From Dromiciops gliroides (Eukaryota; Chordata; Mammalia; Microbiotheria; Microbiotheriidae), in NCBI RefSeq assembly GCF_019393635.1, contig NC_057867.1, forward strand, positions 2,102,889 to 2,166,888: a stretch of DNA of 64,000 nt, given 5' to 3'. The notes under the pieces were generated by a model that saw only the letters and a program-made list of their open reading frames with translations, had not been told where the DNA came from and did not search any database. The position numbers and the translations under genes are program-made. Positions 1 through 64,000 of the stretch are shown here, in pieces. How positions within the stretch are numbered: position 1 is the first letter of the stretch; every line of letters starts with the position of its first letter.

Positions 1-645
1 GAGGGGGAAGGGTGATGAGAAAGTGACTTTTGACCTTCGCGAGACGCCGTAGGCCTGGGAAAACGTAAATGCTAGAACTTTGTTTCTTATATTTTATAAT
101 ATACGCTATCCTCGTCTGCGGGGCCTTAACTCCCGGCCTCTGCCAACTCTCTGAATACAGCTTACAGACGCTGGCAGGGCAAGCTCTGATGATGCCGGGA
201 ATCCTGATTAAGGGAAGGTCAACTGAGTTTGGCCTCGAGAGCCGACTGACATTCTGGGATTTGTAGTTCCGGGTTCTGTTCCCTATATTGGATAATATCT
301 CCTATTCTGGCCCGCGGGTCCTTGATAAGTACGTTGCACTAGCCCAGGCTGTGGCTCCTTCCCTGAAGCAAGATTACGGACGCCGAAAAGATGAGCTCTA
401 GAATTCCTGCGGACCCAGGAAAGTGAATCTAGGCTGGCTCTGAAAGCCCACTGGCATTCTGGGAGATGTAGTTCCGAGAGTTGAATTTCTCAAGCCTCTC
501 TTGTGTAGGTGGCAGCAAAGCTCCATGGTTGAATGTAAATGTGACGGGGAGGGGGAAAGGGCGATGAGAGGATGATTTTTGACCCTCTCGAGGCGCCGTA
601 GGCCTAGGAAAAAACCTAAATCCTAGGATCCCGTTTCTTAGCTCT
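1..645 (+). repeat. ZNF143/octamer tandem array, block 1
   Basis: First surviving block of the array. ZNF143/STAF-like sites lie at about 248-271 (CATTCTGGGATTTGTAGTTC, type A) and 452-475 (CATTCTGGGAGATGTAGTTC, type B), about 200 bp apart. An octamer-like ATGTAAAT sits at 533-540. CGCG-type boxes with the GCCGTAGGCCT tail occur at about 36-58 and 588-607. The left end runs off the window, so the array may extend further. The right end stops abruptly near 645, where AT-rich inserted DNA begins. Confidence 0.85.
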
Positions 646-897
646 GACAGCGACCTGAAAAGTAACAAAACAATAGAAGAGAATTAAGATCTTTAATCAG
701 GGCAGAGGAACTGTAACTCAGGGTATCACAAAGCAGACTGCTAGGTGTTATTGCAATATTTATCATTTGGTAATTAAATGAATACTAAAGCATCTAAAAT
801 ACTGCAATGAGCTGTGAGAAAGATCTTACTGTTTTGATCTGAAGTTATTGGTATTAAACACTAGTTAAATTAGTGTCTGAACTTGTCATATATAAGG

Positions 898-901
<4 letters not shown>

Positions 902-974
<73 letters not shown>
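902..974. repeat. (TA)n microsatellite
   Basis: About 36 uninterrupted TA dinucleotides in AT-rich DNA that follows array block 1. The surrounding 645-1360 holds no gene that I can see. Confidence 0.95.
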
Positions 975-977
<3 letters not shown>

Positions 978-1359
978 GAAGTTAGTGAACAATAGTAATT
1001 TGTGAGCTATCTTATATCACCTTAATGGGGAATCTGAGTTTACCTATGTTTGTTATGTAATCTGGAATTAGAACATGTGTAGAAATGCATGCAAACTAGT
1101 TGAGTCGCCTCAAAGATGTTCCCATTGTTTAAAGGAATTCTGAGGGCAGTATCCTATGTTTATGCTTACATGGTTAATAACTGAACCTGTTTTACTATAC
1201 ACAATTAAGTGAAATATTTGCTAGTCTGTTCTCTGTAGGCAATTTGGGATTATTTATACTTATTCCAACTCTTTTGTTGTTATTAAGCACCTTAAAGCAA
1301 ATTCATTTGTGTGATGTTAACCTTAGGGATGAAAAGCATCTATTTAACATAAGTACCAT

Positions 1360-1517
1360 GGGGCAGCTAGGTGGTGTAGTGGACAAAGCATCGGCCCTGG
1401 ATTCAGGAGGACCTGAGTTCAAATCCGGCCTCAGACACTTGACACTTACTAGCTGTGTGACCCTGGCCAAGTCACTTAACCCCCATTGCCCTGTCCTCCC
1501 AAAAAATTAATTTAAAA
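1360..1517 (+). mobile_element. Marsupial tRNA-derived SINE, copy 1
   Basis: Reference description for the family in this window: about 140 bp, with an A box in TGGCGCAGTGG, a B box in GAGTTCAAATCC, a conserved middle (GACACTTACTAGCTGTGTGA), and a GGGCAAGTCACTTAACC end before an A-rich tail. It was mobilised by L1 machinery, as shown by target-site duplications. This copy is flanked by aacataagtac (1346-1356 and 1518-1528). Confidence 0.93.
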
Positions 1518-1529
1518 AACATAAGTACA

Positions 1530-2444
1530 ATTATAGTTAATGCTTGCTATCTAGGCTAAGTGATCCTTGGGAAGTAAATTTACTTAAAGTACTGATTGTT
1601 CTGAAATAAGACATTATGTTATTATTCTTAGTCTGACTCCAGGTATGATCATCAACTGCCAATATGACACATGATGCCTGCAACCCTATGGGGTTTTTAC
1701 ATGTGTACACTGCAGGTGGAGTTCTCTTGGGAAAGGCTGGGAGAAGGGCAAAGGCCAAGGTAGGATTTTCCTGATTCAATTTCCCCAATGTGACATATGG
1801 AATGTAAACTATCCCACCTGGCTGATTTTAAACCTGGCACACTGCATTTGGCTGTCTATGTAACTCCTGCCTGGAGTGGGCATGAAGTTTGCGGATAGAC
1901 TTAGAACTGAAAAGCTGTTTGGGGAGTGGGATACATGAAACAGTAAATACGCCATATTCCTAATTTAAGATTATTGTCACTATTTGGTCCTAATCACATA
2001 GCAAGCAAATCTGGCACAATTAGGCTCCTGTTGTAAATGTCAAGGCACCCAACTTTCTAAGTACCTGTGACAGGTCTGCTTTGTTATCTGTTTGACTAAC
2101 CACAGTCTGGCTAATTAACTGCTTTGCTTTTCCAAGGAAAGCAAATCCTCTGACCCCAGCAAGCTGATCCACTGTATTCTTTGTAATGGTCAGTGTCTTC
2201 CGCACTTCCAGAGGATCCCTAACTGGGCCCAGGCCTACTAGGCTGCTACTACACCAGGAATACCCAAAGATGGGGACTGGGGACAGGGTTTAATAAGGGG
2301 TAACAGAACAGAGAACTAGGAGACTGCCCTAGGAAAGAATTAAGTTTCTCATAGTTTCACAAGATAAGTTGTTTTATGTAACAAGCAAAAGTACATAAAG
2401 AAAGCTTGGGAATCTCCGGAGGGGAGAGTTTGGGAGATCTACAT
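1530..2444. other. AT-rich non-coding DNA, probable old retroelement
   Basis: No gene seen. The stretch around 1650-1850 resembles 14160-14430 (shared pieces such as 'ggtaggatt' and the '(c)acttggttaattctgaacct' type sequence), so it is probably a dispersed LTR-type repeat. Family not assigned. Confidence 0.35.
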
Positions 2445-2858
2445 TGATAACCACAATTTATGGAGAATTGACTGAGCCTCACCTATTCGGCCATTCCCCG
2501 GTCAATGAATTGCCTGGGGCTGACCGATCTTTGTCAATTCCAGAATCTGGATTGGTTTTGTGGATCTCCCCCAAACGATCCCCTCCCAAAGATTCCCAAG
2601 CTTACTTCCCGGACTTTAAATTATTATGTAAAAAGATTCATTTACATGAAGTAGTTTTATCGGTGAGAAACTTACTTTTTCCCAGGGCAGTCTCATAGCT
2701 CCCTCTGTTCTCTTACTCCTTTGAAACCCTGTCTTCAGTCCCCATCTTTGGATATTCCTAGCAATCTGCTTTGTGATACTCCGAGTTACAGCTCCTCTGC
2801 CCAGATTAAAGACCTTAAATCTCCTATATTTATTGTTTCATTAATTTTCAGGTTGACA
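2445..2858 (+). repeat. 5' LTR of the gammaretrovirus-like ERV
   Basis: About 414 bp, TG...CA ends (tgataacc...gttgaca). It aligns with the 3' LTR over the 'cccatctttggatattcct' stretch and the region with the polyadenylation-type ATTAAAGACC. Confidence 0.8.
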
Positions 2859-3099
2859 TATTGGGAGCTCCTCTGGGATTTGAAGATTCCGTGTCCAGCC
2901 AGCCACCGTTTTTGACCTCCAGATGCTTGGTGTGAGAAGGAATCTTTTTGTGTTCCAGTCTGGACTCAAAATTCGGAGGCTCAGCCAGGGTAAGGGTCTC
3001 TCAAATTCAGAACTCGAACTCGCATCCTTTTTGCTTGAGTTCCTAAAAGCTCTTTGATCAGGGGTCTGGTTATGTCCATGGATAACTTGGTCATTTGGG

Positions 3100-3580
3100 T
3101 CTGTGAGGAAATGGGGTCTAGTCTCCTCTCAATAAGGATATAACAGTTACCATTCAAATTACATTTCTCTGGGCTTGTTTGAGGACAGAGGTCTCAGTCC
3201 CTCTCCTTCCCCTCCAGCAAACAAGATCACATGGTTCAAGGAACCCTGAGCTGGTCTCAATTAGGTCCTCTCCTGGACTATGTCCATATAAGGGAAGATT
3301 GAAGAAATGTCCCTGTGTCACCTCCCCCATTGGCTAAGAACCCAAAGAATAATTATGGAAATTAGGGTTAGGAATTCTGGTTTCTGGTTAGCTAGTTTTT
3401 GCAGATAGATTGTAACCCTTGAGTAATGGACCAAGGACTAGGGGTTAAAACAGGGCCCTTGAGCCCCCACTCTTTGTACCCACCAGCTGCACACTGGGTG
3501 ACCATTCTCGTGAGAATGACAATAAATGAGCCTTTGCCACATCACCACCGGCTGAATTCCCTCTCAATTCTGTTCTGACA
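3100..3580 (+). repeat. Possible nested LTR fragment
   Basis: A CT-rich stretch ends in an AATAAA signal (about 3522) followed by 'tgagcctttgccaca' and a CA terminus. This layout fits an R-U5 region of another LTR lodged in the ERV leader. Boundaries and family are uncertain. Confidence 0.35.
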
Positions 3581-3850
3581 GATCCCCCAAAATGGGATCG
3601 CTGCAGCTTGGATTTTGTTTTTATGGATCACATGTGGCTACTCTGGCAGGTCCCAAAAGGAAGGCTGCAGGGTTCTGTTTTCAAATCACATACTATATGA
3701 CTGCAAGTATTTTGAAAGTTAGCAGAATTTAAGTCTGACCCACAACACTGGCCACAGTGGGCTTTCCTTTTTGAGTTTACTCTTGATTCTAACAGCCCCA
3801 AACCTCGGTTTTTAGTGGGACTTTTTTCCCCTCTTTTCAATGGCATTTTG

Positions 3851-4005
3851 TTTTTGTTTTTTGTTTTTTTGCGGGGCAATGGGGGTTAAGTGACTTGCCC
3901 AGGGTCACACAGCTAGTAAGTGTCAAGTGTCTGAGGCCGGATTTGAACTCAGGTCCTCCTGAATCCAGGGCCGGTGCTCTATCCACTGCGCCACCTAGCT
4001 GCCCC
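3851..4005 (-). mobile_element. SINE copy 2
   Basis: Same family, reversed. It carries an exact 15-bp duplication ttcaatggcattttg at 3836-3850 and 4006-4020. Confidence 0.95.
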
Positions 4006-4495
4006 TTCAATGGCATTTTGAATCAACTAAGTGGGAATCTGAATCTGAACCCTCCTCCCATCCAGAAAATAGAGACTCAAAAAAAGGAGGAAAATAGGAT
4101 TTTTGTCCCTAAGAAAAAAGTCTCTAAATTTAATTTTTTTTAAAAAAGGGAAAAAAGAGGCCAATTGATCTGGCTCAAATTAATGGGTCTTTGAGGATAT
4201 CGAGAAGGACTTAATTTGTGCATGCTAAATTATCTTAAGAAACTTTTATCATTACTATTTATTGTTTTGGTGTCTGTCCTTGTAAAGCATTATTTGTGTT
4301 AAAATGTTCTGTGAGTGTGTGTGTGTCCCTTGCTATCCAAGCTAAGTCCCTTATTGAGTTAGCAATCCTCTTTGCCACTCAATGCAGAGTTGTCAGAAAG
4401 GTCATTAACATAGAGGGGAAGTTAGACGGCTGACTACAGCTTGATTTTATTTTTTTTTACCAGTTTTTAAGAAATTCGTTAAAACTTTAATTGGG

Positions 4496-4650
4496 GGGCA
4501 GCCAGGTGGCGAAGTGGATAGAGCACCGGCCCTGGCGTCAGGAGGACCTGAGTTCAAATCCGGCCTCAGACACTTGACACGTACTAGCTGTGTGACCCTG
4601 GGCAAGTCACTTAACCCTCAGTGCCCCTAAAAAAACAAAAACAACAACAA
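4496..4650 (+). mobile_element. SINE copy 3
   Basis: Flanked by aaaactttaattggg at 4481-4495 and 4651-4665. Confidence 0.95.
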
Positions 4651-5047
4651 AAAACTTTAATTGGGAATTGATCTCTAATATTAGATATTTTAAATCCAAG
4701 TTTTTATGGACCCAAAAATTAAGATTAATCAGTTTCTATTTAAATATGGAGAACTATCTGGTTTCTCTGTCACCAGTGTTTATCACCATGTAAAAATGAA
4801 TTTATTGATAATAATGGCCTCATATTGAAATGCTAGTAGATGGCCTTTAGATAATTTGAGAAATTTACCATTTGCGAATAGTTCCAGTTATAATTGAATT
4901 ATTTTGAGTAAAATATGTCTTCTAATAAGATGTGTGGTGGTTTGGTTTTTTTAAGTCAGGTGTTATTGTGATATTTGCATCAAGACAAAGTTTAAAATTT
5001 CATGGATCTGTAAATTTGTTAGTTGCATGATCGTAAAACAAGTTACT

Positions 5048-5220
5048 GGGGCAGCTAAGTGGCACAGTGGATAAAGCACTGACCCTGGATTCAGGAGGAC
5101 CTGGGCTCAAATCCAGCCTCAGACACTTGACACTTACTAGCTGTGTGACCCTGGGCAAGTCACTTAACCCCAATTGCCCTGCAAAAAAACCCAAACAAAC
5201 AAACAAAAAAAAAGGAAAGG
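5048..5220 (+). mobile_element. SINE copy 4
   Basis: Duplication aaaacaagttact at 5035-5047 and 5221-5233. The A-rich tail contains CAAA units. Confidence 0.95.
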
Positions 5221-5722
5221 AAAACAAGTTACTTCAGTTTACCAATCTGTAATGTGAATATTTGACAATTATAGAGTATTTGGGGTTATAAATCGTTACA
5301 GATGGAACTGTTAAAAGAATCTCAAGTACTTGAAACAATTTAGAAATATGGCATTACTGTGAATTCACAAAGAAGTGATCTCAAAGTCAGGCACACCTGG
5401 GTTCAAGTTTCCCCTCTGGGATACTCCTTACCTGGGTATAATGAATGTATGACCCTGGGAAAAATCACTTGGCTTCTAGGTGTTTCTAGAAAGTCACAGT
5501 GGGGAATGCATCTTTTGACATTTTCATTAGAAATTAACTGTAACAGTAATCATGGTGGGGGGGAGAAACGATACTTCATTAAGGTTGGTTCTGATTAGCC
5601 ACACTTGGTATTAAAATTCAGTTTGCCTGAATACCATAATTAATAGTAACATAGGGCAATATTTAAAAAGTAGATGAATGCTAGGCAAGTTTGTAATCCT
5701 GGAAATGAAAGAGAATATTAAG

Positions 5723-5764
5723 ACCCTGGGCAAGTCACTTAACCCTCATTGCCCCGCAAAAAAA
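5723..5764 (+). mobile_element. 5'-truncated SINE, 42 bp
   Basis: Only the 3' end of the element (ccctgggcaagtcacttaac plus tail) is present, yet it is bounded by gaatattaag at 5713-5722 and 5765-5774. It is therefore a genuine insertion truncated during reverse transcription, not a decayed copy. Confidence 0.85.
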
Positions 5765-6181
5765 GAATATTAAGGGAAGGGAAAAAAAGGTTAAAACAGC
5801 ATAAATATTTTAACAAAAGCACCAAATACCAGTAAAAACAAATTCCAGTGAAATATCCTATTATGAAATAAAACTTAAGCATCTATCAATGAAAAGTTAA
5901 ACATACAAAGCCATCATAACATTTGAATGCTAGGGGTATGAAAACTTGAAATACCTATGAAGCTTGAAAAGAAAAAAAAAGTAAAAGTTTAACAAAGTTG
6001 TTTTTAACTATCATACCATTATTAGTGTAATATTTCAATAGTATCTCACTGGTCTGACTTTAGATTAAGAAACTGCTTAACAGAGCTATTGAGAGAAACT
6101 ATGAAACAGCACCACAGCTAAATGGAACAAGTTTCTTTGGCATATTAGGGAAATCTCCAGTTTTCAGAATTTTAAAATTTG

Positions 6182-6939
6182 TTCTTGGAGATCTTCTCAG
6201 GGGCAGGGGGGGGCCTGAAATAAAGTAAATAATTATAATACAATCATGATCCTGAGTGTGGTTACCTAGCTGCCCCTTGACTTTACTTTTACCTAGCGGG
6301 CCTGCAGTACACTTGGACTGTTCTGCCTCAGAGAGCCCCTCCTATTTTTACCAAATTTTGAAAGCAGACCTCAATAACCTTAAGTTTCCTTTATAAGGTG
6401 GCATCTAGGTGGCACAGTGGATAAAGCACCGGCCCTGGATTCAAGAGAACCCGAATTCAAATCGGGCTTCAGACACTTGATACTTCCTAGCTGTGTGACC
6501 TTGGGCAAGTCATATAACCCTCATTGCCGGGCTCCCCTGCCCCCCCCAAAAAAAAAAGTAGCTATGAAATTTCCTTTATGCTCCACCCTCTCCAGTATGT
6601 AGATGATTTACTCCTTTGCTCCCTGGATTTAAAAAAAGCCTTCAAAAGCTGATTCCATTTTTCTCACCTCCTTCCTCAAAAAGGCCATAAATTATCTTGT
6701 TCTCAGGTTTTAAGTTTTTAGGACATCTGATATCAGCCAATAGTCTCTGTCTGGCAGGATTAGAAATCTCTCTACCATGCAAACCTAATGTAACTATCTC
6801 CAGGGGTAGAGCTCTCAACCCAGCCACTTTCCTCCCTGACAAAGGATGGGAACCCTGACCACACTCAGGATCATGATTGTATTATAATTATTTACTTTAT
6901 TTCAGGCCCCGCCCCCTGCCCCTGAGAAGATCTCCAAGA
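6182..6939. repeat. Long inverted repeat flanking the ERV RT fragment
   Basis: The left arm at about 6182-6261 and the right arm at about 6859-6939 are near-perfect reverse complements over roughly 80 bp (right arm reads cactcaggatcatgattg on the plus strand). The spacer of about 600 bp holds SINE copy 5 and the RT motif segment. Confidence 0.85.
6398..6560 (+). mobile_element. SINE copy 5
   Basis: Somewhat diverged copy ending in a C-run plus A tail. A short flanking match, tttccttta, is present on both sides. It separates the left inverted-repeat arm from the RT fragment. Confidence 0.85.
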
Positions 6940-7345
6940 AACAGATAGAAAACCCAGATTATTCCTGATACACTGGTGGTTTCTGCCTCCTAAATGATGC
7001 TGGGTATGCTGTGACCACCACTGAGGAAGTCATTGACCGATTCCTCAGGACAACAGGCCAAATTGGAAGCCCTGGCTCGAGCTTGTGAATTCATTAGCAA
7101 AAGGAAAACTAGGGAACATTTTTACATGGGCAGCAGGTATGTGTTTGGGGTGGTACATGATTTGGGGTGTTATGGATATCACGGTTCCTGACAGTCCTCT
7201 GGCATTCCCAGAAGTCTAGAGATTGCCCCTTTGTTGCTTGCAGCAGTGATTGTTATTAAAATTCCAGGATACTCCCATGAAGATTCTTCCCATGCCCCGG
7301 GTAAAGCCCTTGCTGACCTGCATACCAAACAGGCTGCTCAGAAAA
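6580..7345 (+). pseudogene. ERV pol remnant: RT (YVDD) and RNase H/connection
   Basis: Reverse-transcriptase catalytic motif YVDD at 6596-6607, followed by DLLLCS-like sequence, with frame loss soon after. From about 6965 a broken RNase H-like stretch is visible. At about 7255-7341 one frame reads KIPGYSHEDSSHAPGKALA, a typical retroviral connection-domain sequence. Stops and frameshifts throughout make it non-functional. Confidence 0.75.
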
Positions 7346-7639
7346 CCCTAAATCCCTATTAGTCTGTCTTCCTTTACATCTGCTGGGCCTGGTCCCAAAT
7401 GAAGACTGAGCCCAGCAGAGCTCTCTGTAATCCAAGAGACCATGTCCTGTCCCATCCAATACAGGTTAAGACTGGAAGGGTGCAAAAAGGCTAAACTCTG
7501 GGCTCTGCTACGGGCCAACTGGATGCCCAGTCCTCCCAACCTATGATAGAATACCTGCAAGTTACTGGAGTCCTGACTTCAAATACTGAAATGAGCTGTA
7601 CATGATGTTTATCTACCATGTGAGATCTGGCCTAAATAT

Positions 7640-8150
7640 AATGTAAGCAAAACCCTAAAACTTCCCCCCTGGGATATTCTTCCCTCTCCCTGGGGCCCCT
7701 TCTCCAGTCAGAAATAAAAATACTGGAGTTTCTCTTTTGGTGAACATCTGAGGGCTTTATTACATTCCTGCAAGAATGGGCACACACCCTAGAAGAGTGG
7801 CTTTTTATCCCTAAATCTAATGCAAAGTCCCTCCCTTCTTCCTCATTGGGTGAGGACAAACAGATGCACATTCTTCCCGAAATATCTCTACCTATTTCCC
7901 CCCAAAATGCCCCCCTCCCTGTTCAAGCATCCCAAATTAACCAGAGTACAGGCCTCAGGGCCACCTTCTGTAATCAACTTGTAGCTTCCTGAAAGACCCC
8001 TTTCTCGCCTCAAGGCCCCCTTCTTGGAAGACTCCCTCCCACTGTCTGACACTGGGTGAGATTAATATCCCTTTGTCTCTGAGACAGCATGATTCTGTTT
8101 CTAATTGTGATAAAAGCATTTTGTTTTGATTTCTCTCACACCCTCCTCCA
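7640..8150 (-). repeat. Possible minus-strand LTR-like insertion within the ERV
   Basis: On the minus strand an AATAAA (plus TTTATT near 7757) follows a C-rich region. The composition differs from the surrounding pol remnant. Ends are not defined. Confidence 0.25.
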
Positions 8151-8394
8151 CTTATAAGTTTGTATTAGTTATGGTTTGCATGTTCTCCCACTGGGTAGAA
8201 GCCTCCCCTTGCAGCAGGTAAGCCACTGTGATCCATTATAGCCAAGTGCTTATTAGAAAGGATTTTCCCACCTGGGGAATCCCTAGAAGAAGTTCACAGT
8301 TATAGAGGTACTTCTTTTACTGGTTCAATTGTCTCCCGATTGTTAGCCTGGCCAGTACTTCAACACTCAGTGCTTACCACCCCCAATCCTTGGG

Positions 8395-8510
8395 TCTGGT
8401 AGAACTTATCAATGGGATCATTAAGGTTCAGCCATGGGATCTGCCATGGCCAAAAGTCCTGCCCTTGGTTCTTCGGAACCTCAGGGGGACCCATTTTGGT
8501 AAGTCTTCTT
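8395..8510 (+). pseudogene. ERV integrase remnant
   Basis: A short frame containing AKVLPLVLRNLRGTHFGK resembles the distal integrase region of gammaretroviruses. It is interrupted on both sides. From 8510 to 9130 no further domain can be assigned, so env is either lost or unrecognisable. Confidence 0.55.
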
Positions 8511-9146
8511 TCACCCTCTGAAATCCCTGTCACCAGGCATCATTCCCCCCTCAACACCAAGGCCTCCCTTCTGTTCTATTGCAAATGACTCATCCAAACT
8601 CTACATCACTTTGACCATCTTGTTTCTCAGTCATTTTCTAAGAACTTATACTGAAGTTGGAATCCAGAGAGTGGGTCTATTGGAAAAAGGCAAGGATTCC
8701 CTACTTCCTAGTCCCTACAGTCCTGCTCACCAACCCCTCTGCTGCAAAACTGAAGCTTGACAACTGGATACAATCTCTTACCTGAAGAGAAGCTCCAAAT
8801 GGATTGCCCAGTAACCCGGAAAAAGAAGCAGACAACAGCAGGGTGGACCACTTTCCCAAGATACCGGCCGTGGCCTTAGAATCTTGTGCTTGTGCCCCAG
8901 CTTACATTAAACTTTTGCAAACTACATCCCTGTACCAGATACTGAATCCAGCTTAGTTGTTACTCTTACTGTATTATCTATTCCCATGAGCAAATTCCTT
9001 TTCAAAGTTGGTAAATGTGTATAAAATCAACCCCTTTATAAATTGAGTCAACTTTGACAAGGTAACTCTGGACCCTTGGTACTTTGGGCACTACTTTTTG
9101 GTCAGCGACAGAATTCCCGAATTCCTCTTGACCAAGAGGAAAAAAC

Positions 9147-10134
9147 TATAACCACAATTTACTGAGGACCGATTCTCCATTCCTAGGCCAGTGAGTTGCC
9201 TGGGGCAGATGAATCTTTGTCAATTCCAGACTCTTGATTCATTTTATAGATCTCCCCTGTTAATAAGAACGTATGGACCACCTGGATTTGATGGAGATGC
9301 CTTATTATCCAAGAGAGTTTTATGAAACCCTGTATTAATAGGCGCAAAACGTCCTTCAACTCCAAACTGAAGCCAGATAGCTCGCAGATAAGTCCCTACC
9401 TGGTGACTTCTTTCCCCAGGATAGTAAATCCCTATCTTATGGGGACATCTGGGCGTCCTCATCCTTGCCAAACTCCTTTTTTGGGATCATATAATCTTAT
9501 CATAGCATTTCTGTATTTCTTGTTTAAACTGCTTTGCATTAAATCCATTCTTGTTACAGTATTTGCTTTGGGGTTGATTTGTATCATGCTAATGAAACTG
9601 ATAACACTCTATAACCAGTGAGCAAAGAAAGCTTATATACCCATAGAGAGAGGGAGTATTTGAGCTTCTTTTCAAGGGGTCTCCCCATGATTCATGCTTG
9701 CTTGTTCTTGGAACAAATAAACTGATACTATGTTTTTCCTGGCTGTCTCTGATCTATTTTTTTTTATGGAGGAGACATTAGGAAAATAATTTTTCTAATC
9801 TGTTGTTTTTTGTAAGAGACAGGTATAAAAACAAAAATTGACAGCCCCCCCAAACAAACTATCCCCTCCCAGAGGTTCCCAAGCTTACTTCCTGGACTTT
9901 AGGTTATTATGTAAAAAGATTCCTTTAGTTAAGTAGTTTCTGTGAGAAACTTGCTTTTCCCAAGGGCAGTCTCATAGTTCTCTGTTCTGTTACCCCATAT
10001 AAACCCTGTCTTCAGTCCCCATCTTTGGATATTCCTAGCAATCTGCTTTGTAATACTCCGAGTTATAGCTCCTCTACCCCATTAAAGACCTTAAATCTCC
10101 TATATTGATTGTTTCATTAATTTTCAGGTTGACA
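9147..10134 (+). repeat. 3' LTR of the ERV, interrupted by a second LTR
   Basis: The 5' part lies at about 9147-9256 and the remainder at about 9844-10134. The latter includes ATATAAACC (about 9993), ATTAAA (about 10081) and the terminal gttgaca. A purine tract lies immediately upstream. Confidence 0.75.
9257..9843 (+). repeat. Nested solo LTR inside the 3' LTR
   Basis: About 587 bp starting tgttaataag and ending attgaca, inserted between C-runs of the host LTR (possible CCCC duplication). Contains TATATACCC (about 9634) and a polyadenylation-type AAATAAAC near 9715. Confidence 0.55.
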
Positions 10135-10139
10135 ACACA

Positions 10140-10252
10140 ACCAGTAGCTAGAACTGAGAAAGTCTGGTCAGCCCCAGGCAATTCAATGGCCGGGCAATGG
10201 AAGCTAGGTGAGGATCAGTCGATTCTTACTAAATTGTTTGTCACTGATAAGA
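10140..10252 (-). repeat. Inverted fragment of the same LTR
   Basis: Reverse complement of the first roughly 110 bp of the LTR at 2445 (shared ggtcagccccaggcaattca). It lies directly after the 3' LTR and before array block 2. Confidence 0.7.
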
Positions 10253-10264
10253 TGCCCCATCCAG

Positions 10265-11220
10265 ATCTATGGGACCTTGGCTCCAGGCCTCTGGCTCCTC
10301 TCTGAGTAGAACTTACAGACGCTGGTACGGCGAGCTCCGAGATGCCGGGAATCCGGATTAAGGGAGGGTCAATAGAGTTTAGCCTTGAGAACCGACTGGC
10401 ATTCTGGGATTTGTAGTTCCCGGTTCTGTTTCCTATAACGCATACTATCTCTTATTCTGGCCCACGGGCCCTTGTCCTGGCCCCTTCCCCGAAGCGAGGT
10501 TATAGGCACCGAAAGGGCGAATTCTAGAGCTTCCTATAATCATGGGGGACCAGGAAAGGGAATCTAGTGAGGCGCTGAACGTCCAGTGGCATTCTGGGAA
10601 ATGTAGTTCCGAGATTTAACTTTAATTAAGCGTCTAGTCTATGGGGCCCTCAAAGCTTCATGGTTGGATGCAAATATGACTGGAGGGGAGGGGTGATGAG
10701 AAATCGATTTTTGACCCTCGCGGGGCGCCGTAGGCCTAAGAAAAAATGTGTATCCTGGAGGCTTGTGTCTTACATTCAATTATATATCCTACCCTCCTCT
10801 GCGTGAGCCTTGGCTCCTGATCTCTGCCCCTTGGCCTCTGCCCCAGTACTGAGGAGAGCTTAGAGACGCTCCAGCGCGAGTTCTGGGGATGCCGGGAGTG
10901 GTGCATCAAGGGAGTGTCACCCGAGTTTGGCCTTGACAGCCGACTGGCATTCTGGGACTTGTAGCTCGGGGTTGTATTTCCTGTACCTCATGGTATCCCC
11001 CGTTCCGGCCCGCGAGCCCCGATCACCTTGCCCCGGCCGGGCTGTGGCCCCTCCCCCGAAGCGAGGTTACCGGCGCCCCAAGGGCGAGTTCTAGAGCTTC
11101 CTGGTGTAGGAAGACAGCTCAGCGCCGAGTGGGCCTGGTGACTCCGTACTTCCAGTACGTTCCCGGCGGCCTGTAGGAAAGGGCAGCTGTAGGCCCGGGT
11201 CATGGCGGGGCCGAGGGCGC
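10265..11220 (+). repeat. ZNF143/octamer tandem array, block 2
   Basis: The array resumes about 50 bp further along the consensus than it stopped in block 1, as expected for an insertion with a small deletion. ZNF143-like sites lie at 10399-10421 (type A), 10589-10612 (type B) and 10948-10968 (type A, slightly degraded). There is a perfect octamer ATGCAAAT at 10668-10675 and a CTCGCGGGGCGCCGTAGGCC box near 10717. CpG content is still high. The last 100 bases (11120-11220) leave the array consensus and contain an ATGGCGG start context at 11202. Confidence 0.85.
10399..10421 (-). promoter_or_regulatory. Best ZNF143/STAF site of the array
   Basis: On the minus strand the sequence reads ACTACAAATCCCAGAATGCC, a full match to the long ZNF143 (STAF, SBS-type) motif known from vertebrate CpG-island promoters. 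It is given separately as the reference copy; the other twelve sites differ from it by one to a few bases. Confidence 0.75.
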
Positions 11221-11279
11221 TTAGGCTTCAGCAGCTGGACTTCTGGGCATTTTCCCGCTCTTATGATCGTTGTCTATAA
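11202..11279 (+). other. Candidate short ORF or first exon, 25 codons
   Basis: ATGGCGG with a C-rich Kozak-like context at the edge of array block 2. It encodes MAGPRALRLQQLDFWAFSR and ends at a TAA inside a TATAAAAG box at about 11272. The composition is that of a housekeeping first exon, but I do not recognise the protein. It may be a relic of the promoter from which the array arose, or chance. Confidence 0.2.
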
Positions 11280-11925
11280 AAGCCGCAACGCCCATCCCCA
11301 CCCAGCAGCTGTCTGCCTTGGGTGCTCCAATAAATCCCTCTTTCCTCAGTTTCCCGAGTTTGCCTTGTTCACTGGGGCGAGGCCCTGACCAACTTTTTTT
11401 GCGACAATTTTGGGGACTTTGGTGGGAATGGGGCATGTCACCTGGGTGGCTCTCACTGACTCCCACAGCTGGCACCAGGCTTTTGTCCCATCTGGGGTGG
11501 GAGTAGACCCCCCCCTTCCCCCTCCCTCCACCAGAAGTCAGCCATGAAGTGATCAGAGAATCATACTCCCCAAACTCGGTAAGGAAAAGAACTAGATCCC
11601 CAAACCAAATTTTGACTCTTTCTAATTTATGCCTCATATGCAGAGAGCCTTATAAAAGATGGGCTTGGAGGCAGAGTGTGGGTGCAGCCCCTCCTTTGCT
11701 AGGGAATACCAGTATTCCTTTGTGATCTCTTCCTCACTTCCTTTGGCAAGCTGTGAAAGCTTGACACTAGGAAACCCTGTGGGTTTAGGGACTGGAAAAT
11801 TGTGGGAAGCAAATTTGGCCAGATAAAAGAAGGGGCCTTGGATTAGTTAGGAGCACGTTAAAAACCAGATTTAAAGATGCCAAAAGTCTAGACGATTTGG
11901 GATTATTGGTGCTGTTGAAAGTGTC
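11230..11925 (+). mobile_element. LTR/ERV 5' fragment next to array block 2
   Basis: TATAAAAG at about 11272, AATAAA at about 11330, then a T-run and a G-rich 'ggggactttggtggg' stretch as seen where an LTR meets a retroviral leader. The upstream U3 is short or missing. Open frames here (for example 11221-11637 minus) are not recognisable proteins. Confidence 0.45.
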
Positions 11926-11928
11926 TTT

Positions 11929-12102
11929 GGGGGCAGCTAGGTGGCGCAGTGGATAGAGCACCGGCCCTGGAGTCAGGAGTACCTGAGTTCAAATCCGACC
12001 TCAGACACTTAACACTTACTAGCTGTGTGACCCTGGGCAAATCACTTAACCCCAATTGCCTCACTAAAAAAAATAATAAATTTAAATAAATTAAAAAAAA
12101 AA
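11929..12102 (+). mobile_element. SINE copy 6
   Basis: Flanked by gaaagtgtcttt at 11917-11928 and 12103-12114. The tail is A-rich with TAAA units. Confidence 0.93.
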
Positions 12103-12767
12103 GAAAGTGTCTTTGAAACTGAAAGGGCCCCTAATTATCTTTATTCCTGAAGAGAAAGGGACGGAAGAGAAGGGTTTAAGAAACAAGGCTCCTTTTTCCT
12201 GTGAATGGGAGGGGATCTGTAAGAGATTTTGCAGGAAACCCCCAGCAAGAGGAGCCCTCTGGCAGAGACCTCAGACAATTTATTAAAAGACACCCCCCAA
12301 AAAAAAACACCCCCCACCCCTACCCCTCACCCCCCACACCCAAGAAGCAACAAGGAATTAAACGGATTTATTCTCACTGACTTTTGATTAGACTTTCAGT
12401 GAGAGATAAGGAAGAAAACTTCAAGATTTTCTTTCTCTACCTTTACAACTCTGGCCAGATTGGAAATTGCAGAGATAAAGACAGATAAGAAAAGAAAGGA
12501 AATATTTTTTCCTCTCTTTTCTCTTTCTTTTTTTTCTTGGTTGGTAAGAATCTATGGCATACAAATTAGACACTAAAATTTTTAAATAGCATGTAATATC
12601 TTTACTGCAACCTTCCACATGATGGTTTGCTTAAGGGTTTGAAGCTTTAGAATGAGGTTTGAGAAAGTTTTGATTCTTTTGAGATAAGAAAGATTTGAGA
12701 AACCTTTTAGGGAAAATGCCTGTTAGCAATTTCAGACATCCAGTACTTTATTAAGTTATTTGTTCTT

Positions 12768-12977
12768 GCTCATTCTTTTCAGTCGTGTCTGACTCTGTGA
12801 TCTCCTTTTGGGGTTTCTTTGGCAAATATAATTAGACTGGTTTGCCATTTCCTTCTTCAGCTCATTTTATAGATGAGGAAAACAAGGCATACAGAGTTAA
12901 GTGACTTGCCCAGAGACACACAGCTAGTGTCTGACTCCAGACACCGAGTTCTATCCACTGCACCACTCAGCTGCCCA
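12768..12977 (-). mobile_element. Longer CORE/MIR-type SINE (reverse)
   Basis: About 210 bp older element. In sense orientation it ends with GAGTCAGACACGACTGAA-type sequence after a 'ggcaaaccagtcta'-like block. It is related to the short SINE by a shared tRNA-derived head. The interval 12116-12768 before it contains a C/A low-complexity patch (about 12290-12345) and nothing else that I recognise. Confidence 0.75.
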
Positions 12978-13189
12978 TAATGGTATTAAGTTATAACGTT
13001 TACCAAAAGGAAATTCTTAGAGGCAAATTTGCAGCATTAAATTATTTTTTGAGTACCATTAGTAATTGTAAATCCAGATTTGTTTTGGAATTAAATTATA
13101 ATGTGGTCTCATTTAAAGTGAAATGTGTTCTACTTGTGGTAAATTTACTTGTGGTAAATCAGAATGTAATGTAAAATTCATTTGATACT

Positions 13190-13425
13190 TGGCATTAGGA
13201 GCATATGCTCGGAAACTGCACTATCAGGAAAACCTGAGTTCAAATTTGGTCTCAGAAACTTATTAGCTGTGTGACCAGGTTGCCTCAGTTTCCTAATCTG
13301 TAAAATGGGATGTTGACAGCACCTACTTCCCAGGGTTGTTATGTAGAGCAAATGAAATAAATTGTAAAGTGCTTGGCATAGTGTCTGACACATGGTAAGC
13401 ATTATAGGAATATTAGCTATTATTT
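13190..13425 (+). mobile_element. MIR/THER1-like SINE
   Basis: tRNA-like head, then 'tgcctcagtttcctaatctg taaaatggg'-type core and the 'gttgttatgtagagcaaatg' and 'aaagtgcttggcatagtgtc' 3' blocks typical of mammalian MIR-class elements. Confidence 0.8.
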
Positions 13426-13617
13426 TTATTACGTGTAATTACTCTTATACTTACTGGGTTGTAAAATGCTGAAGTAATAAAGTCTGAGAAACTAGGATGG
13501 CTCCCAATCAAACTGGAGGACTTACAAGTTTGCTTATAGTAAAAAGTGAATTTATCTGAGATTATTTGGCTATCACTTATGAGAATTATGAAATTTTACC
13601 TGTTAACAAATAGTAAG

Positions 13618-13773
13618 GGGCAGCTAGATGGCGCAGTGGATAGAGCACCGGCCCTGGAGTCAGGAGTACCTGAGTTCAAATCCGGCCTCAGACACTTAAC
13701 ACTTACTAGCTGCGTGACCCTGGGCAAGTCACTTAGCCCCAATTGCCTCACTAAAAAAAAAAAAAAACAAAAA
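13618..13773 (+). mobile_element. SINE copy 7
   Basis: Near-identical flanks aacaaatagtaag (13605-13617) and aacaaataataag (13774-13786). The tail is a long A-run. Confidence 0.93.
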
Positions 13774-13789
13774 AACAAATAATAAGTGT

Positions 13790-15515
13790 TGAAGTTCCTT
13801 CTTTGAAACAATTTAGTAACAAAAAACCTTAGATTCAAAGGTTTCAATGTTGACTTTAGGGGTTAATAGGCAATACTGATATCTGTTAGTCTGGAGACTT
13901 ATAGTAGCCAATATTTTGGTGGGGGGGGCGGGGTTGAGTCAATTTTCATGTATTCACTGTATGTGTGAAACTCCAGAATGTGATTATTCTTAATTACAAA
14001 TGAAGGATAAATGAAATATCTTTATGTGTTCTCATTGTTAACTGTTACTGAAACCTGAGAAAATTAATGATTAGCATAGCCCTGAGCAGTGATTAGTGAA
14101 ATTTTGCTATTTGAGGGAGAATCTCTTGGGACTGGAATGTGACATTGATCTACATTTTGACTTCAGGTATGATTGTCTGAATTGTCATGAAGACAATATC
14201 TCACCATTCAGGGGGAATGCCATGTGCTTCCCAAAGGGAGTATTGTCAGAGAACTGCTACAGGCGGATGTCTGTTCCTGGGAAAAGTTGAGAGGATGACC
14301 CTGTGAAGGTAAAGGTAGGATTCTCTTGACTCACTTTTTCATTGTGCTATTTCCTTTCTGAACAGGAAACTTTCCACTTGGTTAATTCTGAACCTGCCTT
14401 TGATACCCTGCAAATAATGTTAATCTTTGCTGCGTGATTGGCTGTTAACTCTAACTGATGCCTAGGATCAAACAGAGCTAAGGGAGCTTTTTCTCCTGTT
14501 AGGACTTCTGTCAGATCAATTTGTCCTTGAAGGAACAGTCATAACATTGTCCTAACCATAGGCATGGTGGGAACAAGAGCCTGAGAATATGACCTATCGT
14601 TAAACAGTAAAATGGCTCCTCTGGGAAATACTCATGTATACACTCGTGTGACCATGGACCATCTCTTGACACTAAGTCTTCTTTGCTCTGTTTCTTTATA
14701 TATCTGGCCTGGCCTAAGTGTGGCGGGGAGATCTATGTCTGTCCCGCCCCCCTCCCCTGAGACAAATCTATTTACTAGCATACTGGCATGCTCCTCTTTC
14801 TTCTGTATCTTGGTGACTTTTTCAGACGTGGGATCATCCTTATGGATGATCTTCCTCTCTACACCATATCCCTCCTTTTTCTTTCATAGCAAATTTCTAT
14901 AATCAGGGTAGGTGAACTATAGAAGTGTTTAGTCTTGCAATACTAAATCTATTAATTAAGGGATAAATACTAAACTATCTGGGTTATTATAATAGGATGC
15001 AAGTAGGAAGAATGTTCTTATTTTTAATTTGAATTTGTGGTCAATTCCATATACTAAGTTACTGAATGAATGAGCCCTTTGATAGAATTTTCCATAACAG
15101 GTACAGTGGTCTGGAAAGAAAGAGCAAGTGATATGTAAAAACTGAAAGTCTCTGAATTTGCAGGTGAATTATGGGTTCCTAATTTGCTGTTCTGCTTATA
15201 ACTCTGTAGTTAACAGGGTTATATCCATAAGATTTGAGTTAGTTTCACCACATGAACTAGTTACTAGAAAGGCAAACTTAAGAGGTTATATTAAATTGTA
15301 TTGAGTATAGTTACTGGCAGATTTTAGCAGAATTCCCTAGGAATCTCTGCAAGTGACTTGGAATGAGAGAAGGAAATCTACTTGGAAGCTCTGAGAACAA
15401 GCCCTATTCCAGAATGTTCAGGAGATAGTGTTTCCAGGGACTAGACAAGTCTATCTGGGATTCAAGTTGAAATGTGCTGATGAAATGGACATTGGGAGTG
15501 GCTTATCAGGTTACA
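13790..15515. other. Non-coding stretch, probable old LTR-type repeat
   Basis: No gene seen. Part (about 14160-14430) resembles 1650-1850. Short frames such as 14612-14902 have no recognisable domain. Confidence 0.35.
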
Positions 15516-15524
15516 AGGATGCTA

Positions 15525-15672
15525 CTTTTTTTTTTTGCAGGGCAATGGGGGTTAAGTGACTTGGCCAGGGTCACACAGCTAGTAAGTGTCAAGTGTCTGA
15601 GGCCGGATTTGAACTCAGGTCCTCCTGACTCCAGGGCCGGTGCTTTATCCACTGTGACATCTAGCTGCCCCC
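15525..15672 (-). mobile_element. SINE copy 8
   Basis: Duplication aggatgcta at 15516-15524 and 15673-15681. Confidence 0.92.
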
Positions 15673-16424
15673 AGGATGCTATTTAATATTGATGATCATT
15701 ATTGTATTACTTGGCTTTTGTTTCATGGTGTCTATTTGTGGTTCTTTCCTTTCCTGGCAGAGAGGTGTGCCCTAATCCCTCTTATGTATTGTTCAAGATC
15801 AGGGCCATTCCTCTTGAAACTTTTGGTCAACTGAACGTTTTCTATTTATATTAAACTCACCTGACCAAAACCTGACTTGTGGAATACTAATGTTAACTTT
15901 TGGACATTTCTCAGGTGGAAGCCAAGGAGAAGTTTGAAGCTCTCCAGATTACCTAAGAGAGTATTTCCCTGACCCTGAGTTTTCTTGGTTCCCTTGGTGA
16001 TATTTAACCCTCCCCTCTCAAATTAGTCCATGGCGAACCCTCTACACAGTCAAACTGTAACCTAACAGTTTATCTATAGAATCTATTTAATAAGGTTTGT
16101 CTCCTTAAGGGCTGTACAATATCATGACTCTGCTTAACCAAGTGTGTTTGACTTTTATGACACTGGAGAAAATGTGGGATTATGCACTTGTAATGTACAT
16201 AGATGTCCTGTTGTAAGTTGAAGTCCCCTATCTTACAGCCACTACTGCTTTCTCAAATAAATTCATCATAAGTAACAGAGATTAGGATAATGCTGTTGAG
16301 CATAGAAGAGAGACATGTTGTACCACAAGTATGTTTAACACCAAATCAGGGCTAGTGGAAAGGCAGCTGTTTGTGCTGTCATTCTGGTGACTCCATTTGA
16401 AAACCTTGTCTAAGGTAGACTGTG

Positions 16425-18590
16425 GGAAGATGGCAGAATAAAGAAGAGGGCAGAAAAGTACCTGGCTCTTCCAAACTCCCCTCCAGATAACTTAAAGAAA
16501 TGCCTCAAGTTGAATTTTAGAGTTAGAAATGATCAAAAGTATTCATCCCAAGACACCTTCGGAAGATATTAGAAAAGATCTGACCTATGGGGAGAAGAGT
16601 ACAGATAAGCCTTGGGAACAGCTGTGTTGGCTGATCAGGGGAAGATTCCAGGAGGTCCTTCCCTGATATTAGACTGAGGGCCTAGAGCATTGACAAGACA
16701 TGGTCTCAGGCTGTGGATGCAAATGAGGAGTGAGTACATGCCAGTGAGTAAAGTCCTAGACAAGTAGGGGCCCTGCTCATGGTTCTGGAATGGGGAGGAC
16801 TGATAATAGTGCTTTGGGGAGAGTGGGGTTCCTGATTTCAGCTCCAAAGAAGAAAAGTATACTGACACTTGTGGCCACAGGAGAATGGAGACTGGTGGGG
16901 AATTGCTGAGACTTTGGGGAATGAGAGTGTTTGCAGTGGCACTAGTGCCAAGCAGGGAGTGGGGTGGGGCTGGTCTTGGTTCAGGGATGGAGAGAAGTAT
17001 CTGAGGTCACTCATATAATAAAAATGGCGATTCTACCTAAACTAATCTCTTTGAATAAGTAATTGAATTGATGCCATTCCAATTAAACTACCAAAAATTA
17101 TTTTGAAATTATTTTCTAGAAAAAAATAATAACAAGAACAGAAAGTCAAGAATATCAAAGTAACTAATGAAAAATGTAAAGGAAGGAGGTCTAGCAGTAT
17201 CAGATCTTAAAATATACTATAAGATGGTAATTATCAAAACTACCTGGTACTGACCAAGAAATAAAATGGTGGATTAGTGGAATAGATTAGTGGCTTAGGT
17301 ATTTAATATATTAGTCGTAAATTATTACAATAACCTCATGATTGATAAATACAAAAATCTAAGTTTTGGGGATAAGAACTCACTGTTTTGATAAAAATTG
17401 CTGAGAAAACTGGTAAGAAGTCTGGCAGAAACTAGGAATAGACAAATATTTTTCACTGTTTTCCAAGATAAGGTTAAAATTGATACAGGGGGCAGCTAGG
17501 TGGCGCAGTGGATAGAGCACCAGCCCTGGAGTCAGGAGTACCTGAGTTCAAATCTGGCCTCAGACACTTGACACTTACTAGCTGTGTGACCCTGGGCAAG
17601 TCACTTAACCCCAACTGCCTCACCAAAAAAAAATGGATACATGGCCTAAACATAAAGGGAGATATCATAAGTAAATTAGAGAAGTAGGGGTTATGTTATC
17701 TATTAGATTTATGGATGAGAAGAATTTGTGAATAAATGAGATTGATAGCATTGTGGGATGTAAAATGGATAATTTTTATTACATTAAATTAAAAAGGTTT
17801 CACACTAATAAAACCAATGTAACCAATATTAGAAGGAAATCAGAAAATTGTGGGGAAAATTTTTATAACCAGTTTCAAGAATATGAGTCTTTCCCCAATT
17901 GACAAAAGGTCAAAGGATATGAACAGTCAGTTTTGGAAAAAACTCAAAGCTATATATAGTCATATGAAAAAAATGCTTTAACTCACTATTGATTAGAAAA
18001 ATGCAAATTAAAACAATTCTGAGATACCATCTCACACCTATCAGACTGTCTAAAATAACAAAAGGGAAATTATAAATGCTGGAGGTGATGTGGAAAAATC
18101 GGAACACTAATACACTGTTGGAACTGTGAAGTGGTCCAACCATTTTGGAGAGCAATTTGGAATTAGGCTCAAAGAGTATAAAACTATTTATACCCTTTGA
18201 CCCAGAAATACCACTATTAGGTCTGTCTTCCAAGGTGATCGTGTGAAAAAGGAATGGATCTATATGTACAAAACCATTGCAGCTCTCTTTGTGGTGACAA
18301 AGAACTGGAAATTGAGAGGGAATGGCTAAACCAGCTGTGGCATATGAGTGTAATGGAATACCACAGTATTGTAAGAAATGATGAGCAGGCTGATTTTAGA
18401 AAGACATGGAAAGAGTTGTATGAAATAATGCAAAGTGAAACAAGCAGAACGAAGAGAATGTTGTATACAGCAGCAGCAATATTGTTCAAAGACTAATGGT
18501 GATTGACTAAGCTATTCTGAATAATATAATCATGCCTATCAATTATGAAGGACTAAAGAAAAGAACTAAGCTATGGAAGTAAACATATTG
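16425..18590 (+). mobile_element. L1 LINE with internal deletion
   Basis: The start (about 16425, 'gggaagatggcagaataaag') resembles a marsupial L1 5' UTR. From about 17030 the sequence is the C-terminal ORF2 region ('gagataccatctcacacct', 'acccagaaataccactatta', 'gtaatggaataccacag', 'aagaaatgatgagcaggc'). Most of ORF1 and ORF2 is missing and the rest is full of stops. SINE copy 9 interrupts it. The 15.7-16.4 kb stretch before it holds no feature that I recognise. Confidence 0.75.
17488..17631 (+). mobile_element. SINE copy 9 (inside L1)
   Basis: Flanks ttgataca and tggataca are near-duplicates of L1 sequence, so the SINE entered after the L1. Confidence 0.9.
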
Positions 18591-18596
18591 TATAAG

Positions 18597-18800
18597 GGCA
18601 ACTAGCTGGTGAAATGGATAGAGCACTGGGCCTGGAATCAGGAAGACCTAAGTTCAAATCTGACCTCAGACATTAACTGTGTGACTCTGGGCAAGTCACC
18701 TCACCCTATTTGCCTCTGTTTCTTCATCTGTCAAATGAGCTGGAGAAGGAAATGGGAAACCACTGCAGATTTTCTCTGTCAAGAAAATCCCCAATAGGGT
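18597..18800 (+). mobile_element. Longer CORE/MIR-type SINE
   Basis: Sense copy of the family at 12768: tRNA-like head, 'ctggagaaggaaatgggaaa' block, and a degraded 3' end. Confidence 0.75.
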
Positions 18801-18879
18801 TATGAAGAGGCCCACAGGACTGAAGAAGTTAAGACTTTCTAACTTAAGGCCCAGAGCTCAATCCACTGAGCCATCTAGT

Positions 18880-19006
18880 CCCTTCCTAAGTGAACAGAAG
18901 TTAAGTGAATTGCCCAAGATCACACAGCTAGCAAGTGTCTGAGGATGGATTTGAACTTAGGTCTTCCTGACTCCAGGCCCACTACTCTACTGAGCCATCA
19001 AGCTCT
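18880..19006 (-). mobile_element. Old SINE fragment (reverse)
   Basis: Contains 'cacacagctagcaagtgtct' and 'gaacttaggtcttcctgact'. More diverged than the young copies. It ends where array block 3 begins. Confidence 0.75.
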
Positions 19007-20386
19007 ATGATTGAATACAAATATGAATGGGTAAGCAGTGTTGTACGTCTGATTCTGACCCTCGCGAGGCGCCGTACTCCTGGGAAACCGCACGTCCTGG
19101 GGGCCTGTTTCTTATAAGATGCTGCATCCTGGTCTTGGGGACTTTGGCTCTCGGCCTCTGCCCCAGAACTTAGGAGAGCTTACAAGCACCGGCAGGGCGA
19201 ATTCTGGAGATGCTGGAAATTGTGCAGCAAGAGAAAATTAACCTTAAGGCTTTGGCTTTGAGAGCCGAGTACAATTCTGGGATTTGTAGTTCCGGGTTGT
19301 TTCCTATGTCAGATAAGGTTCCCTATTCCGGCCCGCGGGCTCGTGGTACCTTGTCCCAGCTCAAGCTGTGGCCCCTTCCCTGAAGTGAGGTTACAGGCGT
19401 CGAAAAGGCGAGAACTTCCTAAAATCGTGTGGGCTCAGGAGAGTGAATCTAGAAGGCTGTGAATGTTCACTGTCATTCTGGGAGATGTAGTCCCGAGATT
19501 TGAGTTTATCAAGCCTCTCTTCGGTAGGCGGTACGAAAGAGCTATGGATGAATGCAAATGATTTGGGGAGGAGCGATGAGCGACAGATTCGTCTGACCCT
19601 CGTGAGGCACCGTAGGCCTCGGAAAATGTGGGTCCTAGGGCCCTGTCTCTTATACTTGATGATTTGCTCCATCCTGGTCTGTGAGACCTTGGTTTCCGAC
19701 CTCTGCCCTCGAACTGAGGAGAGCTGACAGATGCCGACAGGGCGAGTTGTAGGATTTCCTGTAATCGTGGGAGCCCAGGAGAAGGAATCCAGTCTTGCTT
19801 TGAAAGCCCAGTCGTATTCTGGGAGTTGTAGTTCTGAGATTCGAGTTTAATCAAGCCACTATTTTGCAGGGGGCAGCAAAGTTCCATGGTTGAATGCAAA
19901 TACGACTAGGGAGGAGCAATTGGCAGCTGATTCTGACCCGCGCGAGACACCGTAGGTCTAGGAAGCTCCAGGGCCATGCTCCCATTTACTGTATTTAATA
20001 GCATCTCCTATCGTGGCCCATCGGATCTTGGCTCGGAGCCTCTGCCCTGGAATTTAGGCGACGTTACAGACGCTGAAAGAGGTAGTTTTAAAGATTTGGG
20101 GAATCGTGAGGACCCTATAAAGTGAATCTAGTTTGGCTTTGAGAGCCCATTGGCATTCTGGGATTTGTCGTTCCGGGACTCTGTTTCATATACTTGATAA
20201 TATCTATCCTGGCATGTCGTCCCTTAGCCCCTGGCTCCGGCCCAGGCGGTCGCCTCTACCCTTAAGCAAGGTTAGAGACACCAAAGGGGCGAGCTCTGGA
20301 GACTCCTGGAAGCCCGTGGGCTCGGGGGCGGGAAATAATGTAGCTTTGAAAGCGCACTGGCATTCTGGGAGTCCGCGATTTCAAAC

Positions 20387-20409
20387 ATCGCGTTGCTACA
20401 CAACGCGAT
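20387..20409. other. Perfect 9-bp inverted repeat with 5-base loop
   Basis: Arms ATCGCGTTG and CAACGCGAT around CTACA, followed directly by a CCAAT box (aaccaatcgg). It lies just after a ZNF143-like site. Related but imperfect versions follow the sites at 20688 (near 20718) and 21293 (near 21328), so the feature is partly conserved between units. Confidence 0.7.
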
Positions 20410-20869
20410 TAGGAAACCAATCGGGGGCAGCCACAATTGACGCTTGAATCCTACTGGGGAAGGGCAATGGGCTGCTGATTTTGACCCTCGCGAGGCACCG
20501 TAGGCCTAGAAAAACCCGACTTTTGGAATCCTCTTTCCCGTACTTGATAACATCCTCTATTCTGGCTCCCGGGATCTGCCCCGGAACTTAAACGAGTTTA
20601 CAGACGCCGATAGGGCGACTTTTGGAGATTGCCGGAATTGTGCGGGTCCAGGAGAGGGAATCCAATGGGACTTTGACAACCCACTGGCATTCTGGGGTGT
20701 GTAGTTACGAGATTGCAAACATCGCGACCTTATACAACACTGAATCTACTTTTCTGTTGGTTGAATGTAAATGAGAATGGGGAGGGGTGATAGACTTATG
20801 ACTGACCCTCAGTAGGCATCATAGGCCTAGGAAATCCTATGTCCTGGGTCCTTATATCCTATACCTGAT

Positions 20870-21125
20870 GTTATTGTTCACAGTCGTTTCAGTCGTGTCT
20901 GACTTTTCGTGACCCCATCTGGTGTTTTCTTAGCAAAAATACTGGCATGGTTTGCCATTGCCTTCCCCAGCTCATTTTACAAAATGAGAAAATACAGGCA
21001 AACAGGATTAAGGGATTTACTTAGGCTCATACAGCTAGTAAGGATCTGTGGTCAAATCTGAACTCTGGCTTTCCTGACTCCTGGAAAACTATCTATCCTC
21101 TATCTATTGGGGCACAGCTGCCCTA
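20870..21125 (-). mobile_element. Longer CORE/MIR-type SINE inside the array
   Basis: Starts with 'cagtcgtttcagtcgtgtct', the reversed 3' end of the long SINE, and ends in 'ggcacagctgccct'. It splits one array unit and accounts for the 600-bp gap between the ZNF143-like sites at 20688 and 21293. Confidence 0.8.
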
Positions 21126-21410
21126 AAACTCCGTGATTAAATGCAAATGGATAGGGCGATGGACTAATTTTGACCCTCACGAGCCACCTTAGCCCCAGGA
21201 AAATCCAAATCCGGGGCCCTGTTTCCTAAATTTGGTAACATTTTCTGTTGGGCCCCCGGAGAATGAACTCAGTGTGGCTCTGACAGCCGACTGGCATTCG
21301 GTGACTTGTAATTCCGAGATTTCAAACATCGCGATCTTCTACGGTAAGCGCGTAGGGAGCCATTGTAGGCACAAGAAAACGCCGAGTTTGAATCCAAATG
21401 CAAACGGGAC

Positions 21411-21432
21411 GGGGGGGGGGGGGGGGGGGGGG
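21411..21432 (+). repeat. Pure G22 homopolymer
   Basis: Twenty-two uninterrupted G within the last array unit, just after an octamer variant. It could be a true mononucleotide run or its length could be affected by assembly. Confidence 0.9.
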
Positions 21433-21959
21433 AAAGCACCGGCTGCTGATTTTGACCCTCCCGAAACGCCGTAGTCCTAGTTTCCCCTCCCTCCCCACAC
21501 ACACCTTCCAGGCCTGCATTCCCGTTCCCTATGTTTTATAAATCGTTTATCTTCCGCTGAGAGGTCTCGGCCCCGAGGTTCTGCCTCGGAGGCGTACCCT
21601 GCCCTAAAACAAGGTTCCAGATGCCAACACGGCAAGCGCTAGAAATTTCAGGTCCTTCGGGCTTGGAAAGTGAATCCGGCGCGGTTTCGAGAGTCCAATG
21701 GAATTCTGGGACTGGTAGTTCAGAGGCATGTTACTAGTCTTCTGGGATAAGAAGATTGAGCTCTGGATTTTTCCTTCTCCTCAGCTCGCATACTAGGAAA
21801 GCTCATCCCATATCCCTCCCACTTCCTCAATCTCCTTAGTCCCTTCCTTCTCCCGTCCACCTGAGCTACCCTCAGCGATAGGCACAGACTTGGGGGTTTT
21901 CCATCACCACAAATGTTCAGCTCCATGTCCTTGAACTCTTAAATTCTTTTCTCTGGCCA

Positions 21960-22195
21960 TGGGCTTTTATCACTCCAACCCTCCTTTTGCTAAAGTGCCA
22001 CCTTCTAGAAGAAATCTTTTCTTATCCTTAATGCTAATGCCTCCCCCCATTACCTCCTGATTTATCTTGCATGTACATACTTGCTTGCACGTATCCCCGA
22101 GAGCAGGAACTGTCTTTTGTCTTTCTTTGAATCTGGGACTCTTAACACTGCGCCTAGCACGTATTAGGTGTCTAATAAATGCTTGTTGTCTTAGC
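21960..22195 (+). mobile_element. L2 LINE 3' end
   Basis: 'agcaggaactgtcttttgtc', then '(c)gcctagcacgtattagg(t)' and 'aataaatgcttgttg', the 3' signature of L2. The T/C-rich sequence that follows, to about 22440, holds nothing I can name. Confidence 0.75.
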
Positions 22196-22439
22196 AGCCC
22201 CTAACCCTGCTTCACTCTAATGGTGAGCTCCACCCTTCCATTCTTTCCTTGGTCCTCAATCAGCCTACACTCTCCTCCCTTCCCTTTCAGAATCCCTCAG
22301 TGGACTAGTTCTCCTCTATACTATTCTCAGTACTCAAGCCCTTTTCCATCTCATCCTATTACCATTTATGCCTTGTTAAGCCTCAACTTTATATTCCTTC
22401 CAGCATCCCCTGCCTGGTCTTAGAGTCACATGGAGCCAA

Positions 22440-23035
22440 AGCATTAGAAAATCATGAGATGATGATTAGGTCTCCTACAAATTTATGCTAGTTAATCTCA
22501 ACAGATCATGCAGCATCTCAGTACACTAACCCAGACACTGAAGTGGCTATTCCAAAACTTTTCACCCCTCTCATGGCAACCCCTCCCCCAACCCTCTGAC
22601 TAGTAAGTTGAGGCCAAAGAAGACCGATTGTTACTAACTACTCCCTGGGTTCTAGAGGTAATCCAGTAAGCAACTCTAAGAAGAAGTAATAAAAGGACGC
22701 TCTAAAGGTCTCTCTGAAGAACTTTGGAATGGATTGTGAGCCATGAGAGACCCTGGCACAGGCCCATCCAGTGTGGCATGCCCACATCAAAGGTGCTGTG
22801 CTCTATGGGCAAAGCAGAATTGCAGTAACACAAAGGAGACTTGAGATGCACAAATTTAAAGAAATCTCCACTGCAAATATTCATATGGACTATTTGTGCC
22901 TGACCTATGCCGGAACCTTCTGAGCTCATGTTGGTCTGGTCAACCACAATCTGACACACTATACCTTGACCCCAACATAGTGATGTCATTTTTGGTTCTC
23001 TCTGAGCACTAAGGCCAACCATCAATGATTCTCCT
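22440..23035 (+). mobile_element. RTE-type LINE, C-terminal ORF remnant
   Basis: One frame reads FKRSLKNFGMDCEP then ETLAQAHPVWHAHIKGA, and ends in a broken zinc-finger-like tail (LTYAGTF, stop, AHVGLVNHNLTH). This layout is typical of the end of RTE-clade endonuclease/reverse-transcriptase ORFs. Internal stops make it non-functional. Confidence 0.65.
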
Positions 23036-24522
23036 AAATACTAGTCAAGAGCCCCTACCAGTGTACTTCCTCTTCACAATCAGTTAGTAAACGAGAAGGT
23101 ATTTATTCAAGCTGTCATAGTAAGAACAGTATTTACAAAGCATTGCCCCTAACACCAGGACCACACTGTCACAAATCTGCCTAGAGTTCCAAGGGTGGCA
23201 AGAGTAGGAACAAACTAAAAGCGCAATGATTGTAGGGAATACACGTAGCTGAGGTTTGGCTGCTTGATACGGTGTAGTGTTATGTTCTTTTTAGCTGAAG
23301 TTTTACAGAGATTTTTCTCCTAGGACAACTATGCTGAGCATAGGATGGACAGAAACTTCTTCCCTGTTTTGTTGCCTCCAGTCCAGAGAGGAGAGAAAGC
23401 TCCCCTTCCCATCACCAAATTCTTGGCTCCAAAGCTCTTTCTCTTGGCTATTCCTTGTTGCCTTGGGGTGATTTTTTTCTTCCCAAACACCTTTGGGAGT
23501 CTCCCTAGTTGAGTAGTTAGGGACATAAGTATGGGCAATCTCTGCCCTGGAGACAAAGGCTTTCTGGCCTCTTCATATGCAATTGAGGCATCAAAGCTCC
23601 TCCTCTTTCTAGGATGGGCCACGATATCTATTTTCCCAGAACAAAGGTTAGGTGTGGCTCTGGCTAACTCTAGCTCTAAGAGCAGCACCTTAGTTTTTGT
23701 TGGGACAAAGTAAGGAACTTGAAATTCGTTGAACATTTAACCAAGGATGTTTACTTTACCCGACCAGCAAGAATATGTAACAAGGTTACTGTGGCCTGTG
23801 GCTTCTCTGCATACTGTCTCCTTGACTCCGTTTAGAAATGTCTAATCAGTAGGTCATTAGGATGTGTTCCGTGTGTGTGGTCTTAGACACTCAACTATGA
23901 CAGACACAGATTCCACACCACTGGGACTTTTATGCCCTTAGATGACCAAGAAGCTGTTAGCTGGGGGTGAGGAGTGAGGAAAAAAGCTACATCAGGGAAA
24001 TTGAGGCTAATCTGGTCCCGGGGGCAGCTTTGTCCTATCACATTCCACCTCTTGGTGGCAAGGTTCCTACATCTTTTCTAGAGGACCTTTTGCCATTTCG
24101 GTGCTTATAGGGCTTTTACTAGTCTTCCTAGTCAGCCAGTACTAAGGGGGGAAAGAGGAGAAACAGGAAAAGCAAAAATAAGCAAAATAAAACACAAACA
24201 AAATAAAAATAGGAGAACAAGAGCCAATAATCCTAGGCTTTTCCTCCCCCCTTCAAGTCTTATAACCTGGTCCATATAGTGGTGCTAGCACATTTATGTG
24301 GTGATGATGAGCCCGAGCAGCATCAAAAACATCTGAGTCACATGACCAACGATGGCACCTTGAGTGCAGTTGAATATCACTTCTCCTGACATGAAGTGGC
24401 TGATGAGCAGGAGCAGCTCCTGGAACATTTGTGCCACAGTGCAGCCACTTCTGGAAGGTCACCCTCAGGTTCCTGCATCAGGATCATCTGGAGTAAAATG
24501 GCTAAGACGTCCTAAGTCTCTT

Positions 24523-24664
24523 TGGGGGGGGGCAATGGGGGTTAAGTGACTTGCCCAGGGTCACACAGCTAGTATGTGTCAAGTGTCTGAGGCCGGATTT
24601 GAACTCAGGTCCTCCTGAATCCAGCGCTGGTGCTTTATCCACTGCGCCACCTAGCTGCCCCCCC
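24523..24664 (-). mobile_element. SINE copy 10
   Basis: Duplication tcctaagtctctt at 24510-24522 and 24665-24677. Confidence 0.95.
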
Positions 24665-25249
24665 TCCTAAGTCTCTTACATTAATTCTGCCCTGGCATCT
24701 AAGCTGATACAAAGGCTCTCTCTCTATTCCTACCCAGTCAGTATTCCCTAGCCCAGATGCCAAAACCTCCCCCTCTTCAAGAGCCACATCAAAGGAATGA
24801 TACAAAGTCTTTGCCCCGTTAGAGTGCTCTGGGGAGGGAATGTACCCTTCATCTACACCAGCCAAATGGAGACTCTCCCTCACCCTCATCTAGTGACCCC
24901 AAATGACCTTTCTTCCTGGTAAAAAAAAACCCCACCATAATTAGATAGCAACAGTTTCACTTCCCCAGTGCTATTGGAAAGAAAGAAACCCACGTCCTTT
25001 GTATGAAGCAGTTCTCTGGACCATCTCAGAGGAAATAAGCCTGGCATTTGAGGAGGACCTGGGCTGCTTCTCAGGATGTAGAGAGTCCTCTGAAGGGGCA
25101 AGGCAACCCTGTATTGGGGAAAGAATAAGCAAGGGCCGGCTGGAGACGGGTGGCCAGAACTCTTTCCAGAAATAGTCCATTTTGATCATCAGGTAAATCT
25201 CCTAAGGTGGGAAAATACCATTTTGCTTGAGTTAAGAATGGCAACTTCT

Positions 25250-25400
25250 GGGGCAGCTAGATGACGCGGTGGATAGAGCACCAGCCCCGGAGTCAGGAGT
25301 ACCTGAGTTCAAGTCCGGCCTCAGACACTTAACACTTACTAGCTGTGTGACCCTGGGCAAGTCACTTAACCCCCATTGCCTCACCAAAAAAAAAAAAAAA
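25250..25400 (+). mobile_element. SINE copy 11
   Basis: Duplication gaatggcaacttct at 25236-25249 and 25401-25414. Confidence 0.95.
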
Positions 25401-26439
25401 GAATGGCAACTTCTTCCATAGTTTGGAAACTTGTATTGTCCCGTGCCCAGCGTGACATGGTGTCACCACCCAACTATCCCCCAATTTCTGCTGGCTTTGT
25501 AACCGCTCTAAACTGGCCATTGACTGCATGATGTCTCTGATGGGGACTGACACAATCAATTGTATACAGTGGGGGGGCATCAGGAAAATTCCTCCATTGG
25601 CCTTCACCCCCAAAGAGAAAGATTGCCCAGCCCTCTGCTCTCCAGGCCCCAGACCACCAGGCAACTCTGACTGAAGTGTGATTGTCTAATCCAGGGTCAT
25701 CTGTCCAGCAGCAGCTAGGACCGAGTAAGAGGCAAGCACCTGTTATTCAAAAGTGATAAGTTTGTGGCTGCTTTGCTGAGTGTGTGGCTTGTTTGGGTCA
25801 CCCCTCGGTGCTTGCCAAAGGTTCCATTCGGCATGGTCATTATGGACGGACCCTTCCAGAAACATGGTCCTTGCAGGGTCCTAAGAACTCAGGAGGAGAG
25901 CTGGACAGGCCGTGTTACATCTTCCATGGCTGTAGCCTGTTCTGGGCCCCATTCCAAAGAGGTAGACTTGTAGATAGCCATAAGGCTAGCCAGGTGGGGA
26001 ATGTAAATTCTCCAAAACCTGAAGTCCCATAGGTCTCCAGACTTCCTTCTTAGAGCAGAGGGATAATGGCCAGTAGCTTATTCCAGACTGTGCCTAGAAT
26101 CCTCTAGTGAACCATTTGGATGCCCTCCTTCCCTTAGCCATCCTCTCCCCCATTTCCATGAATTTGTGAGGGATATTATTGTATCCTACTAGGTTTTATC
26201 TGTACCCCCCACCTCCACAACCCTCTTTTACTCCCATTCTCTTCCCCAAAACTTGATTGAATGTGCAGGATTCTGGATTTTCATAGGGTTGATTTCCCAT
26301 TCCTTGTCCCTTCTATGGGCCACCATCTAATCCAGGGCTACCATCTGCCACCAAGGCCTCATTTGGCCCAGTCAACATTATGTCCTTAGTGAAGTGGTAG
26401 ACATCAGTGCCCACAGGAAGGGAGACCTCTTTCAGGTCT

Positions 26440-26548
26440 CTGCCTGAAATGAGAAACTATTAATTGAGATAATATTTGTAAAGTGCTTAGCACAGTATCT
26501 GGTCCAAAGAAGGGAGGCGATTGATAAATGCTTGTCCTCTACCCCCAC
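26440..26548 (+). mobile_element. MIR-like 3' fragment
   Basis: 'agataatatttgtaaagtgc' and 'ttagcacagtatctgg' followed by 'gataaatgcttgt'. The surrounding 25.7-27.7 kb shows no gene. The small frames at 25764-26032 and 27171-27452 have no recognisable domain. Confidence 0.65.
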
Positions 26549-27794
26549 CTGCTATAATGTGGCACTATGAAGGATAGTGTCCATAACCCTGGAGAAAGTA
26601 GGGAAAGTATATTGGACTCCTTTTCCTGACTTGTCTCAGCCACAGAAATAGAGAAAAAAGCACTGGCAAGTTTGCTTGCTTAGCCTTAGACCACTAACCC
26701 TGGGGCTGGGGTACCTTGTTTCCAACATAGCTGTAGAGATAGACATGATGACTTTCTAAGTTTCTTGTAGTCTACTGTAAGCTGCCAGGTACCATCTTCC
26801 TTGCTCAGAAGTAACACAATTTGTTGTAAGGTGATTGCCAGCTTTCTTCATCTCCATCACTAAAGAAGAAATGTCTTTCCCTCCCCTGAGGAGCAGATAC
26901 TATATGGTTTTAATTACATGAGATGGTTCGAGTAACTAAGGATTTCCATTTGACCCTGCCCACAGTAACATGCTTAGAGGTTGTGGAAAGAGTCTGCAAA
27001 GCCTTCCCTCCATGGACTGCCCTCTTTAGCCTCTCCTGAATGATTCAGATGGGGCCAGTGTTTTGAAAGGATGGTCCAGGCTTTTCTGGGGCTGAATTTC
27101 CCTGCAGAGTTTTACCAGCGCTCTCAAGAACTGTTCATCAATTGCTTTTGTAACCCCTGTCCCCAGACCCATGGGTATGGGACTCTCTTCATTGGTGGGG
27201 GTCAGTACCCTCTCCCTGCTTGAGGAGTGGGAAAGAGGGGAGCCCTTAAGTGCTCTTCAAGCTTGTCAGTCTCTGCAGGAATTTGGGAAGCTTCTGGCTT
27301 CCAGCTCTGAGAGAGTAGATGAAAGATGCCAATCCCACTTCAGAATGCTAAAGAAAAAGACTGGGAAGAAACTGATGGGAGAGGCAGTTGGCATTGGGTC
27401 CCTATTCCCAGCTTTCTACACTCACAATGTGGGGGCACTTTCTTTGGGATAAGAGCTGGGACTTCCTCTCTTGCTTGAACTGAGGTACCTCATTCCCAAT
27501 AAGAGAGCTTCACTCTCTATGTCCCTATGGATAATTTCTCTGATTTCTTTTTCTTTTCTTTTTTGGTGATTATTTAGACCCATAGATTTCTTGGCTAATT
27601 GCTATATTGCGTTCTTTGTGGAGCTGGCATCTGGTGAAGAGTAAGCCTTGGATAGAAAGCTTGGGGTTAGGGTCATCCCCTCTCCCAATTAATGAAAAAG
27701 TGATCAGAAGTCAACTTGAACCTGAAAGCCACATCCTCTAGACGAATAATATTGAAGGGAGCATATATATATGTGTATTTGAGTGTATAACTAT

Positions 27795-28375
<581 letters not shown>

Positions 28376-29044
28376 TAAACCCTGCCCCCCCCCCCAGTCA
28401 CCTGTCTGAAGAGAGCAGAGTGGTCAGCTTTTGGACCCAACTTCCTGCTTCCTCTCTTGGAAGGAATTAAAGTCTCCCTTGGAAAAGGGGGTAAGGGAAA
28501 GAGGCTAGAGATAGCTCTCCTTCCTCCTTTCAACCACACAATGCTATCCTCATGCTACATGTAGGAGACAGTGCTGTCTATGCTTTCTTATCAGTTCCAC
28601 GTGTCAGGACCTACACTCAAAATTCCCTCTTGGGGAATGTGTCATCCTCTTGTCCCCATTGAACAAGGCTTTGTCACTTCTCCCATTCCCATTGTGCATT
28701 GACAGCAAAATTTGTCCAATCCACACGTATCCTAATCTCAAACTTTACCAATTGTTCAATAAATTCAATCTATTGAACCCACTTCCCTCCCTTGCAGATT
28801 CCCACGCACAAAGGAAATTCATCTTTACGAGGAAAGGCGTAAGTAATTCTCCATCTGGGCCACCTAAAAAGGCTCTATAATTGACTCTATAAAAGTAGGT
28901 AGATCCTCAGAGAGTTCTCCCGAGCTATATGAATTCACCCCAGAGAGCCTTTTAGTATCAGCTCCGTTAGGCCATGGTCTCAGACGCTATTGTTCCAGGG
29001 ATACTTCACAGCCCCTGGGTGAAGAGAGTGCCCAGTCCTCCCCG

Positions 29045-29210
29045 TCTTCCCCCTCTTCCTTCTCTTCCTCCTCCTCCTCTTCTTCCTCTTCTTCCTCCTC
29101 CTCCTCTACATCCTCCCCCTCCTCCTCCTCTCCCTCTTCCTCCTCCCCCTCTTCTTTCTCTTCCTCCTCCCCCTCTTCTTTCTCTTCCTCCTCCTCCCCC
29201 CCTCCCCCCA
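29045..29210 (+). repeat. (TCC)n-rich pyrimidine tract
   Basis: CTCCTCC/TTCC repeats with few interruptions. The minus strand would read as an acidic Glu tract. Lies in the interior of the minus-strand LTR element. Confidence 0.9.
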
Positions 29211-29855
29211 AAGTTGTTCTCCTCGGGTCTCAACAGGAACAAGCTCAGGAGGGCTCTAGTGAGAGGGATCCGTGCAGTGTCCTTCCAGCCCTCCATATTT
29301 GCAGGGCTCTTCCCCTAACTCCACCATGATGTAAGCCACGAGGCCATCCCATCCCATCCTGCCCCATCCCACTCCACATTAGAGGCACCCTTAGTTCAGG
29401 TGTGATATTAGGACAAAATGAGGCCCTCACAAATCATTGAACATTTAACCAAGGAAGTTTCCTTTGCCCTAACACAGGTAGAATATGCAACAAGGACACA
29501 CTGGTACTTCGCTTCTCAGGACACAGACCCCCCCCATCTCCATCTGAAGGCCCACCTAGTCATTAGGTCATCAGGGTAAGGCAACTAGCATGATCTCAGG
29601 CACTCACCAAGGCTAAGAGGCAGATTCCACATGGCTAGAACTTTGTGTGGCCTTAGATAACCAAGAAGGTGCTTCTGGGGCAGCTTTGTCCTAGGTCTAC
29701 CCCACATTGGCAGGGAGAGGGGGAGAAGGAAACTGTATCAGGGAGGCCGAGAGGCTAGTCAGATCCTGGGGCAGCTTTGTTCTATCACAAGCTTATATCT
29801 AGAGTTTCCCCTAAAATGGACTAACCACATACCTTCTTTTAAAAAAGGTATCCTG

Positions 29856-30020
29856 TGGCAGCTAGGTGGCGCAGTGGATAGAGCACCGGCCCTGGAGTCA
29901 GGAGTACCTGAGTTCAAATTCGGCCTCAGACACATAACACTTACTAGCTGTGTGACCCTGGGCAAGTCACTTAACCCCAATTGCCTCACTAAAAAAAAAA
30001 AAAAATTTAATTAAAAAAAA
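29856..30020 (+). mobile_element. SINE copy 12 (first of a double insertion)
   Basis: Preceded by aaaaaaggtatcctg (29841-29855) and followed by aaaggtatcctg (30021-30032). Confidence 0.93.
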
Positions 30021-30032
30021 AAAGGTATCCTG

Positions 30033-30181
30033 GGGGCAGCTAGGTGGCACTGCAGTGGATAAAGCACTGGCCCTGGATTCAGGAGGACCTGAGTTCAAAT
30101 CCGGCCTCAGACACTTGACACTTACTAGCTGTGTGACCCTGGACAAGTCACTTAACCCTCATTGCCCTGCCCCCCCCCCCC
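30033..30181 (+). mobile_element. SINE copy 13 (second of a double insertion)
   Basis: Enters at the duplicated target of copy 12. A third copy of the target, aaaaggtatct, follows at 30182-30192. The subtype differs (ACACTTGACACTT rather than ACACATAACACTT). Confidence 0.93.
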
Positions 30182-30249
30182 AAAAGGTATCTTCAGTGTA
30201 CAGAGGAAATAGCAGTAGCGCCTACAAGTGGTACATATGGAAGTGATGA

Positions 30250-31105
30250 AAATCTCTGCAGATTTGTTGATGGATGCTGCTGCCAATCACACTCATTCAC
30301 ATTCAGAGCATGGGTAAAATTGTCAGTGGCTCAGCAAAGCAGAATCCAAATCCTAACCCAAACCCAAGGTCATTAGTTTAGGAAGCAATGAGGGTTTATT
30401 GAGTTTGCCAGTGAGGGAGGAACAACAGGACAAAGCCTCTAGAGGCTTCAGCTTAAGTAGGAGGTGAATTGGGTGGGAAGTACCTCGGGATTGGATGGGG
30501 CTGTTGCTGTGGGGCTTACAGGGGAGGAAGAGGGGATGTACTATACCATGACCAGCCAGGCCTCTTCCTGGCCCAGTAAGAGGAAAGGCTCTTCTTCAGG
30601 TTAGCTCTTCTTAGAACCCTGCCCTAATAAATAGGACTGTCCTTTCTGCTTCACCAGTCAGGAAGGTCACAGACAAGGTTGGGGTTGCAATACAAACAGG
30701 GTCGGGGCAAACTAGAGGAACTACAGACAAAATGCTAGCCACAAGAACCATTTTATTACAGCTTTATCATAGTCCCATGGTTAAAAAAAAAGGAAGGGGC
30801 ACAAGAAGCAGTTTGAAAAATCTCTTATAAGAATGAGGCAAGATAGATACAATTGGAATTCTTACTGAGCCAAAGGGGAACATGTAGATTTACACACCAA
30901 AGAGCTGATAGTAAGAGGGGAAGATCTCCATAGGAGAAACTTGTAAATTGATCAGTAAACATTAGGGGATACTGGAATTCACAGCTAGCCAGGAAATGCT
31001 AATCATGAGAAAATAAAACTGATCCAGAAATTCTTTTACCATCAGCGAGTTAATCACCTGGGCAAAATTTTGGGGGCGTTGAGCTAAATTTCAGCTGCTT
31101 ATGTG
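30250..31105. other. Non-coding DNA, possible LTR remnant
   Basis: No gene seen. TTTATT signals near 30398 and 30753 could be reversed AATAAA of decayed LTRs, but no paired repeat supports this. Confidence 0.25.
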
Positions 31106-31125
31106 GCTGTCTTTAAGAATAAAAT

Positions 31126-31267
31126 GGGGGCAGCTAGGTGGCGCAGTGGATAAAGCACTGGCCATGGAGTCAGGAGTACCTGAGTTCAAATCCAGCCTCA
31201 GACACTTAACTCTTACTAGCTGTGTGACCCTGGGCAAGTCACTTAACCCCAATTGCCTCACTAAAAA
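31126..31267 (+). mobile_element. SINE copy 14 (first of a double insertion)
   Basis: Target aagaataaaatgg lies at 31115-31127 and again at 31268-31280. Confidence 0.92.
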
Positions 31268-31282
31268 AAGAATAAAATGGCT

Positions 31283-31432
31283 TGGGGGCAGCTAGGTGGT
31301 ACAGTGGATAAGGCACTGGTCCTAGAGTCAGGAAGACCTGAGTTCAAATCTGTCCTCAGACACTTGACACTTCCTAGCTGTGTGACCCTGGGCAAGTCAC
31401 TTAACCCTCATTGCCCTACCCCCCCCAAAACA
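31283..31432 (+). mobile_element. SINE copy 15 (second of a double insertion)
   Basis: Inserted beside the duplicated target of copy 14. Another aaaataaaatggct follows at about 31433-31446. Confidence 0.92.
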
Positions 31433-32039
31433 AAAATAAAATGGCTGCACTAGAGCCAATAGAAAAGAAATGACAACTTCTCCACGAATGTGTCCTTGCC
31501 TGGGTAAACCTGAGACTGGCTTTCATCTCCCTGAGCACTTCTTTTAATTGGTGTTCCTTTCTTTGAATGTAGGTCCTGGGGACTTCTCTGGAAGTCCAAT
31601 GGAGAGACGTCTACCCAAAAGAGAGGGAGGTGGAGTGTCCTGTGAGCGATCCTGTCTGTCCCCCATGACACTCAGTAGTCAATCTCTTTGCCACAACCTT
31701 CAATTACAGGGAAACTCAGGGCTTGATTTAGTTACTGAATCATCTCACGAAATGAAGTGCTTGTCCCTCAGTGAGATGTCAGTGAACAAGGCCATGGAGT
31801 CAGGGTTGGTGCTTTATGGAAGACCCTAGCTACACTAACAGCCCCAGTTGGGGCCCCAGGCTCTTGGCACCCCATCTGAGATCTATTTGTAATAAAGAAT
31901 AGCACCACAGATTTCTATAATATCACTAAGGCCAGGAGAACTTACTCTGAAGCCATTCCTCCTGAGGGGGCAACAGAGAACAAGGCTGAGAAGATGTTCA
32001 AGAAGGTAGCTAGGATCTGAGAAAGGAAAGAGCCCAGTG

Positions 32040-32215
32040 GGAGGGGAGTCCTGATCTTGTGCTAAGCATTGGGAAGACAAGGAAAGTCCAAAACGGCTCC
32101 TGCTCTCAAGGAGCTCACATTCTATTTTGTTGTTGTTGTTGTTGGGGGTTTTTTATTTTTTGTTTTTTAGGAGCTCACATTCTAATGGAGAGATGAAGAA
32201 ATTGAGAGGATCAGG
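32040..32215 (+). mobile_element. Old interspersed repeat fragment
   Basis: 'gtgctaagcattgggaagac' and 'ctgctctcaaggagctcaca', interrupted by a GTT-rich insert, after which 'ggagctcacattctaatgga' repeats. Same family as 45000 and 53090. The 31450-32040 interval before it holds nothing I can assign. Confidence 0.55.
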
Positions 32216-32231
32216 ACAGCAAATGGTGAAT

Positions 32232-32945
32232 TGTAGGAATTGAGTGAACCCCACTGACTCCATCTGGGGACTCGGTTCTGGAGCTAGCCCTTTCTATTCA
32301 ATTATGGGTTGAATCCACTTTCCGCTTTATGAAAAAACTTTATTCAATTGTGGGAATTGGGGAAAAACCTTATTGCATTGTTTGAACCTTTCCCTGCATG
32401 GCTGGGGAGCTGGACCACCCCTACGTGCTGCTTGGAGACCCTTAACCAAGGACCTCGGCTATGCTGACCAGAACCCAGTCAGATCCAAAGACTGATGGAA
32501 GGAGTTTTCTCACAGTTGTCCATCTCAGGCGACCCCTGTGTCTTTTCTGAAAACTGGCCCATCCTGATCAAGCAGTTATTGTTTCCATGATCCTTTGGTC
32601 ATTCATAGACACTTGGAGGAAGTAGCACACCTCTTTTTCTGATTTGGGGAATTTATACCTATTTTCCCCCTCCCAACTTGGAAAATCCTTAATCTTTCCT
32701 CCAAGTAGAAATCAGATCACCCAATGTTGTATCCTGGTTAATTGTTTTCTTTTAATGAATTGGTCTTATTTGATGAATTGTTTTTAACGTATAAAAGTCT
32801 GTCTCCTCCTGTATTCAGGGTACAAGATGAAGCTGAGAAGACCTGGTCCCACTTTGTTGGGCAATTGCCATGCATTGCTTAATAAATCGCTATGCTTGGA
32901 AGCTTGAACCTTTGTTTCCTCAGTCATTTGATCTTTCACTCACCA
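32232..32945 (+). repeat. Solo LTR
   Basis: About 714 bp with promoter-like TATAAAAG near 32792, AATAAA near 32881 and a following GT/T-rich U5 to 'ttcactcaccaca'. No second copy is present, so it is read as a solo LTR. Exact ends are uncertain. Confidence 0.6.
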
Positions 32946-33188
32946 CAGAGACAACATGTATATGAATAAGTATGTACAAGATGCATGCTAAGTTTATGGA
33001 GCTTAAACCTTGGGGAAGGAAATAGCACCCAGGAGAACCAGAAAAGGCCTCCTAATGAAGGGGTAATTTGATTGTGTCATAAAGGAAGTCAGAGACTCAG
33101 AGGTTGAGATAAAGCCCCGCCAAAAAAAAAAATCTGTAGGCAAAGCCTCAAAGAAAAATACATCTTAGACACAAGGTTAACTAGAATT

Positions 33189-33362
33189 CTTTTTTTAAAA
33201 AATAAGGTTCTTGTTTGTTTGTTTTTTGTGGGGCAAGGGGGGTTAAGTGACTTGCCCAGGGTCACACAGCTAGTAAGTGTCAAGTATCTGGAGCCAGATT
33301 TGAACTCAGGTCCTCCTGAATCCAGGGCCGGTTCTTTATCCACTGTGCCACCTAGCTGCCCC
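33189..33362 (-). mobile_element. SINE copy 16
   Basis: Duplication ctagaatt at 33181-33188 and 33363-33370. Confidence 0.92.
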
Positions 33363-33587
33363 CTAGAATTATTTAAGTAAATGAAGAAAGACATTAAAAT
33401 TAGTTTAAAATGATACATGCATTATAATTGCAGAGAGAAATCTATTTCATGGGTCTTTAACCTTTCTTGTATCATAGACCACTTTGGTAGATCTAGTTAA
33501 GTGAATGGACCCCTTCACAGAATATTATTTTTAAATGCATGAAATAAAATACACAGGATTACAAAGGAAACCAATTATATTGAAATA

Positions 33588-33591
<4 letters not shown>

Positions 33592-33632
<41 letters not shown>

Positions 33633-33772
33633 TTTTGTTCTGAACAGAACTCTCTCAGAACAAAAAACATCAATAAACATATAGTATACTATATATGTAT
33701 ATTACCTAGTATATATTACATAGTACAGTTCTGAATATGTGTGTATATATATGCATTTATGTATATCCATTA

Positions 33773-33812
<40 letters not shown>
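33592..33812. repeat. AT-rich microsatellites: two (TA)n tracts
   Basis: TA runs at about 33592-33630 and 33787-33812, with a short inverted repeat around 'gttttttgttctga' (33630-33670, arms ttttttgttctga / tcagaacaaaaaa) between them. Confidence 0.85.
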
Positions 33813-33818
<6 letters not shown>

Positions 33819-34024
33819 TTCACGGATGCCATATTAAGAACTTCCACTCTGGAGGAAAGAAAGGGAAAATAAATGAGAAGTCAGGAGAGAAAATTTGGAA
33901 GGAGAAATAAGAGGTACAAAACCTTACTGAAGTAATAGACTCTCTGAAAATTAGAATGGACAAAACAGAAGTTAAGGACTCCGTGAGAAAAGAAATATTT
34001 TTTTAAAAATCATAATAGTAGGGG

Positions 34025-34180
34025 GCAGCTAGGTGGCGCAGTGGATAAAGCACTGGCCCTGGATTCAGGAGGACCTGAGTTCAAATCCGGCCTCAGACAC
34101 TTGACACTTACTAGCTGTGTGACCTTGGGCAAATCACTTAACCCTCATTTCCCCACAAAAATAAAAATTTTTTAAAAAGT
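34025..34180 (+). mobile_element. SINE copy 17
   Basis: Target cataatagtagggg at 34011-34024 and 34181-34194. Confidence 0.93.
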
Positions 34181-34319
34181 CATAATAGTAGGGGAAAATA
34201 GAAGAAAAATGTTGGTATCTCCATACGAAAACAATAGACCTGGAAAAGAAGACAGTAAGCAAAAATGTAGACTACCTCAAAGCCATGATCAAAAAATGGA
34301 GCCTGGATAGCATATTTTT

Positions 34320-34463
34320 GGGGGGAGTAGGGCAGTGAGGGTTAAGTGACTTGCTCAGGGTCACACAGCTAGGAAGTGTCAAGTGTCTGAGGCCGGATTT
34401 GAACTCAGGTCCTCCTGAATCTAGGGCCAGTGCTCTATCCACTGCGCCATCTAGCTGCCCCAG
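34320..34463 (-). mobile_element. SINE copy 18
   Basis: Target tagcatattttt at 34308-34319 and 34464-34475. Confidence 0.94.
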
Positions 34464-35060
34464 TAGCATATTTTTTTTTTAAATCATGAATGAAATTGCC
34501 CAGATCTATTAGGACCACAGGGCAAAGAAATCGAGGATATGAATGTGAAAACTAGGAACATTACAGTCCAATTCTAGAGCTTCCATATACACACAAACAC
34601 ATACATACATGCATACACACACACTACAAGCAGCTGGTAATAAAGAGTTCAGATACCTAGTCAGTATCACACAAGATTTGGCAGTTAAAGGAGAGAAGAG
34701 CTTGTAATATAATAGTCCCAAAGTCAAAGGATATAGGTTCATAATCAAGAATAACTTATCCAGCAAAATTGAGTACTACTAAGGAAAATGGTTTTTTAAT
34801 TATAGAGCACTTCCAAGCCTTCCTGATAAAAAAGACCAAAGATGAGTAGAAACTTTGAAGTCAAAACAGAAAAATTAAAAGAAACATTAAAAATATAAAT
34901 ACAAGTGAGAAATTTAAAAAGATTATACAAGGATCAAGTGTTTATATTTTAATGGGGAGATGATATTTGTCACCTTAGAACCCTAATGTTATCAAAGGTC
35001 ATCAAGGAAGTTAAACAAGGTCCAGGTCATGCCAGTAGCTTTGCTATATTTTGATTATCT

Positions 35061-35203
35061 TTTTTTTTGTGAGATAATTGGGGTTAAGTGACTTGCCCAG
35101 GGTCACACAGCTAGTAAGTGTCAAGTGTCTGAGACCGGATTTGAACTCAGGTCCTCCTGAATCCAGGGCCAGTTCTTTATCCACTGAGCCACCTAGCTTC
35201 CTC
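35061..35203 (-). mobile_element. SINE copy 19
   Basis: Target tattttgattatctt at 35046-35060 and 35204-35218. Confidence 0.94.
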
Positions 35204-35429
35204 TATTTTGATTATCTTAATAGAAGAAAGGAAAGGGATGGGGAAAAGAATATTCTAGTAAAGAAAGGAAGATGAAAAATGAGGGAATTTACTATCTCAT
35301 CTAATTCAGGTAAACAAGTAGATCATACAAAACAAAGATTTGGGAGACCAGGACTCACTTGAACTTCAATTTCACCTAAACAAGTCAAAGGAAGGTAGAA
35401 CACATGCACACAAAGAAATTGGTGTAAAT

Positions 35430-37590
35430 GAGGCAGAACCAAGATGGTGGAATACCAGAAAGCAAGCAAGAAATGGAAAAATATCACAGGGTATCATTTT
35501 TCTATCCCACGTTGGCATAGGGAGACACAGAGACAAGTCTGCAGACAAACTTGGGCTCTGTCTGAGCAGGAACATTAGAGCACAGGAATAGATTATGCAT
35601 GAGGACAAAAAGAGACCTCAGGGACTGGTGCAATTGGTAGCTCTGCTGTTCAGTACAAGTACCATGTCGTAAGTCCTAGGTGAACTGAGGAGGGGACCTG
35701 AACCTAGGGATGACATTCTAGGGTGAGGAACATTCAGTCATGAGACCTAAACTATGGGAGAAGGGAGTAAGTTTAGAAGAAGCTGTGTGGCTCTGACCCC
35801 AGAAGAACAGGTTCTCCGTTCAGGTTCTATTCCAGTCTGAAGCCTGCAGAAGAATAATCAGGGCAGGAATTCCAGATCTAAGGGAACCCTACAGCTCTGT
35901 TATTTTGAACCTGCAGAGATTTCCAGTTGGCTGATAGTGTCTGACACCGGAAAAGTGTGAAGGGTTTCTGAACCTGTTGCCCAGACCCAAACCCACTTTA
36001 GGAACTCAAAAAGCTCAGACCAAGGGGGAAGTGATCAAATTTTGCCCTGTATCACATCACTTTGGAAGGACTGAAAGCTTACAGGTCCTCAACTTGAGAT
36101 GTCCCCGAGGTCTTGTAATAACATAGCCCCAAGAAATTAACAGCAGAACTAGCCCAGTTCCCTGCAGAAACATTTAGAGACTGGCCTTAACATGAAGTCT
36201 GAAATGAGGATTTAGGCTGGAAGAATGAGGAAACAAAAAATAATCCTACAATAAAAAGCTCTTATAGTGACTGGGACCTTTAAGACACAAAATGAAAAGA
36301 AGAGAATGGCTCCAAAAACATCTACAAACAAAACCTCAAAAACAAAAACACAGTTTGAGTACAAATTCAACCTGAATTCATGGAAGAGATGAGTTAAAAA
36401 GAAGAGTTCAGGGCAGCTAGGTGGTACAGTGGAGAGTACCAGATCTGGAGTCAGAAAGACTGATCTTCATGAGTTCAAATTTGGCCTCAGACACTTATTA
36501 GCTATGTGGCCCTGAGCAAGTCACTTCATCCTGTTTCCCCCAGTTTCAACAAGAAAAACAGTTCAAGTGTTTTTTTTTAAATAAATGAAATAAGCATGCC
36601 AAGGGGAAATTTAGAAAAGAAAGAAGAGATATAAAAGAAAGAATTGGAAATGGAATTAATAGCTTGGCACAAGAGGCACAAAAACTTTCCCAATCAATAA
36701 ACTACTTGAAAATTATCATGGACCAAATAGAAGCTAATGATTCCACGAGACAACAAGAAATATTAAAACAGAGTCAATAGAGTGAAAAACATAGAAGAAA
36801 ATTTAAAGTCTCAGCAAAAACAACTGACCTGGAAAACATAAAAAATGGATAATTTAAGAATCAAGGTAAATTATGAACTTAAAACCTATCATCAAAAATA
36901 TAATCCAGACAACATATTTCAAGAAATCATAGAAGAAAATTCTCCATGTCTCTTAGAACCATAGAGCAAAGTGGAAATAGAAAGAATCCATAGTCAATTC
37001 CTAAAAGAAATGGTAAGATGGATACTCTCAGTAACAGTATAGTCAAAATCCAGAACTTCCATGTCAAAGAAAAAATACTGCAAGCAACCAAAAAAAGATA
37101 GTTCAAGTACAGAAGAACTTCACTTAGGATCATATACAATTTAGTAGCCATCACTATAAAGGAGCAAAGAACTTGGAATACAGTATTGCAGAAGGCAAAG
37201 GCTTACAACCAAGAACAACTTACCCAACAAAATTGTATATAATCATGGGGAGGGGATGGATATTTAATGAAATAGAAGACTTCTAAGCATTCCTGATTTT
37301 ATAAAAACATAGCTACCTAGATATTTTGAAGTTCAAATACAGGAGTCAGGAGAAACATAAAAAGATAAACATGTACAAACAATCGTAAGGAGTAAACAAG
37401 GATAAACTGCTTATATTCTGATATGGGGAAATAATACATGTGTCTGTCTCCTCTGATGCCTATCCTCAGGGGTCATAAAGGGTGTCTAATCAGATGGAAG
37501 ATCTAATAGTAGTTCTAATATGGCTTGATCTTAAAAGAAGAGTGGGAAGGGAGGAGAAAAGGAATAGAAAAGAAAGAAAGGTTAGGGAGA
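35430..37590 (+). mobile_element. L1/HAL1-like remnant, plus strand
   Basis: Starts with 'aaccaagatggtggaatacc', resembling the L1 5' end, and continues through a lysine-rich ORF1-like region with many stops to 'caaccaagaacaacttaccc'. An older SINE interrupts it at 36411. Confidence 0.6.
36411..36552 (+). mobile_element. Older SINE copy
   Basis: Diverged head ('gggcagctaggtggtacagt') and middle ('cagacacttattagctatgt'). No clear target duplication. Confidence 0.8.
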
Positions 37591-37591
37591 A

Positions 37592-37838
37592 TTATCAATA
37601 GAATGCTGGGCCTGGAGTTAGGAAGACCTGAGTTCAAATATTCCCTCAGACACTTACTGTGTGACTCTGGACAAGTCACTTAACTTCTGTGTGCCTCAGT
37701 TTTCCTCAACTGTAAAATGAGTATAACAACAGCACCTACCTTCCAGGGTTGTAGTGAGGATCAAATGAGATAATATTTGTAAAATGCTTAACTCAATACT
37801 TAGCACATAATAGGATCTTAATAAATGCATGTTTCATC
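37592..37838 (+). mobile_element. MIR/THER1-like SINE
   Basis: Full-length type with tRNA-like head, 'tgcctcagttttcctcaact' core and 'agataatatttgtaaaatgc' to 'taataaatgcatg' end. Confidence 0.85.
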
Positions 37839-37849
37839 CCTTTACTTGC

Positions 37850-39085
37850 TTCCTTTGATCTCTTTTCCAGGTCAGTTGTTTTTGCTATCACATACTTTAC
37901 ATTTTATTCTATTTTTTCAGTCTTTTGACTTTATTTTAATATTTCTTGTGGTCTCATGGAGCCACTGGTTTTTATTTGGTCCATTCTGATTTTCAGGGAG
38001 TTTTTTTGCTTCGAAAAGGTTTTTTATCTGTTATGCCAAGTTGTTCATTCCATTTCCAATTCCTTCTCCCATAGCTCTCTCTTATTTTCTACTTTTCTTC
38101 TAGCACTGATTTCATTAATAAAAATATTTTAAACTCTTAAAAAATTATTGCTTCATCTATTCTAAATTCTAGTTGAATTTGTGCCCTAGGTGTGTTTTTC
38201 TTTGAAGCTTTACATGTCAATATTTGGAATAATTTACTTTTCAGTTTGTATCAGTTTGTATCATTCTTCCAGCCCACTTCCTGACTTTAGACTTAATGTT
38301 AGGGCCAGGCTCTACACACTTCTGGAGGGAATGTCTAGACTGGTGCTGTTGCTGTTTTATTGGTATCATTGATTATTTTGCTATTCTGTGATCTCATGGA
38401 AAGCTTAGACTAGGGATCTGCAAGCTTTCACTGTTCCCAAAATGTTCTGATCTAGAGCAGAGTCTGATCACTGCTTCCCTTGTCTGACTGAGCTCTACAG
38501 GTTCCTGAAGTGGGTTTGGATCTGATCAGCAGTATAATCCTGTCACCTAGGAAACTCTGCTGGTTCAGAATAAAAGAATTGTAGACTTCCCTTTGGTCTG
38601 AGATCCCTGTCCTGTTATTCCTCTGCAGGCTTCACATTGGTCTCTGAGTTAGAACTGAAACCTTGCTAAGTACACAAACTCCTCCCCCCCCCCACTTGTT
38701 CCTTTCTTAGTCCACATTGTATCTGTGACCCAGTTCTGGGTAGTGAGTGATAGACCTGCCAGTTTGACCCGTTCTTGCACTCTGCAAGAGGTCATGCTGC
38801 TCTTTGTGGTTTGGGGACTTCCTCTTGCCCTGGTGCAAAGGCTCTTGGAGTACTTCAGGCAGCTAGCTATTGGCCCAATTCATTCTTCAGTGTCTACAAG
38901 TGTCTCTCTCTGATTCTCCATATGCTGATCTGTGCTGTAAAAATGACTCACTGTGACTTGTTCTTGGATTTCTCAATCAGGATTTGGTCGGGTGCATTTT
39001 GTAAACCTGTCTGGAGGAATTTAGTGAGGGAGGTAGGGCAGCTCACCATACTTCTTCCTGCTACTCCACCACCTTGACTCCACCT
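37850..39085 (-). mobile_element. L1/HAL1-like 5' remnant, minus strand
   Basis: Reverse of the 35.4-37.0 kb type: 'ccaggtcagttgtttttgct' near 37870 and ending in 'ctactccaccaccttgactc' near 39063, the reversed L1 5' end. Stops in every frame. The 39085-39418 stretch after it shows nothing I can name. Confidence 0.6.
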
Positions 39086-39417
39086 TGACAATCTCTTACT
39101 ACTATTTACTGGCTCCTTCCCAGGTGTCTACAAACCTGCCCAAGTCTCTCTCATCTTTACCAAGAAGAAAAGCCTGGTAACTGAACATGCTTCAACACCC
39201 TTTCTAGCTATCATTTTCTGTGTCTCCTCTCTTAGTCAATTGTTTAAAAGATGGCTATTTTTACTCTGTGTTTTCACTTCCTTTCCTCCCATTTGCTTTA
39301 TCTTTTATAGTTACTTATGCTTGATTTGGTATTGAATTAATATGACAAAGACATTTTCAACTACTGATATGCAAAATTGACTAGATAAGGCCTTCTAGGA
39401 AACTTATGCATAGAGAT

Positions 39418-39660
39418 ATGCTGTTGCTGTTCATTTTTCAGTTGTGTCTGACTCTTCATGGCCCCATTTGGGGTTTTCTTGACAAAGATACTGAAGTAGC
39501 CGGTCATTTCCCTTTCCAGGTCATTTTACAGATGAGGAAACTGAGGCAAACAGGGCAAAGTGACTTGCCCAGGGTCACCCAGCTAGAAAGTGGCTGAGGC
39601 CAAATTGGAATTCAGGAAGATGAGTCTTCCTGACTCCAGGGCCAACTAGCTGCTCAGAGA
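39418..39660 (-). mobile_element. Longer CORE/MIR-type SINE (reverse)
   Basis: Begins 'ctgttgctgttcatttttca' / 'gttgtgtctgactcttcatg' and passes through the reversed tRNA-like body to 'gggccaactagctgctcaga'. Confidence 0.8.
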
Positions 39661-39880
39661 TACGCTGTGGACTCTTGATAGAATGGAGCACAGGTATAAC
39701 CCATCAGCAGAAACCTCAGTGTATGGGCTTGGGGGCTTGGGGGCTTGGGGACTTTTGGTTTGTCAAGAAAGCAGTCCTCTCATAAAAATGAGTCTGGCCA
39801 TTCATCTGGACAGAGGGACAATAGGCAACGTACCTGAGGTAGGCAGTGACCCCAGAGCCATTAGAGCCCCCTTAGGTCTT

Positions 39881-40033
39881 TTTTTTTTTTTTTTTGGTGA
39901 GGCAATTGGGATTAAGTGACTTGCCTAGGGTCACACAGCTAGTTAAGTGTTAAGTGTCTGAGGCTGGATTTGAACTCAGGTCCTCCTGAATCCAGGGCTG
40001 GTGCTCTATCCACTGCGCCACCTAGCTGCCCCA
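39881..40033 (-). mobile_element. SINE copy 20
   Basis: Target cccccttaggtctt at 39867-39880 and 40034-40047. Confidence 0.94.
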
Positions 40034-40047
40034 CCCCCTTAGGTCTT

Positions 40048-41060
40048 AACCACTTACTGAGTCTTCCAGACAAGGAGCATGCAGAGTGAGGATTCAGACC
40101 GAAGGGGTCAGCATCAACCATGTTGAACCTGCCCTTTCTGCTTCCAGGCTCTCCCCACCCTGGGCCAGGCTCCACACAGCTACCAAAGGGATTTCCCTAA
40201 AGGCTGGTGGTGCAGCTAGCTCCCTCAATAAACCACAATGGCTCCTTATCACCTCCAGGATCCAAGCCAAACCCCTCGGTCATTTCAGAGCCTTCACAGC
40301 CTGGCAGCAACCTACATTGACAGCCTTTTACCGGTGACTCCCCTTCGGCCGCTCTAGGGCCCAGCTAACCTGGCCTTCTCCCCATTCCTGGTACACAAGC
40401 CTCTACATCCCGTCCCCATGCCTTTCCACTGGCGTCCCCCAGGTCTGTAACGTCCTGCCTCCTCACTTAGTTTTCTTCAAGATCCAAGGTCGGGGCAGCT
40501 AGGTGGCGCAGTGGATAGAGCACCAACCCTGGAGTCAGGAGTACCTGAGTTCAAATCCGCCCTCAGACACTTAACACTTACTAGCTGTGTGACCCTGGGC
40601 AAGTCACTTAACCCCAATTGCCTCACTAAAAAAAAAAAAAGATAAGCCAGTTTAAAAAGAAAAAAAGATCCAAGGTCCCCTTCCCCACCAGCCGAATCTA
40701 GCAGCTACTAGCTGTGCTGATACAGGACAGTGTTAGAAAATTGACCTCAAAGCCTCGCTTCAAGTCTCACCTATGGCACACACTAGCCGTGTGATCCTGG
40801 ATAACTTACTCGCCCTCTCAGAAGACTCGAGTTGCAGAGAAAGTGCCAATCTACATTGAGAGAGGGAGCTCCTTCCTTGCTGGACGCTCCCTATGCTGGA
40901 CCATTGTTCTCGTCTCTAGCCCTATCTCTGTCCTCCATATATCCATGCTGTCTCCCCAAAAAGAATGTGGACTTCTGGATTACAAGTATCATTTCCTTTT
41001 TTCTCTGTATCCCAGCACCTAGCCTGTGCATAGTAGGGGCTTAATAAATGCTTGGTAGTT
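40048..41060 (+). mobile_element. L2 LINE remnant with 3' end
   Basis: 'accacaatggctccttatca' block near 40225, and the terminal 'cccagcacctagcctgtgca' plus 'ttaataaatgcttgg' near 41015-41055. SINE copy 21 splits it. Confidence 0.7.
40492..40665 (+). mobile_element. SINE copy 21 (inside L2)
   Basis: Target agatccaaggtc at 40480-40491 and 40666-40677. Confidence 0.94.
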
Positions 41061-41439
41061 AATTGGTTAGAAGATGCTCGCCATGGATGGGTTCCCTTAA
41101 CAAGGAAATACTTTCATATTGTAGAAACCTCACACTGTCATCTTCTTCTTAGAGCCTTACCCTCTGTTGGGGAAGGGTGTGATTCCCATCTAGACAGGAC
41201 AGGAGTCCTTTGTGCCTCTTTCAGCACCGGGAATACACTGCAAGACCAGTGGATCCCTTTAATGCCTTAAGAGGCTGCTATGAAGCCATTTAGCCACAAG
41301 GGGTAGCAAAGCCCCACGTCAGAGAAAACTGGACACACCAGTTCATCAGTGTCCTTCTGAAACCCAGAACTGAACACAATCCTCCATGTGGAGATGGTCA
41401 CGGCAGAGTACAGTGGGACTATCACCTCATTCTTCCTGG

Positions 41440-41960
41440 AACCACGCTTCTATTAATGTAGCCCAAGATAACATTCACTTTTTTGGCTGCCATATCATAG
41501 TGTTGGCATTTATTGGACTGGCAGTCTATTAAAAGCCTCAGATAGTTTTCATTTTAAAAAATGCTGTATAGTCATGTTTGCCCCCCATGTTGTGCTTGTG
41601 AAGTTGGTTTTCTTTGTACCTAAATGTAAGACTTTACCTTTGTCCCTATTGAATTTCATCTGCTTAGATTCAGCCTAAGATTCTTAGCCTGGCAAGACCT
41701 TTTCTGGATCTCACTTTTATTATTCCTCCCAGATTTGGGCAAAAAACTTGCAGATTTGATAAACATGTACCTTTGCCCAAGTCATTGATAAGGATATGAA
41801 ATAGCACAAAGCCAAGTACAGATCCCTGGAGTAGTCTGCTGGAGACCCATTGACACGGAATCATATCTCTTTGAGCCCAGCCATCCAATCAGTTCTGAAT
41901 TCATCTAATTCTGTGTCTAGTCTACATCCTGCCCTCATCTTCTCCACAAAAATACTCTCA
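41440..41960 (-). mobile_element. CR1/L3 LINE remnant with RT fragment
   Basis: On the minus strand a short frame reads LQGSVLGFVLFHILINDLGK, the conserved 'GSVLGPVLF.I.INDL' block of CR1-clade reverse transcriptases. On the plus strand the flanking sequence has the well-known L3 blocks ('aagtcattgataaggatatg', 'aatagcacaaagccaagtac'). Frames are broken. Confidence 0.8.
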
Positions 41961-41974
41961 GATAATCAACTGGG

Positions 41975-42297
41975 AAAGACTTAGCTACTCTAATCAATAT
42001 AATGACCCAAGACAGTTCCAAAGAACCCATGATGAAAAATGCTACCCACCTCCAGAAAGAGAACTGGTGAACTCTGAATGCAGATTGAAGCAGCCTTTTT
42101 TCACTTTCTTTATTTTTCTTGCCTTTTTTGCAACACGGCTAATATGGAAATATGTTTTGCATGACTTCACATGTATAATTAATATCATATTGCTTGCCTT
42201 CTCAGTGGGTGGAGGGGGGCCTGAAGAGAAGGAGAGAGTTTGGAACTCAACATTGTTAAAAAGAATTAAAAAGAAAGGAAAGAAAAAATGTGCGAGT
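41975..42297 (+). mobile_element. L1 3' end
   Basis: 'gaacccatgatgaaaaatgc' through 'ggaaatatgttttgcatgac' to a degraded A-rich end. Shared with 52490-52830. Confidence 0.75.
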
Positions 42298-43140
42298 TAG
42301 GGCCAGGGTTGGAGGGAGCAGACCTGAGGCCAGGCCAGACAGCAGCCTGGAGTCCATGTGAGCCTAGCTGAGGTTATAGGCACAGGGTAGGCTTCATTTT
42401 ACAGTCCTAGATCTCTCAGCTCCCTGAGTTGCCAAAGTTGCCAGATCCAAGGAGACTTAAGCATGCACTTCACCTGGAATCAGGAGGACAAGCTCCAAGT
42501 CAGCTTGCCAAGAGGGAGTCAGAGGGTGGTATTTGTGATAGTGATGAAACCTTAAGCCCTGGCTCCCAAGAGACAAACAGCCACAAGTATTTCATATCAC
42601 CTTTTTGGGAAACTTTGACTCAGCTAACTGGCCCCACTGCCTGGACATCAGCCAACATGAGGTGTTTATCAAAGCCTAAAAAGTCCCCATCCCAAATTAC
42701 CAAGGGCTTCTGGGCCACAAGGCTTTGGGCATCAAGTGGGCAGGGCTCTGTAATACTATTAGAGGAAAGAACTCTGGTCTTTTATGAGTTGCACATGACC
42801 AGCTGAAGCTCTATATGGTAGTTGATCTTAGTAAAGCCTTATGGCCCCACCAGAGAAAAGCTGTCAAATTCCTCTGGGACCGCATCACTAGTTGGTGCAT
42901 CTCTGGAAGTCTTGGCTATATCAGGGAAGACAAAATGGGCCTAGGTAAGACCCTGCAGCACATCACTCTGATGCAGATGCCCTTGAACTAGAGTTCTGAT
43001 GGCAAGCTGGTGGTGGTTTTGCCCTCAAGTCTGGTGAAGAACTGGAACAATAAAGTACCCAAGTGACTGAGAGGAAGGCTCTACCCCATCACCATTATTG
43101 AAGGATTAAAGGAGAAGACTGTTGATTAAAAACGAGTTGA

Positions 43141-43314
43141 GGGGGTGGCTAGGTGGCGCAGTGGATAAAGCACCAGCCCTGGATTCAGGAGTACCTGAGT
43201 TCAAATCCAGCCTCAGACACTTGACACTTACTAGCTGTGTGACCCTGGGCAAGTCACTTAACCCCCATAGCCCTGCACAAAAAAACCCAAAACAAAACAA
43301 AACAAAACAAAAAA
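43141..43314 (+). mobile_element. SINE copy 22 (first of a double insertion)
   Basis: Target aaaacgagttga (ending at 43140) is repeated at about 43315-43326. Inserted in the RAD54L pseudogene. The tail is ACAAA-rich. Confidence 0.94.
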
Positions 43315-43328
43315 AAACGAGTTGACTT

Positions 43329-43484
43329 GGGGGCAGCTAGGTGGCGCGGTGGATAGAGCACAGGCCCTGGAGTCAGGAGTACCTGAGTTCAAATATGGCC
43401 TCAGACACTTAACACTTACTAGCTGCTTGACCCTGGGCAAGTCATTTATCCCCAAATGCCTCACTTAAAAAATGAATTTAAAAA
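43329..43484 (+). mobile_element. SINE copy 23 (second of a double insertion)
   Basis: Enters beside the duplicated target of copy 22. A third aaaacgagttgactt ends near 43500. Confidence 0.94.
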
Positions 43485-44289
43485 AAAAACGAGTTGACTT
43501 CATAAGCCATCAGGGCTCCATCTCCCATCCTCATCATTTCCTATGAGATGTTTCGCTTCTGTGGTGGAAGGGAAGTGTGAGTGTGACCATCTGTAATAAG
43601 GGACAGAGACTCAAGATCTCAAACAACCAGACTTACCAGGTCCTGAGCATCTTAAACATTAACTGACAAGGACTCACTGGGAGGATCTCAATGCAGTACT
43701 TCCATTTGGTGTACTTTGTGAATCTGGGCATCCCTAGGACAGCCTAGGAATTCACAAAGCACTTTGAGCTGATGATTTGAAGGGCCAGAGGTGCCAATCC
43801 AAGCAAAGCAGCTGGTCAGACGTATGAGGAGCAGCTGGGAGAGCTTGTCAACATTGGAAACAGGTGCCTGGTTTAGAGAACCTTGGACATCTTCTCCTGT
43901 ACCTGCTGTGAAAATGGAGCAGGTGGTCTATTGCAGGTTGTCTCCTTTGCAGGTTGAATTGTACAAATGATTTCGCAAAGAAGCCAAACTTGTCTTGTCT
44001 TCCAGCAAGTCACGGAAGAAGCTGTGTCACCCCCGAAGTTTGATCTAAGGGAAGCGTATGGAAAAGGATGAAGGTGTTCCAGGAGCCTCGGATTTATTCT
44101 CCGCCTCCACCCACCCCCCACCCCCAGCCCCACGAAGTTTCAAGTCCGTGGAGCTGCAGCTGTCAGGGTTACTGTTGGTTCTGTGTGATCCAAAGGACCA
44201 GCAGTGATAAGGTCTCCTTGGATCTGTTTGAGATGCTCTTTCATTTGTTTGGCTGGATGGCACCTTGTCCTTCAAAAAACTAAGCTGTG

Positions 44290-45000
44290 GGAGAGGCAGT
44301 CGAGATGGTGGAATGGAAGAAGCAGAACAGTCTAGTTCCCTACAGTCTAGTTCTCCAACACAAAGATTTAGAAAATGAACTAGACTAAATTCTGATTGGA
44401 AAAACGAAGAAAAAGTCAGAGAGAGTCATTTTTCTAGATCAGGGTGGCTTAGAGAGACAGGCAGACAGGTCTTTAGACACTGGGAATCGGGTCTGGCCAG
44501 AGCATTTTGACACCCAGGGATTTCAAGAGGGCCAAGACTGGGAGATCCCTAAACTAACAAAGGGTGGAAGAACAGCTGCCAGCCGGTAGCCTTGTTGCTC
44601 GCTACTCAGTTCTAAGTCACAGATCCAGCAGTTAGTTACAAGTATGGGTTTTAGCTTTGTAGTGAGCAAGGAAAAGTTCTGGAAGCCAAGTGTGACTAGG
44701 TATTTCTGATTCCAGGGGCAAAGAGGGGCCTCAGTTCTAACCTCCAGCCCAGTGTGGAAGCCTACAGTGAGAATAACCAAAGAAGGAGTCCCAGAACAAT
44801 GCAGAGCCTTCCGGTGCACTAATATTGGCTGACTCCAACAACATTCAGCCAAAACTCCCAATGAGAGAGAAGCCAACACACCCAAACCTGGGTCAAGAAC
44901 TTGCAGAGCTGGAGCAGACCTGCCTCAGAACATATCCCTTTGGGAACATTGAAAACTTAACAGATCCCTACTCGGAGCTGTAAAATTAGCAGGAATCAAT
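44290..45000 (+). mobile_element. L1 5' UTR fragment
   Basis: 'cagtcgagatggtggaatgg' start and purine-rich, non-coding continuation resembling the starts at 16425 and 35430. Confidence 0.6.
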
Positions 45001-45051
45001 CGACCAACATTTATTAAGTACCTGCTATATGCCATTGTTTGAACTGCAATG

Positions 45052-45272
45052 GAGGCAGCTAGGTGGCTCAGTGGATAGGGTGCTGGGTCTGAAGTCAGGA
45101 ATCCCTGAGTTCAATTCCAGCCTCAGACCCTGAGCAAGTCACTTAATGTCTGCTTGCCTCAGTCCACTGGAGAAGGAAATGGCAAACCACTCCAGTATCT
45201 TTGCCAAGAAAACCCCCTGGAAAGTATTGGAGTAATATGGTCCACGGGGGTCTTGAAGAGTCAGACAAGCCT
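45052..45272 (+). mobile_element. Longer CORE/MIR-type SINE
   Basis: Sense copy that keeps the diagnostic 3' block 'gaagagtcagacaagcctga' followed by acaaca. Confidence 0.85.
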
Positions 45273-45544
45273 GAACAACAATATGCCAGGCACTGTGCTA
45301 AGTACTGGAGATAGAAAAAGAGGCAAAATACAGTTCTTGCCCTCAAGGAACTTATAATCTAATGGGGAGACAACATGCAAACAAGCTACACAAAGCTGTA
45401 TATGGGATAAATAGGAAATAATTAACAGAGGGAAGGCAATAGAATTAAGAGGGGTTAGGAAAGGCTTCCTGTAGAAGGTGGGATTTGAGGTGAGACTTAA
45501 AAGAAGCCAAGGCAAAACTTTAGTCCTCAAAACCTTACAAAAAT

Positions 45545-45831
45545 GAATGTTGAATTGAGTGTTGATCTACTGTGATGGACTATATTCTTCTCACCAATGC
45601 AATGGTACAGAAGAGTTCCAGGGAACTCATGATAGAAGAGGATCTCCAAATCCAAAAAAAAAAAGAACTGTGGAGTATAGATGCTGAATGAACCATACTA
45701 TTTCTTTTGGTTTTGGTGCTGATGTTTTTCTATTTTGAGGTTTTTCATCATTGCTCTGATTTTTCTCTTATAACATGACTAATGCAGAAATAGGAGTAAT
45801 GTTATTATGTGTATATATGTGTGTGTGTGTG

Positions 45832-45903
<72 letters not shown>

Positions 45904-46110
45904 CTATATCAGATTACCTGCTATCTAGGGGAGGGGGGGAGGGAGGGGAGGGAGGGAGAAAAATCTGAAATTGGAAAGCCTGTATAAACAAAAGTTGAGA
46001 ACTATCTTTACATGTAACGGGAACAAATAAAATACTTTATTAATTTAAAAAATGAATGTTGAAAACTATCGTTCCATTTAATTGGAAAAATAAAATAAAA
46101 TACTATAAAA
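45545..46110 (+). mobile_element. L1 3' end with (AC)n/(AT)n
   Basis: Nearly the same sequence as 51600-52075 ('gtgatggactatattcttct', 'cagattacctgctatctagg'). A CA run and a TA run expand the middle at about 45838-45900. Confidence 0.85.
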
Positions 46111-46209
46111 AGGTAGCCAAGGCAGCAAGTAGGTAAAGTTGAGGAGGGAGAGTGTTCCAGGCATGGGAGACACTCAGAGAGAATGCTTGTAGCCAAGAGT
46201 TGGGTTGTC

Positions 46210-46500
46210 TTGTTCTTGGCATTGCCAGAAGGCCAGTGTCACTGGAAAAAAATAACACAATTCATGTGGAGGAACGAAAGGTCAAGAATATCAAGGGAAT
46301 TAATGGGAAAAGTGGGAAGGAAGGAGGCTTGGCAGTACCAGATCTCAAACTATACTGCAAAGCCATAATTATCTAGACAACCTATCTGATACTGGCTAAG
46401 AAATGGAGAGCTTAATCAGTGGGACAAATTAGATAGACAATATGACAATATACTAAAGCAAACAGGCACATTTACCTAGTGTCTGATAACCCCAAAGCTC
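46210..46500 (+). mobile_element. L1 ORF2 internal fragment
   Basis: 'caagaatatcaagggaatta' and 'tggcagtaccagatctcaaa' match the L1 piece at 17150-17215. Non-coding. Confidence 0.7.
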
Positions 46501-46508
46501 TCACTTTT

Positions 46509-46647
46509 TTTCATGGCAATGAGGGTTAAGTAACTTGCCCAGGGTCACACAGCTAGTAAGTGTCAAGTGTCTGAGGCTGGAACTGAACTCAAGTCCTCCT
46601 GATTCCAGGGCCAGTGCTTTATCCACTGTGCCACCTAGCTGCCCCCT
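46509..46647 (-). mobile_element. SINE copy 24
   Basis: Target aaagctctcactttt at 46494-46508 and 46648-46662. The following 46663-47410 has a CT-rich patch and no recognised gene; the 152-codon minus frame there is unassigned. Confidence 0.95.
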
Positions 46648-47412
46648 AAAGCTCTCACTTTTGAAAGACTTAGGAACTGTTATCGGAAATCCAAAGGGCT
46701 AAAAACAAAATAAAAGAAAGAAAGAAATCTAAAGGACTCATGATGAATCCTGTTATCTTGTTCCAGATAGAGAGATGCTGAGCTCTTTCTTTTCTTTTTC
46801 CTTCCCTTCCCCCCCTCTCCCTCTTCCCCTTCCCTTTCTTTACAAGAAAGGGCAGGGTCTTTCAGCAGCAGAAGCACAAGAAATTCTCTGGGTGTGTGGT
46901 GCATAAGGTGGAGCACAGGAATGCTGTGGGTGCTATTGACCTTCACCCAGGCCACACTGTCACAGCAGCATGAATTAGTGCTGGATCCAGCAGCCAGCTG
47001 AGGGCTCTGACTAAACATCGCCCAGAAGCACCCCATGAAAAACCTGATAGCTGTTCTCAGCCCACCTCCAGACCACTTCCCTTCCTCCCTCCACAAATTT
47101 AGTGCCAGCTCCCAGCCTTTCTCTCCTCCCCTATTCATGCCTCATACTAGGGGTCTTCAGCACACATATTGGTAGTCCCTCCAACACCCTAACTTCCCAC
47201 TTCCTCTACTTCTTCCATTCCCAGGGGCTCCCCCCACCTCAGCTACACCCAGAGATGGTTTTGATCTTGCCGTCACCTACAAGTGTTCATGAACTCTGAA
47301 CTTCCTTTATATGATCATAATCTTTCATCATCTCATCTTTCCTTCATCACCCCTGCACTGGCTACACTCTCTTCTCTTCACATCTCCCCCCACCACTTCC
47401 TTTCTTCTTTTT

Positions 47413-47573
47413 TTATTTAATTTTTTTTTTTTTTGCAGGGCAACGAGGGTTGAGTGACTTGCTCAGGGTCCCACAGCTAGTAAGTGTCAAGTGTCTGAGG
47501 CCATATTTGAACTCGGGTCCTCCTGACTCCAGGGCCAGTGCTTTATCCACTGCAGCACCACCTAGCTGCCCCC
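47413..47573 (-). mobile_element. SINE copy 25
   Basis: Reverse copy with a long T tract. The target duplication is not clear, and there is a small 'gca' duplication near the head (actgcagcacc). Confidence 0.9.
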
Positions 47574-47574
47574 A

Positions 47575-47885
47575 CTCAGGGTATTTTCACTAACTGTACC
47601 CCATGCCTGGACTGCTCTCCTTTCCTCCTCAGCTTTGCTTCCTGGCTTCCCTGACTTCCTTCAAGTCCCAACTAAAATCCCACTTTCTACAAGAAGCCTT
47701 TCCTGATCCCTCTTTATTTTAGTGCTTTCCCTTGGTTAATTCTTTCCTAGTTTGTACATAGTTATTTGCATATTGTCTCGATATTAGATTGTGAACTCCT
47801 TGAGGGCAGAGACCTTTACCTTTCTTTGTATCCTCAGCACTTAGCACAATGTAGGCACTTAATAAATGTTTATTGACTGACTTCC
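47575..47885 (+). mobile_element. L2 LINE 3' end
   Basis: 'cttcaagtcccaactaaaat', 'gtgaactccttgagggcaga' and 'cagcacttagcacaatgtag' to 'aataaatgtttattgactga'. Confidence 0.85.
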
Positions 47886-48121
47886 TTTCTTATTACCTTC
47901 CTGCAGACTCAACTGAATGCTCTCTCCAAAGTTACTACTGATCTCTTAGTTGCCCAATCTAGTGGCATTTCCTCACCCTAATCCTTCTTTACCTCTCTGC
48001 AATCTTTGACACTGTCCATTACCTCCTTCCTTCTAGGTTTCTGAGTCGCTACTCCCTTCTGGTTCTCCTCCCTGCCTGTCCTCTTCTCAGTCTTCTTTGC
48101 CCACCAATGATTGGTATCTTT

Positions 48122-48279
48122 TTTTGTTTTTGTTTATGTTTTTTGTGAGGCAATTGGGATTAAGTGACTTTCTCAGGGTCACATAGCTAGTAAGTGTCAA
48201 GTGTCTGAGGCTGGATTTGAACTCGGGTCCTCCTGCCTCCAAGGTATATGCTCTATCCACTGCTCCACCTAGCTGTCCC
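48122..48279 (-). mobile_element. SINE copy 26 (inside L2)
   Basis: Flanks aatgattggtatcttt (48106-48121) and aatggttggtatcttt (48280-48295). The insertion lies just upstream of the L2 YADD codons. Confidence 0.94.
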
Positions 48280-48543
48280 AAATGGTTGGTATCTTTATGC
48301 AGATGATTTTCAGATCTATTTGTCCAGCCCTAACCTCTCTCCTGACCTCCAGTCTTTCATTCTTTCATCTCAAACTGCCTATTGGACTTCTCAAACCGTA
48401 TGTTCCATAGACAATGTAAACTCAGCATCTCCAAAAAATTAACTCAGTATCTTTCCCCTAAAACCCTGCACTTTTCTTAACTTTCTTATTACTGTTGAGG
48501 GTACTACTATTCTAGTCACCCAAATTCACAACTCCCATGTTAT

Positions 48544-48546
<3 letters not shown>

Positions 48547-48594
<48 letters not shown>

Positions 48595-48650
48595 CCTCCC
48601 TCCCTCCCTTCCCCTCCTCTTCCCTCCCCTCCCCTCCCCTCTCCTCTCAA
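48547..48650 (+). repeat. (TC)n and CCCT-rich microsatellite
   Basis: A TC run of about 45 bases followed by CCCTC repeats, within the L2. Confidence 0.9.
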
Positions 48651-49204
48651 CCTATATCCAATCTGTTAAGTCCTGTCAAATCCACCTTTTGTTTAGGCCC
48701 CTTCTCCCCTCTGACCCTGCCACAACTCTGGTGCATCCCCCACATTTGGAGTACTATAATAGCTTTCTGCTTGGGCTCTTTGCCTCAAGTCTCTCCCCAT
48801 CTCAGTCCAACTTCCACTCAGCTGAAAAATTCATCTTCCTAAAGTGTACGACTGATCACATCATTCCCCTGTGCAGTAAACTCCAGTGGCTCCTTCTTAT
48901 GTACTTCGAGGATTTAACAAAAACTCCTCTGGATTTTAATCCGACTTCCTCCAACTTTTTCAGTCTTCTCATTCCTTATGCACCCCCAGTGATACTGGCT
49001 CTGTTTTGTTCCTCACATATGACACTCTATCTCCTGACTTCACGCATTTTTACTGGCTGGCCCTCATGTTTGGAACTATCTTCTCCCTTGTCTCTACCTC
49101 CAGGCTTCCCTGACTTCCTTCAAATCTCAACTAAAATCTCACCTTCTGCAAGAAGTCTTTCTCAATCCCCCTTAATTCTAGTGCCTTCCCTTTTTTGAAT
49201 ATGT

Positions 49205-49366
49205 ATACATACCAATATCTATATCAATGTATCTCTCCATCCATTCATCCATCTATGTATCTATCTATCCATCTATCTGTCTGTCCATCTGTCCACCCAT
49301 CCATCTATCCATCCACCTATCCATTTATCCATCCACCCACCCACCCATCCACCCATCCATCCATCC

Positions 49367-49425
<59 letters not shown>

Positions 49426-49714
49426 CATCTATCTGTCTGTCCATCTGTCCACTCATCCATCTATCCATCCACCTATCCATTTATCCATCCATCCACCCAT
49501 CCATCCATCCATCCATCCATCCATCTATCTATCCATCTATCTATCTATCCATCCATCTATCCATCTATCTGTCTGTCCATCTGTCCACCCATCCATCTAT
49601 CCATCCACCTATCCATTTATCCATCCGTCCACCCACCCATCCATCCATCCATCCATCCATCCATCCATCCATCCATCCATCCATCCATCCATCCATCCAT
49701 CCATCCATCCATCC

Positions 49715-49783
<69 letters not shown>

Positions 49784-49795
49784 CTTATCTATGTA
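49205..49795 (+). repeat. (TCCA/TCTA)n array with higher-order structure
   Basis: Tetranucleotide array with TCTA, TCCA, TCTG and TCCC variants. A distinctive block of about 66 bp starting ccatctatctgtctgtccat recurs at 49269, 49425 and 49561. The two long frames through it (241 and 189 codons) are artefacts. Confidence 0.95.
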
Positions 49796-50158
49796 GATAT
49801 AGTTTGTACCTAGTTCTTTGCATGTTGTTTCCCACATTATGCTGGGAGCTCCTCCAGAGCAGGGATTCTCTTTTGCTTTTCTTTGTACCCCCAGTGCTTA
49901 GCACAGTGCCTGGCCCATGATAATGAAAGCTTGTTGACTTCATCGAGTGCTGAGACTCCTTCCAGACCTGGAACCTATGTTTGCCCAAAGCTACCTTGTT
50001 TCTCTGAGGGCTTTAGCTTGATATTTTAGTTAGATTATCACCCTTAAAACAGGAGTGTGCTGGTAAATGTTTAGCAACTGACTCTCTAGGGAAAAATGTA
50101 CACATGATATACTTTAAGGTTTAATTTGCATTTTTAACATTTTTGCCCTCACTTTCTT

Positions 50159-50323
50159 TCTTTTTTATTTTGGGTTTTTTTTTTTTGCGGGGCAATGGGG
50201 GTTAAGTGACTTGCCCAGGGTCACACAGCTAGTAAGTGTCAAGTGTCTGAGGCCAGATTTGAACTCAGGTCCTCCTGAATCCAGGGTCGGTGCTTTATCC
50301 ACTGCACCACCTAGCTGCCCCTC
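50159..50323 (-). mobile_element. SINE copy 27
   Basis: Target gccctcactttctt at 50145-50158 and 50324-50337. From 50338 to 50700 nothing recognisable. Confidence 0.94.
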
Positions 50324-50704
50324 GCCCTCACTTTCTTAACAAAACAAGTCCTGATTTAGAGAGTTCACTGATTTTTGTGGAGTTTGCTCATTTTTGAGGT
50401 GTACGTGCTCACCCTGAAATTTTGCCAGTTGATGTTGCAGCAGTAGTTCCAACACCACCCTACTTGAGACAACTAGAATACCTGAAGACTAATGAATAAG
50501 TGACTTTGGGAACATATGGTGGAGTTGCCACTGCTCTCTCTCGGAAAAGCAGTACCATAACCCATTCGGAAATGTCTTCATGGAATGAGGCCTGGATCTG
50601 GAGCCCAGAAGTTGGGGCTCAACTGCACAATTGCTACCCGGGTAACTTTGGGCAACTTCCCTTCTCACTTGAATACTAAGTTTCCTTGTCAATAAAAAAA
50701 ATGG

Positions 50705-52075
50705 GATCAATGTAATCAAGATTAGAAGGAAAGCAGAAAGCTGGAAGACAATTCTTGTTTTGTTTTGTTTGGGTTTTTTTTGTTTTTTTAGTGAGGCAAT
50801 TGGGGTTAAGTGACTTGCCCATGGTCACACAGCTAGTAAGTGTTAAGTGTCTGAGGCTGGATTTGAACTGAGGTACTCCTGACTCCAGGGCCAGTGCTCT
50901 ATCCACTGCGCCACCTAGCTGCCCCAGATAATTCTTATAGTTAGTGTTTCTGATAAAGGCCTCATTTCTCAAATATTTAGAGAAATGAATCAAATTTATA
51001 AGAATACAAGTCATTCCCCAATTAATAAATGGTCAAAGGATATGAACAGGAAGTTTTCAGATGAAGAAATTAAAGCTATCTATAATCATAATGATTGGAG
51101 AAATGCAAATTAAACCAACTCTGAGGTCCTACCTCACACATATCAGATTAACTAATACTATAAAAAGGAAAATGACAAATGTTGGAGATGTGGAGAAATT
51201 GGAACACTAATGTATTGTTGGTGAAGTTGTGAATTAATCCAACCATTCTGGAGAGCAATTTGGAACTATTTCCAAAGGACTACGGGGCTGTGCATACCTT
51301 TGTCCCAGCAATACCACTACTAGGTCTGAATCCCAAAGAGATCATAAAAAAGGGAAAAGGACCCATATGTACAAAAATATTTATAGCAGCTCTCTTTGTG
51401 GTGGCAAATAATTGAATATTGAGGAGATGCCTATCAACTGGGGAATGGCTGAACAAGTTGTGGTATATGAATGTAATGGAATACTATTGTGATGTAAGAA
51501 ATGATGAGCGAGCAGGAAGAGTTCAGAGAAACCTGGAGGGTCTTACGTGAGCTGATGATGAGTGAGATGAGCAGAACCAGAAGAACATTGTACACAGTAT
51601 CATCAACATTGAGTGTTGACCTACTGTGATGGACTATATTCTTCTCACCAATGCAATGGTACAGAAGAGTTCCAGGGAACTCATGATAGAAGAGGATCTT
51701 CAAATCCAAGAAAAAAAAAGAAAGAAAGAACTGTGGAGTATAGATGCTGATTGAACCATATTATTTCTTTTGTTTTGGGTGCTGTTCTTTTTTTTTTCTT
51801 TCTATTTTGAGGTTTTGCATCACTGCTCTGATTCTTTCTCTTGTAACAGGATTAATGCAGAAATAGGATTAATGTTATTATGTGTATATATATATCTATA
51901 TGTATATGTATAGAGATATATAGATATAACCTATATCAGATTACCTGCTGTCTAGGGGAGGGGGGAGGGAGGGGGGAGGGAGAAAAATCTGAAATTGTAA
52001 AGCATGTATAAACAAAAGTTGAGAACTATCTTTACATGTAATGGAAAAAATAAAATACCTCATACATTAAAAAAA
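50705..52075 (+). mobile_element. L1 LINE, 5'-truncated, ORF2 end and 3' UTR
   Basis: Same body as the 17.8-18.5 kb L1 ('gataaaggcctcatttctca', 'cccagcaataccactactag', 'ggaatggctgaacaagttgt'), ending in 'aaataaaatacc' and an A tail. SINE copy 28 interrupts it. Stops present. Confidence 0.85.
50757..50925 (-). mobile_element. SINE copy 28 (inside L1)
   Basis: Flanks agacaattctt (50746-50756) and agataattctt (50926-50936). Confidence 0.92.
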
Positions 52076-52830
52076 AAGAAATGATGAGCAGGGGCAGCTA
52101 GGTGGCACAGTGGATAGAGCACCCACCCTGGATTCAGGAGGACCTGAGTTCAAATCCGGCCTCAGACCCTTGACACTTACTAGCTATGTGACCCTGGGCA
52201 AGTCACTTAACCCCAAGTGCCTCACCAAAAACAAAAGAAAAGAAAAGGGCAGGAGAAGAAATACAGGAGGAAATCTACTGATATAAAAGCAAGATATCAA
52301 TTTTTAAAATCTATTTATTAAAAAAAAGAAATGATGAGCAGGGAGATTTCAGAAAAACCTGGAAAGACTTAAGTGGACTGATGCTGAGTGAAGTGAGCAG
52401 AACCAGGAGAGCATTGTACACAGTAACAGCAACATTGTGTGATGATCAACTGTGATAGACTTATCTCTTCTCAGCAACACAGTGATCCAAGGCAATTCCA
52501 AAAGACTCATGATGGAAAATGCTCTCCACATCCAGAAAGGGAACTATGGCGTCTGAATGCATATTGAAGCAGACTATTTTCACTTTTTTCTTTGTTTTTT
52601 CTTCCTTGTGGTTTTCCCCTTTTGTTCTGATTCTCCTTTCACAACAGGACCAATGTGGAAATATGTTTAATGTGATTGTACATATACAACCTATATCCGA
52701 TTGCTGGCTGGCTTTGGGGGGGGGTGTTGTGGCAGGGAGGAAGGGAGAAAAATGTGGAACTCAAAATCTTACAAAAATAAATGTTGAAAACTATCTTTAC
52801 ATGTAATTGAGAAAAATAAAATACCATTAA
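52076..52830 (+). mobile_element. Second L1 3' end, carrying a SINE
   Basis: L1 sequence resumes at 'agaaatgatgagcaggg' (52324) through 'tggaaaatgctctccacatc' to 'aaataaaataccatt'. It is a different subfamily from the preceding L1. SINE copy 29 plus about 80 extra bases lie between two copies of agaaatgatgagcag. Confidence 0.8.
52092..52320 (+). mobile_element. SINE copy 29 with extra 3' sequence
   Basis: The SINE ends near 52237, but the second target copy (agaaatgatgagcag) starts only at about 52327. The intervening roughly 80 bp (from 'ggcaggagaagaaatacagg' to an A-run) may be 3' transduced DNA from the source locus. Confidence 0.75.
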
Positions 52831-52864
52831 GTGGGAAAAAAGAAACTTTAAAAAAGCATAGGGC

Positions 52865-53002
52865 AGGCAGCTAGATGTCACAGTGGATAGAGCACTGGCC
52901 CTGGAGTCAGGAATACCTGAGTTCAAATCCGGCCTCAGACACTTAACACTAGCTGTGTGACCCTGGGCAAGTCACTTAACCCCAATTGCCTCACTAAAAA
53001 AA
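52865..53002 (+). mobile_element. SINE copy 30
   Basis: Target aaaaagcatagggc at 52851-52864 and 53003-53016. It lacks a few bases of the middle ('cacttaacactagctgtgtg'). Confidence 0.94.
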
Positions 53003-53084
53003 AAAAAGCATAGGGCTAGGCTAGATGCATTCCAGTTTTCCTTAAAGCTAAAAACCGTTTGATTGGCTTTTTGGGGCCAGGCTG

Positions 53085-54180
53085 TTCATCACTCAATCAA
53101 GTCAGCATGCATTTATTAAGCCTCTGCTATATGCCAGACCATGTGGTAAGTATTGAGAATATGACAATGAAAGCCCAAGGGTCTTTGCTCTCCAGAAGGT
53201 TACATTATAATGGAGGAAACCACATGGATGTCTGTGGATAGATACAAAATGCATATAGGCAGATATGAGGTAACCTTGAAGGATGAAGCACTAGCAGCTA
53301 GGGGGACCAGGTGAGGCCCCGTTAGAAGCTACTTCTGCTTGTTTGGAGTCCTAAAAGAAAGCAGAGAGTATTTCAGGAACAGCCAGGACAAAGGCCCAGA
53401 GAAAGGAGATGAGATGTCACATATAAGGAATCACAAGAAGTTCAGTTTGTTGGAAGGAGAGCGATGTGTAATAGCCTTTTATGTTACAGTAAAAGTAGGG
53501 TGGGATAGGCTTGAAATTCCAGCTGGAAGAGTTTATGTTTGATCCTAGAGGTAATAGGGAGTCACTGCAATTGAGGAGGAGAGCACTGTAGTTAGGTCTG
53601 AAAAGCCATTTGGAAGCTCTGTGGAGGATGGCGGGGTACTTGAAGTAGGAAGACCAATTAGGAGACTACCTCAATCATTCAGAGGAGAGCTGATAAGGAC
53701 CTGGACTAGGGGAATGGTTGTGTGAGTAGAGACATGAAAGATGGGGAGAAAAATGACAATATTTGGCAACCGATTGGATGTATGGGATAAGTCTTGGGCA
53801 ACTCAGAGTTTATGAGTCTATGTAACGGGCAACATGGTGGTACCTTCGATAATAATGCCTTTTTTTTTTTTTTTTGCTGGGCAATGGGGGTTAAGTGACT
53901 TGCCCAGGGTCACACAGCTAGTAAGTGTCAAGTGTCTGAGGCCGGATTTGAACTCAGGTACTCCTGAATCCAGGGCCGGTGCTTTATCCACTGCGCCACC
54001 TAGCCGCCCCCGATAATAATGCTTTAAAATGGCAGAAAGGACAAAGTTTGAGATGAAAGATCCTGAGTTTGGTTTTGGACACATTAGGTTTGAGATGTCT
54101 ATGGTACAATCACTTTGAAATACCCAATAGGCTATTGGGGACTTGGGCCTGGAGCTCAGGAGAGAGACTAGGGTTGAGGA
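53085..54180 (+). mobile_element. Old interspersed repeat (LINE-like), long copy
   Basis: 'gcatttattaagcctctgct' start, then 'agagtttatgtttgatccta' and 'ggttttggacacattaggtt' blocks typical of an ancient mammalian repeat. SINE copy 31 lies inside. Another piece of the family is at about 54985-55085. No coding potential. Confidence 0.6.
53859..54010 (-). mobile_element. SINE copy 31
   Basis: Target cgataataatgc at 53847-53858 and 54011-54022. Confidence 0.95.
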
Positions 54181-54574
54181 TCTAGATCCTGTCCAGTCAC
54201 CCAGCTGTTTGCCCCACCTCCCACCTATACCAGTCCTTCTGGACTGGCATTCCAGAAAAATGTCCCCACTTAATCCACTCTGCTTTGTAACTCTCACCTT
54301 TGACTAAAGTAACTTGATAAGTGCATGAGGTAGGGCAAACCCAACAACCACATCTAGCCAGCCTCAAATTGGCAGAGCAGACCGTGCTTTACGCCCACCC
54401 CAGACATCTATCTGCCTCTGCCCCTCCCTGAACTTTCCACCTCTTGCTTTGGGCTCGGTAATCAAGTCACACTACCATGCTACCACTGTTGCTAGAATGG
54501 GCCTGTGAGATAACTGCTCTGTGGATCGATTCACCAGCCTTGAGTCTCTCTGTCGTCTCTCTTTGTCTCAGCCT

Positions 54575-54893
54575 GTCTCCTCTCCTCTCCTTCCCTCTTC
54601 TCCCCTCCCCTCCCCTCCTCCTCCCTTCCCCTCCCTTCTCCTTCCCTCCCCTTTCTCTCCCCTCCCCTCTTCTCCCCTCCCCTCCCCTCCTCCTCCCTTC
54701 TCCTCCCTTCTCCTTCCCTCCCCTTCCCCTTCCCTCCCCTCCTCCTCCCTTCCCCTCCCTTCTCCTTCCCTCCCCTTCCTCTCCCCTCCCCTCTTCTCCC
54801 CTCTCCTCCCCTCCCACTTACCTTCCCCTCCCCTCCCCTCCTCACTCCTCTCCTCCCCTCCCACTTCTCCTCCCCTCCCCTCTTCTCCTCTAA
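54575..54893 (+). repeat. (CCCCT/CCTT)n pyrimidine microsatellite, about 320 bp
   Basis: Almost pure C/T strand made of CCCCTCC and CTTCTCC variants. Purine complement is GGGGA-rich. All long frames in both directions are repeat translations. Neighbouring 54180-54570 and 54900-55790 have no recognisable genes. Confidence 0.95.
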
Positions 54894-55807
54894 AACTTTC
54901 TATTCATGGGAGCTCACCAGTGCCAACGCATGAAAACTGCCTGGAAGCAGTACGTAGGGTAAGGTAGCTTAACTGAACAGGACAGGGAAGAGAGTAAGGT
55001 CTAAGAAGACGGGAAAGCCAGGAAGGGGCCAGGTTGTGAAGGGCCTTCAATTCCAAACAGAGGAGCTCATATTTGATCCCCAAATCAGACTTTTTAGTTT
55101 AGAAAATTTAATTTTAGAAAAATGTTGGTTTAGAAAAATCTTGAAAATTTTCTCCCATGTTTTAGAATTCTTGACAATTATGCCTCTGCAACATCTTTTG
55201 TGCCTATCTTCTCTTTTGCCCTGCTATGGCCACCAACCTAGTTCCTGAGGGCATAGATGGTCAGACTTCTTCCTGGCCTCCCTGCCTCCAAGTTTTCCTT
55301 CTCCCCTAGTGTAAACCTCTGGGGATTACAGTGTGTGGCTCAGGGCCTCCAATCAGCCAGTTCAGAGAAAGACAGCTAAGATCAAGGGGATGGAGAAGGG
55401 CAGGAGCAGACCTAGGAAGGTAGATTCCCAAATGAATTGAGAGCCATGGTTGAAATGTAATAATTGGGAAATTATGGAGACGAAAAACGTTGGCTTCTTC
55501 ACCAAACCCTACTTATTCAAAACAGAGGACCCTAATACCTCTCCCCTTCCCCCCACCCCAGCTTCAGAGATGCCAATTTAGGATAAATCAAAGATCTCCT
55601 TACTTTGCAGAATGATTAAAATATTTATGGAACTTCCTAATCCAAGAGGTGGTACAAGCTGAAAAGGGAAATTTAACACCCTCTCTAAATTTATTCCCCT
55701 AAATGGGTACTCACACTCACAGACTGGGTTCCCCAGAAGGGATTACAATTTCTTACCACCACCACCACCACCCTTCCCAGAAAGGGAGGTAAACTTGAGG
55801 TTTCCAA

Positions 55808-55809
<2 letters not shown>

Positions 55810-55838
<29 letters not shown>

Positions 55839-56043
55839 CTTCTTCTTCTTCTTCTTCTTCTTCTTCGTCTTCTTCTTCTTCGTCGTCTTCTTCTTCTTCG
55901 TCGTCTTCTTCTTCTTCTTCTTCTTCGTCTTCTTCTTCTTCTTCTTCGTCTTCTTCTTCTTCTTCTTCTTCTTCTTCGTCGTCGTCTTCTTCTTCTTCGT
56001 CTTCTTCTTCTTCTTCTTCTTCTTCTTCTTCTTCTTCTTCGAA
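55810..56043 (+). repeat. (TTC)n / (GAA)n triplet array, 234 bp, with TCG variants
   Basis: TTC triplets with scattered TCG triplets at irregular positions. It abuts the 3' end of a reversed SINE at 56044, in the place of that SINE's tail. Confidence 0.96.
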
Positions 56044-56140
56044 ATGAGACTTAAGTGACTTGCCCACGGTCACACAGCTAGTAAATGTCAAGTGTCTGAG
56101 GCCAAATTTGAACTCCAAACTTCTAAACTTGAGCTTTCTA
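56044..56140 (-). mobile_element. Partial SINE with GAA-repeat tail
   Basis: Reverse 3' half only: 'acttaagtgacttgcccacg' to 'gaggccaaatttgaactcca'. The 5' half is absent. 56140-56960 after it has no recognised gene. Confidence 0.85.
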
Positions 56141-56959
56141 CCTTCTAAAACTAACTCCTTAGCCCCCACCAGTGTCCTACCCATTATTAATCAATCATTT
56201 GACTTCCATTATCTTTTATCAAAGGGAAAATATCACAAGAATGGTTGAATCAATGCCCCTAAACCAAGCCTGCATTCTTCCCTTTCATACACAAGGTTCC
56301 CGGGGAGAGTAGGTTCAAACATCAAATCCAGAAATGGTGAAGCTGGCATGGAGCTAATGCACATGGCCAAGGGCTAGTCCCTGATTCCTGGCTCTAGGGG
56401 TTCTTTTCTTCCTTTGTGAAAGCTTCATGAAGCTTCCTCTAGGTGTAGCTCTTTGCTAGGCTCCAAGGACTGAGACCTTTCTAGAGCCCCTTTGAGTACT
56501 TCTCTCAGTCATGAGGGTGCTACCTTGCTCTGGGGATTGTCTTTCCACATCCATCTTTGAGCACTTCCTCTGTTGTTGATTGCTACTACTCTGGTGGGCA
56601 CTGCTACTGCCTCCAAGGTGGTGGAACTTCTGCTCGATCTCCCAGACTCCCATGGTCACCTGGGCACTCCTATCTCCAAATACCCATTTGGTCGAGGTCT
56701 GCCCTATAGAAGGCAAGACCCCATGTGCTCATGGCCACAGCAGCTATCTGTGAGGTAGGCCACCCTTTCGCTTGCAGGGAAGGAGAACAGCTTGGAGCTC
56801 AGGCATTCAAACTCACTTCAGGCTCAGCAAGCACCTCAGCAACCTGATGGTTAGTTCATTAGGTTTCCCAGCCAATTGGAAGACTACATCACTGCACAGT
56901 ACCAGGTCCCATCCCCCCATGGTTTGAGGGATTATGGAACTAGTGGAGGAGGGATTGTC

Positions 56960-57410
56960 TAATTTATTTGTAATTTATGTTACTGATACATACCCTGCCT
57001 GCACTTTGCTACCTTCGTGTGGACCCCTGTGGTCCCCCAAGTATGGGATACTCTTCCCCTTGCCCTGAACCTCCTGCCTCTGCCCAATTACTGAATAACT
57101 TCAACCCATCATTTCAAACCCAACTCAAATGTCACCTCTTCCAGAAAGACTTCTCCTGCCCCCCACTTCAGTAATTAATGGGCTGTCATCCTTGGGAGCT
57201 CACACAGCCCTTGGCTTCTATCTCACTTATGTGCTTACTATGTATGCACTATTTGGCTTGCTGGCTGTTGATCTATACATGTCTCATGTCTTTCTACTAG
57301 ACTGCATCAATATCAAGGCAGAAGCTACTTTTTATCTAAAGTTTGTATTCTCCAACCCAGCATAGTGTTTTGCACACAGTTGGTGCTTAATCAATGTTTA
57401 CTGAATTAAT
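56960..57410 (+). mobile_element. L2-like LINE 3' remnant
   Basis: 'caactcaaatgtcacctctt' and 'ccagcatagtgttttgcaca' followed by 'gtgcttaatcaatgtttact'. Diverged from the younger copies. Confidence 0.6.
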
Positions 57411-58009
57411 TTGAACTAGGAAAGGCCCTTCCCTGGACCAATTCCCACCCATAGGGTGGGCTGAATCAAAGCAATAGGCAGTGTATCACCGGGACCTGCA
57501 CAGGAAACCCCCAGGAAAGTCTGGGTGTCTCTTCTCACACTCAGTTTTTCCTCTAGTTTCTGGATCTTTCAAAGAACCCAGATTCTGGACATGGGGCTTC
57601 GGGGGCACTCTGGGGCACTAAGAAGCTCATCCTCTCCGTGGCTGAGACAATTCCAGCCTAATGGTTTGCTTTCTCCCCGCCCCCTGCCCGATTCCTCTGA
57701 CATCTCCATTCCCAAACCTCCTGTCTTTGCTAGAATCACTCCCCCTTCCTGTCCTCTGGACCTAAGTCCTGCCCTTCCTGGAGCAGGCTGCAATAGCAAA
57801 TGCAGAAGCTCTTCATTCTGGAGGATCATTTCAGCTTGCCCCCGGGGCTCCACCCTCCCTTTCATTTGGAGGGTGCAAAATGGCTCTTGTAAAGCTCCTT
57901 GGAGACCCCCCCATTTAAGGAGGACCCCCCCAGGCCAGCTCTCTCTTCTTCCTCCACCTGGCTGTCCCGCTCCTGCACCTGGGATCTTCCTTCTCTCCCT
58001 CCCTCTCCC

Positions 58010-58335
58010 CCCTTTCAGTTTCTTTTTGTGTGTTGTCTTAGATTCTAAATCCCTTGAGGGCAGGCCATGTCTTTCTGTTTGTATCCTCAGGGCTTTCTCG
58101 GCCAGTTCCTGGCACATGCTAGGCACTTAATAAATGTTATTGACTGACTGACCTACTGGCTGTGTGACTTGGGATAGGACACCTCCCTTTCCTCATCTCT
58201 ACCATGTGGATGATCAAAGTATCTTCCGTACAGACCTTTCCGAGCTGTTGGAAGGACCCCATGGGACTGAATGGGAAGTGCTTTGCAACTCTAAGACCCC
58301 AGCTAAATAGAAGCTGTTACCATTAATAAAGAGCA
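58010..58335 (+). mobile_element. L2 3' end followed by a MIR fragment
   Basis: L2 terminus ('cccttgagggcaggccatgt', 'aataaatgttattgactgac') to about 58150, then 'gctgtgtgacttgggatagg' and 'ctttcctcatctctaccatg' of a MIR-type element. 57420-58010 before it is GC-rich with no conserved frame; the 201- and 185-codon frames there are overlapping and unassigned. Confidence 0.65.
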
Positions 58336-58529
58336 AGTTCAAAGATATCTCCTCCGTGGAACTTGCCCTCTGGAGCCCAGTTATTTCTCCATACACTGAC
58401 CCAGAATGCTCTTCCCTAGCCCCCCCACCCCACCCCAGTCAGGATGGCTTCATGTGTACGTGTATGTACGCACACGTCTGTCTGTCTGTCCGTCTGTCTG
58501 TCTGTGTTTCCCCAGTTGGAACAGCGGCT

Positions 58530-58615
58530 CTGAAGAACAAGGACTCTGTCTTTTTCCTCTTTGAATCCTTACCATCTCGAACAATAGTGTTGCTGTAGTA
58601 GACACTTAATGGAAG
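58530..58615 (+). mobile_element. Short L2-like 3' fragment
   Basis: 'aaggactctgtctttttcct' to 'gtagacacttaatggaag'. Preceded by a (TCTG)n run at about 58476-58504. Confidence 0.5.
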
Positions 58616-59499
58616 TGTGTTCATGCTTATAATTAGAATGTGGAAGCACCAGGGAAAGAACAAGGAAAAGTAGATTTGACTTGTCAAAACTTGGGTCTGG
58701 AGAACCTTTGGGGAGTCATTCTGGCCCCCTGGGCTCTGGTCCCCGATGATTTGGGGCGGGGGGGGAAGTTCTGTGGCTCCCCCGGCCTCCGCCCTTAGTC
58801 TCCACAATAATAGAAGCCTTCCTGGAGGGGCTGGCTGGGGTGGGGGCGGGGGGAGAGGACAGGAGAGGAGGCGAGGGGGCACTCGGAGGAGCTTCGGGAG
58901 CCACCTCCTACAAGACGGCTGTCTCTCTCTCGGATAGCTCCCACCCCAAGGTCCTTCGGGGGTAGCTAGGAAACTGGGCGCGGCGGAGCGGAACGAGGCG
59001 AGCCAAGGGCAGAAGCAGTCTCACTCTGCACGGGCTGCCCCCTCTTGATCTTTCAGAAGTCCCGCCCTGGGCCGAAGCCCCGCTGGGAGCTGTCCTTCAG
59101 CACCACACGCGGGCCCTAGCTGGGCTGGGCACTGAGGGAGGCGGCTGTGGTGGCGGTGGTGGCGGCAGCGGCGCTGACAGGGCCCGGGGCAGGTGGGGCC
59201 GAGCCTGGACTCCAAAGTCCCTTAAGGCCCGAGCCCCGGGAGGAAAGATCAGAATTCTGGGGGTCTCCCGCCACCCCCTCCCAAAGAGTAGGGCGGGAGC
59301 CCGGGTTGGGGAAAGGGACAGGGGCGCGGTTTTGGACCTGGGAGAGGTGGGGTGAGGCTGGGGGTGTTGCTGGGGCCCCGAGCTCCTAGGGCAGCGGGGG
59401 AGGGGTGTGGGAGGCGGGAGGATGCACCGAGGCGCAGAAGTGAATGCAGCTAGAGGAGGGCTGGAAGTGTCCCCGCCACCAAGGAGTACAGGCTGCAGC

Positions 59500-59562
59500 G
59501 GAGAGGGGGTGGGGATGGGACTGGGGGAGGGGGAGGGGAGAAGGGGGGGGAGGTGGAAAGAG
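59500..59562 (+). other. G-run cluster (potential G-quadruplex)
   Basis: Successive runs of three to eight G separated by one to four bases, on the plus strand about 1 kb upstream of the NALF2 start codon. This is compatible with several G-quadruplex folds. Whether it is transcribed or promoter DNA is unknown. Confidence 0.5.
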
Positions 59563-59861
59563 AGCGGCGCAGGCGCATTCGGGGCCCCCTCCCCCCTCTC
59601 TCGATTTGCTGCCCCTCTCTCTCTCCGCCTCCCTTCCCTCCCCCCTCCCGGGGGTTCTCAAGGTGTTCTCCGCACAGCGGAAGATGGCGACAGACTGAGT
59701 GGGGATGGCCAGCGCGCGCCACGGGGCCGTCCCGCTCGGCGGCAGCGGCCGGAGCCGGAGCCGGAGCCGGAGCCAGAGCGGCGCGCACGGCAAGCAGTGG
59801 GGAAAGGCGCCCTGAAGCCGCGCGCTCGGCCCGGAGGGAGTAAGGAGGGGAGCCGGAGAAC

Positions 59862-59962
59862 AGTCGCGGGAGCCGGAGAGGAGCCGCCGGAGCCGGAGAG
59901 CAGCCGCCGGAGCCGGAGAACAGCCGCCGGAGCCGGAGAGCAGCCGCCGGAGCCGGAGGCGC
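59862..59962 (+). repeat. GC-rich 20-bp minisatellite in NALF2 5' region
   Basis: About four to five tandem copies of a 20-bp unit close to AGCCGCCGGAGCCGGAGAGC, alternating GAAC and GAGC ends. They are flanked by shorter GAGCCG hexamer runs (from about 59743, and again around 60100-60180). The tract lies in the presumed 5' UTR or proximal promoter. Confidence 0.8.
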
Positions 59963-60562
59963 AGGCAGCCCGGGAGCGCGGGGGGCGGCCGGGGCCGGGG
60001 CCGGGCTCGGACAGGGGCACGGCCAGATTGAGCCAGGTAGCTGGCGATGCCCGCGGCCGGGCCCGCACAGTGCTAAGCCGGGCTGGGCCGGACGGGAGTC
60101 GGGGCCCGAGCGGGAGCCCGAGAGCAACCGGAGCCGGGGCCAGAGTGGGAGCCGGGGCTGGGGCCGGGGCCAGGGCCGGGGCCAGACGGACAGCATGAGG
60201 AGCTCGGGGCCGCCGCGGCGGCTGTTGCCGGGGTACCCCCCGTGGGTCCCCGCCCGGGCCGGGGACAGCGCCTAGCGGGGCGCGAGGGGTGCGGGGACCG
60301 GGCTTGGGGGCCCAGGCGACCCACCCCACGACTCGGGCTCAAAAGGGGCCCGGCCCGGTCGAGCCCGGTGTCTCCCAGCCATGCGGCCGCCCAGGTAGAG
60401 CCCGCCCGGACGGCTACAGTAGGAGGAGCGCCGAGGGTCGGCGAGCTGAGCCGGGCGCAGCGCAGCGCCCTCCCGCCCGCCCGTCGGTCCGCCCGCCGGT
60501 CCCATCCCTCGGGTCAGTCTGCCCGCCGGTCCTCTCGCCTGTAGGTTCCCTAAAACCCCTGA

Positions 60563-61735
<1,173 letters not shown>

Positions 61736-63253
61736 TAGCCAGCCAGCAGCAGCTCCAGCAGCAGCAGCAGCAACACAGTGAGGGTGTCAGCCAGCCGCCG
61801 CTCCCCCGCCGCTCCCGCCGCCACTGCCGCCGCCGCCGCCGCCGCCGCTGCCCCCTACCCCAAGCAGGCGTCGATCCCCTTTTCTCCCTCCCTCCCTCCC
61901 GCCGCCGTGTTAGATCTCGAGGCCCCCCGCCTGCGCATCCCCTCCCACTCCTCCAATAAATCGAGACGCTTCGAAGTACAGTAATTTAGCCAGGGCCACT
62001 CGGCTAGGAAGGGCCAAAGCTAGGATCTGAAGCCGGGTGATCGGCCTCTGACAAGGCCAGCGCCCTTGCCAGGGCTCCCGGAGCTCTCGGGAGAGAGCGT
62101 TCTCTCGTAGGCTTTCTCCTTCAGAGCTCCCACCTGGCCCGTTCTTGGAGTTCCGAGATGTGGGGACAACCCTGTAGGGAGTAGCCAGATCCCTGAGCCC
62201 GATCCTTGGCAGCTGCGTCTGGCGATCGAGGGGCAGAGGGGCTGTGGCCAATCTGCGTGGAGGACGAGAGGGCTCCTAGTCCCTGTCTCTGGCCTCCTAA
62301 CTTCATTAGGGGCTTCCTGGAAGAGCCAAGGGGACTGACCACTTGGCATTTTGACTCTCAGCCCTTTCTTGCGGGGCTCCAGGGAGGGATGGGGACGGGC
62401 TACCTTGGAAGGCACTGCCCCTGGTGACCTGAGAGGCCTGGCTTGGACCCAAATGGGCAGGTGAGGCTCCTCAGCGGCTCCGAGAAAATCCTGCAGGCTC
62501 GGTTATAGGCTGAGATTCAGTCCTTCCCCACCATGCTCTAGGACCCCTCAGAGCCCATTCCTTCTGTCTGGCTTCTGGGAGAAGAAAGTGCTTGGGCCAG
62601 AGCCCACCTGGTCTCCTCTGGCTTTAGGCATGAAAAGGCTCCCTTACCCAGATCCCCGTAAGTTGGCCTTCGGTGAGAGTAGAAGAAAGAGGAAGGCCAG
62701 AGTCAGAGAAAGGGGCTCAGCCCAGCTTCTTCTAGGCTGAACAGAACTACATACCCTGAGAGCGAGCCAGGTGACAGGCTGAGCCTGGACACCAAGGGGA
62801 TCATGGGGGATGGGGATGGAAGTGAATTGGGATCTTTGGCAGGAAGAAGGGGGGAGGGAGGGCAGTCAGGTTGGTCACAGGCTTAGGTAATTGAGGGTGG
62901 GCAGGGAGACTGGAGGCACTGGAAGCCAGAAACTGCACTGGGAGCCGAATGGATGCCTCCTACCAAGCACACATTTGTTGCTAGACAAAGACCCTGCGGG
63001 TCCGATGTGCTGCCCAATAGATGTTCGAACAGTTCTGGGGCAAGAGGATGGATGGCATGTTGGGGTGGGGGAGAGGTCTTTGCTTCTGACTTCCCTTTCT
63101 CCGGTACTCTCCCTCCCTCCTCCTTCAGTCTCAGCTGACTCACTGCCTCACTCACACTATCAAATGAGAAATGCAACCCCTTAAAGGCACACAGTCACCT
63201 AGAGAGACTGACCCCCCCCTTCCAGGCAGTGTCACAGAGAGACCTCCATCTCT

Positions 63254-63260
<7 letters not shown>

Positions 63261-63332
<72 letters not shown>

Positions 63333-63333
63333 A
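63261..63333 (+). repeat. Compound (TC)n(AC)n microsatellite
   Basis: A TC run of about 48 bases passes directly into a CA run, with further imperfect CA-rich sequence to about 63530. Located in NALF2 intron 1. Confidence 0.9.
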
Positions 63334-63719
63334 CCTTCAAAAGTGTTACAGAAGCAGACACAATGTCACAGAAAGACCTCCAGATCTGGCGAATGGCACA
63401 CACACACCTCCAAAAGTGTCATAGAAGCAGACAAAATGTCACAGAGACACAGACACACCCACACCCACAGTGCCATCCACACAGGCACAGACAGAAGCAC
63501 TGTCACACACACACACATACACACGCAGAGGCAAAATTTGTCTCAAAGAGGAAAAGGCACACATCCTTGTGTCAACCACTGGCAAACAACCACAGACCAC
63601 GTCATAGCGCTTCATATACTGATGATGTATCCTGGAGACAAAGCTGAATGGCTAGCCAGGCAGAGAAATGGGTCCCCCGCCCCCAAGCCCACAGCATTGA
63701 TTTTTTAAAAAAATCAAAC

Positions 63720-63900
63720 CCCAGAATTCATTCCATAAACAAACATTTATTGAGCAGCTGTTATGTATAGAAGAATGAGCAGGCAGTAAGGGAGGTGGAA
63801 GGCATCATAGGAGAATGAATGAGACAGGGCCCAGGGTCTCTAGGAGCTTAGAGTCTGGTAGAGGAGATGAGCCATGTATACAAATAACTCCAATACAAAT
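63720..63900 (+). repeat. Old interspersed repeat fragment (LINE-like)
   Basis: Contains the 'aacatttattgagcagctg' type opening shared with copies near 45000, 53090 and, in part, 32045 in this window. Family name not assigned. It runs on as ordinary sequence to the window edge. Confidence 0.5.
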
Positions 63901-64000
63901 AAAAATGTAATGAGTTCATAAGAGAGAGAGAAATTGTGAGATTCGATGAGAGAGCTTCACTGCTAGCTGGGAGATTGTAGGGCTGGCTCATGGGTCTCAC

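Follow-up and report, generated by a model that had tools for sequence, protein, structure and literature searches.

Regulatory tandem repeats of the X chromosome are known for CTCF, the nearly identical ~3-kb units of DXZ4 being CTCF-bound, whereas CpG-island promoters of the ZNF143/THAP11 type carry one or a few sites. Firre local repeats sit in a lncRNA gene, and R0, which can act as a DNA enhancer, recruits CTCF, YY1, SP1 and RAD21 (PMC4820808). The array analysed here lies in a 64-kb window (C7:2102889-2166888) of an 85-Mb Dromiciops gliroides contig. Like the DXZ4 macrosatellite it is tandem, X-linked and CpG-rich, but its units are ~540 bp long, 25-30% diverged and interrupted. It most resembles the Firre repeats, especially R0, in having X-linked, mutually diverged units found at one locus only, and R0 binds promoter-type factors (PMC4820808); in this array, however, it is a site of the ZNF143/THAP11 type that has been conserved, with no CTCF-like site seen and no known lncRNA. 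With SBS2-type ZNF143/THAP11 promoters it shares the long site with an ACTACA half, CpG richness and a TTCCGG that overlaps the end of three sites, yet it gathers 14 sites in one array without a known gene start. Two half-unit types that alternate inside the array, and single half-units that have diverged at its right end, recall alpha-satellite-like higher-order arrays, although this array spans only ~4 kb, retains letters specifically in its sites and is not known to be centromeric. Among the matches listed in an open-literature search (titles and the starts of abstracts, with subscription journals mostly outside its scope), we found neither a described tandem array of ZNF143 sites nor work on a marsupial ZNF143 motif.

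Layout of the array and its predicted sites

Scanning the window for CATTCTGGGANNTGTAGTTC gave 12 matches with three mismatches or fewer, against a chance expectation of 0.04 and with none of 100 shuffles reaching 12; a half-site brings the total to 13, and every one has the same orientation. This bears out the 13 tandem ZNF143-type sites proposed in the earlier note, and by the same count the long motif ACTACANNTCCCAGAATG recurs above chance in the array, as predicted for a ZNF143/THAP11 site cluster. The sites start on the forward strand at 250, 455, 10400, 10590, 10948, 19273, 19474, 19815, 20154, 20361, 20688, 21295 and 21702; four are exact (250-269, 455-474, 10400-10419 and 10590-10609), nine have at most one mismatch (among them 10948-10967, with one) and 12 at most three, while the half-site at 20361, with six, has kept its first half and lost its second. 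A fourteenth site, again exact, lies left of the window at C7:2102792 (window position -96), and no others with up to four mismatches occurred on either strand over 100 kb leftward or 19 kb rightward. A scan of IMG/VR with the site motif returned no matches.

Profile searches with array units showed a single array running from -375, outside the window, to 21739. Its unit of ~540 bp comprises two diverged half-units of ~200 bp, A and B, and a spacer of ~140 bp. The alternation of spacings near 200 and 340 bp described earlier holds for eight within-block distances (205, 190, 358, 201, 341, 339, 207 and 327 bp) but not for those of 607 and 407 bp close to the right edge. Likewise, the sites do fall into three blocks, but these are pieces of one array. 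Block 1 (1-646, forward strand, from profile matches and self-BLAST) holds one half-unit of each type, A bearing site 250 and B bearing site 455, together with spacers, and continues leftward to -375. Block 2 (10243-11107, forward strand, same evidence) holds half-units A and B, a spacer, A and a partial B. Between them, at 647-10242, lies an insertion of nested LTR-retroviral copies and SINEs, recognized from LTR copies, a genome-wide LTR family and self-BLAST, with forward-strand LTRs at 2440-2858 and 9855-10134 and reverse-strand LTR ends at 653-745 and 10134-10246. We considered the blocks as separate insertions of one family and rejected this because, in self-BLAST, the unit breaks off at its position 89 in block 1 and is taken up again at position 96 in block 2, matching one array split by an insert; a clean target-site duplication was not established for this split. 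No protein gene was recognized in the array, and of the 66 stop-to-stop pieces of at least 62 aa between the blocks (33 per interval), the 10 searched against Pfam gave no match at E < 0.1. One piece appeared integrase-like by eye and a PDB search gave a single integrase at E = 0.22, so that the retroviral assignment of the insertion rests on the LTR copies.

The left part of block 3 (18989-20869, forward strand, from motif scan, tree and profile matches) carries the six sites from 19273 to 20688. Its half-units are more diverged towards the right, and in the tree, from which the half-unit of site 21295 is excluded, those at the right edge appear as single, diverged half-units. The array is broken by a SINE at 20870-21103 (self-BLAST and copy comparison), which we take to be MAR1-like and around which part of a unit is missing; beyond it, the right edge (21104-21739, forward strand, from motif scan and profile matches) has sites 21295, with three mismatches, and 21702, with two.

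Two further elements accompany the sites. Alignment of 10 spacer copies, with boxes counted, revealed a second conserved module resembling TGACCCTCGCGAGGCGCCGTAGGCCTAGG, exemplified at 580-610 on the forward strand, and an octamer-like ATGYAAAT box occurs at six places within the array. Adjoining block 2 is a CpG-rich stretch at 11105-11400 (forward strand; CpG observed/expected of 0.63 over 11105-11391) with TATAAAAGCC at 11275, a candidate core promoter judging by the genome search, CpG content and TATA position. By eye this stretch suggested an LTR end (TATA, AATAAA and TG...CA termini), a reading dropped because the genome search matched it only to itself and the window held no second copy.

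Age, site retention and CpG decay

The array is older than the provirus inserted in it: K2P distances are 0.30-0.37 across seven same-type unit pairs, compared to 0.091 for the LTR pair of that provirus. Against this divergence the sites stand out. Over the 13 sites, pairwise identity is 85% in the 18 motif columns (best window) and 58% in the upstream flanks; when same-type half-units are compared, only 3 of 144 site letters depart from the majority as against 117 of 996 in the flanks (P = 2e-5), in a count that skipped columns with tied majorities and flank columns touching a CpG. Two sites, 20361 (P = 0.78) and 20688 (P = 0.22), are retained no better than their own flanks.

CpGs have been kept as well. 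The CpG-rich setting reported earlier is real, with observed/expected values of 0.65-0.78 in the array and 0.13-0.18 in its surroundings, though GC content of the array pieces is only 0.51-0.56. Relative to GpC, CpG decays by a ratio of 1.61 in 13 half-units (1.64 for type A, 0.98 for type B) and 1.03 in the spacer, compared to 5.59 in 33 SINE copies of the same window. Both this and the same-type counts used 13 of 15 half-unit matches, excluding 21128-21331 and the partial 10975-11107; the spacer value comes from 10 of 11 copies, excluding 21325-21516, with one copy entered as two rows where it crosses the window edge. A comparison among MAR1-like copies (4 copies, 13 CpG comparisons) was too small for use. 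By its sequence, then, the array would seem to behave as a CpG island, its CpGs having been kept and not lost to TG/CA.

Sites and CpGs were kept while the rest of the array decayed, which suggests that it remains in use as a group of switch-on sites. Retention of motifs and CpGs could also stem from an earlier active period. The array would in that case be a relic: a former active, unmethylated ZNF143 platform, or DNA unmethylated simply through continued ZNF143 binding, that at present does nothing for the host. This is possible though, on our assessment, doubtful: same-type flanks are 26-30% apart, insertions break the array, the right-edge sites are degenerate and no gene was recognized in it, but CpG decay of 1.0-1.6 times that of GpC, as opposed to 5.6 times in neighbouring SINEs, and retention of at least 16 of 18 motif letters at 11 of 13 sites (17 or 18 at nine) speak against a relic.

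Genomic neighbourhood and origin of the units

X linkage, claimed in the earlier note, is supported by the presence of NALF2 and ephrin-B1, presumably both X genes, on the one 85-Mb contig. The first coding exon of NALF2 (FAM155B) lies in a CpG island at 60563-61738 on the forward strand and was recognized from PDB matches to FAM155A, Pfam giving no match to this exon; we take it to be NALF2 and not NALF1 from its sequence and from X linkage. The array is indeed upstream of NALF2, but 38.8 kb from its first ATG and within the EFNB1-NALF2 interval.

An architectural role comparable to that of DXZ4 or Firre, in which ZNF143 on the array would anchor chromatin loops or the inactive X, gained no support and we regard it as unlikely. 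The array is X-linked, locus-private, tandem and CpG-rich, and Firre local repeats likewise occur at a single X locus (PMC4820808); a role of ZNF143 in looping is reportedly argued for in PMC7154149 and PMC7782510, though the point is disputed. Against this, the array measures just ~4 kb in all, and it shares the X location of these systems but not CTCF sites in the repeat: at one mismatch to a core consensus, the window contains no CTCF-like sites, a null that, because 0.96 would be expected by chance, rules out only an array of such sites. Weaker or motif-less CTCF binding is compatible with this count.

An origin of the units as a transposon or LTR family inserted here, for instance as tandem U3 repeats of an LTR, appears very unlikely, and the genome-wide dispersal named in the earlier note as fatal to its proposal has so far failed to appear. 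In the 3.30-Gb, 17-contig assembly the unit was found at this locus alone (12 first-look candidates), whereas an LTR from the same window, searched identically as a positive control, gave 2,999 first-look candidates, of which 40 were scored. Of the 14 matches to an 861-bp block-2 query, six belong to this locus, and the other eight cover 34-35 bp about the motif; the half-unit has these ~35 bp in common with an interspersed repeat, which, together with the LTR-like appearance of the stretch after block 2 (including TATAAAA and AATAAA) and the enrichment of various human LTR types for ZNF143 sites (PMC5529029), favours such an origin. That stretch (11100-11420) too is present at one locus only, and the diverged array edge is typical of local arrays. 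As with Firre repeats, the block-2 unit and exact motif used as queries confine the unit to one locus, in a search that scores the best candidates only and can miss diverged copies. The exact motif occurs 37 times in 3.3 Gb, five of these inside the array, and its reversed control not at all. Fifteen of 16 other exact sites examined (of 32 existing) lie in CpG-poor repeat sequence, so that the exact motif alone is no proof of function.

In snRNA genes, the DSE consists of an octamer and an SPH/Staf site. Amplification of such a distal element is scarcely credible here, despite the six octamer-like boxes and a Staf site per half-unit, since no snRNA-class gene was found adjoining the array: Rfam gave no match at gathering score in the whole window and, at a relaxed threshold on 18900-21800 only, 11 weak matches, every one far under its gathering score, and a tRNA search found none.

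A candidate initiation platform on the marsupial X

The evidence best fits the "amplified promoter" option of the earlier note. We consider it somewhat more probable than not, from sequence features, that the array, which lies between EFNB1 and NALF2, is an initiation platform for ZNF143/THAP11 that is private to this locus and unmethylated in the germ line, and that it arose by local duplication and was kept CpG-island-like. Local duplication would have produced the tandem array of site modules. ZNF143, with THAP11 on nearly the same site and HCFC1 as the partner we assume, would bind many of the 14 co-oriented sites, and the bound factors would hold the units open and unmethylated and bring in Pol II initiation. 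The array might then serve the EFNB1-NALF2 interval as an enhancer or an orphan multi-promoter, and a non-coding transcript could be driven from the TATA-bearing stretch at 11105-11400. Protein binding, absence of methylation, transcription and a target gene are what we infer in this scheme. ZNF143 stimulates initiation (PMC11118474) and is located mostly at active promoters (PMC11687419).

A bolder form of this proposal, which we rate as rather improbable, is an X element specific to marsupials. Its dozen or more co-oriented ZNF143/THAP11 sites, maintained by selection, would form an orphan initiation hub built on ZNF143 and not CTCF; the hub would control EFNB1/NALF2 or a lncRNA of the Firre kind, and its action might differ between the sexes.

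If the preferred reading of an initiation platform is true, it would suggest that germline methylation can be kept off an otherwise decaying repeat, over tens of millions of years, by a homotypic array of initiation-factor sites. The same genome has CpG-poor repeats elsewhere that contain the identical 20-mer, so that the array lends itself to a natural test of the power of ZNF143/THAP11 sites to protect CpGs by themselves, and it provides a concrete candidate control element for this interval of the marsupial X.

Composition and setting of the array

The long ZNF143-type motif (CATTCTGGGANNTGTAGTTC) matches the window 12 times at ≤3 mismatches, against 0.04 expected, and a half-site at 20361 adds to these fuller matches, with all 13 sites on the + strand (starts at 250, 455, 10400, 10590, 10948, 19273, 19474, 19815, 20154, 20361, 20688, 21295 and 21702). 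This bears out the repeated motif reported in the earlier note, and the measured spacings, together with self-comparison and alignments, likewise agree with its alternation near 200 and 340 bp and its unit of ~540 bp. Each unit comprises half-unit A (~200 bp), half-unit B (~200 bp) and a spacer (~140 bp), with one site per half-unit in A and B alike. In the adjoining assembly sequence, unit sequence reaches leftward to −375 and an extra exact site lies at C7:2102792 (window −96; C7 is contig NC_057867.1); since no further sites at ≤4 mismatches occur in the 100 kb leftward or 19 kb rightward of the window, the array has 14 sites. The spacers contain a second conserved stretch around TGACCCTCGCGAGGCGCCGTAGGCCTAGG, the best 18 columns being ~81% identical compared to 62% for the whole spacer (10 copies), as exemplified by the module at 580–610, whose equivalents in other spacers are conserved across the aligned copies. 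Its core, CTCGCGAG, is intact at two places and resembles the BANP motif, and an octamer-like ATGYAAAT occurs at six places within the array.

With a − strand ephrin-B1 exon ~23 kb to its left and NALF2 to its right (first coding exon, 60563–61738; first ATG, 38.8 kb from the array), the array lies between two divergent genes. The CpG island located between the ephrin-B1 exon and the array is probably the ephrin-B1 promoter. Long microsatellite and pyrimidine-rich arrays (TCTG, TCCA, CCTCC) occur at 27808–28374, 49236–49781 and 54579–54887, between the array and NALF2.

Block 1 (1–646) runs out at position 89 of the unit (window 640), and position 96 (window 10247) is where block 2 (10243–11107) picks up, a near-continuity indicating that the intervening 9.6 kb was inserted into a continuous array. 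This insert contains nested LTR-retroviral copies in opposite orientations (2256–2858 and 9855–10246), with + strand LTRs at 2440–2858 and 9855–10134 and − strand LTR pieces at both ends; they belong to one genome-wide family (2,999 first-look candidates, of which the best 40 were scored). Between block 2 and block 3 (18989–21739, interrupted by a SINE that we take to be MAR1-like), self-comparison coordinates place the absence of ~120 bp of unit. The segment abutting block 2 (11105–11400) is CpG-rich, bears TATAAAAGCC at 11275, yielded no second copy in a genome search and is followed by CpG-poor, SINE-containing DNA; it is a possible candidate promoter for an unannotated transcript directed towards NALF2.

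Occurrence of unit and motif elsewhere in the genome

Among the best candidates scored, nothing placed the unit in a genome-wide transposon or LTR family, an origin that the earlier note named as refuting its reading. In a search scoring best candidates only, we queried the 3.30-Gb assembly, in which the window spans C7:2102889–2166888, with an 861-bp piece of block 2; its 12 first-look candidates yielded 14 matches, six at the array locus and eight of 34–35 bp covering just the motif and its left neighbour, so that the block-2 unit was found at the array locus only. A genome-wide count of the exact motif came to 37, against none for a reversed control (190 against five at one mismatch); five copies are within the array, and the sole other C7 copy is 12.5 Mb away.

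We sampled 16 of the 32 exact sites outside the array plus two near matches, and the motif was recovered in 16 of the 18 fetched sequences, the exact ones. Fifteen of these share sequence beyond the 20-mer motif with one another (≥31 bp, exceeding 100 bp in at least 10 of the 15) and hence look like interspersed repeat copies, the lone exception being L038; CpG o/e around the 16 sites is 0.00–0.25. Selection of all 16 required an exact motif match with a single spacer (TT), so motif conservation within this set is meaningless. In this CpG-poor repeat (L021–L038, from C1–C7, around position 2000 of each), CATTCTGGGATTTGTAGTTC lies ~25 bp from one edge of the shared sequence. The ~35 bp around the motif, all that was seen in common between the repeat and the array half-unit, possibly have a common origin, and the repeat is a possible source of single ZNF143-type sites throughout the genome of this marsupial. 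Various human LTR types are described as enriched in ZNF143 sites in the available part of PMC5529029.

Age and sequence retention

In a tree of 12 half-units, where one of nine inner branches passed both support thresholds, those of sites 455, 10590 and 19474 group together (99/94), as do those of sites 250, 10400, 10948 and 19273 (92/92), and half-units rightward of 19500 belong to neither group and show greater divergence, giving the array the look of one grown locally, with an old edge. Same-type unit pairs (n = 7) differ by K2P distances of 0.30–0.37 (non-CpG, 0.24–0.32), and the LTR pair of the inserted provirus by 0.091 over 280 columns. At a mammalian substitution rate of ~2–2.5 × 10−9 per site per year, on which the estimate rests, the array duplications would be roughly 60–75 million years old.

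The sites outlast the surrounding sequence. Pairwise identity among the 13 window sites is 85% in the motif versus 58% in upstream flanks, and agreement with the leave-one-out majority is 216/234 for motif letters versus 1454/2099 for flank letters, 11 sites being better kept than their own flank (one-sided, uncorrected P < 0.05; exceptions, 20361 and 20688). Within types A and B (four sites each, including one left of the window), departures from the majority number 3/144 in the motif versus 117/996 in non-CpG flank (P = 2 × 10−5). These tests assume independent letters and give no date for the retention.

The array is also CpG-rich, as the earlier note had it, with o/e of 0.69 (1–650), 0.65 (10244–11400), 0.70 (19000–20880) and 0.78 (21100–21725), versus 0.13–0.18 in the DNA between and after the blocks. 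From one copy to another, CpG/GpC loss ratios are 1.61 (bootstrap 1.26–2.09) for the 13 half-units, type A alone giving 1.64 and type B 0.98, and 1.03 (0.74–1.49) for the spacer, compared to 5.59 (3.89–8.0) in 33 SINE copies in the window, a comparison of rates rather than of equal ages, as the SINEs are far younger. The simplest explanation of this sequence pattern is that, through most of its existence, the array would have carried no germline methylation.

Possible role of the array

At sites 250, 19273 and 20154 the site end is overlapped by TTCCGG, an overlap shown by ETS-linked promoters. In the available portions of the sources, ZNF143 is described as binding its SBS motif chiefly at active promoters (PMC11687419) and as stimulating initiation, with a nearly identical THAP11 motif (PMC11118474; general background in parts of PMC4082612, PMC3403934 and PMC10329844). 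From these features we infer a putative initiation platform, whose sites would be bound by ZNF143/THAP11.

A looping role for ZNF143 has reportedly been argued in other papers, and the earlier note envisaged an architectural element. Action through ZNF143-mediated looping is less likely, since ZNF143 is reported to act without dependence on CTCF or looping, co-occupancy described earlier being attributed to antibody cross-reactivity (PMC11687419, in part), and no CTCF-like site at one mismatch to a core consensus was found in the window, where 0.96 were expected by chance. The nearest kind to the putative platform are the local repeats of Firre, similarly diverged and confined to one X locus, and whose R0 repeat has enhancer activity (PMC4820808, in part); they differ in factor, ZNF143 being nowhere mentioned in the available Firre text. 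Nor do the available main texts of two marsupial methylation papers mention ZNF143 (PMC12221971) or FAM155B (PMC7934952), respectively. What stands is an array, with no second locus found in its genome, that is real and old and preserves both its sites and its CpGs.
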